Origin: Streptomyces erythrochromogenes | GTDB taxonomy: Bacteria; Actinomycetota; Actinomycetes; Streptomycetales; Streptomycetaceae | DNA length: 64,000 bases | Direction: 5' to 3' | Assembly: GCF_036170895.1 (NCBI RefSeq) | Contig: NZ_CP108036.1 | Span: 3,286,001-3,350,000, forward strand | Part shown: piece after piece, positions 1-64,000 of the stretch | Numbering within the stretch: the stretch's first letter is position 1 | How the letters are laid out: the number at the start of each line of letters is the position of its first letter | Notes under the pieces: generated by a model | What the model saw: the letters and a program-made list of their open reading frames with translations, nothing else | Databases searched by the model: none | Told to the model about the DNA's origin: nothing | Position numbers and translations under genes: made by a program

Positions 1-998
1 GTGACCGGGTCGAAGGTGTACGAGTCCTTCAGCCCCTGGTAGCCGATCGAACCGTCGGCCGACGGATAGCCCTTGTTCCCGCTCATCACCAGCACCCGGC
101 CGTCCGACAGCTGCACGTGCCCCGCGCAGAACATGTCGACCGGCGTCGGGATGGTCTTGAACGACCCGTTCGCAGGGTCGTAGACGGCGGACGTGAAGGT
201 GCCCGCGTTGAACTGCGCGATGTCGTTGCCCGAGCCCGCGATCAGCAGCACCTTGCCGCCCCCAGAGCCTCCGGCCTGGGAGGTGCCCCCGTTCAGCACG
301 ACCGCGTGCATGGAGCGCACCGGGTTCTGCGCCGGGATCACCTGCCACTTGCCCTTCGCGCACTCCTCCGCCGTACCCGAACAGGCCGGCTGCGGAGGGA
401 CCGCCCCCACCTCCTCCAGCGCGTAGTCGTCGGAGGTGAGCGTGCCCACGCCGTACACCGACAGACCCCAGGCGATCTTGTCCGTGTTCGGCGGGACGAC
501 CGGCGTACGGACCTCCGTACGCGCCCACCCGGCACTGACGGGCGGATTCTGCAGGTCGGTCCAGTACTGCCAGCCCGACGTCGTGTCACGGCGGAACACC
601 GTCACCGACACGTCCGGGGTGTTCGACTTGTACCAGGCGGACAGGTCGTACTGCCTGCCCGGCGTCACCGTCGGCGCACACGTGGTGTTCTCGGTGACCA
701 GCGCCTTGCGGTCGCCGTCCACCCGACGGGTCAGGGACACCTTCATCGCCTTGGTGCCGCTGTGCGCGTCGGCGACGGTCGAGAAGGTGAAGTCGTTGTC
801 GCCCCAGCCGGACTTGGACCAGCAGGACGGCATGTCGGAGCCGGCGGCGCCGGCGGTCTCGAAACCGGGATTGGAGAGCAGATTGGGCGGACCGGCCGTG
901 GCCTGCTGCGGTGCGGTGAGCAGCAGACCCGCGGTCATCGCCCCGACGGCGAGCAGTGCGGCACGCCGCCCCGCCCTCCGCCGGAAGATCGGACGCAT
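1..998 (-). CDS. Secreted galactose-oxidase/GlxA-like radical copper oxidase (3' end outside window)
   Basis: Only the first 332 residues are inside the window. They begin with an Arg-rich signal peptide (about 1-36), then a lectin-like carbohydrate-binding domain (about 38-190), then the start of a kelch/galactose-oxidase beta-propeller. The motif DMFCAGH (Cys about 291) and SYTFDP (Tyr about 327) occupy the places of the cross-linked Cys-Tyr cofactor of galactose oxidase. Their spacing of 36 residues is what I recall for Streptomyces GlxA (Cys121/Tyr157). The copper-binding His residues lie beyond the edge and cannot be checked. AAAGGAAC precedes the ATG. It is the last gene of a co-directional run of three glycosyltransferases, so it probably oxidises sugar ends of the glycan they make. 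A non-enzymatic kelch protein is the alternative. Confidence 0.8.
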   Translation of the reverse strand, partial: MRPIFRRRAGRRAALLAVGAMTAGLLLTAPQQATAGPPNLLSNPGFETAGAAGSDMPSCWSKSGWGDNDFTFSTVADAHSGTKAMKVSLTRRVDGDRKALVTENTTCAPTVTPGRQYDLSAWYKSNTPDVSVTVFRRDTTSGWQYWTDLQNPPVSAGWARTEVRTPVVPPNTDKIAWGLSVYGVGTLTSDDYALEEVGAVPPQPACSGTAEECAKGKWQVIPAQNPVRSMHAVVLNGGTSQAGGSGGGKVLLIAGSGNDIAQFNAGTFTSAVYDPANGSFKTIPTPVDMFCAGHVQLSDGRVLVMSGNKGYPSADGSIGYQGLKDSYTFDPV

Positions 999-1021
999 GG
1001 AAAGGTTCCTTTCTGTGCGGC

Positions 1022-2257
1022 TCAACTCCTGGTGTGACGCCCCGAATCGGACGGGGAAGCATCGACCCGGGACGCATCGACCCGGGACCCGTCGACCGGG
1101 GACGTACGGCGCGGCAGATAGACCAGGGCCTCGGTCGCCGCGAACCGCAGGACGAAGGTGGTCACCAGCGCCAGCGCCGTGGCGGGCAGCACCCCCATCC
1201 CGAGCTGGGCGACGAACACCGCGATCAGCGGGATGCGCAGCAGCAGATCGGCGTTGGCGAGCAGCGCGAACCGGCCCACCCGGTCCGCCCAGTGACGGTG
1301 CCGGCGCCGCTCCCGGAAGAGCAGGACCTCGATGAGGACGAAGTTCCACAGCACCCCGGCCTGGTTCGCGACGATCTCCGCCGGGAGGTAGTGCATCCCC
1401 GCGCCCGTCAGCAGCCACAGCGCCGCCAGGTTCGGCACGAAACCCGTCAGCCCGATCAGCCCGAAGCCGATCATCCGCGCCAGCGGGGCCGCCGAACGCA
1501 ACGACGCCAGGTGCGCCAGGAAGCGCATGCCCTCACGCGCCGTCGACTTCGACTCCCCCGCGAAGCGCTCCTGGAAGACGAAGGGCACCTCCGCCACCGC
1601 GGCCGGACGGCAGCGCACCGCCAGCTCCAACAAGATCTTGTAGCCGAGCGGTTCGAGGGCTCCGGCGGTCACCGCCGAGCGGCGCATCGCGAAGAACCCG
1701 CTCATCGGATCGCTGATCCCGCGCAGCGCCCGCGGGAAGAGCCCCTTCGTCAGCCACGTCGCACCGCGGGACACCGCGACGCGGTAGCTCCCGGCGAGCC
1801 CGGCCCGGCTGCCGCCGCTGATGTAGCGGGAGGCGACCACGAGGTCGGCGCCGGTGCGCTCGCCCTCGCCGACGAGTTCCGGGACCAGGTGGGGCGGGTG
1901 CTGCAGGTCGGCGTCCATGACGACGATCCAGTCGGTGTCCGCCCGCCCGATCCCCTCCACGACCGCCCCGCCCAGGCCGCCCTCGGCCACCTCCCGGTGC
2001 AGGACCGACACCGGAAAGGGATGGTCGGCGGCGGCCTTCTCGATGACGGCGGGGGTGTCGTCCGTGGAGTCGTCCACGAACAGCACCGCGCAGGGCCGGT
2101 CGCCCGGGAGCGCCTGCCCGAGTCGGCGCAGCAACTCCACGATGTTCCCTGCCTCGTTGAAGGTCGGGATGATGAGGGTGACACTGCCGGCCACAACGCG
2201 CGGAGCGTGTTGCTCCGCATCGACCGGGGCACGCAGGGACCACAGGTCCTCGCTCAT
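1022..2257 (-). CDS. GT2 polyprenol-phosphate sugar transferase fused to GtrA membrane domain
   Basis: The protein has 411 residues. Residues about 25-240 form a GT-A family 2 domain of the dolichol-phosphate mannose synthase type: the start motif LIIPTFNEAGNI, then VVMDADLQHPP as the metal/nucleotide-binding DxD. Residues about 255-385 are a four-helix GtrA domain, usually a lipid-linked sugar flippase or anchor. Such enzymes load a sugar onto polyprenol phosphate, which GT39-type transferases use as donor, and a GT39 gene ends only 6 bp upstream. The oxidase gene follows 23 bp downstream, so the four genes look like one transcription unit. Sugar identity is unknown. Confidence 0.88.
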   Translation of the reverse strand: MSEDLWSLRAPVDAEQHAPRVVAGSVTLIIPTFNEAGNIVELLRRLGQALPGDRPCAVLFVDDSTDDTPAVIEKAAADHPFPVSVLHREVAEGGLGGAVVEGIGRADTDWIVVMDADLQHPPHLVPELVGEGERTGADLVVASRYISGGSRAGLAGSYRVAVSRGATWLTKGLFPRALRGISDPMSGFFAMRRSAVTAGALEPLGYKILLELAVRCRPAAVAEVPFVFQERFAGESKSTAREGMRFLAHLASLRSAAPLARMIGFGLIGLTGFVPNLAALWLLTGAGMHYLPAEIVANQAGVLWNFVLIEVLLFRERRRHRHWADRVGRFALLANADLLLRIPLIAVFVAQLGMGVLPATALALVTTFVLRFAATEALVYLPRRTSPVDGSRVDASRVDASPSDSGRHTRS

Positions 2258-2263
2258 GGCGGC

Positions 2264-3934
2264 TCAGCTCCCACTCTCGCGGTCGGTGCGGCGGATCTCG
2301 ATGCGGTCCTCACCCGAACCGAAGACGGCCACCACGGTCGAATGCTCCAGCGCGGCCCTCACCGTGGGCAGCTCCACCGCGTCACGGCGCACCGTGGGCG
2401 AGGAAACCACGTAGTCGATGTCCCGCCAGCCGCCCGGCAGGGTCTTGGTGACCGCGGGGTCCAGGTCGGCCTTGTAGAACCAGATGGCGCCCGGCCCCGG
2501 CTCGAAACCGTGGTGCACGGCGTCCAGCCAGAGCGCGTCGTCGAGCAGCACCCGGGTCCCCGCGGGGTCGGCGACCTCGCTGCCGAGCCACGCCGCGGCC
2601 TGCCGGTACGGGCCGTTCGCGTCGACCGTCAGCGCGGTGCGGTTGCCCTCGTACCAGCGCGGCAGCACGTACACGGCCGCCGACGCGGCCAGTACGCCGA
2701 GCACCGCCCAGCGCACCCACACCCGCACCCCGCGCGCCCCGGCCCCGCGGCGGCGGCGCAGCACGGCGTGCGTGACGCTGGCCGCGCCGCCCGCCAGGAC
2801 CAGGGCGAGGAACGGCAGCGCCTGGATCACGTACATCGCGGGCAGGTAGCCCGACGGCCGCATCGCGACGACGGCGAGGATGACGGCGGCGAGCGCCGGA
2901 CCGGCCAGCGCCCGGGCGGTCACCGACCAGCGCACCGTGACGATCAGCAGCCCCGCGCCGGCCAGACCGCCGAGCGGCAGGACGGTGTCGTAGTACAGCC
3001 AGGACCGGAACACCCCGTTCGAACCGGAACCGGGCGTGAGGATGAAACCGGACCCCTCGCGGCCCATCTGGTAGGTGATGCCGTCGATGAGCGAGACGTG
3101 GCCGGAGCCCGGCAGCAACTCGCCGTTGAGCAGGGCGTACAGCGGGTACGACAGGCCGATCAGCGCACAGGCGGTGACGGCCCCGGTAACGGCGAACTTC
3201 CTGGTGTCGCGGTGGCTGTGCCGCCACATCGTCACCAGCAGCGCCGGCAGCACCACCAGCATCGTCTCCTTGGTGAGGACGGCGGTGGCGGCCGCCAGCC
3301 CGGAGGCGAAGTGGTGCCACAGATGGCGGTTCGGCGACGCGGCGAGGCAGAACGCCAGCAGCATCCACATCACGGCGATGTTGTCGAGGAAGATCTCCCG
3401 CTGGAGGACCACGGACAGCGGCGACAGCCCGAAGAGCGCCATCGCGAGCCCGGCCGCCCACCGCGGCAGCCACAGCCGGCGCGCCAGCACGTACAGCAGC
3501 ACCGAGGAGGCGGCGGACACCGCGAGCATCGAGAACCGCATCGGTGCGACGGTCATCCACTCCGGGACGAACAGCGACGGCAGGTACGTCAGGGCCGCCA
3601 CCTGGATCCAGCCGAGCGGCGGATGGTCGTACCAGTACGTGTAGTGGGCCAGGCCCTCGCCCTGCTGGACCGCCCACGCCTGGGCCAGGTAGGTGCCCTC
3701 GTCGTCGCTCAGCGTCGGGAAGTTCGTGATGTTCCAGCCCTGGACGGCGACGATCACGAGCAGCAGGGCCCCGCACAGCAGCAGGTCGGGGCGGGAGGAG
3801 CGGAAGCGCACGAGCGGGCGGACGGGCGGGGCCGGACGGACGCCGAGCCCGCCGGCCGCGGTGCGCCGGGCGGGGACGGCCGGGGTCTCGGTCCCGGGCC
3901 CGGGGGCAGTGGCCGTGGGCAGGGTGGCGGTCAC
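2264..3934 (-). CDS. GT39/ArnT-like integral membrane glycosyltransferase
   Basis: The protein has 556 residues starting at a GTG that overlaps the upstream stop (GTGA, 4 bp). This is why the true gene is much shorter than the open frame, which continues to 5437. A Pro/Ala-rich cytoplasmic N-terminus (1-45) is followed by about ten hydrophobic helices. The first extracellular loop carries SDDEGTYLAQ (about 76-85), the acidic motif used by GT-C enzymes, and DHPPLGW follows, as in ArnT/PMT relatives. The C-terminal part is a soluble extracellular domain. It should transfer a sugar from polyprenol phosphate to an envelope acceptor, with the downstream GT2-GtrA protein supplying the donor. Confidence 0.87.
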   Translation of the reverse strand: MTATLPTATAPGPGTETPAVPARRTAAGGLGVRPAPPVRPLVRFRSSRPDLLLCGALLLVIVAVQGWNITNFPTLSDDEGTYLAQAWAVQQGEGLAHYTYWYDHPPLGWIQVAALTYLPSLFVPEWMTVAPMRFSMLAVSAASSVLLYVLARRLWLPRWAAGLAMALFGLSPLSVVLQREIFLDNIAVMWMLLAFCLAASPNRHLWHHFASGLAAATAVLTKETMLVVLPALLVTMWRHSHRDTRKFAVTGAVTACALIGLSYPLYALLNGELLPGSGHVSLIDGITYQMGREGSGFILTPGSGSNGVFRSWLYYDTVLPLGGLAGAGLLIVTVRWSVTARALAGPALAAVILAVVAMRPSGYLPAMYVIQALPFLALVLAGGAASVTHAVLRRRRGAGARGVRVWVRWAVLGVLAASAAVYVLPRWYEGNRTALTVDANGPYRQAAAWLGSEVADPAGTRVLLDDALWLDAVHHGFEPGPGAIWFYKADLDPAVTKTLPGGWRDIDYVVSSPTVRRDAVELPTVRAALEHSTVVAVFGSGEDRIEIRRTDRESGS

Positions 3935-5283
3935 TGGCGGCTGTCCTCTCGGATCGCGGTGGAGGCGGAGGCGGAAGCAGTTGCGGAGGCGGAAGCAGTT
4001 GCGGAGACGGCCGGGACGGTGACGGCCGGGACGGTCGTCAGATGGGCGCCGGTGTGACTGGTCAGCTCCCACTCGTTGCGGCCCCGCTGCTCGCGCCAGA
4101 CGGCACGGATCGCTGCGCCCGCGAGCATCACCTGGTAGAACGGGCCGCCGACCACGAGCTTGACGTAGTGCACGAAGCGGACCCGCAGGCCGTACTGCCG
4201 GCCGAAGTCGTGCAGGCCGACGATCTCGAAGACGAACGTCACCATCGCCGTGATCATGGGCAGGAAGGTGATGATCGCGATGCCCACGGGGACGTCGAGG
4301 AAGACCGCGACGGCGAAGTTGACCGGGATGATCACACCCGACGCCGCCTGCATGAACGGTGTCATCAGCGTGTAGCGGGCGAGCCAGCGCTGGCCCCGGC
4401 CGGGCAGCTGCTGCCAGTCCTTCTTCCGGTACACCTGCAGGAACCCCTGGTTCCAGCGGGTGCGCTGCTTGAACAGGCTCACCAGCGAGCCCGGCGTCTC
4501 CTCGCGGGTCACCATGTCGGAGTCGTAGGCGACGACGACCTTCTTGCCGACCGACGACAGCCGCACCCCCAGGTCGCAGTCCTCGGCCAGGCAGTCCTGG
4601 TCCCAGCCGCCGGCCTCGCGCAGCACCTCGGTGCGGACGAAGACGGTGTTGCCGCCCAGCGGGATGAACCCCTTCTCGGCGTGCAGGTGGAGCCGGGAGC
4701 GGAACCAGAAGAAGTACTCCAGGCAGTTGCGCAGGCTGTACCAACTGGAGTGGAAGTTGATCAGCTGGACCCCGCCCTGGACCACGTCGGCACCGGTGGA
4801 CCGGAAGGCGTGGTCGACGTGGGCCAGCAGCTCGGGATGGACCTGGTCCTCGGCGTCGAAGACCCCGACGATGTCGCCGCGGCAGGACGGCAGGGCGGTG
4901 TTGAGGGCCTTCGGCTTGTTCTTCGTCTCGTGGTGGTCGACGACCACCCGCACCCGGGCCGGCTCGCGGGCCGCGGCCCGTTCGGCGACGGCAGCGGTCT
5001 CGGGGTCGTCGTGCCCGACGATCACGATGATCTCGTAGTCGGTGTGGCTCGATTCCAGCAGCCGGTCGATGGTGTGCTCCAGCACCGCCTGCTCGTGGCG
5101 GGCGGGCAGCAGCAGCGAGAACGCCAGGCGCCCCTCCCCGTCGGGACGGTCGAAGCGCGTGGCGGCGAGCGTCTCCGGCGTCCGCCACGCGTGCATCTGC
5201 CACCAGAGCGTGAACGCGGCCATCCAGAAGAGCGCCAGTGAAATGACAGCAATGAACACAGACGTGTACAAAAGGCCCCCCAC
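3931..5283 (-). CDS. Processive GT2 synthase (cellulose/chitin-synthase-like, CslA-type)
   Basis: The protein has 450 residues. One N-terminal helix (about 5-30) precedes a GT-A catalytic domain with DAEDQ (143-147), EDCD (234-237) and QRTRW (273-277), the D, DxD, D and Q/RxxRW set of processive beta-glycan synthases. Two or three C-terminal helices follow. The tail (about 420-445) is an Ala/Ser/Thr low-complexity run encoded by short direct repeats near 3958-4005. The GTG start has only a weak GGCGGG upstream. This is the first gene of the glycan operon. A -10-like TAATCT lies at 5415-5420 in an AT-richer upstream patch. CslA/GlxA pairs elsewhere in Streptomyces make a tip polysaccharide, and this looks like a second, enlarged version. 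Confidence 0.87.
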   Translation of the reverse strand: MGGLLYTSVFIAVISLALFWMAAFTLWWQMHAWRTPETLAATRFDRPDGEGRLAFSLLLPARHEQAVLEHTIDRLLESSHTDYEIIVIVGHDDPETAAVAERAAAREPARVRVVVDHHETKNKPKALNTALPSCRGDIVGVFDAEDQVHPELLAHVDHAFRSTGADVVQGGVQLINFHSSWYSLRNCLEYFFWFRSRLHLHAEKGFIPLGGNTVFVRTEVLREAGGWDQDCLAEDCDLGVRLSSVGKKVVVAYDSDMVTREETPGSLVSLFKQRTRWNQGFLQVYRKKDWQQLPGRGQRWLARYTLMTPFMQAASGVIIPVNFAVAVFLDVPVGIAIITFLPMITAMVTFVFEIVGLHDFGRQYGLRVRFVHYVKLVVGGPFYQVMLAGAAIRAVWREQRGRNEWELTSHTGAHLTTVPAVTVPAVSATASASATASASASTAIREDSRQ

Positions 5284-5513
5284 AGACCCGCCACCCCCAG
5301 GCGGCGATCAGAAAACCCCCCGGAGACTCGCGGCAGGCCCCCCGGCCCGCCGCCGCCCCGCTTCCCCCCGGACGCACCCCCCAGCGCGCCGTCCCGGTGA
5401 CTCCCGAAGCCATGAGATTAGGCAGGGAACATGACATCCAGCCTCAGCGTCGATGAAATACGTGTTTCTGAATCGACATATACACAAACGGAATTGACGG
5501 CACTCCGGGCACT

Positions 5514-7580
5514 TCAGGGACGAACCGCACCCAACTGCTCCGCCAGCTCGACCGGGTCCGTCGTAGGCCGCGCGCAGACGAAATGTCGACACACATACGC
5601 CGCCGGAAGGTCGTGCACCAGTGTGCGCTCGGCCAGAAGAGGGAACTCCCCCTCGCCGCCCTCCGCGGGCTGCGGCAGCCCCACCGCCACCACCGCACCA
5701 GGAGCCGTCCCCAGCAACGCCGCCCGGTGCAGCGCCGTCCGCGCCGGATCCTCCGGATGCCCGACCACCGCCACCTCGCGCGGCCCGTCCAGCAGCGCCT
5801 CGGCCACCGACAGCCCGTGCCCGATGAAACGCGGCACGCGCGGACCCAGCGCCTGCACCACCCCGAGTGCCCGCTCCGCCGCCGTACGGTGCGCCTCCGA
5901 ACCGGTGTGCGCCGCGTACGAGAGCAGCGCGCCCGCGGCCGCCGTCCACCCGGACGGCGCGGCCGTGTCCGTCGGATCCTGCGGCCTGCGGATCAGCTTC
6001 TCCGCATCGTGCGCCGTGTCGTACAGCGACCCGTCCTCGGCGGTGAAGCGGTCCAGGACCAGGTCCAGCAGGAAACCGGCGAACTCCAGCCACACCCCCT
6101 CACCGGTCACCGCCGCCAGGGCGAGGAAACCCTCCGCGACGTCGCCGTAGTCCTCCAGCACCCCCGCGTTGGCACCCACGTGCCCGTCCTTGCTGGTCCG
6201 CGCGAGACGGGGAGCCCGGCCGGCGGCCGCGTCGAAGTGCACCCGCACCAGCAGGTCCGCGGCCTCGGTCGCCCGCTCCACCAGGTCGGGCCGATCGAAG
6301 TACGCACCGCACTCCGCCAACGCCGCGATGGCCAGGCCGTTCCACGCGGCGACGACCTTGTCGTCCCGCCCCGGCGCGGGCCGCTCCGCCCGCGCCGCCA
6401 GCAGCCGCTCCCTGATCCCGGCGATCCGCTCCGCGTCCACCGCCGGCCCGTCCTGGGGCAGCTGGAGCACGGACGCGCCGTGCTCGAAGGTGCCCTCCTC
6501 GGTCACCCCGAAGTACCCGGCGGCCAGCACCCCGTCGTCCTCGCCGAGCACTTCCCGCAACCGGTCCGGCGTCCAGGCGTAGTACGCCCCCTCCACGTGC
6601 TCGCCGGTCAGCGGATCCTCGCTGTCGGCGTCGAGGGCGGACGCGAAACCGCCCTGGGCGGTCCGCAGCTCCCGGACCATGAAGTCGGCGGTCTCCAGCG
6701 CCACCCGCCGCGCGAGCTCCGAACCGGTGGCCCGCCACAGGTGGGCGTAGACCCGGCAGAGCAGGGCGTTGTCATAGAGCATCTTCTCGAAGTGCGGGAC
6801 CACCCACTCCCGGTCCACCGAGTACCGCGCGAACCCGCCGCCGAGCTGGTCGTAGATCCCGCCGCGCGCCATCGCCTCACAGGTGTCGGCGGCCATCTGC
6901 AGCGCACCCTCGGACCCGGTGCGGGCGTGATGGCGCAGCAGGAACTCCAGCACCATGGACGGCGGGAACTTCGGCGCCCCGCCGAACCCGCCGCGCACGG
7001 CGTCGTACTCGCGCGTCAGCCCGAGCAGCGCCTGCGCGAGCTCCTCGGCCCCCGGGGTCCCGGCCTTCCCGTAGTCCAGCTGCCGCCCGGCCAGGTCCCG
7101 CACGATCTTCTGCGCGACCTCGGCGACCTCCTCGGGCCGCCCCACCCAGGCGGCCCGCACGCCTTCGAGCACCTGCATGAAGGAGGGCATCCCGTGCCGG
7201 GGCTCGGGCGGGAAGTAGGTCCCGAAGTAGAACGGCTCGGCGTCCGCGGTGAGGAAGACGGTCATGGGCCACCCGCCCTGCCCGGTGGCGGCCTGCACGG
7301 CTTCCATGTAGACGGCGTCGACGTCGGGCCGCTCTTCCCGGTCCACTTTGATGTTGACGAAGTGCTCGTTCATGTATGCGGCGGTCAGTTCATCTTGGAA
7401 ACTCTCGATCGCGAGGACATGACACCAGTGACAAGAGCTATACCCAACGCTTAGCAGAACGGGTACGCCCCGCTCGCGCGCCTCGGCGAAGGCCTCCGGC
7501 GACCACGGCCACCAGTCGACGGGGTTGTCCGCGTGCTGGAGCAGGTACGGCGAGGTCTCGTTCGCAAGGCGATTCGGCAT
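5514..7580 (-). CDS. DUF255 thioredoxin-fold protein (YyaL/SPATA20 family)
   Basis: The protein has 688 residues from ATG 7580 (a GTG at 7601 would add seven residues; the family usually starts MPNRL). Residues 1-165 are a thioredoxin fold with the CxxC in [12 protein letters not shown]. The rest is an alpha/alpha-barrel like N-acylglucosamine epimerases and glycoside hydrolases. The length is normal. Function is unproved in bacteria; a disulfide- or cellobiose-related role is only inferred. The codons over the CxxC region (about 7380-7455) are unusually AT-rich (TAT, TCT, TGT, CAT, AGT, CAA, GAA) against the rest of the gene, and a serine recombinase gene ends 47 bp upstream. Confidence 0.92.
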
Positions 7581-7627
7581 GGGCCCATCCTGCCGCACCA
7601 CCCCGTGCGAGGCTCATGACCTGGCCA

Positions 7628-8938
7628 TCAGGCCGCCGGTTCGGCGCCCTTGATGCGATCGGCCCATTTCCAGACCGGGACCACGCGAGAGTAGTCCCAG
7701 GTCCCGCAACCCTTCCTACCTGGTCTGATCAAAAGGTGACCGAAGACCGAAGCGATCACCTTCCGCTTCTCTTCGAAAGCCATTTCACCCGACTGCCACC
7801 GCAAGCGCATCGGTTCCGGCAGCCGGATGCGACCCTGCCCCTCCTCGGGGAAGAGGAGCCTCTCGATAGCGGCCTCGACGAGCGGCCCGCTGATGGCACA
7901 CCGACCACAGCCACGCCCTGCGATGCAGATGTAGTTGTACGGACTCGTGCGACTGCGCGGGCTCTTGGCGCCTCCCATGAGCTGACCGCAGTCGTCGCCT
8001 CCCGCAAGTCGACCCCCGCAACGCACGAACCCGGTGGCGAGATACTTCGGTCCCGCCGCCCGGCCGGTCAGGCGTGGACTGAGCGGACCCCGGTGCATGT
8101 AGAGGCTTCCGGCCGAGAAGGTCGCACAGACCGCTCTCCACTGCTCGGGCGGGACGATGGCCTGCCACGCCCCGACCAGCGGACTTCCGGTGTCGGGATC
8201 GATCAGCAGCTCGCCCCGGTTGGCTCGGAAGCCGCACACCCTCGGAGCCGTGATGATCTGAGTGACCGATTGGGGGGCCAGACGACCCCCACGAGTTCCC
8301 GTGATCCCCTGCGCATCCCATTCGCGCACCACCTGCCCCATGGAGGCCCCGCCGATCCGGTCCTCGATCGCCTTGCGGACGAGTTCCGACTCCACCGGAT
8401 GCAGCGTCTGCCGGTCCGGCAGCCACCCGAAGGGCCTCGGGCCGCTGTGCGGCAGCCCGTCCATGGCCCGCGACCAGTGCCAGTCCTGGACCCGGCGGCT
8501 GCGCATCTCCCCCTCGGCGGCGGCACCTTGGAGACATGCGGCACCTTGGAGCAGTCCGGCCTTGGTGTACGGATCTCGCAGGCCCTCCCGGGCCACGTAG
8601 ACCCGCCCCGGTGCCGAGGTGAGCGCCGCCATGAAGCGGATGAAGTCCTCGGGCCTGCGGTAGAGGCGGTCGTCCGCGACCGCTACGACGCCCCGCAGCG
8701 GCCCGGCCGCGAAGGCGTGCCCCCGATGGAGGTCGGCGAGGAGGTGGTCGAAGGCGGGGCGTTCCCGGTCGTCCTTGGTTGCGTTGCGTGCGTTGTCGGT
8801 GTAGGTGGCCACCACGACGCAGCCGTGCTCGCGCGCCGTGCGTTCGTTGATGCGGTGCTGGTGGCGTACGCCGCGTGCGTCGCGGTGGGGGGTGTCCTGC
8901 GAGGTTCGGGCGTAGGAGGCGACCGGTATCTGGTCCAT
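7628..8938 (-). CDS. Large serine recombinase/integrase
   Basis: The protein has 436 residues. The N-terminal resolvase domain (about 5-150) carries YARTSQD, with Arg11 and the nucleophile Ser13 in the right spacing. The recombinase domain (about 155-260) contains HSGPRPFGW, and a zinc-ribbon-like part follows (CGG, DCG, YICIAGRGCGRC, about 315-360) with a short tail ending in VVPVWKWADRIK. It is shorter than phiC31 integrase (about 605 residues) and has only a brief coiled-coil region. GGGGAA lies 7 nt before the ATG. No excisionase, phage or plasmid genes are adjacent, so this is an orphan: either a domesticated recombinase or the last gene of a decayed element. Confidence 0.85.
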   Translation of the reverse strand: MDQIPVASYARTSQDTPHRDARGVRHQHRINERTAREHGCVVVATYTDNARNATKDDRERPAFDHLLADLHRGHAFAAGPLRGVVAVADDRLYRRPEDFIRFMAALTSAPGRVYVAREGLRDPYTKAGLLQGAACLQGAAAEGEMRSRRVQDWHWSRAMDGLPHSGPRPFGWLPDRQTLHPVESELVRKAIEDRIGGASMGQVVREWDAQGITGTRGGRLAPQSVTQIITAPRVCGFRANRGELLIDPDTGSPLVGAWQAIVPPEQWRAVCATFSAGSLYMHRGPLSPRLTGRAAGPKYLATGFVRCGGRLAGGDDCGQLMGGAKSPRSRTSPYNYICIAGRGCGRCAISGPLVEAAIERLLFPEEGQGRIRLPEPMRLRWQSGEMAFEEKRKVIASVFGHLLIRPGRKGCGTWDYSRVVPVWKWADRIKGAEPAA

Positions 8939-8969
8939 GGAGCGTTTCCCCGTCGAGAGTTGGTGCGAT

Positions 8970-9023
8970 GTTCGCTACAACGCGCGAACGCCTCGCGGGG
9001 TTACGCCCGGGGGAACGGGCGTA
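8970..9023. repeat. Two short inverted repeats upstream of the recombinase
   Basis: GTTCGC/GCGAAC at 8970-8975 and 8984-8989, and TACGCCCG/CGGGCGTA at 9002-9009 and 9016-9023 (6-nt spacer), sit in the recombinase promoter region. Serine integrase genes often lie beside their attachment site, and such sites are imperfect palindromes of about 50 bp. These could be attP remnants, operators or simply terminator-like hairpins. Confidence 0.4.
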
Positions 9024-9182
9024 TCGCCATGCGGCCTTGGGTGCAGGGGAGTTGGTCTGTTTCGGCTCGGCCGTGCGAAGGAATGACCGCTTCCCTCTGA
9101 ACTAGCTCAGATTCCCTCGCGCGCGGAGGAGTCCCGCAGGACACTTGGGGCACGTTGCCGGAGCTCTCTGAGGGGGATGCCG

Positions 9183-12100
9183 ATGCGGGACAGCCATCGT
9201 GGTGAGGCCGAGCGTCTGTTGGAGCGGGCCGTGGACGAGGCGGTCCGGCGGGGGGCGGGCTCGGCGGATGCCGCGGGCGGGGCGGTGGTGGACAGGGCGG
9301 CGCTGCTGGCGCGCGGCAGGGAGGCACTGGACGCGCTCGCCGCGAGTGCGGCGCCCGAGTACGAGTCGTACGTGCGGGCGTTGGACGAGGCGGCGGCCGG
9401 GGACCAGTCGCTGGGTGAGGCGTTCCGGCGGGGGAACACGTCGACGGCGGTGCTGGTGACCGCGGTCGCGGCGGCCGCGGCCGTCGGGGCGGACCTGTCG
9501 CTGGGTGTCGCGGCGGGTACGGCGCTGACGACGGGCGCCGTCGTCGGGATCGCGGGGGCGGTGGCGACGGTGGCGAAGGTGACGGCGCTGCACGTGCCGG
9601 CCGCGAACCGGCGGGCCGGGGAGCTGGGCCGGCCGGGCGGGGCGGAGCAGTTGAAGCTGCAGTGGCTGTCGGCGCTGGAGGTGCGCGGGATACGTCCGTT
9701 CCTGGAGCAGCAGCGTGCGGTGGCGGCTGCGGCGCGGGCGCCGCGGCCGGTGGCGCTGTCGTCGGCGCGGACGGCGGGGCAGTTGCGGGGGGCGGACCGC
9801 AGTGCGGAGGCCCGGCGGCGCAGTGCGCTGGAGCAGTCGTTCGGGCAGTTGCCGGATGTGGCGGACCGGTTCGCGGGGCGGCGGGCGGAGCTGACGCGGA
9901 TCGCGCAGTGGGTGCAGGCGGCGCGGGCGAGTACGGAGACGCGCCCGGTGGTCGTGGTGTTGCACGGGGAACCGGGGGTGGGGCGGACGGCGCTGGCGTT
10001 GCGGGCGGCGCATGCGCTGCGGGACCAGTTCCGGGGTGCGTGTGTGGTGGACATGCGGGGTGGTTCGCCGAGCGGGGAGCCGGGCGAGGCGCCGCTGTCG
10101 ACGCGGGAGGCGCTGTTGCACCTGATGAACCGGCTGGGTGCGCCGCGGGAGCAGTTGTTGTTCCGGGAGGGTGCTTCGGCGGAGCAGCAGGTGAGGCGGT
10201 TGGGCGAGTTGTACCACCAGCACTTGCGGGGGTTGCCGGTGACGGTGCTGCTCGATGATGCGGTGGATGCGGCGCAGGTGCGGATGCTGGTGCCGGAGCG
10301 TTCGGAGAGTCTGGTGCTGGTGACGGCGCGGGAGCCGTTGGAGCTGCCGGGGGATCTGGCGGCGTGGGTCCATCAGCTGCCGGTGGAGCGGCTGGACGGG
10401 GATGAGGCGGCGGAGCTGGTGCGGGCGGCGGCGCCGGAGTCGGTGGCTGGTGAGGGGGCCGCGGCCGGGGTGGCTGCGGTGGTGGGGGTGAGTGGCGGGT
10501 TGCCGCTCGCTCTGCGGATGCTGGCTCCACTGGTGGGTGCGGGTGTGGGGGCTCCCGCCGGTGAGGGGGTCGGGGCCGGGACCGGGGCCGGGGTGCATCC
10601 GGTGGAGGCGGCGCTGCGGGCGGCGGATGCCCGGTTGGCCGAGCCGGCCCGGCTGCTGCTGCGGCGGTTGCCGCTGGCGGGGCGGGCCTCGCTGGGTGGT
10701 GCGGCGGCGGCCGCGCTGGCCGACGTACCGGAGCAGGCGGCGTTGCGGACGCTGGAGGAGTTGTGGGAGGCGGGGCTGATCGAGCGGGTCCGGGGCCAGC
10801 GGTTCCGGATGCATGACGCGGTGCGTGCGTACGCGGCGGCGCGGCTGGCGTCGGACGAGGACCGGGCGCAGGCGGTGGCGGCGCACGAGCGGCTGATCCG
10901 GAACTATGCGCAGCTGGCGGACTCGGTGATCCGGATGGTCGACGGGAAGATGTCGACGCGGGCGAACCAGTTCGGCGGGCATGGTTTCGTCTCGCTGGAT
11001 GCGGCGCTGCGGTGGCTGGACGACGAGTCGAGTTTCATCACGGCGGCGCTGCGGCATTCGGAGGGGGTGGACCAGCAGGCGGTGCTGGATCTGCTGGGGG
11101 CGTTGTGCGACTTCTGTCTGCTGCGCGGGGACCTGTACCGGCTGGGTGAGATCGACGAGCTCACGCAGGCGGTGGCGGCGGGTCGGCAGGGCCAGGAGGG
11201 GCAGCAGGGGCGGCTGGTGCGGTCGGTGCAGTGGCGTACGGGTATCGCGGCGCGGCAGCTGGGTGAGCTGGACAAGGCGCGGACGACGCTGACGTCGGTG
11301 GTGGACCAGTACATGGAGGCCCATCAGGAGGCGGGGGCGGCGATGGCGCTGGTGTCGCTCGGGATCACGCTGCACCATCAGGGCAATCTGCCGGAGGCGG
11401 CGGTGCGCATCCGTGAGGCGCTGGTGCTGCAGGAGCCGGCGGAGCTGGCGGGTGACCGGGCGTGGGGTCTGCACGCGCTGGCGGCGGTGGAGCGGGATCT
11501 GGCGCATCTGGCGGAGGCGACGCGGCTGCTGGAGACGTCGCTGGCGTTGCACCGGGAGAGCGAGAGCGTGCACGGGGAGGCGTGGGCGCATTTCCAGCTG
11601 GGGCAGGTGCACCTGCGGTTCGGTGAGGTGGAGCAGGCGGAGAAGGAGTTGGACCTGGCGTTGCAGTTGTACGGGCGGACGCGGGACGACCGCGGCGAGG
11701 CCTGGGCGCTGACGCAGCTGGGGCGGGCGCGGGTGGTGGACGGGGATCCGGGGCCGGCGGTGGAGCGGCTGCGGGAGGCGCTTGCGCGGCATCGGGAGGC
11801 GGAGGACGCGCGCGGGGAGGCGTGGACGCAGTACTACCTGGGGCAGGCGCTGGAGGTGAGCGGCGAGCGGGACCAGGCGGTGCGGGAGCTGGAGCGGGCG
11901 CGGACGATGTTCTCGCGGATGCGGGACGTGTACGGGTTGGCGCACGCCCGGCACCATTCGGGTCGGGTGACGCGGGACCAGCGGGCGGCGCAGACGGGGA
12001 ACCTGAAGAATTCGGGTTTCGCCCGGCAGTTGCTGGTGGATGCGCGGGCGGATTTCCAGCGGATCGGGCTGGCGCACGGTGAGGCGTGGACGTGCCTGGA

Positions 12101-12467
12101 GCTGGCGGTGGTGGACGCGGGCAACGGGCGGTTGTCGCAGGCGCTGGGGTTGTGCGAGGAGGCGGTGCGGCTGTTCATCTCGTACGGGGACCGGCGCGGG
12201 GAGGACTGGGCGCGGTTCCTGCGGTGCACGCTGTTGCCGTACGTGGGTCTGGCGGGGCCGGGGGTTCCGGAGGAGGCGCGGGTGGAGCTGGTGCGGCTGG
12301 TGGAGGCGCCGCATGCGGCGCGTGACGGCCGGCTGGTGGACTGTCTGGAGACGTACGGGGTGATCCTGGGCCGGGGTGTGGATCCGGCGGAGGGCTGGCA
12401 GGCGTGGCGGCTGGGTCTGGTGCCGAACCTGCACTCGCGGGAGGTCATGGGGGTGCCGCGGGGGTGA
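9183..12467 (+). CDS. Membrane-anchored STAND (NB-ARC-like) NTPase with TPR repeats
   Basis: The protein has 1094 residues. GAGGGGG ends at 9176, directly before an ATG at 9177, so the ATG at 9183 (6-nt spacing) is the better start. Residues about 87-135 are two hydrophobic segments, so it may sit in the membrane. An NB-ARC/STAND module follows: P-loop GEPGVGRT (about 262-269, with Arg replacing the usual Walker A Lys), LLDDAV as Walker B, and [12 protein letters not shown] as the GLPLA motif. A winged-helix-like region ends near 560 and at least six TPRs fill 620-1000. There is no DNA-binding domain. Such proteins act as signal-gated switches; the trigger is unknown. Codons are strongly G-ending, unlike the C-ending neighbours. 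Confidence 0.85.
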
Positions 12468-12632
12468 GCGGTCCGGCCGGGCCGGCCCGGGGCGCAGCCC
12501 TCGCCCCGCCCCCGGCGCCCCCAGGGCGGCGGTCGCGGCTCAGGGCTCGCACCGCCCCGGTGGCGGCACGGTCCGGCCGGCGGGGTGGCGGAGGCTCGGC
12601 GGCTGCGGCTGTACGACCGGGCGGCGGGCATA

Positions 12633-12886
12633 GGTCGCTGGGCCCGGGCGGCGGCCGGACGGGTCGCAAGGCTCGGCCGTTGCTGGCACCGGGCGACGGC
12701 CGGCGGGGCCGCGGGGTCGGCCGGCGTGACCGCCGGGGCTCGCCGGCCACGGCTGCACGGCGGAGCCGGCCGGCCGGGTGGCAGGGTCCGGGCGGCGGCC
12801 TGCGGGACCGAGAGACTCGGCCGGCCGTCGCGGCCGCGTGGCGGCGGCCGGCGGGGTCGCTGGGTCCGGGCGGCGGCCGGACGGGT
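12633..12886. repeat. 32-bp direct repeat, copies 222 bp apart
   Basis: Positions 12633-12664 and 12855-12886 match over 32 bp with one C/T difference. The core is CGGGCGGCGGCCGGACGGGT. A third, shorter relative starts near 12784. The copies suggest local duplication inside this non-coding stretch. Confidence 0.75.
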
Positions 12887-12987
12887 TCGGCCGGACGTGG
12901 CGGCGCCGGGGGCCGCGTGGTCCGGCCTCGGGGGCCGCGGCCCCGGCTGGCGTCCCGTGCGGGCAGGGGGGTGCGCCCATGCGCGAT

Positions 12988-13017
12988 CGCCGCCCCACCG
13001 TCGTGGGCGGGGCGGCG
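12988..13017 (-). terminator. Probable terminator of the mca operon
   Basis: CGCCGCCCC (12988-12996) pairs with GGGGCGGCG (13009-13017), with further CCAC/GTGG pairing inside. It lies 65 bp past the stop of the small membrane protein gene on the minus strand. It has no strong T-run, which is usual for this GC content. Confidence 0.45.
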
Positions 13018-13081
13018 TACTCGGGGGCGGCTCGTGGCCGGTGTCGCGGGCCGGGGAGGGCCGCCCGGACCTGCGGGCGCC

Positions 13082-13309
13082 CTACGCGGTCGGCTTGGCC
13101 GCGGGGGTGGCGGTGGGGGCCGGTTCGGGGGCCTCTTCGAAGTCGACCCGGCCCATGTGCCGGTTCATGGACTTCATCAGGGCCCACACGCCGATTGCGA
13201 GGGCCGCGAACACGAGGAAGCCCAGGATGCCGGGCGTCACCTTGTTCTTGTCGAAGGTGTCACCCGCCAGGGGAAGGAGCTGGGTCAGTGCTGCCTGCGT
13301 AGCGCTCAT
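13082..13309 (-). CDS. Small single-span membrane protein downstream of mca
   Basis: The protein has 75 residues. One transmembrane helix (about 28-46, GILGFLVFAALAIGVWALM) is followed by a basic stretch and an acidic, Pro/Ala/Thr-rich tail. The start codon lies 2 bp after the mca stop, so the two are almost certainly co-translated. I recall a similar small protein beside mca in other Streptomyces, but its function is unknown. The fixed pairing suggests a link with mycothiol-dependent detoxification or its membrane export step, which is inference. Confidence 0.85.
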   Translation of the reverse strand: MSATQAALTQLLPLAGDTFDKNKVTPGILGFLVFAALAIGVWALMKSMNRHMGRVDFEEAPEPAPTATPAAKPTA

Positions 13310-13311
13310 AG

Positions 13312-14193
13312 CTACGCATTCTCCCGGATGCCCGCGAAGAGGTCGGACTCGGGGAGGGAGGTGTCGACGAGCGACTTCGCGAGCTCGTACTCCTCGGTGG
13401 GCCAGACCTCCTTCTGGACCTCCATGGGGACGCGGAACCAGCCGCCGTCCGGGTCGATCTGGGTGGCGTGCGCGATGAGGGCCTTGTCGCGGATCTCGAA
13501 GAAGTCCGCGCAGGGGATGTGGGTGGTGAGGGTCCGCTCCTTGCGCTCGAACTCCTTCCACCGCTCCAGCCACTCGCCGTAGGGGGAGTCCAGGCCGCGG
13601 GAGAGCATCGCCTCGTGCAGGGCGATGGTGCGCGGCTTGTTGAAGCCCTGGTTGTAGTACAGCTTCTGCGGCTGGTGGGCGGGGCCGTACTCGGCCTCGG
13701 GGTACTTCTCGGTGTCGGCCGCTCCGTCGAAGGCCACCATCGAGATGGTGTGGGTCATGATGTGGTCGGGGTGCGGGTAGCCGCCGTTCTCGTCGTACGT
13801 GGTGACGACCTGCGGCTTGAACGCGCGGATCTTCTTGACGAGCTCGCCTGCGGCCTCGTGGACGTCCGCGAGGGCGAAGCAGCCTTCGGGGAGCGGGGGC
13901 AGCGGGTCGCCCTCGGGGAGGCCGGAGTCGACGTAGCCGAGCCATTCCTGCTCGACGCCGAGGATCTGGCGGGCCTCCTCCATCTCCTTGGCGCGGACCT
14001 CGTGGATGTTCTCCTCGATGTACTTGTCGCCCTGGAGCTTGGGGTTCAGTACGGAGCCCCGTTCGCCGCCCGTGCAGGTCACGACCATGACGGGGACCCC
14101 TTCGGACACGTACTTTGCCATCGTGGCCGCGCCCTTGCTCGACTCGTCGTCGGGGTGGGCGTGGACGGCCATCAGTCGAAGCTGCTCGGTCAA
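13312..14193 (-). CDS. mca: Mycothiol S-conjugate amidase Mca
   Basis: The protein has 293 residues. It cleaves mycothiol conjugates of toxins to mercapturic acids and glucosamine-inositol in the cytosol. The LmbE/PIG-L fold is clear from VHAHPDDES (zinc ligands His13 and Asp16, numbering as in MshB) and YPHPDHIMTH (third ligand). I chose the TTG at 14193 because AGAGGA lies 8 nt upstream and the product then starts TEQLRLMAVHAHPDD as in the family. A GTG at 14223 would add ten residues but falls almost on the predicted transcription start. A sigma-R-like promoter precedes it, which fits the known thiol-stress control of mycothiol genes. Confidence 0.95.
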   Translation of the reverse strand: MTEQLRLMAVHAHPDDESSKGAATMAKYVSEGVPVMVVTCTGGERGSVLNPKLQGDKYIEENIHEVRAKEMEEARQILGVEQEWLGYVDSGLPEGDPLPPLPEGCFALADVHEAAGELVKKIRAFKPQVVTTYDENGGYPHPDHIMTHTISMVAFDGAADTEKYPEAEYGPAHQPQKLYYNQGFNKPRTIALHEAMLSRGLDSPYGEWLERWKEFERKERTLTTHIPCADFFEIRDKALIAHATQIDPDGGWFRVPMEVQKEVWPTEEYELAKSLVDTSLPESDLFAGIRENA

Positions 14194-14237
14194 AACAGGA
14201 TCCTCTGCGATTCGGCGCGACACTCGGCTTCTATAGT

Positions 14238-14263
14238 GACCGAACTGGGGGACGGAAAATTCC
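14238..14263 (-). promoter_or_regulatory. Sigma-R-type promoter of mca
   Basis: Read on the minus strand, GGAAT (14263-14259) is followed by 18 nt and GTC (14240-14238). The sigma-R consensus is GGAAT-N18-GTT, so only the last base differs. mca is, as I recall, a sigma-R target in S. coelicolor. Transcription would begin near 14230, leaving a short leader with the AGAGGA ribosome site. Confidence 0.7.
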
Positions 14264-14300
14264 AGGGATGACCCACCCTCCCCAGCGAGAGGAAAAGATC

Positions 14301-14714
14301 ATGAGCGCGGTGCGCGAGGGACTGCCCGAGGGCCGGTACGGCCGGTCGGCGGACGAGCGTGCGGACCGGAAGCTCAAGATCATCGGGGCGGCGATGGGTG
14401 CCGTGCTGCTGGGCGTGATCGGCTGGATCGGCTGGGACTACGTCGCGGGCCGGAGCGTGAGCGCCGAGGTGATCAAGTTCCAGGTGATTTCGGACACCGA
14501 GGTGAAGGTGCACCTTGAGGTCCGCAAGGACGCGTCGGTCACCGGTGTGTGCACCATGGTCTCGCAGGACGAGCAGCACGCCGAGGTGGGCCGCGCCGAT
14601 TTCACCTTCGCCCAACCCCGGTCGCGGGTCGACGAGGTCGTGTCGGTGAAGACCACCGGCCGGGCCACCATGATCGAGCTGGTCGGCTGCCAGCCCGCGG
14701 GGTCCGCCGGCTGA
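14301..14714 (+). CDS. DUF4307 single-span membrane protein
   Basis: The protein has 137 residues. A charged cytoplasmic start (PEGRYGRSADERADRKLK) leads into one transmembrane helix (about 33-53), then an extracytoplasmic beta-rich domain resembling DUF4307. It ends with two Cys (VTGVCTMVS and LVGCQPAG) that could form a disulfide. AGAGGA lies 8 nt before ATG 14301; an upstream ATG at 14268 has no good ribosome site. It is divergent from mca and just upstream of greA. Function is unknown. Confidence 0.85.
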   Translation: MSAVREGLPEGRYGRSADERADRKLKIIGAAMGAVLLGVIGWIGWDYVAGRSVSAEVIKFQVISDTEVKVHLEVRKDASVTGVCTMVSQDEQHAEVGRADFTFAQPRSRVDEVVSVKTTGRATMIELVGCQPAGSAG

Positions 14715-14894
14715 GACGCCCGGCCGAGGCGCTCCGCGGAGGCACTCTGGCAAGGCGTTCCGCCGAGGCTTGGAATGCGGCCCGCGGGGCAATGGCCCTC
14801 TGGGGTCCTCCCCCTTTTCTTCCCGAATTGTTAGGCTCGTGGTTTCGTCCGCCGCTGGCGGCCTTGTAGTCCCCTGTACCGACGAGGAGCACCC

Positions 14895-15392
14895 GTGACC
14901 CAGACGAGCGAGAGCGTCACCTGGCTGACCCAGGCGGCGTACGACCAGCTGAAGGCGGAGCTGGACTACCTCTCTGGTCCCGCCCGCACGGAGATCGCAG
15001 CGAAGATCGCAGCCGCCCGCGAGGAGGGCGACCTGCGCGAGAACGGCGGGTACCACGCGGCCAAGGAGGAGCAGGGCAAGCAGGAGCTCCGGGTCCGCCA
15101 GCTCACGCAGCTCCTGGAGAACGCCAAGGTCGGGACCGCGCCCGCGTCCGACGGTGTGGTGGCGCCGGGCACCCTCGTGAAGATCGCCTTCGACGGCGAC
15201 GAGGACGACACGATGGAGTTCCTGCTGGCGTCGCGCGAGTACGCGTCCGCGGACTTCGAGACGTACTCCCCGCAGTCCCCGCTGGGCACCGGAGTGCTGG
15301 GCAAGTCGATCGGCGAGGACGCCGAGTACGAGCTGCCGAACGGCAAGAAGGCCTCGGTCAAGATCCTGGACGTCAAGCCCTTCACCGGCTGA
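14895..15392 (+). CDS. greA: Transcription elongation factor GreA
   Basis: The protein has 165 residues, starting at a GTG 5 nt after GAGGAGC. GreA enters the RNA polymerase secondary channel and stimulates cleavage of backtracked RNA. The N-terminal coiled coil has the acidic tip EEGDLRENGGYHAAKEEQ (about 36-53), with Asp and Glu in the catalytic positions. The C-terminal FKBP-like domain (about 85-165) contains GTGVLGKSIGEDAEYELPNG. The length is normal. It appears monocistronic, closed by a strong hairpin at 15420. Confidence 0.96.
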   Translation: MTQTSESVTWLTQAAYDQLKAELDYLSGPARTEIAAKIAAAREEGDLRENGGYHAAKEEQGKQELRVRQLTQLLENAKVGTAPASDGVVAPGTLVKIAFDGDEDDTMEFLLASREYASADFETYSPQSPLGTGVLGKSIGEDAEYELPNGKKASVKILDVKPFTG

Positions 15393-15419
15393 TCACCCCC
15401 GATCACCCTTGGTTCACCT

Positions 15420-15455
15420 GTGATGCCCCGGCCGGTTCTCCGGCCGGGGCATCAC
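15420..15455 (+). terminator. greA terminator overlapping a tandem repeat
   Basis: A 16-bp perfect stem with a TTCT loop begins 28 nt after the greA stop. Its left arm GTGATGCCCCGGCCGG pairs with CCGGCCGGGGCATCAC. The right arm runs into the first unit of the 16-bp tandem repeat that follows, so the TGATGCCCC part of the left arm can alternatively pair with each later GGGGCATCA. Confidence 0.85.
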
Positions 15456-15524
15456 GCGTACGGGGCATCACGCGTACGGGGCATCACGCGTACGGGGCAT
15501 CACGCGTACGGGCGCCACGCGTGC
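15446..15524. repeat. Tandem 16-bp repeat, four perfect copies plus one degenerate
   Basis: GGGGCATCACGCGTAC is repeated head-to-tail at 15446, 15462, 15478 and 15494, and a diverged fifth copy ends at 15524. Each unit contains the palindrome ACGCGT and a copy of the right arm of the greA terminator. Variable copy number by replication slippage is likely. Confidence 0.92.
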
Positions 15525-15549
15525 GGGGCCCGTACGGTCGGGCAGGGGC

Positions 15550-15866
15550 CTACGCGCTCGCCGAGCGGTACTTGCGGACCGAGAGGGTCCGGAAGACCAC
15601 GATGATCAGTAGTGACCAGAGGACGGACGCCGTGACCGGGTGCTGCATGGGCCAGGCGTCCGGGACTCGATGCCGGCGACGACGGCCTTGCCGCTGTCGG
15701 GGCACAGGAGGGTGGTCAGGACGCGTACGGTCGTGGTCTTGCCCGCGCCGTTCGGGCCGAGCAGACCCAGGACGGTGCCTTCGGGGACGTCGAGGTCGAC
15801 ACCGTCCAGAGCCCGTACGTCGCCGAAGGTCTTGACCAGACCCTCGGCCTGGATGGCACCTGGCAT
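15550..15866 (-). pseudogene. Deletion scar of a DrrA-DrrB ABC exporter
   Basis: From ATG 15866 (GGGGAGA 7 nt upstream) about 67 residues are a clear DrrA-type ABC ATPase start, with Walker A GLLGPNGAGKTTTVRVL. At about 15655-15680 the ATPase frame stops matching. The other frame then reads AWPMQHPVTASVLWSLLIIV and FRTLSVRKYRSASA to a TAG at 15550, the typical C-terminus of the DrrB/ABC-2 permease. A single deletion of about 1.6 kb has joined the front of the ATPase to the back of the permease, out of frame. Signature motif, Walker B and most membrane helices are gone, so the remnant cannot transport. Confidence 0.88.
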
Positions 15867-16003
15867 ATGGATTCTCCCCATGCGAATCGGGCCAGTGGGG
15901 TCGAGCGATTCAGGACATTTCTGCGCAAATCCTATGGGGGCAGGGCAGGCCCCGCTCGGCCGAACGGGTGGTGCGGGGGCTGGGGGGCTGGTCCGCCGAT
16001 CCG

Positions 16004-17236
16004 CTAGCCCATCACCTTGTATCCCGCGCCGTGCAGCGTCCGCGCGACCTCCGCGCAGTGCTCCGGCCCCTTGGTCTCCAGGTGCAGTTCCACCTCCACC
16101 TCCGTGAGCCCCAGCCGCGGGTCGGTCCGTACGTGGCTCACGTCCAACACGTTCGCATCGACCACTGACAACACCCCCAGGAGCCCGGCCAGCGCCCCGG
16201 GCCGGTCCGCCACGCGCAGCCGCAGGGACAGGTACCGGCCCGCCGCCGCCATGCCGTGCCGCAGGATCCGCTGGAGCAGGAGCGGGTCGACGTTGCCGCC
16301 GGACAGCACGGCCACGACCGGGCCCGCGCCGTACAGCTCGGGCTCGCTCAGCAGGGCCGCCACCGTACTGCACCCGGCCGGCTCGACGACGAGTTTCGCC
16401 CGTTCCAGGCACAGCAGCAGGGCGCTGGAGAGGGCGTCCTCGGACACGGTGCGCACGTCGTCGAGGAGCTCGCCGATGATCCTGAAGGGAACGTCGCCGG
16501 GGCGGCCCACCTTGATGCCGTCGGCCATCGTGTTCGGGTCGTCGATCGAGACCGGGTGGCCGGCCTTGAGGGAGGGCGGGTACGCGGCCGCGCCCGCCGC
16601 CTGCACCCCGACGACCCGCACGTCGGGCCGCAGCGCCTTCACGGCGACGGCCACCCCGGCGGCGAGCCCGCCGCCGCCGATGCCGACGAGGATGGTGCGC
16701 ACCTCCGGGCACTGCTCCAGGATCTCCAGGCCCACCGTGCCCTGGCCGGCGATGATGTCGCGGTGGTCGAAGGGGTGGATGAACACCGCGCCCGTGCGGT
16801 CGGCGTACTCCTGGGCCGCGGCGAGGGTCTCGTCGACGACCTGGCCGTGCATGCGTACGTCGGCCCCGTACTCCTGGGTCGCGGCGACCTTCGGCAGCGG
16901 CGCCCCGACCGGCATGAACACGGTGGAGCGGACGCCGAGGAGCGAGGAGGCCAGTGCCACGCCCTGGGCGTGGTTGCCGGCGCTGGCGGCCACGACGCCG
17001 GCGGCGCGCTGCTCGGGGCGCAGGCCCGCGATGCGCACGTAGGCTCCGCGGAGCTTGAAGGATCCGGTGCGCTGGAGGTTCTCGCACTTGAAGTGGACGG
17101 GCGAGCCGGTGAGCGCGGAGAGGTGCCTGCTGCCTTCCATCGGCGTGACCCGGGAGACGCCGGAGAGCATCTTCTGGGCCCCCCGGACGTCGTCGAGGAT
17201 GACCTGGGGAACGGGCTGGGGCACGCGGTAGTTCAT
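16004..17236 (-). CDS. ilvA: Threonine ammonia-lyase (threonine dehydratase)
   Basis: The protein has 410 residues. It converts threonine to 2-oxobutyrate, the entry to isoleucine synthesis or threonine catabolism. PLP Lys61 lies in RTGSFKLRGAY, the phosphate-binding loop is GGGGLAAG, and ASAGNHAQGVA is the substrate loop. Residues about 330-410 form one ACT-like domain (LRLRVADRPGALAGLLGVL), the single-ACT form rather than the two-domain E. coli IlvA. The frame stays open to 17647, but the family start is the ATG at 17236. No clear ribosome site is visible, so the message may be leaderless. Confidence 0.93.
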   Translation of the reverse strand: MNYRVPQPVPQVILDDVRGAQKMLSGVSRVTPMEGSRHLSALTGSPVHFKCENLQRTGSFKLRGAYVRIAGLRPEQRAAGVVAASAGNHAQGVALASSLLGVRSTVFMPVGAPLPKVAATQEYGADVRMHGQVVDETLAAAQEYADRTGAVFIHPFDHRDIIAGQGTVGLEILEQCPEVRTILVGIGGGGLAAGVAVAVKALRPDVRVVGVQAAGAAAYPPSLKAGHPVSIDDPNTMADGIKVGRPGDVPFRIIGELLDDVRTVSEDALSSALLLCLERAKLVVEPAGCSTVAALLSEPELYGAGPVVAVLSGGNVDPLLLQRILRHGMAAAGRYLSLRLRVADRPGALAGLLGVLSVVDANVLDVSHVRTDPRLGLTEVEVELHLETKGPEHCAEVARTLHGAGYKVMG

Positions 17237-17498
17237 GCCGTCAGTCTTGCAGCCCGGGCGCGGCCCGGCGCGGAGCGTCCGCAGGGGCTGCGGGAGGGTC
17301 TGGGCGGGCCCCGGAGCGGATGTCGGGGCAGGGTCGGGGCAGAGTCGGGGCAGGGTCGAAATCTCGCCATGCGGGACACCGGCGGGACGGGCGTCCCGGC
17401 GGGCCGTACCAGTTCTCGTACGAGGCGTACGAGCCGCGGCAGGGCCGCGTACTCTGTCCCCCATCCTTGTCGGACCCACGCGAAGAGAGCCCACGGCC

Positions 17499-18020
17499 AT
17501 GCCTTCCTCCCCGGCCAATTCCGATCTGCCCGTGCAGGCCGAAGCGCCCGCCGGAGCCGGTCTCCTCGACGCGCTCCAGCACCAGGTGGCGGTCTTCGCC
17601 CGGCGCGCCGAGCAGACCCGTCTGGGCGGCGTGGGCCAGGCCCGCAACTCGATGGACCGCGCGGCCTACCTGTTGCTCAACCGGCTCGACCTGGAAGGCC
17701 CGATGGGCGTCAAGGCGCTCGCCGGAGGCATGGGGATCGACTCCTCGACGGTGACCCGGCAGGTCGCGCCGCTGGTCGACGGCGGTCTGGTCAAGCGGAC
17801 CTCGCACCCGGAGGACGGGCGGGCCGTGGTCCTCGCGCTGTCCCCGCGGGGGCTGGCGCGGCTGGAGGAGGTGCGCTCCTCGCGGCGCGAGCTCATGGCG
17901 CGCGTGACGGAGGGCTGGAGCGAGGACGAGCGCGAGTCCTTCACGGGGCTGCTGACGCGCTTCAACCTGTCGCTGTCGGAGCTGATGGCGGCCGTGGCCG
18001 AAGCCGGTCCGGCCTCCTGA
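17499..18020 (+). CDS. MarR-family transcriptional regulator
   Basis: The protein has 173 residues from ATG 17499 (AAGAGAG upstream). The winged helix spans about 60-130: GPMGVKALAGGMGIDSSTVT is the helix-turn-helix and HPEDGRAVVLALSPRG the wing. The terminal helices form the dimer interface. It is divergent from ilvA. A ligand is not predictable. The frame extends upstream to 17235 but has no start with a ribosome site there. Confidence 0.92.
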   Translation: MPSSPANSDLPVQAEAPAGAGLLDALQHQVAVFARRAEQTRLGGVGQARNSMDRAAYLLLNRLDLEGPMGVKALAGGMGIDSSTVTRQVAPLVDGGLVKRTSHPEDGRAVVLALSPRGLARLEEVRSSRRELMARVTEGWSEDERESFTGLLTRFNLSLSELMAAVAEAGPAS

Positions 18021-18039
18021 GCGGAGTCCGTCCGTCCTA

Positions 18040-18070
18040 TTGACCTGACCGGTCCCACCGGCCGCACTAT
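18040..18070 (+). promoter_or_regulatory. Possible leaderless promoter for the sigma-like gene
   Basis: TTGACC (18040-18045) and CACTAT (18065-18070) are spaced by 19 bp. The -10 would place the transcript start at about the ATG of 18077, and no ribosome site exists there, consistent with a leaderless message. The spacing is 1-2 bp longer than ideal. Confidence 0.4.
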
Positions 18071-18076
18071 GTGAAT

Positions 18077-18499
18077 ATGCGGGCGGTTGATCAACAGGTT
18101 GGCCCCTACGGGGAGTTCGAGGCTTTCGTCGCGGGGGCGGCGGGGCGGCTCCTGCATGTCGCGGTGCTGCTGACCGGCGAACCGGAGTCGGCCCGCCGGC
18201 TGCTCGCGGGCGCGCTGGCCCGTACGTACGCGAACTGGCGGCGCCTGCGCGCCGACGACCCGTACGACTTCACCCGCCACGAGCTGTGCGCGGCCTTCGC
18301 CCGGACCGGCTGGCGCCACCACGGCGGGAGCGGGGTGCTGGCGCGGCTGAGCCCGCCGGAACGGCTCGTGCTCGTGCTGCGGCTCTACGAGGGGCTCGCG
18401 GAGGAGGTCACGGCGGCGCAGCTCGGGATGCCGGTGGAGCGGGTCCGCGTGCTGTGCAACCGGGCCGTGTCACTGCTGCGGGCCCGGGAGGCGGCGTGA
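18077..18499 (+). CDS. SigE-family ECF sigma-like protein
   Basis: The protein has 140 residues. It has the pattern of short Streptomyces SigE-family sigma factors: a region-2-like start (EFEAFVAGAAGRLLHVAVLL, then ALARTYANWRRL) and a region-4 helix-turn-helix (SPPERLVLVLRLYEGL then VTAAQLGMPVERVRVLCNRA). Region 2 is degenerate, lacking the usual A-x-D-L-x-Q core, so promoter opening ability is doubtful. The next gene overlaps by 4 bp and encodes a membrane protein, the usual arrangement for a sigma and its membrane partner. Confidence 0.75.
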   Translation: MRAVDQQVGPYGEFEAFVAGAAGRLLHVAVLLTGEPESARRLLAGALARTYANWRRLRADDPYDFTRHELCAAFARTGWRHHGGSGVLARLSPPERLVLVLRLYEGLAEEVTAAQLGMPVERVRVLCNRAVSLLRAREAA

Positions 18500-18750
18500 G
18501 CGGGATTCCGGACCGGAAGGAAGCCCAGGTCAAACAGCTCCTGGAAGGCCCGTACCCGGTGGTGCCGACGGGCCTGGCCGCGGGCGCGGCGGCCCGCGGG
18601 GACCGACTCCTGCGCCGGCGGCGGGCGTTGCGCAGGTTCGGCTGGGCGGTGCTGTTCGCCGCCGCGGTGGCCTTCACGGTCTGGGCCTCCCTGACCCGCC
18701 CCTGGGCGGGCCCGCCGTCCGGCGTCTCCCCACCCCTGGAGGGCTGGTAG
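18496..18750 (+). CDS. Small membrane protein coupled to the sigma-like gene
   Basis: The protein has 84 residues. Its GTG start overlaps the upstream stop (GTGA), so translation is coupled. A basic cytoplasmic half (RGDRLLRRRRALRR) is followed by one helix (about 50-66, GWAVLFAAAVAFTVWAS) and a short Pro-rich outside tail. Size and position suggest an anti-sigma-like or anchoring partner, but there is no zinc anti-sigma motif, so this is inference. Confidence 0.75.
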   Translation: MSGIPDRKEAQVKQLLEGPYPVVPTGLAAGAAARGDRLLRRRRALRRFGWAVLFAAAVAFTVWASLTRPWAGPPSGVSPPLEGW

Positions 18751-18790
18751 CCCCGCCCTCCCGGCTGCGGCGGGCCGCATGGCGCGGCGT

Positions 18791-18825
18791 GACCCCGCCG
18801 GGCCCGGTGGGGCCCGGGCGGGGTC
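18791..18825. terminator. Hairpin between the converging sigma-like and metB units
   Basis: GACCCCGCCGGGCCC pairs with GGGCCCGGGCGGGGTC with one bulged base. It lies between stops at 18750 (+) and 18834 (-), so it can serve both directions. Confidence 0.65.
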
Positions 18826-18833
18826 CGGGGCGG

Positions 18834-19991
18834 CTAGCCCAGCGCCTGGGTCAGGTCCGCGATCAGGTCGTCGGCGTTCTCGATGCCCACCGAGACGCGG
18901 ATCAGGTCCGCCGGGACCTCGAGGGCCGAGCCTGCCACCGACGCGTGCGTCATGCGGCCCGGGTGCTCGATGAGGGACTCGACGCCGCCCAGGGACTCGG
19001 CCAGCGTGAAGATCTTGGTGCGGCCGCAGACCGCGACGGCCTCTTCCTCGCCGCCGGCGACCTGGAAGGACACCATGCCGCCGAAGTTGCGCATCTGCTT
19101 GGCGGCGACCTCGTGGCCCGGGTGCTCGGGCAGGCCCGGGTAGAGGACCTTGGTGACCTTCGGGTGCCGCTTGAGCACCTCGACGATCTTGGCCGCGTTC
19201 TCCGCGTGCCGGTCCATGCGCACGGCCAGGGTCTTGATGCCCCGCAGCACGACCCACGAGTCGAAGGGCCCGGCCACGGCGCCCATCGCGTTCTGGTGGT
19301 AGGCCAGTTCCTCGCCCAGCGCCTCGTCGGCGGTGACGAGCGCGCCGCCGACCACGTCGGAGTGCCCGCCCATGTACTTGGTCAGCGAGTGAACGACCAC
19401 GTCCGCGCCCAGCGCCAGGGGCTGCTGGAGGTACGGCGACGCGAAGGTGTTGTCCACGACCAGCTTGGCGCCGGCGGTCCGCGCGATGTCGGCGACGACG
19501 GCGATGTCGGTGATGCCGAGCAGCGGGTTGGAGGGGGTCTCGACCCAGATGACCTTCGTCTTCGGGGTGAGGGCGGCACGTACGGAATCGGCGTCGGAGG
19601 TGTCGGCCACCGACCACTCCACGCCCCAGCGGGAGACGACCTTCGCGAAGAGGCGGAAGGTTCCGCCATAGGCGTCGTTCGGGATGACCACGTGGTCGCC
19701 CGGGGAGAGCAGCGTACGCAGCAGGCAGTCCTCGGCGGCCAGTCCGGACGCGAAGGCGAGGCCTCGGCGGCCGCCCTCCAGCGCCGCGAGGTTCTCCTCC
19801 AGCGCGGTGCGGGTCGGGTTGGCGCTGCGGCTGTATTCGTAACCGCCGCGCAGGCCGCCGACGCCGTCCTGCTTGTAGGTGGAGACCTGGTAGATCGGCG
19901 GCACGACCGCGCCGGTCTGCGGGTCGGCGGTGTTGCCCGCGTGGATCGCGCGGGTCTCGAAGCTCTGGTGCTCGTGGCTGTCGTCGCTCAT
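18834..19991 (-). CDS. metB: Cystathionine gamma-synthase
   Basis: The protein has 385 residues, a PLP enzyme of the Cys/Met metabolism fold-type I group. It joins an O-acylhomoserine with cysteine to give cystathionine. Visible motifs are SRSANPTR (substrate/phosphate contact), VDNTFASPYLQQPL with the PLP-pairing Asp, and HSLTKYMGGHSDV with the Schiff-base Lys. Length and all active-site segments are intact. Gamma-lyase activity cannot be excluded by sequence alone. Confidence 0.93.
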   Translation of the reverse strand: MSDDSHEHQSFETRAIHAGNTADPQTGAVVPPIYQVSTYKQDGVGGLRGGYEYSRSANPTRTALEENLAALEGGRRGLAFASGLAAEDCLLRTLLSPGDHVVIPNDAYGGTFRLFAKVVSRWGVEWSVADTSDADSVRAALTPKTKVIWVETPSNPLLGITDIAVVADIARTAGAKLVVDNTFASPYLQQPLALGADVVVHSLTKYMGGHSDVVGGALVTADEALGEELAYHQNAMGAVAGPFDSWVVLRGIKTLAVRMDRHAENAAKIVEVLKRHPKVTKVLYPGLPEHPGHEVAAKQMRNFGGMVSFQVAGGEEEAVAVCGRTKIFTLAESLGGVESLIEHPGRMTHASVAGSALEVPADLIRVSVGIENADDLIADLTQALG

Positions 19992-20067
19992 GGTCAGATG
20001 CTATGCCCAGGCCCGGTGTGCACCCCCCTATTCGCCTGCCGCCCCCTCGGTCTGGTTCGCTGGAGGC

Positions 20068-21174
20068 ATGGAGATTCTGTGGTTCCTGTTCGCCGTGCTC
20101 ATGATCCTGTTCATCGTCGGCCCGTTCGTCCGGCGCCGGCGCGGCGGCATCCGTCTGGTCGCGCCCGGCAGCCCTGACGCCGCCGACCCGGCGAACTACG
20201 GATTCGACCGGCAGGAAGACCTCGACATCCGCATCCCCGGGCCCGACCAGGACCTGATGGACGCCCTCGACAACGTGCGGCGCACCGGGCAGTGGCAGGC
20301 GGCGTCGCAGTTGCTGGCCGGGACCCCGCGGGAGGGCGAGCGGCGCTGGCAGCGCGTACAGGCGTTCGGCGGCGCGGCGGCACTGGAGCTGGTGGCGCAG
20401 CCGGGTGTGGGCGCGCAGTGGCTGAAGGCGTGGCGGCTGGAGGCGGACAAGGACGCGGGCGGTGCGCAGGTGCACGCGGAGCTGCTGGTGCAGCAGGCGT
20501 GGCGGCACTCGGGCGGCGTCGGGTCCGACGACCACCGGATCATCCTGGAGGAGGCCCGGGACGCGTGCCGCAAGGCCGCACTGCTGGCGCCGGGGGACCC
20601 GGTCCCGTACATCACGGAGCTGGCGATCGCCCGGGGTCTGGCGTACCCGGAGGCGGAGTTCGACGAGCTGTGGGCGAAGGTCATCGACCGGGCTCCGGAG
20701 CACATGGGCGCGCACCTGGCGGCGCTGCACTACTGGTGCGCGAAGTGGCACGGCTCGCGGGAGAAGTCCGACGCCTTCGCCCACGCGGCCGCGGCGCGCG
20801 CCCCGCAGGGCTCGCTGCTGGCGGCGCTGCCGCTGTTCGCCCTGTACGAGAACCTGCCGGACGTGATCCTGAGCAGCGGTTTCTACCGCGGTGAGGCCGT
20901 GACGCGGGCGGTGGAGGGCGCGCTGTACGCAGTGCACACGGCCCGGCAGGACGACCCGATGCTGGCGCACGTACGGCACCTGCTGCTGCTGTTCCTGGTG
21001 CACATGGAGCGGTGGGCCGAGGCGATGGAGCAGGTCCGGCACGTGGACGGGTACGTGGGCGCGCTGCCGTGGTCGGCGGCGGAGGACCCGGCGGCGCAGT
21101 ACGCGCTGTTCCGGGCCCTGGCGGTGGCGGGCTACGAGGCCAACGGCGGCTCCCCGGCGACGCTCCCCCACTAG
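20068..21174 (+). CDS. Membrane-anchored helical-repeat protein, paralogue of the gene at 22935
   Basis: The protein has 368 residues. A single N-terminal helix (WFLFAVLMILFIVGPFV, about 5-21) anchors a cytoplasmic alpha-helical, TPR-like domain rich in Trp. It shares ordered landmarks with the protein at 22935-24089: DPVPYITELAIARGL, AHLAALHYWCAKWHGS and EQVRHVDGYVGALPW. The two genes flank an M48 protease, suggesting one three-gene functional unit. The only ribosome-like GGAGG ends 1 nt before the ATG, so translation may be leaderless or the start slightly different. Function is unknown. Confidence 0.85.
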   Translation: MEILWFLFAVLMILFIVGPFVRRRRGGIRLVAPGSPDAADPANYGFDRQEDLDIRIPGPDQDLMDALDNVRRTGQWQAASQLLAGTPREGERRWQRVQAFGGAAALELVAQPGVGAQWLKAWRLEADKDAGGAQVHAELLVQQAWRHSGGVGSDDHRIILEEARDACRKAALLAPGDPVPYITELAIARGLAYPEAEFDELWAKVIDRAPEHMGAHLAALHYWCAKWHGSREKSDAFAHAAAARAPQGSLLAALPLFALYENLPDVILSSGFYRGEAVTRAVEGALYAVHTARQDDPMLAHVRHLLLLFLVHMERWAEAMEQVRHVDGYVGALPWSAAEDPAAQYALFRALAVAGYEANGGSPATLPH

Positions 21175-21339
21175 GGCCGTCGCCGTCACCTACCCACGGG
21201 TACCCCCCACGACCAGCGGCGACGAGCGGTGAATAAGGTTGCCGTCAACATTCTCTGAGCCGCATGATGCGGCGTGGCGGCCATCGACCCTCGCCACGCA
21301 CCTCAGCACCGCTTTCATCCCGTGGGGGGATCTGTCCAT

Positions 21340-22938
21340 ATGGGCGCTTCTTTGCGCGCCGTGCGCGCGCTCGTCCTGCTCGCAGGCTTCTATCTGCTCG
21401 GCGTCTTCCTGCTCGCCGCCCTCGTCGGCGTCGACTTCGCCGTCGTCACCTGGCTGCACGGCCCGGTCGCCTTCAAGATCATAATCGTATCGGTCGTCCT
21501 CGCCGTTCCGATCGTCCGCGGCCTGTTCATGCTCCGCACCCCCAAGGGCGAGCCGCCGGCCGGCATCACCGTCACCGAGGCGCAGGAGCCCCTCCTGTGG
21601 CAGACCGTGCGCGACATCGCGCAGCAGGTCGGCACCCGCGCCCCCGACGAGATCGTGCTGATCGACGAGGTGAACGCGGCCGTCGCCGAGGACGCCCGGC
21701 TGCTGGGCCTGCGGCCCGGAACCCGCCGCCTCTACCTCGGCCTGCCCCTGATGACGGGCCTGGACGAGATGCAGCTGCGCGCCGTGCTCGCCCACGAGAT
21801 GGGCCACTACGCCAACTTCGACACCCGCCTCACCCCGCTGATCGCCCGCGGCCGCGCCCAGCTGATCCGTACGATCGGCCACTTCCACGAGCGCGCCGAC
21901 AACAAGGTCGCCAAGGAGCGGGCCCGCCAGGAGAAGCGGGACGAGAAGCGGGTCGCCAAGGGCAAGGGCGCCAAGGGCGTCGACACCTCCGGCCAGGGCG
22001 CGACGTACCGCGCCATGGCCAAGATCTACATGGCGTACGGCAACTTCTACATGCGTGCGACCCGCACCGCCGGCCGCCGCCAGGAGCTCGCCGCCGACCT
22101 CGCCTCGGTGCGCGTCGCCGGACGGGACTCCGCCGCCTCCGCCCTGCGCGAGATCAACGCCCTGGACTCCGCGCACGACTTCTACATGAGCTCGTACGCC
22201 ACCCTCGGCGTCGGCGCCGGCCTGCTGCCCCGCCCCGGCGAGGTCTTCGGCGGCCTGCGCAAGCTGCTCGACGCCCGCTCTGAGGACCTGGACGACCTGC
22301 GCCGGGAGCTGTCGACCGAGCCCGCCTCCCCGTACGACTCCCACCCTCCGCTCGCCGAGCGCGTCGCCCGTATCGAGGCCCTGCCCGACGACGGCCGCGG
22401 CGGGCAGAGCGCCCGTCCCGCCCTGGCGCTGCTGTCCGACGCGGGCGCCGCGCTGGCCGCGCTGGAGCAGGTCGTCCTCACCCCCGAGGCCCTCGCCCTC
22501 AAGCGGGTGGACTGGGAGGACCTCGTCCACGAGTCGATGACGCAGTACGTCGGCCAGGGCGCGGAGGAGATCCGCGAAACCTTCGCCGCCGAGGGCGCCG
22601 GCCCCGGACTGCCCGCCCTGCTCGACGCGATCGACGCCGACCCGGCCGTGCGCTGGCGCATCGCCGACCGCTTCCCGAAGTCGGAGGAGGCCGCGGCCGC
22701 CACGGGCCGCACGGCCCGCGAGTTCGCCCGCCCGGTCGTCCGGCGCGCCCTGAACCAGCTGGTCACCGTGGAGCTGACGGGCCGCGGCGCCGCCCGCTGG
22801 CAGCTGTCCTGGTCCGACTCGGCCGCCCTGCGCTACCCGGCCGACGGCTTCGAGGAGCAGCTGCGCCTGGCCCTCGACGCGGTCGTCGCCGACCTGCCCG
22901 ACACCGAACCCCTGCGAAAGCTGGTGCTTGCCCCGTGA
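21340..22938 (+). CDS. M48-family membrane zinc metalloprotease
   Basis: The protein has 532 residues. ATG 21340 is preceded by GGGGGGA; an earlier in-frame ATG at 21274 lacks this. Two hydrophobic segments (about 8-30 and 45-65) precede the catalytic domain, with HEMGH in AVLAHEMGHYANFDTR and the third ligand Glu in RRQELAADLASV. This is the HtpX/Ste24 arrangement used for membrane protein quality control. The long C-terminal part (about 330-532) is extra and may bind partners. The next gene overlaps by 4 bp. Confidence 0.92.
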   Translation: MGASLRAVRALVLLAGFYLLGVFLLAALVGVDFAVVTWLHGPVAFKIIIVSVVLAVPIVRGLFMLRTPKGEPPAGITVTEAQEPLLWQTVRDIAQQVGTRAPDEIVLIDEVNAAVAEDARLLGLRPGTRRLYLGLPLMTGLDEMQLRAVLAHEMGHYANFDTRLTPLIARGRAQLIRTIGHFHERADNKVAKERARQEKRDEKRVAKGKGAKGVDTSGQGATYRAMAKIYMAYGNFYMRATRTAGRRQELAADLASVRVAGRDSAASALREINALDSAHDFYMSSYATLGVGAGLLPRPGEVFGGLRKLLDARSEDLDDLRRELSTEPASPYDSHPPLAERVARIEALPDDGRGGQSARPALALLSDAGAALAALEQVVLTPEALALKRVDWEDLVHESMTQYVGQGAEEIRETFAAEGAGPGLPALLDAIDADPAVRWRIADRFPKSEEAAAATGRTAREFARPVVRRALNQLVTVELTGRGAARWQLSWSDSAALRYPADGFEEQLRLALDAVVADLPDTEPLRKLVLAP

Positions 22939-24089
22939 TCGGCCTGTACATCCTGGGCGCCATGCTGCTCTTCGGCGCCTTCAAGCTCCTGCGCGGCGTC
23001 TACTACCTCCGCAAGGCGAAGCGGCTGGAGGCGGAGATCGCCGTCATCGAGGGCCGGACCGAGGCCACGAACGCCGAGACGGCCGCCGTCAAGGCGGAGC
23101 GGAAGGCGCAGCAGGCCGCGGCGGTCGTCGCGCTGGGCTTCGTACCGGAGGCCGAGCTCGACACGGAGAACGCACGGCCCGTGTCGCCCGAGCAGACCGC
23201 CGCCGTCGCGGCGGTCAGGGCCGGCGACTGGGAAGCGGCCGCGGCCTACCTCGACGCGGCCGGGCAGGACTGGGAAGAGCGCTGGCAGCGGATGCGCCCG
23301 CTGTCCGAGCTCGCCGCCGAGGACGACGCCTGGCTGCTGGCCTGGCGCGCGGCCAGGCCCTCGGACCCGTCCGCGGCGCTGGTGAACGCGGACACGGGCG
23401 TCCTGGTGGCGTGGAACGTGCGGGGCTCCGCGCGCGCCAGCCACACCACCCAGGAGCAGTTCCGGATCTTCCGCGAGCTGCTGCTCAAGGCTCAGGAGCA
23501 GGCGCGCGAGGCCCAGCGGCTGGCGGACCCCGCGGACCCGGTTCCGTACATGGTGGAGCAGTCCATCAGCCAGGGCCTGGGCTACGCGCACGAGGAGTAC
23601 CGGGAGCTGTGGTCGCAGATCACGAAGCGCGACCCGAAGAACCTGTCGGCCCACACGAGCGCCATGCAGTACTGGAGCCAGAAGTGGCGCGGCTCGCACG
23701 AGCTGGCGCTCGCCTTCGCACGCGAGTGCGCCGCCGAGGCCGAGCCGGGCGAGCTGCTGTCCGTGCTGCCGCTCATCGCCTACATCGAGCAGGAACTGCA
23801 CGAGTCGGACCTGAAGCCGGAGACCTTCTTCAAGGAGCCGGAGGTCCTCGCGGCGGTGGACAGCGCCCTGGCCGACCTGGCGGCGGCCGATCCGGAGGAC
23901 TGGCGGTCGATCCGGCTGCGGCACCTGCTCGCGTGGTTCCTGTTCTGGCAGGACCGGGACGCGGAGGCGGTCGAGCAGTTCCGCCACATCGACGGGTACA
24001 TCGGGGCGATGCCCTGGTACTACTGGTCGCCGTCGCGCTACGTGTACGCCCGGGACTGGGCGGTGCGCGAGGTCACGCCGGACCTGTGA
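22935..24089 (+). CDS. Membrane-anchored helical-repeat protein translationally coupled to the M48 protease
   Basis: The protein has 384 residues. GTG overlaps the protease stop (GTGA). One N-terminal helix (LYILGAMLLFGAFKLL) is followed by a coiled coil (about 25-65, RKAKRLEAEIAVIEGRTEA) and a helical domain like the paralogue at 20068: DPVPYMVEQSISQGL, AHTSAMQYWSQKWRGS and EQFRHIDGYIGAMPW. The tight coupling argues that it acts with the protease, perhaps as adaptor. Function is unknown. Confidence 0.87.
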   Translation: MIGLYILGAMLLFGAFKLLRGVYYLRKAKRLEAEIAVIEGRTEATNAETAAVKAERKAQQAAAVVALGFVPEAELDTENARPVSPEQTAAVAAVRAGDWEAAAAYLDAAGQDWEERWQRMRPLSELAAEDDAWLLAWRAARPSDPSAALVNADTGVLVAWNVRGSARASHTTQEQFRIFRELLLKAQEQAREAQRLADPADPVPYMVEQSISQGLGYAHEEYRELWSQITKRDPKNLSAHTSAMQYWSQKWRGSHELALAFARECAAEAEPGELLSVLPLIAYIEQELHESDLKPETFFKEPEVLAAVDSALADLAAADPEDWRSIRLRHLLAWFLFWQDRDAEAVEQFRHIDGYIGAMPWYYWSPSRYVYARDWAVREVTPDL

Positions 24090-24098
24090 GGCGCGGGA

Positions 24099-24130
24099 GC
24101 GGGCGGGCCGGGGAATCCCGGCCCGCCCGC
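24099..24130 (+). terminator. Terminator of the M48 unit, overlapping the msrA promoter
   Basis: A perfect 14-bp stem (GCGGGCGGGCCGGG with CCCGGCCCGCCCGC) with loop GAAT lies 9 bp after the stop. The last stem base and the loop together form the GGAAT -35 element of the next promoter. Confidence 0.85.
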
Positions 24131-24137
24131 TTCTGTT
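24112..24137 (+). promoter_or_regulatory. Sigma-R promoter of msrA
   Basis: GGAAT at 24112-24116, an 18-nt spacer, and GTT at 24135-24137 match the sigma-R consensus exactly. The transcript would start near 24144, leaving an 18-nt leader with AAGGAGG. msrA is, from memory, a sigma-R (thiol-oxidative stress) target in S. coelicolor. Confidence 0.85.
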
Positions 24138-24161
24138 GTGCCTCCCACAAGGAGGCAATCG

Positions 24162-24830
24162 ATGTTCTCGTACCGCCGCACGCCCGAGCTCCCCACCCGC
24201 GAGGAGGCCCTGACGGGCCGCGCGGAGCCGCTGTTCGACCTTCCGGAGAAGCACACCGTGCTGGGCAACCCGCTGGCCGGCCCGTATCCGGCGCACCTGG
24301 AGGTCGCCGACTTCGGGTTGGGCTGTTTCTGGGGCGCGGAGCGGAAGTTCTGGCAGACGCCGGGGGTGTGGACGACGCTGGCCGGCTACCAGGGCGGCTT
24401 CACCGAGAATCCGACGTACGAGGAGGTGTGCTCGGGCCTGACGGGCCACACGGAGGTCGTCCGCGTGGTCTTCGACCCCGCGCAGGTCTCCTACACGACG
24501 CTCCTGAAGCTCTTCTGGGAGTCCCACGACCCCACCCAGGGCTTCCGCCAGGGCAACGACGTGGGCACCCAGTACCGCTCGTCGCTCTACACGCACTCCC
24601 CCGCCCAGCAGGCGGCGGCGGAGGCCTCCCGCGAGGCCTACCAGCAGGTCCTGGTCTCCTCGGGCCACGGCCGCATCACCACGGCCGTCCTCCCGGCGGC
24701 GGACCGCCCCTTCTGGCCCGCGGAGGCTTACCACCAGCAGTACTTGGACAAGAACCCGGACGGCTACTGCGGCATCGGCGGCACGGGCGTCTCCTGCCCG
24801 ATCGGCGTGACCGCGGCCCCCGCAGAGTGA
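24162..24830 (+). CDS. msrA: Peptide methionine sulfoxide reductase A
   Basis: The protein has 222 residues from ATG 24162, with AAGGAGG 5-6 nt upstream. It reduces the S-epimer of methionine sulfoxide in proteins. The catalytic Cys is in [13 protein letters not shown] (about 48-60). [18 protein letters not shown] and [12 protein letters not shown] follow, and the resolving Cys is probably one of the two in the tail ([12 protein letters not shown]). The length includes the N-terminal extension seen in actinobacterial MsrA. Confidence 0.96.
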
Positions 24831-25438
24831 GCGGCCCCCCGATCCCGGACCCGGACCCGGCGCACGAACGTCTGACCCGGCTCTGGCAGTCCCACAGGCC
24901 CCCCGGCCCGCTGCTCCCGCACGAACTGAAGAGGGCGCACGCCCACCGGTGGGTGCGCTTCCACAGCCTGCCGGAATCGAAGCGCTACGCGGAGGACGAA
25001 GCCGAGTACGCGATCCTCCTCGACCGGTACAACACCGTCCTCGACGAGCTCTTCGCGGGCGGCGAGGCGTACGTGGTGACCACTGACTGGGCCGACCCGT
25101 CCGAACCGACGAACTACTCGGCCCGCCGCGCCGCCCTCCACCCGGAGGGCACGCTGTGGACGACCCTGGACGACACCGACGACCCGGATCCGGCCTTCCA
25201 CACGCGCTGGTACTTCTACGCCGACCGCCGTCCCTGGGAGCGCGGCTGCCTCGACCCACTCCTGCGGGCCGTCGCGGACGACGCGTTGCCCGGCATCTTC
25301 GTGACGGACCCCGGGCTCACCCGTATCCACCACCCGTACGACGGCGGCGCGGATGTCATCCTGCCCACCCGCGGGGAACGGGACCGCCTGCGCGAGCAGC
25401 ACTCCGCCTGGCTGTCCGCGCATCCGTCGGGGTACTGA
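24827..25438 (+). CDS. DUF3885-like protein
   Basis: The protein has 203 residues, its GTG overlapping the msrA stop (GTGA), so it is made with MsrA. The core [20 protein letters not shown] with a preceding LTRLWQSH and a following [10 protein letters not shown] resembles DUF3885. It is soluble and rich in Trp, Tyr and Asp. Function is unknown; co-expression from a sigma-R promoter suggests an oxidative-stress context. Confidence 0.8.
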
Positions 25439-25439
25439 T

Positions 25440-25922
25440 TCAGGACGGGTCGTGGCCGTGGACCCGCTTCGCGTCCAGGTGGAGTTCGTAGGGGCCCATG
25501 CAGTCTGCGGCGAGCGTGGCCACTCGGGCGCCGCAAGGACAGGCACGGTTGAGTCCGCTTCCTCCTGACGGTCCGCAGCATCCGACGCCGTTCTCGCCGT
25601 TCGGCAGCGGCCGGAGACCGGGCGCGTCCTCGGGATGGATCACGATGTTGTGGCGCGGCCCGGCTGAGATCATGGCCACCCCTGCGTCGCTCAGGCCGAG
25701 CCCGCGCGGCTGCGTGGGTCCGTCGTACTCCTGGTCCGGGTGCGGCACGTACGGGGCGCCCCAGGGTTCGGGCTCGATCGCGTAGTGCCCGTGCGGCATC
25801 GTGGCCGGCGCCCGCCCGCTGCTCGTGTCGCGTTCGTCGTCGGGCGCCGGGGGAACGGTGGGCAGCGGTCTCAGGTCCGGCGTGAGGGTGCCGCCGCACT
25901 TCTTGCACAGGAACACGGTCAT
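25440..25922 (-). CDS. Zinc-ribbon-containing protein of unknown function
   Basis: The protein has 160 residues from ATG 25922 (a GTG-type extension upstream is possible). CKKCGG near the start and a cluster of CCGPSGGSG, ACPCGA and AADC near the end give six to seven Cys, consistent with one or two metal-binding knuckles. The middle is Pro/Gly-rich with IVIHPEDAPGLRPLP. It converges on the DUF3885-like gene with one base between the stops. No function can be assigned. Confidence 0.75.
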   Translation of the reverse strand: MTVFLCKKCGGTLTPDLRPLPTVPPAPDDERDTSSGRAPATMPHGHYAIEPEPWGAPYVPHPDQEYDGPTQPRGLGLSDAGVAMISAGPRHNIVIHPEDAPGLRPLPNGENGVGCCGPSGGSGLNRACPCGARVATLAADCMGPYELHLDAKRVHGHDPS

Positions 25923-26018
25923 GCTGCCGTTGTAGCCGCCCCTTGTGCCCCGGCGCATCCTCGATGCCGGCCGGGGCCGGCCGCTCGGCGTTCGGGCCCT
26001 CCGCCGGAGGGAGCCGGG

Positions 26019-27080
26019 TCAGATCGTCGAGGTGTCGATCACGAAGCGGTAGCGGACGTCGCTCGACAGGACGCGGGCGTAGGCCTCGTTGATGTGGTCG
26101 GCGTCGATCAGTTCGATCTCCGAGCCCAGGCCGTGCTCCGCGCAGAAGTCCAGCATCTCCTGGGTCTCGGCGATGCCGCCGATCATCGATCCGGCGAGGG
26201 TCTTGCGGCCGCCGATGACGGAGAAGAGGTTGAGGGAGACCGGCTCCTCCGGGGCGCCCACGTTCACCAGCGCGCCGTCGACCTTCAGCAGGCCCAGGTA
26301 GGCGTCCAGGGCCAGCGGGGCCGAGACGGTGGACAGGATCAGGTCGAAGGTCCCGGCGAGCTTCTCGAAGGTGCTCTCGTCGCCGGTGGCGTGGAAGTGG
26401 GTGGCGCCCAGTCGCCGGCCGTCGGCCTCCTTGCGGAGGGTCTGCGACAGCACGGTGACCTCCGCGCCCAGTGCGTGCGCCATCTTCACGCCCATGTGGC
26501 CGAGGCCCCCGAGGCCGACGACCGCGACCTTCTTGCCCGGGCCCGCCTTCCAGTGCCTCAGCGGCGAGTAGAGGGTGATGCCCGCGCACAGCAGCGGGGC
26601 GGCCACGTCCAGGGCGAGGCCCTCGGGGATGCGGACGGTGTAGTTCTCGTCGACGACGAGGTGGGTCGAGTAACCGCCGTACGTGGGCTCGCCGTCCCGG
26701 CCGACGGCGTTGTAGGTGCCGGTCATGCCCTGCACGCAGTGCTGTTCCTGACCGCTGCGGCAGTGCTCGCACACGCGGCAGGAGTCGACCATGCAGCCGA
26801 CGCCCACGCGGTCCCCGACGGCGAACCGGGTGACCTCCGCGCCGACTTCGGCGACGACCCCGGCGATCTCGTGACCGGGGACCATGGGGTAGATGCCCTC
26901 GCCCCAGCCGTCGCGCACCTGGTGGATGTCGGAGTGGCAGATTCCCGCGTACTTGATGTCGATGAGGACGTCGTGCGGGCCGACGGGGCGGCGCGGGACC
27001 GTGGTGCGCTCCAGCGGGACGCCGGGGGCGGGGGCGGCGTACGCGGCGACCCGGGTGGTCGCGCGGGTGGTGACGGACAT
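26019..27080 (-). CDS. Zinc-dependent NADP alcohol dehydrogenase (YahK/cinnamyl-type)
   Basis: The protein has 353 residues. The catalytic zinc site includes AGICHSD and VPGHEIAG. The structural zinc is held by the four Cys spaced in [17 protein letters not shown]. The Rossmann motif is [15 protein letters not shown], then [15 protein letters not shown], in which Ser/Arg favour NADPH. This is the cinnamyl/aldehyde-reductase subfamily, which usually reduces aldehydes. The start ATG 27080 has GAGGAG upstream; the open frame far beyond it is chance. It is divergent from an XRE regulator that may control it. Confidence 0.93.
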
Positions 27081-27242
27081 GGGGGTGCTCCTCGAAGCGG
27101 TGGTGTCTGCGGTGCGCACCACGGTGCCGGTCCGTCCCGCCGGCACCCAGACCCCTGCGCTTCCTACGACTGGCGAACCTACTACTGGTGGGGTCAGGCT
27201 GACGCCCTCCGGGCGGTGGGCCGCCCGGTGATACTGGGCGGC

Positions 27243-28133
27243 ATGGACCAGCTTGATCAGCGAGCATGCCTGGGCGAGTTCCTCCGCTCCCGCCGCGCAC
27301 GGCTGCGCCCGGAGGACGTGGGCATGACGGACTACGGTCGCCGGCGGCGCGTGCCGGGGCTGCGCCGTGAGGAACTGGCGCAGCTGGCGGGGGTGTCGGT
27401 CGCGTACTACACGCGGCTGGAGCAGCGCGACGGGCACAACGTGTCGGCGGAGGTGCTGGACGCCATCGCACGGGCCCTGCGCCTGGACGGGACCGAGCGG
27501 GCGCACCTGATGGACCTGGCGCGGCCGAAGGCGCGCAGGCGCCGCCAGAGCAGGCGGCCGCAGCAGGTGCGTCCGGCGCTGCGCACGCTGATGGACGCGA
27601 TGGAGGGCGTACCGGCCTACCTGGTGGGGCACCGTCAGGACGTCATCGGCTGGAACAGGCTGGGGGCCGCGGTCTTCGGGGACTTCGGGGCGCTGCCCGC
27701 GGCGGAACGGAACCTGGTCCGGCTGATGTTCCTGGACCCGGCGACCGCGGAGCTGTACGGGGAGTGGGAGTGCCAGGCGTGCTGGGTCGTCAGCAACCTG
27801 CGGTTGTACGCGGGCCAGCACCCGGACGACGAGCAGCTGTCGGCGCTGGTCGGGGAGTTGTCCGTGAAGAACGAGGAGTTCCGGCGGCTGTGGGCGGCGC
27901 ACACGGTGGCGGACAAGACGCACGGGGTGAAGCTGCTGCGGCACCCGCTGGTGGGTGAGATGCGCCTGTCCTTCGAGACGCTGACGCTCCCCGACGATCC
28001 GACGCAGGCCCTGGTGACCTTCCATGCGGAGCCGGGTTCGGCCTCCGAGGACGCGTTGCGCCTGCTGGCGTCCTGGGACGCGCAGCGGACCGCCGGGAAG
28101 GCCGCTGAGCCGGCCCCCGTGCAGGCCGTGTGA
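27243..28133 (+). CDS. XRE-family regulator with MmyB-like ligand domain
   Basis: The protein has 296 residues. The helix-turn-helix (about 15-85) includes [20 protein letters not shown] and [20 protein letters not shown]. The C-terminal MmyB-like domain (about 110-285) contains [15 protein letters not shown] and [11 protein letters not shown], the PAS-like fold that binds a fatty-acid-type ligand in related proteins. It is divergent from the alcohol dehydrogenase across a 162-bp shared promoter region, so that enzyme is its likely target. Confidence 0.93.
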
Positions 28134-28164
28134 CCTGAGGCGGCGGCCTGCGTCCCGGAGCCGG

Positions 28165-29190
28165 CTACAGCTTGATCTGGTAGATGCCGACGCCGCGCTC
28201 GCGCCGGTAGCCGAGCGCCTCGTTGACCGCTCGCATGGGGCCGTTCTCGTCCGCCACCGTGGTGGCGATGCGGCGCAGCTGCGGGTGGCGGGCGGCGGCC
28301 TGCGCGGCCATGTGACGTTTCACTGCGCGTCCGAGGCCGTGGCCGCGGTGGGCGGGGACGACCACCGTGTCGTACTGGAGGGCGCTCGTGCCCTCGGGAT
28401 CCGGCAGGACGATCTCCGTGTACGCCGCCACCTCGCCGTCGGGGGTCACCGCCGCGACGGTGATCATGTCTCCGCCCCGGTCGAGGATCAGCTGCTGGAG
28501 GGTGTGCAGCCGCTCGGGCGTCCAGGTCTGGATCCGCTCGTCCATGTCGCCGGTCGGCGCGTCCTCCATGGCCGCGTGGGCTGCGGCCGCGGCCGGCGCC
28601 CATGCGTCGGGGACGAGGCCGTACCAGGTCAGGAGCTCGTAGCCGGGTGTGGCGGGGGGCTGCGCGGCCCCGTCCGCCGTGGCACCCGCCGGCGGCGCGC
28701 CACCGGCCGGTACGTCCTGGACGTACCAGGCCATCGGCAGGACGTTCTCGAAGCCCAGCGCCTCCGCGAAGGCCTGGCCGGGACCGCCGAGGTCCAGCAT
28801 GGCCGCGACCGAGGTCCGGCCGTCCGCGAGCAGCTCCTGGCGGACCCGCTCCCACAGGGCGGTGCCCACACCCCGGCGGCGCGCCTCGGGACGCACGGTC
28901 AGCACGTCCAGGAACGCGGTGTGCGTGTTGCCCTTCTCGGTGAACAGGAGCAGGGCGGCCACGCCCTCGCCCCTGCCCTCGCCGCCGCTCTCCCCCGCGC
29001 CCTGCCCCGCGCCGGCCGTCCAGAGCACGGGCCGGCCGCGCGCCGGCGTCACGCACAGCCGCCCGGCGACCTCCACCCGGGAGGGCGCCGGCAGCTGCGG
29101 CAGGTCGACGGCCGCGGCGGAGGTCAGGACCCCCAGCCAGGCGTCCACCTCGGCGTCGGACGGGGGCAGGGCGAGAGAGCGGATCATCAT
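28165..29190 (-). CDS. Tandem GNAT acetyltransferase
   Basis: The protein has 341 residues. Two GNAT halves are present: about 50-175 with [18 protein letters not shown] as the acetyl-CoA P-loop, and about 180-341 with [17 protein letters not shown] as the second. The second half resembles mycothiol-synthase-like and streptothricin-acetyltransferase-like proteins. Substrate is unknown. The two Met at the start (29190/29187) are equivalent choices. Confidence 0.9.
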
Positions 29191-29273
29191 GGGCCCGACC
29201 CTAGAGCGCGCCCGGACGCGCCGCCCGGGAGTTTTCGGTCACCGTGTCCGCCACCACCGCGCCCCCGGGGAAC

Positions 29274-29301
29274 GGCCCCCGGCCCCCGGCCCCCGGCCCC
29301 C
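29274..29301. repeat. Four tandem GGCCCCC units
   Basis: The 7-bp unit GGCCCCC is repeated four times immediately before the L,D-transpeptidase terminator. It is likely a slippage-prone spacer. Confidence 0.8.
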
Positions 29302-29302
29302 G

Positions 29303-29351
29303 GAACGCCGAACGGCGGGGAACCCGTGGGGTTCCCCGCCGTTCGGCGTTC
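29303..29351 (-). terminator. Terminator of the L,D-transpeptidase gene
   Basis: A 23-bp perfect stem (left 29303-29325, right 29329-29351) with loop GTG lies 22 bp past the stop codon on the minus strand. It is one of the longest perfect hairpins in the window. Confidence 0.92.
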
Positions 29352-29373
29352 GTGCGGCGGTCCGCGCCCGGTG

Positions 29374-30639
29374 TCAGGCGGCGGAGCCGGCCTTCCAGTC
29401 GGCCCAGTTCATGTTCCAGCCGTTGAGGCCGTTGTCCGGCTTGATCGTCTTGTCCGGGGAGTTGACCACGGTGACGACGTCGCCGATCAGCGAGTTGTCG
29501 TAGAACCAGGCGGCCGGCTGGTTCGGGTCGCCCGCGCCCTTGACGTCGTTCAGGCCCACGCAGCCGTGGCTGGTGTTGGCGGTGCCGAAGATCGAGTCCG
29601 CGCCCCAGTAGTTGCCGTGGAGGAAGGTCCCGGAGTTCGACAGGCGCATCGCGTGCGGCACGTCCTTGATGTCGTACTCGCCCTTGCCGTCGGCGTCCGT
29701 GAAGCCGACGGTGGCACCGTTCATCCGGGTCTCCTTGAACTTCTCGGAGATCACCATCTGACCGTTGTAGGTCGGGTTGGCCGGGGCGCCCGCGGAGATC
29801 GGGATGGTCTTGATGACCGCGCCGTCCCGGGTGACCGTCATCTTCTTCGTCTTCGCGTCGACCGTGGAGACCTGGCTGCGGCCGATCTTGAAGGTGACGG
29901 TCTTGCTCTGGACGCCCTGGACGCCGGGAGCGCCCTGGACGCCTTCCAGCGCCAGCTTCAGCGTGACGGTGGAGCCCGCCTGCCAGTACTGCTCGGGGCG
30001 GAAGTCCAGGCGCTGGGCGCTGAACCAGTGGCCGACGACCTCCTGGCCGCTGCTGGAGGAGACCGAGATGCCCGCCTGGACGGCCTTCTTGTCCTTGATC
30101 GCCTTGTTGAAGGTGATCGAGACCGGCATGCCGACGCCGACGGTCTGGCCCTCCTCCGGCACGAAGGAGGCCACGAAGCTGTTCTCCGGGGAGACGGTCG
30201 TGAAGGAGGCGTTCTCGTGCGCCTCCTTGCCGTCCGCGTCCTTGGCCGTCGCCGACAGGGCGTACTTGGTGGAGCGCTTGAGCGCGCCCTTGGGCTTCCA
30301 GCTCTTGCCGTCGGCGGCTATGTCGCCGGCTACGGCCGTGCCCTCGCTCGTCTTGAGCTCGACCTGGGTGAGCGTGCCGTCGGTGACGGTCACGTTCGCC
30401 GCGTCGTTGAGGCCGACGTTGGTCGCGCCGTCCTTCGGTGCGATGGTGATCTTGGCCTTGGAGGTGTCCTTGGCCGCTGCCGCGTCCACGTCCGCCTGGG
30501 ACTTGCTGGCCTCACCGTTGCTCTTCGGGTCCCCGCCCTTGTCGCCCCCGTCGCTGCACGCCGAGAGCACCAGTACGCCGCCGAGCACGACGGATATGGC
30601 CGCCAGGGACCTTCTCCGTCGCTTGCTGTCCGTCCTCAC
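29374..30639 (-). CDS. Lipoprotein L,D-transpeptidase (Ig-like domains plus YkuD)
   Basis: The protein has 421 residues. It makes 3-3 cross-links in peptidoglycan outside the membrane. The start GTG 30639 has GGAG 6 nt upstream; ATG 30651 adds four residues. A lipoprotein signal ends at LSAC (Cys about 28). Two Ig-like domains (about 55-250) precede the YkuD domain, whose catalytic motif is HGNYWGADSIFG then SHGCVGLNDVKGAGDP with the nucleophile Cys. The architecture matches mycobacterial LdtMt2. It is monocistronic with a strong terminator. Confidence 0.94.
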   Translation of the reverse strand: MRTDSKRRRRSLAAISVVLGGVLVLSACSDGGDKGGDPKSNGEASKSQADVDAAAAKDTSKAKITIAPKDGATNVGLNDAANVTVTDGTLTQVELKTSEGTAVAGDIAADGKSWKPKGALKRSTKYALSATAKDADGKEAHENASFTTVSPENSFVASFVPEEGQTVGVGMPVSITFNKAIKDKKAVQAGISVSSSSGQEVVGHWFSAQRLDFRPEQYWQAGSTVTLKLALEGVQGAPGVQGVQSKTVTFKIGRSQVSTVDAKTKKMTVTRDGAVIKTIPISAGAPANPTYNGQMVISEKFKETRMNGATVGFTDADGKGEYDIKDVPHAMRLSNSGTFLHGNYWGADSIFGTANTSHGCVGLNDVKGAGDPNQPAAWFYDNSLIGDVVTVVNSPDKTIKPDNGLNGWNMNWADWKAGSAA

Positions 30640-30783
30640 ACGCCACTCCATCGTTGCCGGTAACCCCGAGACCGCCGTCCCGGGGTTGGCCCGGCAGGGG
30701 GCGCACCCCCCTGCCCGGTCCTGACAACGCGTTAACGGCGCCGGCCGGTTCCACATTCCGTTGGGATGTGGGCAACCGCACGG

Positions 30784-31125
30784 TCAGGCGTTGTCGGGTT
30801 CTTCGTCGAAGTCCCCATCTTCCTCGTCGAGGTCCCACTCCATCGACTCGGGGTCGTATTCGACGGGCTCGCTGCTCCAGGAGGCCTGCGCGAGTTCCAC
30901 CCCGGGAATGTCCAGCACCAGGTCAGTGGGGTCGACGAGGTAGGCGAGGGCTTCCGATTCGTCTTCCCGGACGGCGGCTTCCGCATGGCTGCGTTCCTCG
31001 TCCGGCATGAACTCGTCGGCCTTGATGTGGGCGAGCGCGGCCCCCGTGAGCGCCTGGGCGTCCGGCACTTCGAGCACCAGATCCACCCGAAGTCGTACAT
31101 ATCGTGATGTCTCAGAAGGGTTCAT
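30784..31125 (-). CDS. Small acidic protein of unknown function
   Basis: The protein has 113 residues. A beta-strand-rich first half (YVRLRVDLVLEVPDAQALTG) is followed by a very acidic C-terminus (EWDLDEEDGDFDEEPDNA). There is no signal or membrane segment. The longer frame to 31242 lacks a ribosome site; I chose the ATG at 31125. It is divergent from the sortase-substrate gene. Function is unknown. Confidence 0.75.
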   Translation of the reverse strand: MNPSETSRYVRLRVDLVLEVPDAQALTGAALAHIKADEFMPDEERSHAEAAVREDESEALAYLVDPTDLVLDIPGVELAQASWSSEPVEYDPESMEWDLDEEDGDFDEEPDNA

Positions 31126-31232
31126 ACGACGGAGAGTAAGCCCGCGGAAGCCCTGACTTTCCCACGACCCGCCCCTTTCCGTAGCATCGGCGCACACGGC
31201 CAATTCGCTGCTGCCACAAGGGGGATCGCACC

Positions 31233-31571
31233 GTGTCCGCACGCCGACCGCTGCTCACCGCTCTCGGAGCGACCACCCTCCTCGCCGCCCTGTGGTTCGT
31301 GCCCTCGGCGGGCGCGACCGCACCCGAAGCGGCGGAGAGCGCCTCCGCCGTACCCGCGGGCGGGAACACCGCGGAGGCGGTCGGCGGGACGGCGGCCACC
31401 GGGACGATCACGGGCTCGGCGCCTTCCGCTTCGGGCGCGCGGCCCCAGTCCCTCTCGCTCGCCGACACCGGTTCCGTCGACACCGCCCCCTACCTCCTGG
31501 GCGGTACCTTCTGCCTCGGCGTCGGCGCGGCCTTCGTGGCCTTCTCGGTGCGCCGCTCCCCCGGGTCGTAG
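31233..31571 (+). CDS. Small LAxTG sortase-E substrate, cell-wall protein
   Basis: The protein has 112 residues. A signal peptide (about 1-30) precedes a 45-residue Ala/Ser/Thr/Gly-rich stalk. Then comes a complete sorting signal: LADTG (about 77-81), a hydrophobic helix (YLLGGTFCLGVGAAFVAF) and a basic tail (RRS). Class E sortases of Streptomyces recognise LAxTG, so this should be covalently attached to peptidoglycan. With so small an exposed part, a structural or anchoring role is likelier than an enzymatic one. Confidence 0.85.
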   Translation: MSARRPLLTALGATTLLAALWFVPSAGATAPEAAESASAVPAGGNTAEAVGGTAATGTITGSAPSASGARPQSLSLADTGSVDTAPYLLGGTFCLGVGAAFVAFSVRRSPGS

Positions 31572-31606
31572 AAGCGGGCCCCGCACCACCTCGCCGAACG
31601 CGCACG

Positions 31607-31654
31607 ACGGCGGAAGGGCCGCCCCGGGGGTTCCCGGGGCGGCCCTTCCGCCGT
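31607..31654. terminator. Bidirectional terminator between the sortase substrate and hutH
   Basis: A perfect 22-bp stem (31607-31628 with 31633-31654) and a GGTT loop stand between two converging genes, 36 and 22 bp from their stops. Confidence 0.92.
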
Positions 31655-31675
31655 GCGTTGCGCAGGCGCCGACCG

Positions 31676-33223
31676 TCAGGCGAGCGGACCCGTCACCGGC
31701 TCCACCGCGGCGAGGAGCCCGCCGGTACGGACGAACTCGTCGGCTGCGGCCAGGTCGGGGGCGAGGAAACGGTCCGGCCCGGGACCCTGCACGCCCGCCG
31801 CGCGGGCGGCGGCGATCGCGGCCAGGCTGGCCGGGGCGGCCGTCAGCCCGTGGCGCAGCTCGATGGCGCGGGTGGCCGCGTACAGCTCGATGGCGATGAT
31901 CCGCGTCAGGTTGTCGACGGCGGTCCGCAGCTTGCGCGCGGCCGACCAGCCCATGGAGACGTGGTCCTCCTGCATGGCGGAGGAGGGGATCGAGTCGGCC
32001 GAGGCCGGCACCGCGAGCCGCTTCATCTCGCTGACCAGGGCGGCCTGCGTGTACTGGGCGATCATCAGACCGGAGTCCACGCCGGCGTCGTCCGCGAGGA
32101 ACGGCGGCAGGCCGTGGGAGCGGTTCTTGTCGAGCAGCCGGTCGGTGCGCCGCTCGGCGATGGAGCCGAGGTCGGCGGCGGCGATGGCGAGGAAGTCCAG
32201 TACGTAGGCGACCGGGGCGCCGTGGAAGTTGCCGTTGGACTCCACGCGGCCGTCGGGCAGCACCACCGGGTTGTCGACGGCGGAGGCCAGCTCGCGCGAG
32301 GCGACCAGGGCGGCGTGCGCCATGGTGTCGCGGCCCGCGCCGGCCACCTGCGGGGCGCAGCGCACGGAGTACGCGTCCTGCACGCGGGGCGCGGACTCCT
32401 CCTGGAAGTGCCCGGTCAGCCCGGAACCCTTCAGCACGGCGGCCATGTTGGCGGCGGAGGCGCCCTGGCCGGGGTGCGGGCGGATGGCGTGCAGCTCGGG
32501 CTGGAGGACCTTGTCGGTGCCGAGCAGCGCCTCCAGGGTGAGGGCGGCGGTGATGTCGGCCGACTTGTAGAGCTTGTCGAGGTCGGCGAGGGCCATGACC
32601 AGCATGCCGAGCATGCCGTCGGTGCCGTTGAGGAGGGCCAGGCCCTCCTTCTCGCGGAGCTCGACCGGCTCGATGCCGTGCTCGGCGAGCAGCTCGCCTG
32701 CGGGGCGGACGGTGCCGTCGGGGCCCTCGGCATCGCCCTCGCCCATGAGCGCGAGCGCGCAGTGGGACAGCGGGGCGAGGTCGCCGGAGCAGCCGAGGGA
32801 GCCGTACTCGTGGACGACGGGGGTGATCCCGGCGTTGAGCACGTCGGCCATGGCCTGCGCCACGGAGGGGCGCACCCCGGTGTGGCCGGAGGCGACGGTC
32901 TTGAGCCGGAGGAACATCAGCGCGCGGACCACCTCGCGCTCGACGCGCGGGCCCATGCCGGCGGCGTGCGAGCGCACGATGTTGCGCTGGAGCTGGGCGC
33001 GCAGCTCGGGACTGATGTGCCGGGAGGCGAGGGCGCCGAACCCGGTGGACACCCCGTAGACGGGTTCGGGCTTGGCGGCCAGCGCGTCGACGATCTCGCG
33101 GGCGCGGGCGAGTGCGTCGAGCGCCTCGCCGGACAGCTCGACCCGTGCGTTGCCGCGGGCAACGGCGATGACGTCCTCGGCGGTGGTACCGGACGTCCCC
33201 ACCACGACAGTGTGCATATCCAT
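31676..33223 (-). CDS. hutH: Histidine ammonia-lyase
   Basis: The protein has 515 residues. It converts histidine to urocanate and ammonia, the first step of histidine use. The MIO cofactor tripeptide is in GSLGCSGDLAPLSH (residues 145-147): here Cys-Ser-Gly, rather than the Ala-Ser-Gly of Pseudomonas, a variant I recall from Streptomyces enzymes. YGVSTGFGAL and the C-terminal QEDHVSMGWSAARKL are also intact. Start ATG 33223 has AGGG 8 nt upstream. No other hut gene is adjacent, consistent with the dispersed hut genes of this genus. Confidence 0.95.
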   Translation of the reverse strand: MDMHTVVVGTSGTTAEDVIAVARGNARVELSGEALDALARAREIVDALAAKPEPVYGVSTGFGALASRHISPELRAQLQRNIVRSHAAGMGPRVEREVVRALMFLRLKTVASGHTGVRPSVAQAMADVLNAGITPVVHEYGSLGCSGDLAPLSHCALALMGEGDAEGPDGTVRPAGELLAEHGIEPVELREKEGLALLNGTDGMLGMLVMALADLDKLYKSADITAALTLEALLGTDKVLQPELHAIRPHPGQGASAANMAAVLKGSGLTGHFQEESAPRVQDAYSVRCAPQVAGAGRDTMAHAALVASRELASAVDNPVVLPDGRVESNGNFHGAPVAYVLDFLAIAAADLGSIAERRTDRLLDKNRSHGLPPFLADDAGVDSGLMIAQYTQAALVSEMKRLAVPASADSIPSSAMQEDHVSMGWSAARKLRTAVDNLTRIIAIELYAATRAIELRHGLTAAPASLAAIAAARAAGVQGPGPDRFLAPDLAAADEFVRTGGLLAAVEPVTGPLA

Positions 33224-33331
33224 ATTCAGCACCCTACGGATTGAATCGCTACATGTCACTAGCTGGAACTGTCACGATCGCGCAGCCGCTGGACCCCTTA
33301 CGCGATGACGCGCCCGGCATCCGGCCCGCGG

Positions 33332-34450
33332 TCACTGGCGGCCGCGGAAGCGGCGCCGCTCACCGGGCGCCTCCTGGGCGGCGGCGTCCGCCAGCCGCAC
33401 CACCGCGGTGTCCCGGCCCGCCACCACCGGCCCGGCCGAACGCGCCGCCTTCGCCTTGTACTGGGCGGCGTCCGCGAGGCGGAACAGCCGCCGGGAGGAC
33501 TTCACCGGCCCGATCGGGTCTCCGGTCGAGGCCACCCCGCAGGCCACACCCTCGCCCAGCTCCAGCCCGGCCGCGCGGGTGCACAGCTCCTCGGCGACCC
33601 GGACGACCTCGTCCGCCGGCGGGCCGACCCCGACCAGGCAGAACTCGTCGCCGCCCAGACGCGCGACCAGCGCGCCCGGCAGTATGGCCCCGCACAGGCT
33701 CAGGACCGAGCCGAACCGCTCCAGCAGCCGGTCGCCCATGGCGTGCCCGAGGGTGTCGTTGACCTTCTTCAGCCCGTTCAGGTCGCAGACGACGAGACTG
33801 ACGACGACCCCGGTCCGCCGGTGCTCCTCCAGGGCCTCGTCGAGGCGCATGTCGACGGCCCGGCGGTTGGCGAGCCCGGTCAGCGGATCGGTGAAGGCGA
33901 GCCGCCGCGCCTCCTCCAGGCGCTCGTTCTGCGCGAGGCCGGCCGCGACCACGGCGGCGAGCACGGTGGCGAACTCCGCGTCGTCCTCGTCGAAGTCGGG
34001 CAGCCCCTCGTCCCGGGCGACGTACAGCTCGCCCCAGGCCCGCCCGCTGAGCACGACGGGCGCGACCACGCACGTACCGCGGCCGCGGCGGCGCAGGGCC
34101 TCGCCGCGCCGCCCCGGCCGGTCGCCGACGGCGCTCTCGACCCAGGCGTGCGGGCCGCCGCCGCCCACCCACCGCTCGTGCAGGAACTCGGTGATCTCGG
34201 GGAAGTCGTGCACCGGATAGGACTCGTCCTCGGGGAACTCCTCCTCGCCCGCGCGCCGCTCGCCCTCGTTGACGAGCACGCGCAGGCACCCGCGCTCCCG
34301 CTCCCACGCGGAGATCGCGGCGAACGAGCCGTCCATCGCCAGGCGCGCGCCCCGCGCGGCCGCACGCACACTGTCGCGCGGCGTGCTCGCCGCGGCCATC
34401 GCCTGGGCGAGGCCCACCACGGCTCGCAGCCGCCCGTCAGCTCCCATCAC
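33332..34450 (-). CDS. cdgE: GAF-GGDEF diguanylate cyclase
   Basis: The protein has 372 residues. The GAF-like sensor (about 10-165) is followed by a GGDEF domain (about 180-335) with DLNGLKKVNDTLGH and an intact active site in ARLGGDEFCLVG. The RxxD inhibitory site expected just before GGDEF is absent, so product inhibition at that site is not predicted. It has no membrane helix, so it is cytosolic. c-di-GMP controls Streptomyces development through BldD. Position beside hutH and domain order match S. coelicolor SCO4931 (CdgE) as I remember it; the name is given on that basis. Confidence 0.88.
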   Translation of the reverse strand: MMGADGRLRAVVGLAQAMAAASTPRDSVRAAARGARLAMDGSFAAISAWERERGCLRVLVNEGERRAGEEEFPEDESYPVHDFPEITEFLHERWVGGGGPHAWVESAVGDRPGRRGEALRRRGRGTCVVAPVVLSGRAWGELYVARDEGLPDFDEDDAEFATVLAAVVAAGLAQNERLEEARRLAFTDPLTGLANRRAVDMRLDEALEEHRRTGVVVSLVVCDLNGLKKVNDTLGHAMGDRLLERFGSVLSLCGAILPGALVARLGGDEFCLVGVGPPADEVVRVAEELCTRAAGLELGEGVACGVASTGDPIGPVKSSRRLFRLADAAQYKAKAARSAGPVVAGRDTAVVRLADAAAQEAPGERRRFRGRQ

Positions 34451-34527
34451 CCCAGGTTAGGGAGTTTTGTCAGATTTTGAGACAATTGGCGCGACTTTCG
34501 ACGCCACCAAGATCACCTGAGGTGGCC

Positions 34528-34563
34528 CCTGATGCCCGGCCGGGCCTCCGGCCGGGCATCAGG
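34528..34563 (-). terminator. Terminator of the enoyl-CoA hydratase gene
   Basis: A perfect 16-bp stem, CCTGATGCCCGGCCGG with CCGGCCGGGCATCAGG and loop GCCT, lies 38 bp beyond the stop codon on the minus strand. Confidence 0.88.
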
Positions 34564-34600
34564 TCCGACTTCCGGCCGGGTCCGGCTTCCGGTGCGGGGC

Positions 34601-35398
34601 CTACTCGCCCGGCCAGTTCGGCTTGCGCTTCTCGTTGAAGGCCGCCACGCCCTCCACCCGGTCGCCGGAGAAGGCGACCGTCCGCCAGGCGGCGTCCTCG
34701 ATCTCCAGGCCGGCCGCCAGGTCCATCCCGTGGCCCAGCCGCAGCGCGCGCTTGGCGGCCCGCAGGCCCACCGGCGAGTTCGCGGCCATCCGCGACGCCA
34801 GGGCCAGCGCCTCGGCCGTGTCCCGGCCCGCCGGCACCACGGAGTCCACCAGCCCCAGGGAGAGCGCCTCGGCGGCCTCCACCCGGCGCGCGGTGAAGAT
34901 CAGCTCGGCGGCCCGCGCCGCGCCCACGCGGCGCGGCAGCAGCTGCGTACCGCCGCCGCCCGGGATCACACCCACGGAGACCTCGGGCAGGCCGACCACC
35001 GCGGTCTCGTCGGCGACGATCACGTCGCAGGCCAGGGCCAGCTCGAAGCCGCCGCCCAGCGCGAAGCCGTGCACCGCCGCGACCGTCGGCATCGGCAGCT
35101 CCAGCACGCCGCCGTAGGCCCCGCGCGTGGTCGGCCGCTGCCGCACCAGCTCGGCGTCGGAGAGCGAGTTGCGCTCCTTGAGGTCGGCCCCCACGCAGAA
35201 GGCCCGCTCCGCGGTGGAGGAGAGCACGACCACCCGCACGGAACGGTCCGCGGCCAGCGCGGCGCAGGCCGCGCCGATGGCGCGGGCCATGTCGGTCGAG
35301 ACCGCGTTCATGGCCTTGGGGCGGTCCAGGACCAGCTCCGCGACCCCGCCCTCGTGGCGGCGTACCGCCACGAACTCCGACTCGTACTCGGACGCCAT
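34601..35398 (-). CDS. Enoyl-CoA hydratase/isomerase family protein
   Basis: The protein has 265 residues of crotonase fold. The oxyanion-hole motifs are FCVGADLKER and HGFALGGGFELAL. The region of the catalytic Glu pair reads GLPEVSVGVIPGGGGTQLLPR, retaining at least one Glu. Ends and length are normal. GGAGGG precedes ATG 35398. It works in fatty-acid or branched-chain acyl-CoA breakdown; the exact substrate cannot be read from sequence. An operator-like palindrome lies just upstream. Confidence 0.9.
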   Translation of the reverse strand: MASEYESEFVAVRRHEGGVAELVLDRPKAMNAVSTDMARAIGAACAALAADRSVRVVVLSSTAERAFCVGADLKERNSLSDAELVRQRPTTRGAYGGVLELPMPTVAAVHGFALGGGFELALACDVIVADETAVVGLPEVSVGVIPGGGGTQLLPRRVGAARAAELIFTARRVEAAEALSLGLVDSVVPAGRDTAEALALASRMAANSPVGLRAAKRALRLGHGMDLAAGLEIEDAAWRTVAFSGDRVEGVAAFNEKRKPNWPGE

Positions 35399-35412
35399 AG
35401 GACCCTCCCTGT

Positions 35413-35424
35413 TAACGAACGTTA
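35413..35424. promoter_or_regulatory. Operator-like palindrome TAACG-AA-CGTTA
   Basis: TAACGAACGTTA (5-bp arms, 2-bp centre) begins 15 bp upstream of the enoyl-CoA hydratase start. Palindromes of this AACGnnCGTT type are typical of TetR-family repressors of acyl-CoA genes. No TetR gene is in the window. Confidence 0.55.
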
Positions 35425-35663
35425 CGTCGGGATAGTAGGCGGTCTCCTGTCGATCGGTAGGGGCCGTGGCGCATCCCAGTGGGGTCGCGGCTTCCGTCCG
35501 ACCGCCCGCAGACGCCGAAGACGCCTCGGGCGGGAGTGACGGGGGCTCGGCCCGGGCGGGGCCGGCTGCGCCCGGCGCCGGTGCCGCGGCTCGGCGCGGG
35601 CGCACGCGGCGCCCGGGGCGCGCCGGCGCGGAGTCGGCGGCAGCCGGAGCGGGCGGGCGGGTG

Positions 35664-36812
35664 TCAGCGGCGCTTGCGGCGCGTCAGCGACCAGGGCTCC
35701 ACGACGCCCAGACCGCGCACCGGCCGCTGCCACATCGGCTGGAGGGCGAACCGGTAGGCCGCGCCCTCGTCGGGCTCCGTCTCCGCCTCCTTCTCCGACA
35801 CCGGCGCGGCGCCGGTCCGGGAGAGCTCCTCGGCCATGGCCCCGTCCACCAGCACCGCGTCCTTGGGGGCTATCGACGTCAGGCGGCTCGCGAGGTTCAC
35901 CGTGGTCCCGAAGACGTCGCCCATCCGGGTCGTCACCGTGCCGAAGGCGATCCCGACCCGCAGCTCGGGCATCTGCGCGTCGGCCTCCATCGTCTCGATG
36001 AGCCGCAGCGCGATCTCCGCGGCCGTCGCCGCGTCGTCGGCGCAGTACAGCACCTCGTCACCGAGCGTCTTGATCAGCCTGCCGCCGTACGCGGCCACCA
36101 GGTCCGCCGCGGTCGTCTCGAAGGACTCGACCAGCTCGCCGAGCTCCTCCTCCTCCAGCCGGCGCGTCAGGCGGGTGAAGCCGACCAGGTCGGCGAAGCC
36201 CACCGCGAGCCGCCGGTCGACCATCTCCTCGTCGTCCGCGACCTGCACCACGCGTCCGGTGGCCGCCGCCAGCTGGCGGCGCCACACGTAGACGAGGAAC
36301 TCCTCCAGCTCGGGCAGGAGCAGCTCGACCAGGGGGTACGTGACCTCCGTACGGGTCATCCCCGGCTCCGGCGGCTCCGTGAGCCCCTCCAGGAAGGAGT
36401 CGATCTGCCACTCCGCCAGCCGCGCCGTGGTCTGCCCGGTGGACCGGGCCACCTGCACCGCCATCGGCTCGGACAGCAGCCCGGCCTCCACGAGGCCGGC
36501 GAGCCGGCGCAGGGCCAGCACGTCCGCCTCCGTCAGCGCCCGGGCCTGGCCGATGTCGGCGAAGCCCATGGCCCGCCAGAAGCGGGAGGCGAGCTCCATC
36601 GACACCCCGGCGCTGCGGGCGGCCTGGAAGGGCGTGTACCGGCGCTCGGCGCCCAGGATCAGCTGCTCCAGGCGGATCGCGAGGGGATCCGCCGTCGGCT
36701 GCACGGTGTGGTCGACCTCGTGGTGGGGAGTGTGCTGGTCGCGCCCGATCGGCGTGCCCGGGCCACTGGGCCCGGGGGCGGACGCGCCGGAGGCAGAGTC
36801 GTCGACGGTCAA
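35664..36812 (-). CDS. cya: Class III adenylate cyclase
   Basis: The protein has 382 residues. It makes cAMP. The cyclase domain (about 195-350) has the metal Asp in VGFADLVGFTRLT, the second metal Asp and base-contact Lys in LIKTLGDEVLYC, and the transition-state Asn/Arg in TVNLASRLTS. The N-terminal half has a helix-turn-helix-like stretch (YTPFQAARSAGV) and may be regulatory. I chose TTG 36812 because a perfect AGGAGG lies 6 nt upstream. ATG 36830 has none, and the shorter form agrees with the about 381-residue S. coelicolor Cya (SCO4928). Streptomyces cya is needed for normal germination. Confidence 0.92.
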   Translation of the reverse strand: MTVDDSASGASAPGPSGPGTPIGRDQHTPHHEVDHTVQPTADPLAIRLEQLILGAERRYTPFQAARSAGVSMELASRFWRAMGFADIGQARALTEADVLALRRLAGLVEAGLLSEPMAVQVARSTGQTTARLAEWQIDSFLEGLTEPPEPGMTRTEVTYPLVELLLPELEEFLVYVWRRQLAAATGRVVQVADDEEMVDRRLAVGFADLVGFTRLTRRLEEEELGELVESFETTAADLVAAYGGRLIKTLGDEVLYCADDAATAAEIALRLIETMEADAQMPELRVGIAFGTVTTRMGDVFGTTVNLASRLTSIAPKDAVLVDGAMAEELSRTGAAPVSEKEAETEPDEGAAYRFALQPMWQRPVRGLGVVEPWSLTRRKRR

Positions 36813-37034
36813 GGGCCGCCTCCTGTCCATTCCGTGCGCACTGCCCTGCCGAACCGGTTGATCACCACGAGCAGCGGGATCGCCTAAACCATACGGCAGG
36901 TGTGCCGTAGCTCACTCCCCCTCCCCGGCTTCGATCCGGGACCGACCCCGGGCCCCGCACGGCGGCACATGAGGCCGTACACGCCCGAAACGCAGCATTT
37001 CGCGCATTTCGCGGCACGCCCGGCCCCACCCCCG

Positions 37035-37901
37035 TCAGTGCACGGACCGCAGGTGGACGACGTCGCCGGCCCCCACCGCCTCGTGGGTGCCTTCGGCCGT
37101 ACGGATCACCAGGCGGCCATCGGTGTCGACGGCTTCGGCCGTTCCGGTGAGGGTGCGCCCGCCGGGGAGTTCCGCGCGCACGTGCCGGCCGAGGGTGGCG
37201 CAGCCCGCCGCGTAGGTCTCCTGGAGCCCGCTGGCCGCCGGGTCGCCGCCGGCGGCGCGCCAGTTCCCGTACCACTCCTCCAGGGACCGCAGCACGGCCT
37301 TCAGCAGGGGCTCGCGGTCGGTCACCGTGGCCTTGGCCAGCAGCAGCGACCCGGCGGCCGGAACCGGGAGCTCCTCCTCGGTCAGGGTGACGTTGAGCCC
37401 GATGCCGACGATCACGCCGTCCTCGACCCGCTCGGCGAGGATGCCGCCGGTCTTGCGTTCCTCCCCCTCCACACTGACCAGCAGGTCGTTGGGCCACTTG
37501 AGGGCGGTGTCCACGCCGGCGGCCCGGGAGAGCCCGGTCGCGGTGGCCACGCCGGCCAGGAGGGTCAGCCACCCCCACTGCTCCTGCGGCACCGCGTCGC
37601 CCGGCTTGAACAGCACGGAGAAGAACAGCCCGGACCGGGCGGGAGCGACCCAGCTCCGGTCGAGCCGGCCGCGTCCGGCGCTCTGCTCCTCGGCGACGAT
37701 CACGGCCCCCTCGGGCAGCTCCGCCGCCCGCGTGGCAAGGTCGGTATTGGTGGACCCGGTGGAGGCGACCACCTCCAGCGAGGTCCACAGCCCGTCCCCG
37801 GTGACGAGGGCCCGCCGCAGCGCGGCGGCATTGAGCGGCGGCCGGTCCAGGCTCGACCAACGACCTGCGGAGGCTCCGGCTGATGCATCTGATGGCGTCA
37901 T
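37035..37901 (-). CDS. birA: Biotin--[acyl-CoA carboxylase] ligase
   Basis: The protein has 288 residues. It attaches biotin to carrier domains through biotinyl-5'-AMP. GSTNTDLA and EEQSAGRGRLDRSW (the nucleotide loop) and LKWPNDLLV are intact, as is the C-terminal SH3-like domain. The N-terminus lacks the winged helix of E. coli BirA, so it is a mono-functional enzyme and not a repressor. It is divergent from pccB and near accA2, whose biotin Lys is its substrate. Confidence 0.94.
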   Translation of the reverse strand: MTPSDASAGASAGRWSSLDRPPLNAAALRRALVTGDGLWTSLEVVASTGSTNTDLATRAAELPEGAVIVAEEQSAGRGRLDRSWVAPARSGLFFSVLFKPGDAVPQEQWGWLTLLAGVATATGLSRAAGVDTALKWPNDLLVSVEGEERKTGGILAERVEDGVIVGIGLNVTLTEEELPVPAAGSLLLAKATVTDREPLLKAVLRSLEEWYGNWRAAGGDPAASGLQETYAAGCATLGRHVRAELPGGRTLTGTAEAVDTDGRLVIRTAEGTHEAVGAGDVVHLRSVH

Positions 37902-38032
37902 GCAACCCAATGTAGGTGTGTCAAACGCCGCACTGCCGAGCGCCATGCCCGCCGATACGCTACGCACCAGTAGCCAGCAGTAGTCAATCAATTGACCAGG
38001 CAGTTGACACCATGCAGGGAGCCGCGACCCCG

Positions 38033-39625
<1,593 letters not shown>

Positions 39626-39643
39626 TCCCTCCAGGAGGTCACC

Positions 39644-39856
39644 GTGGTGATCAAGGTCGTCAAGGGCAATCCGACCCCGGAGGAGCTGGCCGCCGCACTG
39701 GCGGTGGTCCAGGCGCGCGCGGCGCTGCTGGCCTCGTCGGCGCCGTCGGGCCCCCCGCAGGTCTCGGACGAGTGGTCGACGCCGGCCCGGGTGGCCCGGC
39801 GGCGGTTTCCGCAGCCGGGGCCGCGGGCCTGGGGCCGGACGTACTGGCCCGGCTAG
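39644..39856 (+). CDS. pccE: Acyl-CoA carboxylase epsilon subunit
   Basis: The protein has 70 residues. GTG 39644 lies 5 nt after AGGAGG (a second GTG at 39647 is possible). The start IKVVKGNPTPEELAAALAVV is the hallmark of epsilon subunits, a short helix that binds the beta subunit and activates the complex. The tail ends in RVARRRFPQPGPRAWGRTYW. It is 18 bp after pccB, in the same unit. Confidence 0.93.
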   Translation: MVIKVVKGNPTPEELAAALAVVQARAALLASSAPSGPPQVSDEWSTPARVARRRFPQPGPRAWGRTYWPG

Positions 39857-39992
39857 CGGGCCCACCCGGATGGCCGGGCCGACCCGGGTGTCGGGACCGG
39901 CCCCGGCTGCAGCCGGGATGACGTGAACGCGGGGCGGCGGCTGAGTACCCGTACTCAGGCGCCGCACCCGTTCCCGGGGCCAGGATCGGAAC

Positions 39993-40127
39993 ATGCTCTG
40001 GTCCGACCCGAAGAACGAGCCGCCCAAGGACATGCGCGACGCGCAGGCGATGATCCGGCGGCTCACCGTGGTGCTCGCCCTCGCCATGCTCGTGGTGGTC
40101 TACGTCCTCGGTGTGAGCCACTTCTGA
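39993..40127 (+). CDS. 44-residue single-span membrane protein
   Basis: The reading frame [20 protein letters not shown] continues into one helix ([18 protein letters not shown]) and ends SHF. A charged cytoplasmic half with a short C-terminal anchor is typical of small membrane proteins. AGGATCGG precedes the ATG. It lies 136 bp after pccE and just before maf. I recall a similar tiny gene at this place in other Streptomyces. Function is unknown. Confidence 0.7.
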
Positions 40128-40149
40128 GCCGTACCCGGGCGCACCTACG

Positions 40150-40779
40150 ATGGCGGGCATGACTGCCACATCCCAGCCCGCGAGCGTGCGCAAGCTCGTC
40201 CTCGCCTCCGCCTCCCCCGCCCGGCTGAACCTGCTGCGGCAGGCCGGTCTCGCCCCGCACGTGATCGTCAGCGGCTTCGACGAGGACACCCTGGACCACG
40301 ACGAGCCGGCGGAGCTGGCCCTGGCGCTGGCCGAGGCGAAGGCGGCCGTCGTGGCGGCCCTGGACGAGGCCTCGGGCGCCCTGGTGATCGGCTGCGACTC
40401 GGTGCTGGAGCTGGACGGCGAGGCGCTGGGCAAGCCCGCGGACGCCGAGGAGGCCACCGCGCGCTGGAAGGCGATGCGCGGCCGCGCCGGCGTGCTGCGC
40501 ACCGGGCACTGCGTGATCGACACGACGACCGGGCGGCAGGTCTCGGCCACGGCGTCGACGACGGTCCGCTTCGGCGAGCCGACGGACGCGGAGGTGGCGG
40601 CGTACGTGGCGAGCGGCGAGCCGCTGCACGTGGCGGGGGCGTTCACCCTCGACGGGCTGTCGGCGCCGTTCATCGACGGCATCGACGGGGATCACGGCAA
40701 CGTGATCGGCCTGTCCATGCCGCTGCTGCGCTCCCTGCTGGGCGAACTGGACGTGTCCATCACGGACTTGTGGGCTTGA
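40150..40779 (+). CDS. maf: Maf-like nucleotide pyrophosphatase
   Basis: The protein has 209 residues (ATG 40159 would remove three). Maf proteins hydrolyse non-canonical or excess nucleoside triphosphates. [17 protein letters not shown] carries the Ser/Arg loop, [15 protein letters not shown] the catalytic Asp, and [19 protein letters not shown] the C-terminal part. The last differs from the G-S/A-x-Q motif of dTTPases, so the substrate specificity is uncertain. Its 3' end overlaps the converging gene by 20 bp. Confidence 0.92.
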
Positions 40780-41257
40780 GCTCCCCGAACGGCGGCGGTG
40801 GCGGGGCGTCCTCGACCGGGCCGCCGCCGTCACCCTGCCGGGCGGCGGCGGGGTAGAGCGTCAGGATCAGTACGAGCAGGCACAGGATCAGCATCAGCGC
40901 CGCGAAGGCCGCCCAGCCGACCAGGCCGACGGCGAGCATGCCGAGCACCGCGTGGGTGACGGCGGCGCTGACGAGCACGACGCGCCCGAAGCGGCCCGGG
41001 GAGCGGTCGCGCAGCGCGGCGAGGGCGGCGAGCGCGGCGCACAGCAGGAGGAAGGCGCCCATGCCCGCGCCCATGGCGTAGGTGGCCTTGGACATGACGT
41101 CCGGATCGCTGCCGGCGATGGACATCGACTGGTTGGCCGTGGTCCGGCCCAGCACGATGTGGACGAGCACCAGCACGGCGGCTTCCGCTACCAGCACGAT
41201 CGCGGCCAGTCCGGCCACGAGTCTTCGCACCACGTGCACCCACCCCCCAAGCGCCAT
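40760..41257 (-). CDS. Four-helix membrane protein of unknown function
   Basis: The protein has 165 residues. Four hydrophobic segments (about 13-35, 58-80, 92-108, 112-135) and a Pro/Gly-rich cytoplasmic tail are visible. The start is uncertain: ATG 41257 is used here, but GGGGGGTGG inside the first codons could serve a GTG at 41233. It converges on maf with a 20-bp overlap of coding ends. No family recognised. Confidence 0.72.
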
Positions 41258-41722
41258 ACGCCCGTTCGACGCCTGGAGGCTACTAACGGGTAGCCCCGCG
41301 GGCAAGAGATGCGTCCGCATCGCCCGTCCGGAGTACACGCCCGGCGCGCTGCGGCCCGTAGGGACCACGGTCGGCCGCCTCGCTGTGGGTACGGTGTTGT
41401 CCCGGTTCGCCCTGCGGGACGACGGAGCTACCAATCAGTAAACAAGGGGACAACTCCTCGCTCGCCGGCAAAGAAAATGTGGGCCGTTCGTAGGGACTCG
41501 ACAAAGAATCACCCGGGGCCGCTGACCGGGGAGACAGAGACCTTGGCTACATGACGGGGTTACTGTGCAGTCGGGGATCCCCCTGACCTGGGGCGCCACA
41601 AGGGTTCCCCGGCGGAGCGGGCCTCGCATCACACTCTGTGTGGGCAAGGTCACCACCGGGGAAGGGTCGAAAGGCCGTGTGGGCTGTCCCTAAACTCAGC
41701 TTGTTTCAAGGAGGGAGCCATC
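41258..41722. other. 465-bp upstream region of accA2
   Basis: No gene is convincing. A 25-codon frame (41477-41554) after AAGGGGAC is possible but unsupported. The part from about 41430 to 41560 is AT-richer than the surroundings (AATCAGTAAACAAGGGG, AAAGAAAATG), as promoters or leaders often are. A -10-like TAAACT at 41692-41697 could give a short leader with the AAGGAGGGAG ribosome site of accA2. No known riboswitch was recognised. Confidence 0.5.
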
Positions 41723-43486
41723 GTGCGCAAGGTGCTCATCGCCAACCGTGGCGAAATCGCTGTCCGCGTTGCTCGGGCCTGCCGGGACGCCGGGATCGCG
41801 AGCGTAGCCGTCTACGCCGATCCGGACCGGGACGCTCTGCACGTCCGCGCGGCCGACGAAGCTTTCGCGTTGGGCGGTGACACCCCGGCCACCAGCTACC
41901 TGGACATCTCCAAGGTCCTCCAGGCCGCCGCCGACTCGGGTGCGGACGCCATCCACCCCGGATACGGCTTCCTGTCCGAGAACGCCGACTTCGCCCAGGC
42001 CGTGCTCGACGCCGGCCTGACCTGGATCGGCCCGCCGCCGCAGGCCATCCGCGACCTCGGCGACAAGGTGGCCGCCCGCCACATCGCCCAGCGCGCCGGT
42101 GCGCCGCTGGTCGCCGGTACGCCGGACCCGGTCTCCGGGGCCGACGAGGTCGTCGCCTTCGCCAAGGAGCACGGCCTGCCGATCGCCATCAAGGCGGCCT
42201 TCGGCGGCGGCGGCCGCGGCCTGAAGGTCGCCCGCACCCTCGAAGAGGTGCCGGAGCTCTACGAATCCGCCGTCCGCGAGGCCGTCGCCGCCTTCGGCCG
42301 CGGCGAGTGCTTCGTCGAGCGCTACCTCGACAAGCCGCGCCACGTCGAGACCCAGTGCCTGGCCGACTCGCACGGCAACGTCGTCGTCGTCTCGACCCGC
42401 GACTGCTCCCTGCAGCGCCGCCACCAGAAGCTGGTGGAGGAGGCCCCCGCGCCGTTCCTGACCGAGGCTCAGAACGCGGAGCTGTACGCCGCGTCCAAGG
42501 CCATCCTGAAGGAGGCCGGCTACGTCGGCGCCGGCACCGTCGAGTTCCTGGTCTCCGCCGACGGCCTGATCTCCTTCCTGGAGGTCAACACCCGCCTCCA
42601 GGTCGAGCACCCGGTCACCGAAGAGGTCTCCGGCATCGACCTGGTCCGCGAGATGTTCCGCATCGCCGACGGCGAGGAGCTCGGCTACGGCGACCCGGTC
42701 CTGCGCGGTCACTCCATCGAGTTCCGCATCAACGGCGAGGACCCGGGCCGCGGCTTCCTCCCGGCGCCCGGCACGGTGACGAAGTTCGTCGCGCCCACGG
42801 GCCCGGGCGTCCGCCTCGACGCGGGCGTCGAGTCCGGCTCCGTCATCGGCCCGGCCTGGGACTCCCTGCTGGCCAAGCTGATCGTCACCGGCGCCACCCG
42901 CGAGCAGGCGCTGCAGCGCGCCGCCCGCGCACTCGCCGAGTTCGAGGTCGAGGGCATGGCCACGGCCATCCCCTTCCACCGCGCGGTCGTCGTCGACCCG
43001 GCGTTCGCCCCCACCGACGGCAGCCCCTTCACCGTCTACACGCGCTGGATCGAGACCGAGTTCGTCAACGAGATCCCGGCGTTCACGGCTCCCGCCGCCG
43101 AGGAGACCGAGGACGAGCCGGGCCGCGAGACGGTCGTCGTCGAGGTCGGCGGCAAGCGCCTCGAGGTCTCGCTGCCGTCCTCCCTCGGCATGACCCTGGC
43201 CCGCACGGCCGCCGCGGGCGGCGCGAAGCCGAAGCGCCGCGCGGCCAAGAAGTCCGGCCCGGCCGCCTCCGGCGACACGCTCGCCTCCCCGATGCAGGGC
43301 ACGATCGTCAAGGTCGCGGTCGAGGAGGGCCAGCAGGTCACCGAGGGCGAGCTGATCGTCGTACTGGAAGCGATGAAGATGGAGCAGCCGCTCAACGCGC
43401 ACCGCTCCGGCACCATCGTCGGCCTCACCGCCGAGGTCGGCGCCTCGGTCACCTCCGGCGCCACGATCTGCGAGATCAAGGACTGA
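41723..43486 (+). CDS. accA2: Acyl-CoA carboxylase alpha subunit (biotin carboxylase plus BCCP)
   Basis: The protein has 587 residues. The biotin carboxylase half (1-450) has the ATP-grasp glycine loop [15 protein letters not shown] and [19 protein letters not shown] variable linker with KPKRRAAKK leads to the biotinyl domain, where Lys552 in EAMKMEQP is the biotin site. It serves both acetyl- and propionyl-CoA carboxylase with the beta and epsilon subunits. GTG 41723 follows AAGGAGGGAG. It matches S. coelicolor AccA2 (SCO4921) in architecture. Confidence 0.95.
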
Positions 43487-43503
43487 CGTCCTCGTCCTCG
43501 GCC

Positions 43504-43550
43504 ACACGCGAAGGCCCCGCCCGGTTCGACCGGGCGGGGCCTTCGCGTGT
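43504..43550. terminator. Bidirectional terminator between accA2 and the DeoR gene
   Basis: A perfect 22-bp stem (43504-43525 with 43529-43550) and a TCG loop stand between converging genes. Confidence 0.93.
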
Positions 43551-43596
43551 TGTGTCCGAACGGGGCCGCACCTCCGGGAAGACGGCCCGACAGGAC

Positions 43597-44547
43597 CTAG
43601 CGACGCCGCATGTCGGCGACCCGTGCCCGCTCCGCCTGCTGCTCCAGCATCCCGCCGGGTGCACTGCGCAGCTGGCCCGTCGGGCCGCCGCGGCGCTGCA
43701 CCGGGAGGGGGGACTCCCGGCGGGGGCGGCGGGTGCCCATGCCGTCCACGCCGCCGGAGGCGACGGGGCCGCCGGCCACGGTGATCTGGACACCCTGGTC
43801 CGCCAGCGCCTGGAGCTCGGTGGCCGCCCGGTCGTCGTGCGGCGGCGGCTCGTCCGTGACCAGGCGGGTCATGACGTCCGTCGGCACCGTCTGGAACATG
43901 GTGTCGGTGCCGAGCTTCGTGTGGTCCGCGAGGACGACCACCTCCGCCGCGGCCTGTACGAGGGCGCGGTCCACGCTCGCGCTGAGCATGTTGGACGTGG
44001 ACAGTCCCCGCTCCGCCGTCAGGCCGCTGCCCGAAAGGAAGGCGCGGGAGACCCGGAGCCCCTGGAGGGACTGTTCGGCTCCGCTGCCGACGAGGGCGTA
44101 GTTGGACCCGCGCAGGGTGCCGCCCGTCATGACGACTTCGACCCGGTTGGCGTGGGCCAGCGCCTGGGCGACCAGGAGGGAGTTGGTGACGACGGTCAGG
44201 CCGGGCACGCGGGCGAGCCGGCGGGCCAGCTCCTGCGTCGTGGTGCCCGCGCCGACGACGACGGCCTCGCCCTCTTCGACGAGGCCGGCCGCGACATCGG
44301 CGATGGCGGTCTTCTCCGCCGTCGCGAGATGGGACTTTTGCGGAAAGCCGGACTCCCGCGTGAAACCGCCCGGCAAGACCGCACCGCCGTGTCGGCGGTC
44401 GAGGAGTCCTTCGGCCTCCAGTGCCCGCACGTCCCGCCGTACGGTCACTTCGGAGGTCTGGACGACGCGGGCGAGCTCCCGGAGCGAAACCGCTCCGTTG
44501 GCCCGCACCATTTCGAGGATCAATTGGCGACGTTCTGCAGCGAACAC
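43597..44547 (-). CDS. DeoR-family transcriptional repressor
   Basis: The protein has 316 residues. The DeoR winged helix (1-60) reads ERRQLILEMVRANGAVSL, TSEVTVRRDVRALEAEGLL and RRHGGAV. The sugar-phosphate isomerase-like effector domain (about 75-235) contains GAGTTTQELARRL, VVTNSLLVA and TGGTLR. The tail beyond 260 is Arg/Gly-rich and disordered-looking. DeoR proteins sense phosphorylated sugars. It is near nucleoside-catabolism genes that share a 12-bp palindrome and is the best in-window candidate to bind it, though no copy occurs before its own gene. Confidence 0.92.
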   Translation of the reverse strand: MFAAERRQLILEMVRANGAVSLRELARVVQTSEVTVRRDVRALEAEGLLDRRHGGAVLPGGFTRESGFPQKSHLATAEKTAIADVAAGLVEEGEAVVVGAGTTTQELARRLARVPGLTVVTNSLLVAQALAHANRVEVVMTGGTLRGSNYALVGSGAEQSLQGLRVSRAFLSGSGLTAERGLSTSNMLSASVDRALVQAAAEVVVLADHTKLGTDTMFQTVPTDVMTRLVTDEPPPHDDRAATELQALADQGVQITVAGGPVASGGVDGMGTRRPRRESPLPVQRRGGPTGQLRSAPGGMLEQQAERARVADMRRR

Positions 44548-44682
44548 GAAACTGACAGTAACCCCAGCGACCGTCTGCTTTCAGCTCTTTGCGCCGGAAT
44601 ACCGAAGTTGTCCATATGGCAGGGCGACTAGTGGTATACGCGGCCCGAGGTCTGGGTGAACGTACGGCCACGCGGCGCCGCA

Positions 44683-44712
44683 CCGCCCCAACACCCTTGG
44701 GGTGTGGGGCGG
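44683..44712 (-). terminator. Terminator of the flavoprotein reductase gene
   Basis: CCGCCCCAACACCC pairs with GGGTGTGGGGCGG, with one bulged A and a short TTG loop, 10 bp past the stop codon on the minus strand. Confidence 0.75.
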
Positions 44713-44722
44713 TTGGGGCCGG

Positions 44723-46162
44723 TCACGCCTCCCCGGCGGCCTTCCGCGTGTGCAGCTGGCGCGCCACCTCGGCGATCGACCCCGACAGCGAGGGGTACAC
44801 GGTGAACGCGTTTGCGATCTGCTCGACCGTCAGATTGTTGTCGACGGCGATCGAGATCGGGTGGATGAGCTCGCTCGCGCGCGGGGAGACGACCACACCG
44901 CCGACCACGATGCCGGTGCCCGGGCGGCAGAACATCTTCACGAAGCCGTCCCTGATGCCCTGCATCTTGGCGCGCGGGTTGCGCAGCAGCGGCAGCTTCA
45001 CCACACGGGCGTCGATCTTGCCGGCGTCCACGTCCGCCTGCGTGTAGCCGACGGTGGCGATCTCCGGGTCGGTGAAGACGTTCGAGGACACCGTCTTCAG
45101 GTTCAGCGGGGCCACCGCGTCGCCGAGGAAGTGGTACATCGCGATGCGCCCCTGCATGGCGGCGACGGACGCGAGCGCGAAGACGCCCGTGACGTCACCG
45201 GCGGCGTACACGCCCGGCGCGGAGGTGCGCGAGACCTTGTCGGTCCAGATGTGCCCGGAGTCCTTGAGCCGGACGCCGGACTCCTCCAGGTTCATGTTCG
45301 CGGTGTTCGGGATCGCGCCGACCGCCATCAGGCAGTGGCTGCCGGTCAGCACCCGGCCGTCGGAGAGGGTGACCTCGACCCGGTCGCCGACCCGCTTGGC
45401 GGACTCGGCGCGCGAGCGCCCGACGACGTTCATGCCGCGGCGCCGGAAGACGTCCTCCAGGACGGCCGCCGCGTCGGGGTCCTCGCCCGGCAGCACGCGG
45501 TCGCGGGAGGACACCAGGGTGACCCGGGAGCCGAGCGCCTGGTACGCGCCGGCGAACTCGGCGCCGGTCACACCGGAACCGACCACGATGAGCTCTTCGG
45601 GGAGCTCGTCCAGGTCGTAGACCTGGGTCCAGTTCAGGATGCGCTCGCCGTCGGGCTGGGCGTCCGGGATCTCGCGCGGGGTGCCGCCGGTGGCGATGAG
45701 GACGGCGTCCGCCGTCAGGATCGTCTCGGTGCCGTCCGCGGCGGTGACGATGACGTCCCGGGTGCCGTCGATGCCCTGCGGGCCGCCCAGCTTGCCGCGG
45801 CCGCGCATGACCTTGGCGCCGGCGCGGGTGACGGAGGCGGTGATGTCGTGCGACTGGGCGAGCGCGAGGCGCTTGACGCGCCGGTTCACCTTGCCGAGGT
45901 CCACGCCCACGACGCGCGCGGCCTGCTCGATGTGCGGTGTGTCGTCCGCGACGATGATCCCCAGCTCCTCGTAGGAGGAGTCGAAGGTGGTCATCACCTC
46001 TGCGGTCGCGATCAGAGTCTTGGAAGGTACGCAGTCGGTCAGGACCGAGGCCCCTCCCAGACCGTCGCAGTCCACGACGGTCACCTCCGCGCCGAGCTGG
46101 GCCCCTACGAGGGCCGCCTCATACCCGCCGGGTCCGCCGCCGATGATCACGATCCGGGTCAC
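44723..46162 (-). CDS. Flavoprotein disulfide-reductase-family NAD(P)H quinone reductase
   Basis: The protein has 479 residues of lipoamide-dehydrogenase fold. FAD motif IIGGGPGGYEAALVG, NAD(P) motif VVGSGVTGAEFAGAY and AAGDVTGVFALASVA are clear, and the dimerisation domain is complete. The redox-active site reads GGASVLTDCVPSKTL, so one of the two Cys of the usual CxxxxC is missing. It cannot be a lipoamide dehydrogenase and resembles M. tuberculosis LpdA (Rv3303c), a quinone reductase lacking that disulfide. It is monocistronic. Confidence 0.92.
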   Translation of the reverse strand: MTRIVIIGGGPGGYEAALVGAQLGAEVTVVDCDGLGGASVLTDCVPSKTLIATAEVMTTFDSSYEELGIIVADDTPHIEQAARVVGVDLGKVNRRVKRLALAQSHDITASVTRAGAKVMRGRGKLGGPQGIDGTRDVIVTAADGTETILTADAVLIATGGTPREIPDAQPDGERILNWTQVYDLDELPEELIVVGSGVTGAEFAGAYQALGSRVTLVSSRDRVLPGEDPDAAAVLEDVFRRRGMNVVGRSRAESAKRVGDRVEVTLSDGRVLTGSHCLMAVGAIPNTANMNLEESGVRLKDSGHIWTDKVSRTSAPGVYAAGDVTGVFALASVAAMQGRIAMYHFLGDAVAPLNLKTVSSNVFTDPEIATVGYTQADVDAGKIDARVVKLPLLRNPRAKMQGIRDGFVKMFCRPGTGIVVGGVVVSPRASELIHPISIAVDNNLTVEQIANAFTVYPSLSGSIAEVARQLHTRKAAGEA

Positions 46163-46361
46163 GAAAAGTCCGCCTCACGTCTACCCGGCCGGCTGCCGCC
46201 CCGGCCGGTGTTCCGGGGGTTCTCCCCGGGGGATGCATTCCGTGCTCCATTGTCCCGCACGCTTCAAGGTGCTTCGCGCCCGGTCCCGCCGCAGGACTCC
46301 GTCCGGGGGTACGCCCGGCCGGGCACGCCTCCACGGCCACCCCTCCCGTACCCTCGACCTC

Positions 46362-46799
46362 ATGTCGCTCTACGCCGCGTACGCCGGCAACCTCGACCCG
46401 CGGCTGATGACGCGCCGCGCTCCCCATTCGCCGCTGCGCGGCACGGGCTGGATCAACGACTGGCGGCTGACCTTCGGCGGCGAGCAGATGGGCTGGGAGG
46501 GCTCCCTCGCCACGATCGTCGAGGCGCCCCGCCACCAGGTCTTCGTCGCCCTCTATGACATCGCCCCGCTCGACGAGGACTCCATGGACCGCTGGGAGGG
46601 CGTCGGGCTCGACATCTACCGGCGCATGCGGATCCGGGTGCACACGCTGGACGGCGAGGACGCCGCCTGGTGCTACGTGCTCAACGGCTACGAGGGCGGT
46701 CTGCCCTCCGCGCGCTACCTGGGCGAGATCGCCGACGCGGCCGAGTCCGCGGGCGCCCCGCACGACTACGTGATGGAGCTGCGCAAGCGCCCCTGCTGA
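46362..46799 (+). CDS. Gamma-glutamylcyclotransferase-like protein
   Basis: The protein has 145 residues. YAAYAGNLDPRLM near the start is the YxxYGSN-type loop of the GGCT fold, and YVLNGYEGGLPSARYLGEI is the C-terminal part. The usual catalytic Glu may be in APLDEDSMDRWEGV. Such proteins cleave gamma-glutamyl peptides to 5-oxoproline, but the substrate here is unknown. It starts at ATG 46362, divergent from the reductase. Confidence 0.82.
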   Translation: MSLYAAYAGNLDPRLMTRRAPHSPLRGTGWINDWRLTFGGEQMGWEGSLATIVEAPRHQVFVALYDIAPLDEDSMDRWEGVGLDIYRRMRIRVHTLDGEDAAWCYVLNGYEGGLPSARYLGEIADAAESAGAPHDYVMELRKRPC

Positions 46800-46931
46800 T
46801 CCCGCGGCGGGGCCGCCCGGGGCGGGCCGCCCAGGGCGGTCACCCAAGGTCATCGCAGGTCACGGCGGGTGGCCGCGGACATTTGGTCGGAAACGACAAG
46901 ACAACGATCCGAGCATGGTGAGCTGTGCCAT

Positions 46932-46943
46932 CTACGCGCGTAG
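46932..46943. promoter_or_regulatory. Palindromic operator CTACGCGCGTAG before the nucleoside phosphorylase
   Basis: This perfect 12-bp palindrome ends 25 bp before the start codon. The identical 12-mer is found before deoC (58113-58124) and add (63539-63550), and I found it nowhere else in the window. Its place near the transcription start suggests repression. Confidence 0.8.
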
Positions 46944-46968
46944 GCAATGAGCGGCTACGCTCGTCTGC

Positions 46969-47775
46969 GTGAACGCATCTGTTACCGATCCCACCGCCGC
47001 CGCCGACGCCGCAGCCGCCCGCCTGCGGGAGCTCACCGGCGCCGAGACCCACGATGTCGCCCTCGTCATGGGCTCCGGCTGGGCGCCCGCCGCCGAGGCC
47101 CTGGGCGCCCCCGAGGCCGAGTTCCTCGTCACCGAGCTGCCCGGGTTCCCCCCGGCCGCCGTCGAAGGACACGGCGGCAAGGTCCGCTCGTACAAGATCG
47201 GCGACAAGCGCGCGCTGGTCTTCCTGGGCCGCACCCACTACTACGAGGGCCGCGGCGTCGCCGCCGTCGCCCACGGTGTCCGCACCGCCGTCGCCGCCGG
47301 CTGCAAGACCGTCGTGCTGACCAACGGCTGCGGCGGTCTGCGCGAGGGCATGCAGCCCGGCCAGCCGGTCCTGATCAGCGACCACATCAACATGACGGCC
47401 ACCTCGCCGATCATCGGCGCGAACTTCGTGGACCTGACGAACCTGTACTCGCCCCAGCTGCGCGCGCTGTGCAAGGAGATCGACCCCTCCCTGGAGGAGG
47501 GCGTCTACGTCCAGTTCCCCGGCCCGCACTACGAGACCCCGGCCGAGATCAACATGATCCGCGTCATGGGCGCCGACCTGGTCGGCATGTCCACCGTGCT
47601 GGAGGCCATCGCCGCCCGTGAGGCCGGCGCCGAGGTGCTCGGCATCTCCCTGGTCACCAACCTGGCGGCGGGCATCTCCGGCGAGCCGCTGAACCACGAA
47701 GAGGTCCTCCAGGCCGGCCGCGACTCGGCCGCGCGCATGGGCAAGCTGCTGACCCAGGTCCTCGCCCGCATCTGA
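46969..47775 (+). CDS. punA: Purine nucleoside phosphorylase (trimeric type)
   Basis: The protein has 268 residues. It splits (deoxy)inosine and (deoxy)guanosine with phosphate into base and (deoxy)ribose-1-phosphate. [14 protein letters not shown] is the phosphate loop, [10 protein letters not shown] contains the ribose/phosphate contact, and [25 protein letters not shown] includes the base pocket. The first in-frame GTG (46969) is used, 25 bp after the shared palindrome. The phosphosugar mutase follows 35 bp downstream, in the same direction. Confidence 0.94.
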
Positions 47776-47810
47776 GGCCCCGGGACCGTACGAGAGGTAA
47801 GGCGGAAGTA

Positions 47811-49457
47811 GTGCAGGAACAGGACGACCTGATCACCCGGGCGCAGGCCTGGCTGGCGGAGGACCCCGACCCGGAGACGGCGGCCGAGCTCGACGCCCTC
47901 ATCGGGGCGGGCGACACGGCGGAACTGACCGACCGTTTCTCCGGCACCCTCCAGTTCGGCACCGCCGGACTGCGCGGTGAGATCGGCGCGGGCCCGATGC
48001 GGATGAACCGCAGCGTGGTCATCCGGGCCGCGGCGGGCCTCGCGGCCTACCTGAAGGCCCAGGGCCACGCCGGCGGCCTGGTCGTCGTCGGCTACGACGC
48101 CCGCTACAAGTCGGCGGACTTCGCCCGCGACACCGCGGCCGTCATGACCGGCGCCGGGCTGCGCGCGGCCGTCCTGCCCCGCCCGCTGCCCACGCCCGTC
48201 CTCGCGTACGCCACAAGGCACCTGGGCGCCGTGGCCGGCGTCGAGGTGACCGCGAGCCACAACCCGCCACGGGACAACGGCTACAAGGTCTACCTCGGCG
48301 ACGGCTCGCAGATCGTCTCCCCGGCCGACACGGAGATCGCGGCGGAGATCGCCCGCATCGACACGCTCGCCTCGGTCCCCCGCCCGGAATCCGGCTGGGA
48401 GGACCTCGGCGACGAGGTCCTGGAGGCCTACCTGGCCCGTACGGACGCCGTGCTGACCCCCGGCGGCCCGCGCGGCGTGCGGACCGTCTACACGGCCATG
48501 CACGGCGTCGGCAAGGACGTCGTGATGGCGGCCTTCGCCCGGCACGGCTTCCCGGAGCCGGTCCTGGTCGCCGAGCAGGCCGAACCGGACCCGGCCTTCC
48601 CCACCGTGGCGTTCCCCAACCCGGAGGAGCCGGGCGCGATGGACCTGGCCTTCGCCAGGGCCGCCGAGGTCCAGCCGGACATCGTGATCGCGAACGACCC
48701 CGACGCGGACCGCTGCGCGGTGGCCGTCCCCACCGCGGACGGCTGGCGGATGCTGCGCGGCGACGAGGTCGGCGCGCTGCTCGCGGCGCACCTGGTCCAC
48801 AAGGGCGCGACCGGCGTCTTCGCCGAGTCCATCGTCTCCTCCAGCCTGCTGGGCCGGATCGCGGAGGCGGCGGGCGTCGGCTACGAGGAGACCCTGACGG
48901 GCTTCAAGTGGATCGCCCGCGTCGAGGGCCTGCGCTACGGCTACGAGGAGGCGCTCGGCTACTGCGTGGACCCCGAGGGCGTCCGCGACAAGGACGGCGT
49001 GACCGCCGCCCTGCTGGTCGCCGAACTGGCCTCGGAGCTCAAGGAGCAGGGCCGCACCCTGACCGACCTGCTGGACGACCTGGCGATGGCCCACGGACTG
49101 CACGCCACCGACCAGCTTTCGGTCCGCGTCTCGGACCTGTCGGTGATCGCCTCGGCGATGGCCGCGCTGCGCGCCGAGCCCCCGGTCTCGCTCGCGGGCC
49201 TGCGGGTCGTCTCGGCGGAGGACCTGACCAAGGGCACGGAGTCGCTGCCGCCCACGGACGGCCTGCGCTACTACCTGGACGGCGCGTACAAGGCCCGGGT
49301 CATCTGCCGCCCGTCGGGCACGGAGCCCAAGCTGAAGTGCTACCTGGAGGTCGTCGTCCCGGTGGCCGAGGCCTCCGACCTGACGTCGGCCCGCGCGACC
49401 GGCCAGGAAGTCCTGGACGCGATCAAGAAGGACCTCGCGGCGGCGATGGGCCTGTAG
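47811..49457 (+). CDS. Phosphosugar mutase (phosphomannomutase/PGM2 family)
   Basis: The protein has 548 residues of the alpha-D-phosphohexomutase family. FGTAGLRGEIGAGPMRMN, the phosphoserine loop TASHNPPRDNGYKVY, the metal loop DPDADRCAV and the C-terminal phosphate site CRPSGTEPKLK are all intact. The PGM2-like length and position after the nucleoside phosphorylase suggest it works as a phosphopentomutase, turning ribose- or deoxyribose-1-phosphate to the 5-phosphate; this is inference. GAGAGG precedes the GTG start. Confidence 0.92.
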   Translation: MQEQDDLITRAQAWLAEDPDPETAAELDALIGAGDTAELTDRFSGTLQFGTAGLRGEIGAGPMRMNRSVVIRAAAGLAAYLKAQGHAGGLVVVGYDARYKSADFARDTAAVMTGAGLRAAVLPRPLPTPVLAYATRHLGAVAGVEVTASHNPPRDNGYKVYLGDGSQIVSPADTEIAAEIARIDTLASVPRPESGWEDLGDEVLEAYLARTDAVLTPGGPRGVRTVYTAMHGVGKDVVMAAFARHGFPEPVLVAEQAEPDPAFPTVAFPNPEEPGAMDLAFARAAEVQPDIVIANDPDADRCAVAVPTADGWRMLRGDEVGALLAAHLVHKGATGVFAESIVSSSLLGRIAEAAGVGYEETLTGFKWIARVEGLRYGYEEALGYCVDPEGVRDKDGVTAALLVAELASELKEQGRTLTDLLDDLAMAHGLHATDQLSVRVSDLSVIASAMAALRAEPPVSLAGLRVVSAEDLTKGTESLPPTDGLRYYLDGAYKARVICRPSGTEPKLKCYLEVVVPVAEASDLTSARATGQEVLDAIKKDLAAAMGL

Positions 49458-49510
49458 CCCTTCGGCATGAACCGGCCTGCCTCGTCCCGTCCGGCGAGCC
49501 CGGCCACGAT

Positions 49511-49538
49511 GGCCCCTTGAGTCCCGGCTCAGGGGGCC
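49511..49538. terminator. Terminator between the mutase and the afsQ unit
   Basis: GGCCCCTTGAG pairs with CTCAGGGGGCC (one wobble) around a TCCCGG loop, between converging genes. Confidence 0.75.
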
Positions 49539-49589
49539 GTCGACGTTTCCCGGGCTCCGCCCCCAGCGGCGGCGCGCCCGTCCGTGCGG

Positions 49590-50252
49590 TCAGGCGCCCG
49601 GGGACGGAGACGCGGACGCCGTCGGGCGGACGATTTCGCCCAGGGTGGGGACAGACTCCGGGCGGGAGCGGACCGCGTCCGTGCACTCCCACGCCCGCGG
49701 CGGATCGGCGTCCGGTCCGCCCAGGACCACCGGCCCCGGGCCGGCCGACACCGTCTCGCTGCCCGCCAGCGTGCACACGATCTGCGACAACGCCACCGGC
49801 GGCAGGTCCTCCGGCTTGCGGCTGAGCCGCACCGTGCCCGCCGGGTCGCCCGGCTTCGGCGCGCCCGCCGTCAGCCCGGCCGGCACCCCGGTCGAGAAGC
49901 CGGCGTCCCGCTCCTCCGCGCTCGGCGTCCGCTCCAGCGCCTCCAGCAGCGCCTGCGCGGCCTGCGCGACGGGATCCCGTACGGTGCCCTTCTCCGCCAT
50001 CGGAACGACCCGCTCCACGCCCACCAGCTGCGATCCGCAGACCAGTTCCACCGTGGCCTGGAAACCCGGCCCCCCGCTCTGCCCGCCCGGCTGCGCCGGG
50101 GTGTCGCACGAGACGCGCGACGGCGCCGCGCCCACGTCCACGGGCACGGTCGTCGCCCGGATCCCGCAGCCCGCGGTCGCGAGCAGCGCGATCCCGACGA
50201 GCGGGACCAGTACGGCCGGCACCGCCGGCAGGGCCCTACGCATCCAAATCAC
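49590..50252 (-). CDS. Lipoprotein of the afsQ operon
   Basis: The protein has 220 residues from GTG 50252 (ATG 50243 is equally plausible). The lipobox is ATAGC, near Cys 29. Pairs of Cys (SCDTPAQ, LVCGSQ, IVCTLAG, WECTDA) suggest two disulfides. It overlaps the end of afsQ2 and is the third gene of the unit, corresponding by position to SCO4905. It probably helps the AfsQ2 sensor outside the membrane, which is inference. Confidence 0.87.
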   Translation of the reverse strand: MIWMRRALPAVPAVLVPLVGIALLATAGCGIRATTVPVDVGAAPSRVSCDTPAQPGGQSGGPGFQATVELVCGSQLVGVERVVPMAEKGTVRDPVAQAAQALLEALERTPSAEERDAGFSTGVPAGLTAGAPKPGDPAGTVRLSRKPEDLPPVALSQIVCTLAGSETVSAGPGPVVLGGPDADPPRAWECTDAVRSRPESVPTLGEIVRPTASASPSPGA

Positions 50253-51723
50253 CAGTGATCGCCTTTCCCACGTCCACCGGCAGCCGCAGGGTGAACAGCG
50301 CCCCGCCGCCCGGCACGTTGGCCGCGGTGATGTCGCCGCCGTGGATGTGCGCGTTCTCCACGGCGATCGACAGTCCGAGCCCGCTCCCGTCCGACTTCGG
50401 CCGCGACGCGCTCGCCTTGTAGAAGCGGTCGAAGACGTGCGGCAGGACCTCCTCGGGGATGCCCGGCCCGTTGTCCTGGACCGCGATCACCAGCCAGTCC
50501 CCCTCCACGGTCACCGACACCCGCACCGGCGAGCCGCCGTGCTTGAGCGCGTTGCCGATCAGGTTGGCCAGGATGACGTCGAGGCGGCGCGGGTCGAGGC
50601 GCGCCACGATGTCGCGCCCGGCGTCGAGTTCGACCGCGTCGAGCCAGGCCCGGGCGTCGATGCAGGCCGTGACCTGGTCGGCGACGTTGACGTCGTCCAG
50701 CACCAGCCTCGCCGTACCCGCGTCGAAGCGGGTGACCTCCATCAGGTTCTCCACCAGGTCGTTCAGGCGCCGGGTCTCGCTGACGACCAGGGTCACCGCC
50801 GGTGCGATCATCGGATCGAGGTCGTCGACCTCCTCCTCCAGCACCTCGGCCACCGCGGTCAACGCCGTCAGCGGCGTCCGCAGTTCGTGCGACATGTCCG
50901 CGACGAAGCGCCGGCTCGACTCCTCTCGCGCGCTCATGTCGGCGACCTTCTTCTCCAGCGCCTCGGCCGTCTTGTTGAAGGTGCGCGACAGGTCGGCGAG
51001 TTCGTCGGTGCCCGACACGTCGAGGCGGTGGTCCAGTTCGCCCTCGCCGAGCCGCCGCGCCGCGTCTCCCAGCCGCTGTACGGGCTTGAGCACGGTGCGG
51101 GCCGCGGCCTGCGCGAGCAGCGCGGAGCCGAGCAGGGCGAGGATGGTCGCGATGGTCAGCGACCAGGCGAGCGCGTTGAGGTCGTCCCGCTCCTGGGCGA
51201 GGGACTTGTACATGTAGCCGGTCGGCCCGCCGCCCACGATCCGCGTGCCGCCGACCAGGTACGGGTTGCCGCGCGGCTTCGTGCGCTGCCAGTACACGTG
51301 GTACTCGGCGTCGTTGGCCGCCGTCGTCTTCTGACGGTCGTTCACCGCGTTCTGCAGGGACTTCGGGACGTCGGTCAGCCGGAAGTTGTCGGGCCCGGCC
51401 GCGCCGTACATCTGGCGGTTGTCCTTGCCCTCCTGCACGAGCAGCACGCTGTAGCCGGGGCTGCTGCCCGCCATCAGCTCGGCGGTGCGCTGCAGCTCCT
51501 CGGGCGTCGGGTCGGCGGGCAGCGCGGCGGCACGGTTCTGCATCTCCTGCCGGAAGTCGCCGAGGGCGGCCTCCTGGACGCGGGTGAGCACGGCCTCGCG
51601 GTTGAGCCAGTAGGCGATCCCGGACGCGGACACGGCGGCCGTCAGGGCGACCAGTGCGAAGACGACGAGGAGCCGCAGCCGCAGGCTGGTCCAGCGCCGG
51701 CCCGCGAGCAACGACCGGATCAC
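50236..51723 (-). CDS. afsQ2: Sensor histidine kinase AfsQ2
   Basis: The protein has 495 residues from a GTG that overlaps the afsQ1 stop (GTGA); the open frame beyond it is not coding. Two helices (about 14-40 and 186-206) enclose an extracellular sensor domain. HAMP (about 207-260), the phospho-acceptor His279 in DMSHELRTPL and an ATPase with NLIGNALKHGG, DNGPGIP and GSGLGLSIA follow. AfsQ1/Q2 controls antibiotic production and nitrogen/carbon balance in S. coelicolor, being active on glutamate-based media. Confidence 0.95.
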   Translation of the reverse strand: MIRSLLAGRRWTSLRLRLLVVFALVALTAAVSASGIAYWLNREAVLTRVQEAALGDFRQEMQNRAAALPADPTPEELQRTAELMAGSSPGYSVLLVQEGKDNRQMYGAAGPDNFRLTDVPKSLQNAVNDRQKTTAANDAEYHVYWQRTKPRGNPYLVGGTRIVGGGPTGYMYKSLAQERDDLNALAWSLTIATILALLGSALLAQAAARTVLKPVQRLGDAARRLGEGELDHRLDVSGTDELADLSRTFNKTAEALEKKVADMSAREESSRRFVADMSHELRTPLTALTAVAEVLEEEVDDLDPMIAPAVTLVVSETRRLNDLVENLMEVTRFDAGTARLVLDDVNVADQVTACIDARAWLDAVELDAGRDIVARLDPRRLDVILANLIGNALKHGGSPVRVSVTVEGDWLVIAVQDNGPGIPEEVLPHVFDRFYKASASRPKSDGSGLGLSIAVENAHIHGGDITAANVPGGGALFTLRLPVDVGKAITGDLDA

Positions 51724-52397
51724 TGCGGGGAGTCCAGGCGGTAGCCGACGCCCCGGACCGTACGGATCAGGGTGGGCGAGGAGGGCACGTCCTCGACCTT
51801 GGCGCGCAGCCGCTGGACGCAGGCGTCGACGAGCCGCGAGTCGCCGAGGTAGTCGTGCTCCCACACCAGGCGCAGCAGCTGCTGGCGGGAGAGCGCCTGG
51901 CCGGGCCGGCGGCTCAGTTCGAGGAGGAGTCGCAGCTCGGTCGGCGTGAGCTGGAGGTCCTCGCCGTTCTTCGTCACGGTCATGGCGGCGCGGTCGATGA
52001 CGAGGGAGCCGAAGCTCGCCGAGTCGCTCGACTCGCGTTCGCCGCGGCGCAGTACGGCCCGGATGCGGGCGTCGAGGACCCGCCCCTGGACGGGCTTGAC
52101 CACGTAGTCGTCGGCTCCGGACTCCAGGCCGACGACCACGTCGATGTCGTCGCTGCGCGCGGTGAGCAGGATGATCGGCAGCTGGTCGGTGCGGCGGATC
52201 CGCCGGCACACCTCGAAGCCGTCGATCCCCGGCAGCATCACGTCCAGCACGATCAGATCCGGCCGCTGCTCGCGCAGCAGTTTCAGGCCGTCCTCGCCCG
52301 TCGCCGCGGTGGCCACACGGTGGCCCTGGCGTGACAGGGAGAGTTCGAGGGCCGTGCGGATGGCGTCGTCGTCCTCGATCAGCAACAGGAAAGGCAC
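51720..52397 (-). CDS. afsQ1: Response regulator AfsQ1
   Basis: The protein has 225 residues of OmpR type. GTG 52397 gives the S. coelicolor length; ATG 52415 would add six residues. The receiver has IEDDD, phospho-acceptor Asp52 in LIVLDVMLPG and the conserved Lys in DDYVVKPVQG. The winged helix ends in DSRLVDACVQRLRAKVEDVP and LIRTVRGVGYRLD. It heads the afsQ1-afsQ2-lipoprotein unit and is divergent from sigQ, with its direct-repeat site between them. Confidence 0.96.
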   Translation of the reverse strand: MPFLLLIEDDDAIRTALELSLSRQGHRVATAATGEDGLKLLREQRPDLIVLDVMLPGIDGFEVCRRIRRTDQLPIILLTARSDDIDVVVGLESGADDYVVKPVQGRVLDARIRAVLRRGERESSDSASFGSLVIDRAAMTVTKNGEDLQLTPTELRLLLELSRRPGQALSRQQLLRLVWEHDYLGDSRLVDACVQRLRAKVEDVPSSPTLIRTVRGVGYRLDSPQ

Positions 52398-52488
52398 GGG
52401 CTCATTCTGTCTCATGGGCAGTCGGGAGTTCGACCGTCAGGGGGACGAGATCCTGCGTGAGTCCGCCGGGGTCCTTCCGACGGTCGCT

Positions 52489-52504
52489 GTGACAGTGCTG
52501 TGAC
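52489..52504. promoter_or_regulatory. AfsQ1 box between afsQ1 and sigQ
   Basis: GTGAC-AGTGCT-GTGAC is an exact match to the published AfsQ1 consensus GTnAC-N6-GTnAC. It lies 94 bp before sigQ and 92 bp before the afsQ1 GTG, so it can serve both promoters. A -10-like TTAAGT follows on the sigQ side. Confidence 0.92.
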
Positions 52505-52597
52505 AGTCGACGGACACCCCGGTTAAGTCGGCCGGGCAATCTTCTACTCAACGCACAGCGATCCGAAGCAGAGACACTCCACGACGGGGGGCGCGAG

Positions 52598-53296
52598 ATG
52601 AACACGCTGCACAGCACCAGCACCAGCGCGGTTGTCACGCGGCTGCACGATGTGAACCGCCGGGCGGGTGTCCGTTCGGTGGCGGTCGCCCGGCCCCGGC
52701 CGGCCCACGTCGTAGCCATTGACGCAAACCAGTACCAGGCGGTTCCCGCCCAGCAGCCGACCCCGTCCTCGACGTCCGAGGCGGAGTTCACCGCCTACGT
52801 CCAGGAGCGGCGCGCCGCGCTGTACGCGACGGCCTTCCACCTCACCGGTGACCGTTACGAGGCCGAGGACCTGCTGCAGAGCGCGCTGTTCTCCACGTAC
52901 CGCGCCTGGGACCGGATCAGCGACAAGGCCGCGGTCGGCGGGTACCTGCGCCGCACGATGACGAACCTGCACATCAGCGCGTGGCGTCGGCGCAAGCTGA
53001 ACGAGTACCCGACCGAGGAGCTGCCGGAGACGGCCTCCGACACGGACGCGATGCGCGGTACGGAGCTGCGCGCGGTGCTGTGGCAGGCGCTGACCCGGAT
53101 CCCGGAGCCGCAGCGCACGATGCTGGTGCTGCGCTACTACGAGGGCCGTACGGACCCGGAGATCGCGGAGATCCTCGGGATCAGCGTCGGCACGGTGAAG
53201 TCGAGCATCTGGCGCTCGCTGCGGCGCCTGCGGGAGGACGAGTCGCTGAGCTTCGGCCGCGACGAGGCGGAGTCCTTCGAGGAGCTGGTCGCGTAA
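52598..53296 (+). CDS. sigQ: ECF sigma factor SigQ
   Basis: The protein has 232 residues. An unusual N-terminal extension (about 1-65) precedes region 2 (YVQERRAALYATAFHLTGDR, AEDLLQSALFSTYRAWDRI) and region 4 (RIPEPQRTMLVLRYYEGRT, IAEILGISVGTVKSSIWRSL). It is a SigE-family ECF factor. ATG 52598 follows GGGGGGCG. Divergent to afsQ1 with a shared AfsQ1 site; in S. coelicolor sigQ is an AfsQ1 target that counteracts the system. No anti-sigma gene is adjacent. Confidence 0.94.
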   Translation: MNTLHSTSTSAVVTRLHDVNRRAGVRSVAVARPRPAHVVAIDANQYQAVPAQQPTPSSTSEAEFTAYVQERRAALYATAFHLTGDRYEAEDLLQSALFSTYRAWDRISDKAAVGGYLRRTMTNLHISAWRRRKLNEYPTEELPETASDTDAMRGTELRAVLWQALTRIPEPQRTMLVLRYYEGRTDPEIAEILGISVGTVKSSIWRSLRRLREDESLSFGRDEAESFEELVA

Positions 53297-53368
53297 CGCG
53301 GCGCGGCGCACACAGACCATCGGGCCAGGGGGACCGTCCTACGGGGGTGGGACGGGGGCCGCGGGGGG

Positions 53369-53414
53369 AAAAGGCGGGATCGAGCGGCCGGGGGTCCGCC
53401 TGATCCCGCCTTTT
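53369..53414. terminator. Bidirectional terminator between sigQ and the kinase-like gene
   Basis: AAAAGGCGGGATC pairs with GATCCCGCCTTTT, with an inner GCGG/CCGC stem. The terminal A- and T-runs give it intrinsic-terminator form on both strands. Confidence 0.92.
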
Positions 53415-53472
53415 CGTGTGTACGGGTCCAGCGGCCCCCGAGGCCGGGGCCGCACACCGCACTTCGCGTCGG

Positions 53473-54105
53473 CTACGCCGGGGTCGTCGTGCGGTGGCGG
53501 CCCGCCGCGGCCGCGGCCAGGCGGCCGAGGGCCTCGTCGCCGGCGCAGGCGTGCGCGCCCAGTGCGACGTGGCGGGCCACGATGCCCCGTTCGGCGCGCA
53601 TCAGCCGCAGGCCCCTGCGGAGCAGGAACGGCACGGACTTGCGGCCCTCGCGCAGATCGCGGGCGAGCCGGCGGCGGAAGGTCGTCGAGGGGCGTCCGCG
53701 CAGGCAGATGGCGTCCGCGAGGAGGCCGAGTTCCTGGCAGCGGGCGGCCACGTCCGCGGCGAAGATGCCCTCCGCTATGAACAGCGGGGTGCGGGCGATG
53801 TCGAGGGTGTCCCAGCCGGTGCGGGAACTGGTGGCGATGTCGTAGACCGGCACGTCCGTGCGTCCCGACGCGCACAGCTCGGCGATCGCGGCGACGGCGG
53901 TGTCGGCGTCCCACGAGAGCGGGGAGTCCCAGTCGATGTCGGAGCTGCCCTCCACCAGCGGAAGGGTGGGGTCGTCGGCTTCCTTGTAGAAGTCGTCGAG
54001 ACGCAGCACGGGCAGCCCGGAGCGGGCGGCCAACGAAGATTTTCCGGAGCCCGACGGACCGGTCAGCAGGACGACTCGGGTCGGCGAAGGAGAGGAAGAG
54101 CTCAC
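53473..54105 (-). CDS. Uridine-kinase-like P-loop protein
   Basis: The protein has 210 residues. Walker A GPSGSGKSSLAARSG (about 15-29) is followed by LRLDDFYKEADDPTLP with the uridine-kinase-type DDFY, DWDSPLSWD, and FIAEGIFAADVA. The C-terminal part has an RRRLARDLREGRKS lid-like stretch. It probably phosphorylates a nucleoside or related small molecule, fitting the nucleoside theme of the region; substrate is not certain. The GTG at 54105 is the best start although its ribosome site is weak. Confidence 0.82.
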   Translation of the reverse strand: MSSSSPSPTRVVLLTGPSGSGKSSLAARSGLPVLRLDDFYKEADDPTLPLVEGSSDIDWDSPLSWDADTAVAAIAELCASGRTDVPVYDIATSSRTGWDTLDIARTPLFIAEGIFAADVAARCQELGLLADAICLRGRPSTTFRRRLARDLREGRKSVPFLLRRGLRLMRAERGIVARHVALGAHACAGDEALGRLAAAAAGRHRTTTPA

Positions 54106-54225
54106 GGGACACCAGTCTGAACCATTCCCCCGGGTAGGGGATCCTCCCGGTGACCGGTTGGTGTCCAGGAACACACCTCCACTACGCTGCGTGCGCACGC
54201 GACTACGACCACAGGCGGGATCCCC

Positions 54226-54573
54226 ATGGCACGTCACGCAGCCCCTTCGGCACCGAACCGGCTCCGCAGCGCGGGCCTGACCCTCTCGATGGCCGGCGCC
54301 GCACTGGCGATGGCCGCGGGCGGTGCGCAGGCCGGTGAGCTGGACGTTCCGGCGGCCGTTGCCGGGGTCACGGACCCCATCGCGAACCTCAAGGTGAACC
54401 CGCTGGCCCACACCGGTGTGGACCCGCTGGACAACGGGGTCGCCACCAAGGTCGCGGACTTCCCCGCGGTGGGCACCACGGCGGTCACGGGGATCCTCAC
54501 CCAGGGCCCGTCGGTGGGTGAACTCCCCGCTGCGGCGGTCTCGTCCCTCCTGGGCCCCCTGGCCCCCCGCTGA
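54226..54573 (+). CDS. Small secreted protein of unknown function
   Basis: The protein has 115 residues. A signal peptide ends near AGGAQAGE (about 37). The mature part contains VNPLAHTGVDPLDNGVATKV, a phrase I recall from a Streptomyces-specific secreted family, then a Val/Thr-rich stretch. It has no Cys and is weakly hydrophobic. Surface or hyphal coat location is inference. Confidence 0.75.
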   Translation: MARHAAPSAPNRLRSAGLTLSMAGAALAMAAGGAQAGELDVPAAVAGVTDPIANLKVNPLAHTGVDPLDNGVATKVADFPAVGTTAVTGILTQGPSVGELPAAAVSSLLGPLAPR

Positions 54574-54731
54574 CCCCCCGCCGCCCCCGGCGAGTGAGCC
54601 GAAGGCGGCGCGTCGGCGAAGGCGGGCGAGCGCCCGGAGTAGCCGCGAGGCGCGAGCGGCTTCGAGGACGCACGCACGCCTGGAGCCGACAACAGCGCCG
54701 CCGGAGGCGAACCGAGCCCGAAAACGAAGGA

Positions 54732-54764
54732 GGCCCCGGCAGCGCGGGGGACGCTGCCGGGGCC
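54732..54764 (-). terminator. Terminator of the deoC-aldehyde dehydrogenase unit
   Basis: GGCCCCGGCAGCG pairs perfectly with CGCTGCCGGGGCC around a 7-nt loop, 21 bp past the stop on the minus strand. The downstream side is T-rich on that strand. Confidence 0.88.
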
Positions 54765-54784
54765 GGTCTCGTAGGGGGCCGGTC

Positions 54785-55696
54785 CTAGTAGGACGAGCCG
54801 CCCGCGCCCAGCGACCCGGTGGGGTGCCAGACGGTCTTGGTCTCCAGGAACGCCGTCATGCGGGAGGTGCCCGGGTCCGCGCTCCAGTCGCCCACAGGCT
54901 GTGGACGCAGGACGCGCTTGAGGTTGTCGGCCGCCGCGATCTCCAGCTCCTTGGCGAGCGCCGCGTCGGCGCCGGCCAGGTCGATCGCGTTGACGTCCTG
55001 GTGGGACGCCAGGTGCGGGCCCATCTCGCCGGCCTTGCCGGACAGGATGTTGACCACGCCGCCGGGCAGGTCGGAGGTGGCGAGCACCTCGCCCAGCGAC
55101 AGAGCGGGCAGCGGGGACTTCTCGGAGGCGATCACGACGACGGTGTTGCCCGTCGCGATGACCGGGGCGATCACGGAGACCAGGCCCAGGAACGAGGAGT
55201 CCTGCGGGGCGACGACGGTGACGACACCGGTCGGCTCCGGGGTGGAGAGGTTGAAGAACGGGCCCGCGACCGGGTTGGCCCCGCCCACGATCTGGCCGAT
55301 CTTGTCGGTCCAGCCCGCGTACCAGACCCAGCGGTCGATGGCCGCGTCGACGACGGCGGCGGCCTTCGACTTGGACAGGCCCTCGGCCTCGCCGACCTCG
55401 CGGACGAACTGCTCGCGGCGGCCCTCCAGCATCTCGGCGATGCGGTAGAGGATCTGGCCGCGGTTGTAGGCGGTCGCGCCCGCCCAGCCGCCGAAGGCCT
55501 TGCGCGCGGCGACGACGGCGTCACGCGCGTCCTTGCGGGAGGACAGGGGGGCGTTGGCCAGCCACTTGCCCGTGCCACCCGACGATGTTTTCGCCGTCAC
55601 CTCGTACACCCGGCCGCTCTCGGAGCGGGGGAACTTGCCCCCGACGTACAGCTTGTAGGTCTTGAAGACGTTCAGACGCACAGAGGACTCAGACAT
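54785..55696 (-). CDS. Aldehyde-dehydrogenase-like protein lacking the catalytic part
   Basis: The protein has 303 residues against about 480 for the family. It keeps the N-terminal NAD-binding half: PTGVVTVVAPQDSSFLGLVS, ATGNTVVVIASEKSPLPAL and DLPGGVVNILSG. After GEMGPHLASHQDVNAIDLAG it jumps to a non-homologous tail and has no catalytic Cys segment. The cofactor site also departs from consensus (NFP to QDS). It overlaps the complete dehydrogenase by 8 bp, so it is expressed with it. It may be a regulatory or structural partner subunit; plain pseudogene is less likely because the frame, coupling and codon use are intact. Confidence 0.85.
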   Translation of the reverse strand: MSESSVRLNVFKTYKLYVGGKFPRSESGRVYEVTAKTSSGGTGKWLANAPLSSRKDARDAVVAARKAFGGWAGATAYNRGQILYRIAEMLEGRREQFVREVGEAEGLSKSKAAAVVDAAIDRWVWYAGWTDKIGQIVGGANPVAGPFFNLSTPEPTGVVTVVAPQDSSFLGLVSVIAPVIATGNTVVVIASEKSPLPALSLGEVLATSDLPGGVVNILSGKAGEMGPHLASHQDVNAIDLAGADAALAKELEIAAADNLKRVLRPQPVGDWSADPGTSRMTAFLETKTVWHPTGSLGAGGSSY

Positions 55697-57125
55697 CGAG
55701 GTAGGCCTCCAGACCGTGGCGGCCGCCTTCGCGGCCGAAGCCCGACTCCTTGTAGCCGCCGAAGGGCGAGGTCGGGTCGAACTTGTTGAACGTGTTGGCC
55801 CACACCACACCGGCACGGAGGTGGCCCGCGACCGCGAGGATGCGCGAGCCCTTCTCCGTCCAGATGCCGGCGGACAGGCCGTACTGGCTGTTGTTGGCCT
55901 TGGCGACGGCCTCGTCGGGCGTGCGGAAGGTCAGCACGGACAGCACCGGGCCGAAGATCTCGTCGCGGGCGACGGTGTGCGCCTGGGTGACGTTGCTGAA
56001 GAGCGTCGGGGCGAACCAGTAGCCGGCGGACGGCAGCTCGCACGCCGGGGACCAGCGCTCGGCGCCCTCGGCCTCGCCGGTGTCCGCGAGTGCGGTGATC
56101 CGGGCGAGCTGCTCGGCGGAGTTGATCGCGCCGATGTCGGTGTTCTTGTCGAGCGGGTCGCCCAGGCGCAGCGTGGAGAGGCGGCGCTTGAGGCTGTCCA
56201 GCAGCTCGTCGTGGATCGACTCCTGGACCAGGAGGCGGGAGCCCGCGCAGCAGACCTGGCCCTGGTTGAAGAAGATGCCGTTGACGATGCCCTCGACGGC
56301 CTGGTCGATGGGGGCGTCGTCGAAGACGATGTTGGCGCCCTTGCCGCCCAGCTCCAGGGTGACCTTCTTGTCGGTGCCGGCGATCGAGCGGGCGATGGCC
56401 TTGCCGACCGCGGTCGAGCCGGTGAAGGCGACCTTGTTGACGTCCGGGTGCTCGACGAGGGCCGCGCCCGCGTCGCCGTACCCGGTGAGGATGTTGACGA
56501 CACCCTTGGGCAGGCCCGCCTGGCGGCAGATGTCCGCGAAGAAGAGCGCGGAGAGCGGGGTGGTCTCGGCGGGCTTCAGGACGACCGTGTTGCCGGTGGC
56601 GAGCGCCGGGGCGATCTTCCACGCGAGCATGAGCAGCGGGAAGTTCCACGGGATGACCTGGCCGGCGACGCCGAGCGGGCGCGGGTTCGCGCCGTAGCCC
56701 GCGTGGTCGAGCTTGTCGGCCCAGCCCGCGTAGTAGAAGAAGTGCGCGGCGACCAGCGGGAGGTCCGCGTCGCGGGTCTCCTTGATCGGCTTGCCGTTGT
56801 CCAGGGTCTCCAGGACGGCGAGCTCGCGGCTGCGCTCCTGGATGATCCGGGCGATGCGGAAGAGGTACTTGGCGCGCTCGGAGCCGGGCAGCGCGGACCA
56901 CTTCTCGAAGGCCTTGCGGGCGGCCTTCACGGCACGGTCCACGTCGGCGGCGCCGGCCTGGGCGACCTCGGAGAGGACCTCCTCGCTGCTGGGCGAGACG
57001 GTCTTGAAGACCTTGCCGTCGGCGGCGTCGGTGAACTCACCGTCGATGAAGAGCCCGTAGGAGGGGGCGATGTCGACGACCGAGCGGGATTCGGGAGCCG
57101 GTGCGTACTCGAAGAGGGATGCCAT
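55689..57125 (-). CDS. Aldehyde dehydrogenase, complete
   Basis: The protein has 478 residues. PWNFPLLMLAWKIAPALATG, the Gly motif FTGSTAVGKAIA, LELGGKGANIVFDDA with the general-base Glu, and FFNQGQVCCAGSR with the catalytic Cys are all present. It is 5 bp downstream of deoC and probably oxidises the acetaldehyde that DeoC releases. Substrate is inferred from position only. Confidence 0.94.
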   Translation of the reverse strand: MASLFEYAPAPESRSVVDIAPSYGLFIDGEFTDAADGKVFKTVSPSSEEVLSEVAQAGAADVDRAVKAARKAFEKWSALPGSERAKYLFRIARIIQERSRELAVLETLDNGKPIKETRDADLPLVAAHFFYYAGWADKLDHAGYGANPRPLGVAGQVIPWNFPLLMLAWKIAPALATGNTVVLKPAETTPLSALFFADICRQAGLPKGVVNILTGYGDAGAALVEHPDVNKVAFTGSTAVGKAIARSIAGTDKKVTLELGGKGANIVFDDAPIDQAVEGIVNGIFFNQGQVCCAGSRLLVQESIHDELLDSLKRRLSTLRLGDPLDKNTDIGAINSAEQLARITALADTGEAEGAERWSPACELPSAGYWFAPTLFSNVTQAHTVARDEIFGPVLSVLTFRTPDEAVAKANNSQYGLSAGIWTEKGSRILAVAGHLRAGVVWANTFNKFDPTSPFGGYKESGFGREGGRHGLEAYLDV

Positions 57126-57130
57126 GGTGA

Positions 57131-58093
57131 TCAGTCCACCGTCACGTAGTCGGGACCGGAGTAACGGCCGGTGCTCAGCTTCTGGCGCTGCATCAGCAGG
57201 TCGTTGAGCAGGCTGGAGGCGCCGAAGCGGAACCAGGTGTTGCTCAGCCAGTCCTCGCCCACGGTCTCGTTGACCAGGACCAGGAACTTGATCGCGTCCT
57301 TGGTGGTGCGGATGCCGCCGGCCGGCTTCACGCCGATCTGGATTCCAGTCTGCGCCTTGAAGTCGCGGACGGCTTCGAGCATGAGCAGGGTGTTCGCGGG
57401 GGTGGCGTTGACGCCCACCTTGCCGGTCGACGTCTTGATGAAGTCGGCGCCCGCGAGCATGCCGATCCAGGAGGCGCGGCGGATGTTGTCGTAGGTCGAC
57501 AGCTCGCCGGTCTCGAAGATGACCTTCAGGCGGGCGGCGCTGCCGTCGGGACGGACGCAGGCCTCCTTGACGGCCTTGATCAGCTCGTACGTCTCCAGGT
57601 AGCGGCCGGCGAGGAAGGCGCCACGGTCGATGACCATGTCGATCTCGTCGGCGCCGGCGGCGACGGCGTCACGGGTGTCCGCGAGCTTGACGGGCAGCGC
57701 GGCGCGGCCCGCCGGGAAGGCGGTGGCGACGGAGGCGACCTTGACGTCGGCTCCGTTCAGCGCGGCCTTGGCGGTCGCCACCATGTCGGGGTAGACGCAG
57801 ACGGCGGCCGTCATCGGGGTCGTACGGTCGGTCGGATCGGGATTGACGGCCTTGGCGGAGAGCGCCCGGACCTTGCCCGGGGTGTCCGCGCCTTCCAGCG
57901 TCGTCAGGTCGATCATCGAGATGGCCAGGTCGATGGCGTACGCCTTGGCCGTCGTCTTGATCGAACGGGTGCCGAGGGAGGCCGCGCGGGCCTCCAGACC
58001 GACAGCGTCGACGCCGGGCAGCCCGTGCAGGAAGCGGCGCAGCGCACTGTCGGACGTCGTCACGTCAGCGAATGCGGTGAGGGTGGTGGGCAT
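57131..58093 (-). CDS. deoC: Deoxyribose-phosphate aldolase
   Basis: The protein has 320 residues. It cleaves 2-deoxyribose-5-phosphate to acetaldehyde and glyceraldehyde-3-phosphate. The Schiff-base Lys is in FIKTSTGKVGVN, the proton-relay Lys in GVKPAGGIRTTKDA, and AAGADEIDMVIDRGAFLAG is also present. It is longer than E. coli DeoC (259) but like other actinobacterial forms. ATG 58093 follows CTGGTGA; GTG 58099 is also possible. The shared palindrome is 19 bp upstream, so expression should follow nucleoside supply. Confidence 0.95.
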   Translation of the reverse strand: MPTTLTAFADVTTSDSALRRFLHGLPGVDAVGLEARAASLGTRSIKTTAKAYAIDLAISMIDLTTLEGADTPGKVRALSAKAVNPDPTDRTTPMTAAVCVYPDMVATAKAALNGADVKVASVATAFPAGRAALPVKLADTRDAVAAGADEIDMVIDRGAFLAGRYLETYELIKAVKEACVRPDGSAARLKVIFETGELSTYDNIRRASWIGMLAGADFIKTSTGKVGVNATPANTLLMLEAVRDFKAQTGIQIGVKPAGGIRTTKDAIKFLVLVNETVGEDWLSNTWFRFGASSLLNDLLMQRQKLSTGRYSGPDYVTVD

Positions 58094-58112
58094 GGTCACC
58101 AGATGAGCATAT

Positions 58113-58124
58113 CTACGCGCGTAG
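58113..58124. promoter_or_regulatory. Palindromic operator CTACGCGCGTAG before deoC
   Basis: It is identical over all 12 bases to the sites before the nucleoside phosphorylase and add, at a similar distance (19 bp) from the start codon. Confidence 0.82.
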
Positions 58125-58344
58125 CGACCTGTCACCCCCCTCCCCCGATTCCGGGCGATCCGCTACGGAATCGACACCTCCGCCTCCTGTTACCCGGCCA
58201 TGACAGGAGGGCGATCGTCCACACGCACAAGATCAATAGATTCTTCCCAGCAGCCCGCCAGACCTCACCGGACGAAAACCCGCAGAGAAGAACGCGGCAT
58301 GCGGCTCTCCTCCACTTCCCCAGGCAACGCTTCAGGGAGTCGTT

Positions 58345-59397
58345 ATGCGTACCGCCCTCCGTGCCTCCCTCGCCACCGCCGTCCTCACCGGCGCGCTCCT
58401 CGCCCCCGCCGCGGGCGCCGCGCACGCCGCCACCACCGTCCGGCAGGCTGCCGCGGTCACCTCGCAGAGCGGCGCCGACCGGTTCTCGGGCATCCCGGTC
58501 CACATCGGCGAGGGCCTGGTCGCGGTGCTGCGCCACGAGGCGGAGGGCCCGGAGGCCTGGATCCGCGCCGTCGGACCGGACTGGAAGCCCGGCGACAACT
58601 ACATGTTCCGCGTGCTGACCGTGCTGGACCGCGCGAACCCCGGCGACACCGTCAACGGCCTGGACCTGGAGATCACCAAGGTGAACTCGGCCGCCCCCGT
58701 CCTCACCGTCGCGAAGGCCGGCGCCACCAGGTCCTTCCCGCTGCCGCTGTCCGAGGCGGGCCGGACCCACGGCGCCCGGTGCGTCTCCGCCACGCAGCGG
58801 CTCGGCCTGCACGGGACGCTGGTCGCCGACCTGACGACGACCCCCGAGGGGCCGCAGGTGCAGTTGGTGGACGGGATCACCAAGGAGCCCTACAAGAAGC
58901 TGACGCGCACCGGCCCCGCCCTGGCGAAGGGCGACCTGACCGTCGCCCGCATCGTGAACCCGGGCGCGGCCCTGCCCTCCTTCGAGTACGAGACCCCCGG
59001 CGGGGAGCACCCCTTCGGGACGGCGCGCTTCCCGGAGCTGCCCGCGGGCTGCGCGTTCACCTACCCCTTCGAGGACGAGGCCCCCGCCCCGGAGCCGGAG
59101 GGCACGCCGTCCGCCGGAGCCTCCACCGCCCCCTCCAACGCGCCGGCCGCGAAGCCGTCGCCCGCCACCGCCGCGGCGGGCCCGAAGGCGCAGACCGCGG
59201 GCCGGACGGCCGTCGTCCGAGAGGGCGGCGTCGCCGCCGGCGCGGAGGACACCGGGCTCACTGAGGTCGACGGAGCCGCCGCCGCGGACGCCGACGACTC
59301 CACGACCGCCTACGCGGGCGCCGGCCTCGCCGCCATCGTCGCCGGCCTCGGCGCGTCCTTCCTCACTCGCCGCCGCGCCGCCCGCCCCCGGCGCTGA
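58345..59397 (+). CDS. Secreted, C-terminally anchored surface protein
   Basis: The protein has 350 residues. A signal peptide (about 1-28) is followed by a globular domain (about 45-240, with ARCVSATQRLGLHGTLVADL). Then come a Pro/Ala/Glu-rich stalk and a C-terminal helix (AGAGLAAIVAGLGASFLT) with a basic tail (RRRAARPRR). The layout resembles a sortase substrate, but no LAxTG or LPxTG is seen before the helix (EDTGLTEVDG is the nearest), so a plain membrane anchor is likelier. Function is unknown. Confidence 0.8.
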   Translation: MRTALRASLATAVLTGALLAPAAGAAHAATTVRQAAAVTSQSGADRFSGIPVHIGEGLVAVLRHEAEGPEAWIRAVGPDWKPGDNYMFRVLTVLDRANPGDTVNGLDLEITKVNSAAPVLTVAKAGATRSFPLPLSEAGRTHGARCVSATQRLGLHGTLVADLTTTPEGPQVQLVDGITKEPYKKLTRTGPALAKGDLTVARIVNPGAALPSFEYETPGGEHPFGTARFPELPAGCAFTYPFEDEAPAPEPEGTPSAGASTAPSNAPAAKPSPATAAAGPKAQTAGRTAVVREGGVAAGAEDTGLTEVDGAAAADADDSTTAYAGAGLAAIVAGLGASFLTRRRAARPRR

Positions 59398-59467
59398 CAC
59401 GCCCCACGCCCTCCGGCCCCGTTCCCGCGGCCCACCGCGTACGCCGGAGCCTTACCCGCGACGGGCC

Positions 59468-59497
59468 GAGATCGGCTGGTCCGTGTACGCCGATCTC
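59468..59497 (+). terminator. Possible terminator of the surface-protein gene
   Basis: GAGATCGGC pairs perfectly with GCCGATCTC around a 12-nt loop, 70 bp after the stop. Shorter than the other hairpins here. Confidence 0.5.
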
Positions 59498-59531
59498 GTC
59501 GGCTGAGATGGCGTGGGGCAGAATCGACCCC

Positions 59532-60167
59532 ATGAGCAGCCAGCAGCCGACCGATGAGCCGGTCTACGACGACCGGGTCTACCGCTCCTCCATGGGCGTC
59601 GTCTCGGGGGTGCTGCTGCTCGCGCTGACGGCATGGCTCTGCGGGGACGCCGTGGTGCGCGGCTCGGGGAACACCCCGTGGATCGCGCTGGCGGCTGCGC
59701 TGTGCGCGGTACCCCTGATCGTGGCGTTCACGATCCGCCCGGCCGTCTTCGCCAACGACGACCGGATGCGCGTACGGAACCCCTTCCGGATCATCGAGCT
59801 GCCCTGGGCCGCCGTGGACGCCGTGCGCTCCGGCTACTCGGCGGAGGTGCTGGCCGAGGGGTCGAAGTACCAGCTGTGGTCCGTGCCCGTCTCGCTGCGC
59901 GAGCGGAAGAAGGCCAACCGCCAGCGCCTGCGCCACGAGGGCCTCCGCGACCGGGAGGACCGGTCGCCGGGCGGGAAGGTCCGGGCCCCCGCCGAGCCGA
60001 TGCGGGCCAGTGCGGACCGGATCGTCGACGAGCTCCAGAGGCTGGCCGAGCGCGGGGCCGAGCGGCCCGGCGCCCAGGGCGGCGTGCGCGTGCACTGGTC
60101 GTACGAGATCATCGCGCCCGCCGTGGCCGGCGCGCTGCTGCTGATCGTCCTGGTCGCCACCCGCTGA
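59532..60167 (+). CDS. PH-domain membrane protein
   Basis: The protein has 211 residues. Two N-terminal helices (about 22-42, 48-66) lead into a bacterial PH-like domain (FANDDRMRVRNPFRIIELPW, VDAVRSGYSAEV). A basic helical stretch and a final C-terminal helix (IIAPAVAGALLLIVLVA) follow. An upstream ATG at 59508 is possible. Function is unknown; such proteins are commonly involved in envelope processes. Confidence 0.82.
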   Translation: MSSQQPTDEPVYDDRVYRSSMGVVSGVLLLALTAWLCGDAVVRGSGNTPWIALAAALCAVPLIVAFTIRPAVFANDDRMRVRNPFRIIELPWAAVDAVRSGYSAEVLAEGSKYQLWSVPVSLRERKKANRQRLRHEGLRDREDRSPGGKVRAPAEPMRASADRIVDELQRLAERGAERPGAQGGVRVHWSYEIIAPAVAGALLLIVLVATR

Positions 60168-60260
60168 CCGGGGCCGGCGGCCGACGGCCGGCACGGACCG
60201 TGCGCGCCACCACACCCCCGAGGCGGAACCAGGGCTACCAGGTGATGCGTCCTCGCAGGT

Positions 60261-60839
60261 GTGCAGCGTATTGAGGCCGACGGCGCTCCCGCCGGCGCCA
60301 CCGCGATCCCCCTCCGTCTCCGACTCCTGTCCGGGGTCCTTCTCGCCGCCCATCTCCTGGTCGTCGGCTGGCTGACCCTGCGCCCCCTCGACGTCCCCTG
60401 GGCCGCCGCCGGCAATCTGACCCCGCTGGAGGGGATCAGGGCCGACCTCACCCTCGGGCCGCTGGAGGCCACCCGGCGGATCGGGGAGGGAATCGCGCTG
60501 CTGGCCCCGCTCGGGGTGCTGATTCCGCTCGTCAGCGGGCGGCTCTGGCTGTCGAGGCTGGCCGAGTGGTCCTCCCTGGTGCGGACCACCGCCGCGGGCG
60601 CGCTGGTCTCGCTCAGCATCGAGATGCTCCAGAGCGGGGTCCCGGGCCGGGTCGTCGACGTGGACTCGGTGCTGCTGAACACCCTCGGCGTGCTGCTGGC
60701 GCACGCGGCCGTCGTACCGGCACTGCGGGCACGGATGCGCCGCTCACATGCCGTTTATCAGGGGGACACCCCGAAGATTTCCAGGGTCGGGCTCGGCCCC
60801 TGGACCGACGTTCTGTCGGCGGTCCAGCGGGAGTATTGA
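60261..60839 (+). CDS. VanZ-like membrane protein
   Basis: The protein has 192 residues. Four helices are visible, with LIPLVSGRLWL, LSIEMLQSGVPGRVVDVDSV and LLNTLGVLLAHA, which make up the E-Q-R-D-D-N-G signature of the VanZ family. VanZ gives low-level teicoplanin resistance in enterococci; most homologues have no known role. Start GTG 60261 has a poor ribosome site. Confidence 0.87.
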   Translation: MQRIEADGAPAGATAIPLRLRLLSGVLLAAHLLVVGWLTLRPLDVPWAAAGNLTPLEGIRADLTLGPLEATRRIGEGIALLAPLGVLIPLVSGRLWLSRLAEWSSLVRTTAAGALVSLSIEMLQSGVPGRVVDVDSVLLNTLGVLLAHAAVVPALRARMRRSHAVYQGDTPKISRVGLGPWTDVLSAVQREY

Positions 60840-60877
60840 GTCATCGCAAGAAAGCGATCCCGACGAAGGAGAACCCC

Positions 60878-61078
60878 ATGAGCGCCCTGGTCCGCCCCCG
60901 TGACGGCCGTTGGATCGGCGGAGTCTGCGCCGGACTCGCACGGCGTTTCGGAATTTCCGCGAACGCGATGCGCGCCATATTCGCCGTCTCGTGCCTGCTG
61001 CCCGGCCCGCAGTTCCTGATCTACATCGCGCTGTGGGTGCTGCTGCCGAACGAGAAGTCCACGTCGACCGCCTGGTAG
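60878..61078 (+). CDS. PspC-domain small membrane protein
   Basis: The protein has 66 residues. The whole protein is one PspC domain: RDGRWIGGVCAGLARRFGI, then a hydrophobic helical hairpin ending in ALWVLLPNE. GAAGGAGAACCCC precedes ATG 60878. PspC domains take part in membrane-stress sensing. It follows the VanZ-like gene by 38 bp, probably in one unit. Confidence 0.92.
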   Translation: MSALVRPRDGRWIGGVCAGLARRFGISANAMRAIFAVSCLLPGPQFLIYIALWVLLPNEKSTSTAW

Positions 61079-61087
61079 CGGGGCCGC

Positions 61088-61855
61088 TCAGCCGGCCTTC
61101 CGGACCTTCTCCAGCTGCTTGTCGGTCACTTCCTGCGGCACCAGGACCTTCTGCCGGCCGCCCGCCACGTTGAGTGCCATCAGCCGCACGACGGTGTCGC
61201 CCTCGCGTACGACGACCAGGTGGACCGGCGCCGAGACGCCCTGGCCGGCCGCGGTCGTGGTCCAGCTGACACTCTCGTCGCCGCTCGTGCGGTAGTCGGC
61301 GGTGCGGACCTCGCGGTAGCTGCCGGTCTGCTTGTCGACCGTGGCGGAGAAGCCCGTGCCGCAGGCGGCGACGGCGGCCTTGAGCCGGGCGAGCAGCGCC
61401 TTCGCTTCGCTCTCGGAGTAGGAGCTGACGGAGGCGGAGACAGCGAGCCCCGTCTGCTTCTGGGATCCGATGCCCCGGTTGACGGTCTCGCGCGCGGCGG
61501 GGTCCGGCTTGTCGCCCATGATGTCGGCGAGCGGCTGGCAGGCCTTCTTGTCGGCCTGCGGCTGGCCGTCCGGGGCGCCCGGGTTCTTGCCCTGGGCGGA
61601 GACCTGGTAGCCGGGCAGGTCGCCCTGGGCGAGCGCGGACCGTTCCAACGTGGTGCCCCCGGCCTTCGGCGGGGCCGATCCGGCCGGGTCCGGGCTCGCC
61701 GCGGGGGCGCCGGGCGCGCCGCCGGCGCTGCCCTCGGACCCCTTGGGGTCGGGGGACCTTCCCGTCGCGGGGGCGTCCGTACTGCTGCACCCCACCGCGG
61801 CGAACAGCAGGGCGGGTACCAGTGCGACCAGCGTCGCTCGTGCCTTCATGCGCAT
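61088..61855 (-). CDS. Lipoprotein of unknown function
   Basis: The protein has 255 residues from ATG 61855 (GAGG 9 nt upstream; ATG 61870 is an alternative). The lipobox ends AAVGC (about Cys 23). A Pro/Gly/Ser linker (about 25-75) leads to a domain with KKACQPLADIMGDKPDPA and VAACGTGFSATV, whose two Cys may bond, and WTTTAAGQGVSAPVHLVVVR. It is exported and lipid-anchored; the role is unknown. Confidence 0.87.
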   Translation of the reverse strand: MRMKARATLVALVPALLFAAVGCSSTDAPATGRSPDPKGSEGSAGGAPGAPAASPDPAGSAPPKAGGTTLERSALAQGDLPGYQVSAQGKNPGAPDGQPQADKKACQPLADIMGDKPDPAARETVNRGIGSQKQTGLAVSASVSSYSESEAKALLARLKAAVAACGTGFSATVDKQTGSYREVRTADYRTSGDESVSWTTTAAGQGVSAPVHLVVVREGDTVVRLMALNVAGGRQKVLVPQEVTDKQLEKVRKAG

Positions 61856-61986
61856 GACCGAGAACCTCATACCCAGTGCGTCGGCGGGCAGTTGGTGGTG
61901 ATCGTGGCACACCGCACGGCGGCACACACACCTCGTCGAAGAGGCGTGCGACCGCCGTGCGTGCGTTCGTCCGTCTCGCGTCGGCG

Positions 61987-62235
61987 TCAGCCGTTGAGGG
62001 CGCCGGTGACCGGGCCCAGCAGGCCGGTGACCGCGGCGGTGGGGTCGCTCGGCTGTCCCTCTTCGGCCTTCATCTGCTGCTGGCTGGTAACACCCTCGAG
62101 CGCGCCGGTGGCGGTGCCGAGCGCGTCGGTGATGCCGATGGCGGGAACGGCGGCGGAGGCGGTACCGGCGGCGACGGCGGCGAGGGCGGCACCGACGGCG
62201 GCGGCACCGAGGAACTTGGCAGCTGACTGCTTCAT
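61987..62235 (-). CDS. Very small secreted protein
   Basis: The protein has 82 residues. A signal peptide ends near AGTASAAVP (about 28). The mature 54 residues are Ala/Gly/Thr-rich with ALEGVTSQQQMKAEEGQPSD and a C-terminal VTGLLGPVTGALNG. A similar SLLGPLAP ending occurs in the small secreted protein at 54226. AAGGAA precedes the ATG. Function is unknown. Confidence 0.78.
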   Translation of the reverse strand: MKQSAAKFLGAAAVGAALAAVAAGTASAAVPAIGITDALGTATGALEGVTSQQQMKAEEGQPSDPTAAVTGLLGPVTGALNG

Positions 62236-62320
62236 GAAAGGTATTCCTTGCGACGGGGAATTGAGCGGCTCCGCAAACTAGTCACTTCAAACCCCCGCCC
62301 GCAAACATCCGCTAATACGA

Positions 62321-62356
62321 GAAAGCGCCCGGAAATTGCCTCTCCCGGGCGCTTTC
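62321..62356 (-). terminator. Terminator of add
   Basis: GAAAGCGCCCGG pairs with CCGGGCGCTTTC around a 12-nt loop, 18 bp past the add stop. The minus-strand side continues into a T-rich stretch. Confidence 0.87.
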
Positions 62357-62374
62357 AGTACGTCATGCCATGGC

Positions 62375-63523
62375 CTAGGCCGAGACAGAACCGCTGGTGG
62401 AGGCGGTCTGACGGAACAGCCACTCCGACTTCAGCTCCGCGTAACCCGGCTTGATGACCTCATTGATCATGGCCAGTCGTTCATCGAAAGGAATGAACGC
62501 GGACTTCATCGCATTGACGGTGAACCACTGCATGTCGTCCAGCGTGTAGCCGAAGGTGTCCACGAGGTGCTCGAACTCGCGGCTCATGCTGGTGCCGCTC
62601 ATCAGGCGGTTGTCGGTGTTGACCGTGAGCCTGAAGTGCAGCTTCCGCAGCAGGCCGATCGGGTGCTCGGCGTACGAGGCGGCCGCGGCCGTCTGCAGGT
62701 TCGAGGTCGGGCACATCTCCAGGGGGATGCGCTTGTCCCGGACGTAGCTGGCCAGGCGGCCCAGCTTGACCGAGCCGTCCTCGGCGACCTCGATGTCGTC
62801 GATGATCTTCACGCCGTGCCCGAGGCGGTCGGCGCCGCACCACTGCAGGGCCTGCCAGATCGACGGCAGGCCGAAGGCCTCACCCGCGTGGATCGTGAAG
62901 TGGTTGTTCTCGCGCTTGAGGTACTCGAAGGCGTCGAGGTGACGGGTGGGAGGGAACCCGGCCTCGGCACCGGCGATGTCGAAGCCGACCACGCCGTTGT
63001 CGCGGTAGCGGTTGGCCAGCTCCGCGATCTCCAGCGCGCGGGCCGCGTGGCGCATCGCGGTCAGCAGGGCGCCGACGCGGATGCGGTGGCCGTTGGCCTT
63101 GGCGCGGCGCTCGCCCTCGCGGAAGCCGTCGTTCACTGCCTCGACGACCTCTTCGAGGGTCAGGCCGGCTTCCAGGTGCTGCTCGGGGGCGTAGCGGATC
63201 TCGGCGTACACGACGCCGTCCTCGGCCAGGTCCTCGGCGCACTCGGCGGCGACGCGGAAGAGGGCCGCCTTCGTCTGCATGACCGCGCAGGTGTGCGCGA
63301 AGGTCTCCAGGTAGCGCGGCAGGGAGCCGGAGTCGGCGGCCTCGCGGAACCAGATGCCGAGCTTGTCGGCGTCGGTCTCGGGGAGGTTCTCGTAGCCGAC
63401 CTCGCGGGCCAGCTCGATGATGGTCCCGGGACGCAGTCCACCGTCGAGGTGATCGTGCAGGAGCACCTTCGGGGAACGACGGATCTGATCCGGGGTCGGC
63501 AGGTTGGGGGTCTCGCTCGTCAT
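62375..63523 (-). CDS. add: Adenosine deaminase
   Basis: The protein has 382 residues. It converts (deoxy)adenosine to (deoxy)inosine. The zinc and catalytic motifs [20 protein letters not shown] (catalytic Glu), [10 protein letters not shown] and [12 protein letters not shown] are present. The last has Asn where the consensus has a second Asp (TDD), but the first, zinc-binding Asp is kept. Start ATG 63523 lies 15 bp from the shared palindrome. Its product inosine is the substrate of the phosphorylase at 46969. Confidence 0.95.
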
Positions 63524-63538
63524 CTGCGCACTCTACTC

Positions 63539-63550
63539 CTACGCGCGTAG
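63539..63550. promoter_or_regulatory. Palindromic operator CTACGCGCGTAG before add
   Basis: This is the third identical 12-bp copy, 15 bp upstream of the add start. A gene on the other strand starts at 63637, so the site could also affect it, but distance favours add. Confidence 0.82.
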
Positions 63551-63636
63551 AGCGTCTTGTCCCCGGCAGGCGTCGATATGTAACAGAGACCGCGCGGACG
63601 GATGGCGTACACCCGAAGGTCTGAGACTGTTCCGCC

Positions 63637-64000
63637 ATGGCACAGCATGCGCCGCCGGCGCGCGGGGCCCGCCTGGGGCGGGCGGCCGGCGCGAGAACCG
63701 GCTCGGGTCCGACGGAAAGCCCGGTCAACGGGGTGGTGCTCCTGCTTCCCGGAGCTTCCAGATTCTCCCCCGGCCCCCTGCGTCCGCTCGCGCGGGCGCT
63801 GGCCCGGGCGGGCGGTACGGACGGTCTGGTCGCACACGCCGTCATCCACGGCGGGGAGTCCGCGCGGGAGGAGCAGGCGCGGTGGGCGGCGGACGAGGTG
63901 GTGCGGCGCTACGGGGACGTTCCGGTGTGCCTGGCCGGCTACGACGCGGGCGGTCTGGCCGCGCTGCGGGCGGCGGGGCACGGGGCCGTCAACTCGGTTC
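63637..64000 (+). CDS. Alpha/beta-hydrolase-like protein (3' end outside window)
   Basis: 121 residues are visible. After a basic N-terminus, GVVLLLPGASRFSPGPLRPL gives the first strand and oxyanion loop, and VCLAGYDAGGLAALRAA the nucleophile elbow. The elbow reads G-Y-D-A-G, so the usual Ser is replaced by Asp. Asp nucleophiles exist in this fold (dehalogenases, epoxide hydrolases), or the protein may be inactive. Start ATG 63637; the ribosome site is weak. Confidence 0.75.
   Translation, partial: MAQHAPPARGARLGRAAGARTGSGPTESPVNGVVLLLPGASRFSPGPLRPLARALARAGGTDGLVAHAVIHGGESAREEQARWAADEVVRRYGDVPVCLAGYDAGGLAALRAAGHGAVNSV

Follow-up and report, generated by a model that had tools for sequence, protein, structure and literature searches.

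In E. coli, nucleoside catabolism is controlled by DeoR and CytR, and one type of operator stands before deoC, deoA, a purine nucleoside phosphorylase (PNP) gene, and nucleoside uptake genes; the DeoR operator reads TGTTAGAATTCTAACA. PurR of E. coli (LacI type) and PurR of B. subtilis (which senses PRPP) jointly control de novo purine synthesis and purine/nucleoside uptake. In Streptomyces, development and antibiotic production are linked to the pools of nucleosides and purines (GTP, ppGpp, PRPP), and the literature searched yielded no account of the transcriptional control of nucleoside use in this genus, nor any description of CTACGCGCGTAG, the 12-bp palindrome analyzed here, as a nucleoside operator. 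In the passages available, the exact 12-mer string does appear in a DNA structure review and in a GapR paper. PunR and NupR, from E. coli and Bacillus thuringiensis, are dedicated purine/nucleoside transport regulators (PMC8376909, PMC9430930); they resemble the system proposed below in this dedication to uptake, whereas the accessible parts of these papers show no tie to CTACGCGCGTAG.

The 64-kb stretch of Streptomyces erythrochromogenes DNA that we analyzed (the window) contains three exact copies of CTACGCGCGTAG, for which no strand is assigned. The first, the putative operator of the PNP gene (46932 to 46943), lies 25 bp upstream of the start codon of that gene (46969 to 47775, plus strand; Pfam PNP_UDP_1, NCBIfam TIGR01698 above cut-off), which is followed by a PGM/PMM-family phosphomutase gene (47811 to 49457, plus strand; Pfam PGM_PMM_I to IV), probably encoding a phosphopentomutase. 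The second (58113 to 58124) is the putative operator of deoC, deoxyribose-phosphate aldolase (57131 to 58093, minus strand), and lies 19 bp 5' of it; scans of the longer open reading frame 57131 to 58135 matched Pfam DeoC and, above cut-off, NCBIfam TIGR00126. Downstream of deoC are two minus-strand aldehyde dehydrogenase family genes (55689 to 57125 and 54785 to 55816; both Pfam Aldedh). The third copy (63539 to 63550) is the putative operator of add, adenosine deaminase (62375 to 63523, minus strand; Pfam A_deaminase, NCBIfam NF006847 above cut-off), 15 bp 5' of the gene. These positions and distances, and the lack of any further exact copy in the window, agree with the preliminary description of this DNA.

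Base composition predicts 0.007 exact copies per 64 kb and 0.92 per genome, and the Poisson chance of at least three in the window is about 5e-8. The whole 8.6-Mb genome holds four, all inside 31.3 kb and all 5' of nucleoside genes, while the reversed control word has no exact occurrence. The fourth copy precedes an operon of a nucleoside-type ABC transporter, cdd, and deoA, and a one-mismatch copy lies 5' of deoA. Nucleoside transporters, cdd, and deoA had been named beforehand as a test of the idea that the palindrome marks a nucleoside regulon, and these copies support it. With mismatches allowed, CTACGCGCGTAG shows no genome-wide enrichment over the reversed control, at up to one mismatch (20 places versus 26) or up to two (203 versus 632); the window contains four sites within two mismatches, the additional one at position 2194, versus 4.5 in shuffles. 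Only exact copies, or near-exact ones at conserved promoter positions, are therefore informative. The 16 one-mismatch genomic sites comprise those of deoA, purS, and a dihydropyrimidinase operon, about eight inside open reading frames, and five near genes without an evident link. The sites have a variable center, CTACG-NN-CGTAG.

Exact copies are present in all 101 sampled Streptomycetaceae genomes (S. erythrochromogenes included), across 16 of 16 genera, and in 5 of 108 genomes from the rest of the class; the 101 family genomes contain 353 copies versus 46 of the reversed word. Among 114 distinct exact sites in the fetched family stretches, 95 precede add (33), PNP (28), deoC (25), or an ABC ATPase gene (9), indicating that the word does not stand mainly at random genes; the stretches come from part of the genomes and were mostly picked for containing the word, so this count describes the neighbors of sites rather than the fraction of genes with sites. 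Eleven of the other 19 are tied to recurrent or related targets and 8 are left over, most of them inside or beside open reading frames without an evident link.

Conservation 5' of add, deoC, and PNP orthologues, a point on which the preliminary description had staked its proposal, holds across the family. All 80 named add-centered Streptomyces loci carry an exact copy upstream of add, whereas 119 control palindromes, scored within one mismatch, reach at most 8 of the 80 (mean, 0.24); these loci are more closely related to the query than any others (87 to 100% identity), so flank conservation there partly reflects shared descent. At deoC, which could be assessed in 15 of the 80, the exact copy lies at 19 bp in every case, and 24 of the 46 loci assessable for deoA carry a fixed variant of CTACGCGCGTAG upstream of that gene. 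In other family genomes, PNP orthologues have the palindrome 24 to 132 bp ahead of their projected starts. Seven neighboring control genes (5 to 71 loci each) have no site within one mismatch in the 80 named loci; as is general for operators, the palindrome is retained where promoters serve functionally related genes and is missing at control genes. A chance or otherwise non-regulatory conserved word, for which one could cite the greater frequency of CG-rich palindromes in high-G+C DNA, the reversed-word copies in the 101 genomes, and the mismatch counts in S. erythrochromogenes, is thus extremely improbable: at the core targets it is refuted by the add counts together with the functional coherence of the target genes. 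Chance does account, we take it, for the seven exact sites in five genomes outside the family, none of which lies within 400 bp of the start of any of 20 query proteins, and we do not treat them as a clue to the regulator. The exact sites of three order-mates lie more than 400 bp from every query gene and are likewise ascribed to chance.

The regulon as originally proposed, confined to nucleoside catabolism, stands at its core targets and is too narrow in scope, since purS and the dihydropyrimidinase operon also belong to it. Among 27 family genomes, purS is preceded by a site within two mismatches in 22 and within one mismatch in 18, and the remaining 5 promoters have none within two mismatches. 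Promoters of the dihydropyrimidinase operon have such sites in 18 (two mismatches) and 17 (one mismatch) of 25; the other seven have none within two mismatches, nor do five further paralogues of the operon's first gene, which were excluded from the 25. At both targets, control palindromes give at most three promoters within two mismatches and one within one. Exact copies stand upstream of purN in two genera; with up to two mismatches, the 5 of 27 purN promoters with a site are equaled by the best control palindrome (5), the control maximum within one mismatch being 2, and purN sites are lineage-limited. Of the pur genes examined, purS and purN, it is thus purS at which the operator stands before de novo purine genes as in a PurR-type system. 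In one genome, an Lsr2-type gene lies divergent from purS. Placed as it is before genes for nucleoside uptake and breakdown, purine building, and probable pyrimidine degradation, CTACGCGCGTAG very probably serves a single regulator as its binding site.

The preliminary description had considered the site positions to fit a repressor, and the spacing to -10-like boxes agrees. The motif TANNNT follows the palindrome at offset 4 in 72 and offset 3 in 8 of the 80 named loci at add (background, 0.002), and 1 nt behind it in 15 of 15 named loci at deoC (background, 0.003). In S. erythrochromogenes, the predicted -10 boxes are TAGAGT for add (63530 to 63535, minus strand), 3 nt downstream of the palindrome, and TATGCT for deoC (58106 to 58111, minus strand), 1 nt downstream. 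At purS, a -10-like box lies exactly 14 nt behind the palindrome in 17 of 22 sites; in the other five the right half is degenerate and a box at 14 nt is missing. Sites that abut the -10 box, as at add and deoC, occupy a classical repressor position, suggesting that the regulator is most likely a repressor. An activator, or a protein that activates some promoters and represses others, would account for the variation in site position, from directly against the -10 box at add and deoC to 14 nt before it at most purS sites and farther upstream in five purS promoters, and for deoA, where TANNNT begins within 9 positions behind the site in none of the 24 variant-bearing loci. Given the arrangement at add and deoC, we regard such a role as unlikely.

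The sites, their conservation, their target genes, and their positions against the -10-like boxes are computed; from these we infer protein binding, repression, and a pathway-metabolite signal. With considerable confidence, we propose that CTACGCGCGTAG serves as the operator for a single regulator that binds DNA as a dimer and most likely represses its targets. In Streptomycetaceae, its core control would comprise the nucleoside-type ABC transporter-cdd-deoA operon, add, PNP and its phosphomutase, and deoC with its aldehyde dehydrogenases. Slightly degenerate sites would extend control to purS, the first gene of a de novo purine synthesis operon, and to the dihydropyrimidinase operon, which probably serves to degrade pyrimidine bases. 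When bound, the protein would occupy the DNA immediately 5' of the -10 box at add and deoC, and at most purS promoters the -35 region, excluding RNA polymerase until an intracellular signal relieves the block. Candidates for this signal are metabolites of the pathway, for example PRPP, a nucleoside, or a phosphate of ribose or deoxyribose.

The best named candidate for this regulator is the nearby DeoR-family protein (43597 to 44547, minus strand; Pfam HTH_DeoR and DeoRC), already suggested as a possibility in the preliminary description, which could be the local counterpart of E. coli DeoR and sense (deoxy)ribose phosphate or PRPP. All 21 family genomes examined encode an orthologue with 77 to 100% identity, located within or close to the nucleoside cluster wherever coordinates are comparable, and so do 19 listed genomes of the same genus. 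The closest relatives sampled in other families are at most 68% identical. Its DNA-binding part (residues 4 to 60) has a mean pairwise identity of 0.998, versus 0.923 for residues 101 to 230, across the distinct sequences from 44 loci, for which ungapped LysR, Add, and PNP identities are unusable as controls. The protein's only PDB sequence match is 7l6l, part of a deoxyribose operon repressor. Proximity to the cluster, however, is weak evidence because the whole neighborhood is conserved, and the NCBIfam scores speak against E. coli-type orthology: 73 bits for E. coli DeoR (NF007961; cut-off, 244) versus 186 bits for AgaR (cut-off, 260). Further, relatives with 54 to 68% identity at 13 loci in two other families have the same SEVTVRRD helix, yet no site within one mismatch and only a few two-mismatch matches lie at these loci; among the pattern-searched genomes with such relatives, 10 of 11 lack the exact 12-mer, and the partly scanned neighbors at four of the 13 loci include sugar-related genes. 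Autoregulation of the DeoR gene was rejected, since the 250 bp upstream contain no copy of CTACGCGCGTAG in 21 family genomes, the best matches having three to five mismatches. None of the sites examined precedes a regulator gene, and they thus offer no autoregulatory clue. We take SCO4920 to be the counterpart of this protein. The available passages on SCO4920 in two papers that list it give no nucleoside target or site (PMC3224704, PMC4848846). Taken together, we consider the DeoR-family protein a doubtful reader of the palindrome.

We lean instead toward a transcription factor that is unlinked, belongs to a different family (LacI, TetR, XRE, or MarR type, for example), and would sense purine compounds or PRPP in the manner of PurR. 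Such a factor would fit a regulon in which nucleoside uptake and, through purS, de novo purine synthesis are controlled together, and no classical DNA-binding regulator was found among the scanned neighbors of purS or the dihydropyrimidinase operon in S. erythrochromogenes. TTTC-type sites are known for DeoR-family proteins, and the 12-bp palindrome does not resemble them. Against this preference, no candidate gene was found among the neighbors scanned, and the variable center argues somewhat against a LacI-type reader, as LacI-type proteins prefer a fixed central CG.

Whichever protein reads the site, the proposed regulon shares with the E. coli DeoR/CytR system its repressor logic and a common operator type before deoC, deoA (with one mismatch), PNP, and nucleoside uptake genes. 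It differs in operator sequence (CTACGCGCGTAG rather than TGTTAGAATTCTAACA), in its separate transcription units, in taking in purS and the dihydropyrimidinase operon, and in that the local DeoR protein falls below the family cut-off for its E. coli namesake. With the PurR regulons it shares joint control of purine synthesis and uptake, whereas its core targets are nucleoside breakdown genes (purS and purN being the purine-pathway genes examined), and it has a different operator and presumably a different protein. It is fairly likely that in Streptomycetaceae one sensor ties the salvage and breakdown of nucleosides, the degradation of pyrimidine bases, and de novo purine synthesis to a single signal. 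In several genomes the same site accompanies an Opp-type (oligopeptide-type) transporter and an orphan family of secreted proteins, and a one-signal regulon, if true, would predict a function for both. The exact operator sequence makes its regulator directly findable and supplies a ready list of targets.

The preliminary description placed a perfect 12-bp palindrome, CTACGCGCGTAG, upstream of three nucleoside-catabolism genes. We confirmed exact copies 25 bp, 19 bp, and 15 bp upstream of the start codons of the purine nucleoside phosphorylase gene (PNP), deoC, and add, respectively. The 64-kb window contains no other exact copy, and base composition predicts 0.007 copies in a stretch of this length. 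The 8.6-Mb genome contains four exact copies (0.92 expected by chance), all inside 31.3 kb. The fourth lies 14.7 kb past the add copy, upstream of a transporter operon encoding, by Pfam, an ABC ATPase, two permeases, cytidine deaminase, and thymidine phosphorylase, with a Bmp-type lipoprotein gene directly ahead of the ATPase operon; the site is 233 bp from the ORF start used, the true ATPase start codon being uncertain. A one-mismatch copy, CTATGCGCGTAG, is found 16 bp upstream of deoA. Thus, the test genes named beforehand (a nucleoside transporter, cdd, and deoA) do carry the site, as an exact copy before the ABC-cdd-deoA operon and a one-mismatch copy before deoA. With up to one mismatch, the genome has 20 places for CTACGCGCGTAG versus 26 for the reversed word, so that loose matching alone is uninformative.

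Named Streptomyces loci were located via the Add protein (the 80 closest of 584) and compared with 119 control palindromes made from a permuted half-site. The expected conservation upstream of add and deoC orthologues holds: the exact site precedes add in all 80 loci (best control, 8 at ≤1 mismatch) and deoC in all 15 assessable loci (controls, 0). An identical one-mismatch variant precedes deoA in 24 of 46 loci (controls, ≤4). No sites at ≤1 mismatch were present in the promoters of ALDH1 (45), LysR (71), sigma factor (63), MFS (71), response regulator (67), cdd (43), or perm1 (5) genes. In the add alignment the 12 positions, the preceding T, and the following G are invariant and the outer positions variable; at deoC, almost all 30 bp are alike across the 15 loci.

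Among 21 near genomes, including this one, the 12-mer occurs in 13/13 of the genus and in zero or one copy in eight order-mates. A set of 31 genomes from the order has it in 16/16 of the genus and, as a single copy, in three of the 15 remaining genomes; sampling 118 genomes across the class gives 10/10 for the genus versus 5/108 for the rest. A family sample, this genome included, has the word in 101/101 genomes and 16/16 genera (353 copies versus 46 of the reversed word), with two or more copies in 92 genomes. Comparison of this sample with the 5/108 others in the class marks the 12-mer as a family feature, the family being taken as Streptomycetaceae because the relatives include named Streptomyces.

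Variants of the site extend to purine synthesis and, as the encoded enzymes suggest, to pyrimidine-base breakdown. In this genome CTACCCGCGTAG precedes purS by 55 bp, counted from the listed ORF start, and CTACGTGCGTAG lies 30 bp upstream of an operon for a carbon-nitrogen hydrolase, a class-III aminotransferase, a dihydropyrimidinase (TIGR02033 above cut-off), and a luciferase-like protein. The first enzyme reaches 257 of 410 bits against its best NCBIfam model (N-carbamoylputrescine amidase), below the curated cut-off. A site precedes purS in 22 of 27 family genomes at ≤2 mismatches and in 18 at ≤1 (119 controls, maxima of 3 and 1); genomes G151, G154, G157, G158, and G163 have none at ≤2 mismatches, nor do any of three order-mates. 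We take purL to follow purS-purQ. In one genome, an Lsr2-type gene and purS diverge from the two sides of the operator-bearing region (L096:4261-4632). The carbon-nitrogen hydrolase gene is present in 24 of 30 genomes, and 25 of its promoters, a count omitting five paralogous copies that all lack the site, include 18 at ≤2 mismatches and 17 at ≤1 (control maxima, 3 and 1). In these 17 the outer CTACG and CGTAG are constant and the two central bases variable, and the pattern is therefore best given as CTACG-NN-CGTAG, in which positions 4 and 5 tolerate some change (purS and deoA). At purN, sites at ≤2 mismatches (5/27 genomes) are equalled by the best control palindrome; the three exact sites (3/27) are nevertheless clear.

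Sequence fetched around the word from some of the family genomes, excluding this one, contains 114 distinct exact sites: 33 precede add, 28 PNP, 25 deoC, and 9 the ABC ATPase gene, and 19 lie elsewhere. At deoC in one genome, two exact copies of the operator are separated by 70 bp (L051:3965 and L051:4035). Five of the add sites belong to a second, ~61% identical adenosine deaminase gene and lie inside its first codons (loci L052, L061, L097, L099, and L150). In the four with codons displayed, the operator falls within the first seven codons and yields GTA in 4/4 and GCT in 3/4. Both codons are rare in Streptomyces, and their retention suggests selection on the DNA word itself. Of the 19 others, three precede purN and one purS-purQ; four are associated with a secreted protein family, and two are next to an Opp-type transporter. 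One, at the end of a contig and following a Bmp gene, occupies the ABC-site position (L056), and eight are unexplained or within ORFs. In one genome, a HAD-type hydrolase, possibly a nucleotidase, has an exact operator 16 bp upstream (L103:4071). The Opp-type (SBP_bac_5) transporter genes at L045:3992 and L144:9759, from two genera, are related (binding proteins 46% identical) and may represent a further nucleoside or nucleotide uptake system.

Promoter geometry suggests how the palindrome could act. A TANNNT box (background, 0.002 to 0.003 per comparable stretch) lies exactly 4 nt after the palindrome at add in 72/80 loci and 3 nt after it in 8/80, and 1 nt after it at deoC in 15/15, indicating that the palindrome extends up to the -10 box. 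Since the start codons follow so closely, both messages are probably leaderless. At deoA, TANNNT starts within 9 positions after the site in 0/24. At 17 of the 22 purS sites, a -10-like box (TACGCT, TAGTCT, and similar) lies exactly 14 nt after the palindrome, which thereby falls on the -35 region. In the remaining five (G152, G153, G159, G162, and G229), which are located farther upstream, the right half is degenerate. We infer protein binding, repression, and a signal: a protein on the palindrome at these promoters would block RNA polymerase.

The best named candidate for this regulator is the DeoR-family protein at 43597-44547 (minus strand), suggested as one possibility in the preliminary description, although we consider the assignment doubtful. 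It occurs in 21/21 family genomes examined, within or close to the nucleoside cluster, its DNA-binding part is almost invariant, and the sole PDB sequence match of its sensor domain is a deoxyribose operon repressor. However, the protein is less like E. coli DeoR than like AgaR, and its own promoter lacks the site. Its relatives in other bacterial families share the helix, yet 10 of 11 of their genomes lack the 12-mer, and where scanned these relatives have sugar-related genes nearby. Upstream of 44547, the DeoR promoter shows strong similarity in most of the 16 genera compared; many rows contain short dyads of its own (AACA-N5-TGTT and CTGCT-GAA-AGCAG), and a -10-like box is near the GTG, perhaps pointing to a distinct autoregulatory element and to leaderless transcription.

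Neither the site nor the regulon turned up in the literature searched, which covered few subscription journals, and an earlier description is possible. Operators and regulons of this kind are common; the novelty lies in the content of this one and in how far it extends. The exact purN sites (L126:3986, L131:3163, and L134:3924; three genomes, two genera; purH follows purN in both scanned) bring more of de novo purine synthesis into the regulon in those genomes. Four homologous secreted-looking proteins from four genomes and two genera (L046:4050, L130:3994, L137:3956, and L151:3990; 55 to 81% identity over shared parts) have an exact operator near their start, with an additional one-mismatch operator at 4027 in L046; three match ABC_transp_aux below cut-off, and two have Ig-like and carbohydrate-binding domains. 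The operator at these genes predicts that their products act outside the cell in the scavenging of nucleosides or nucleic acids.
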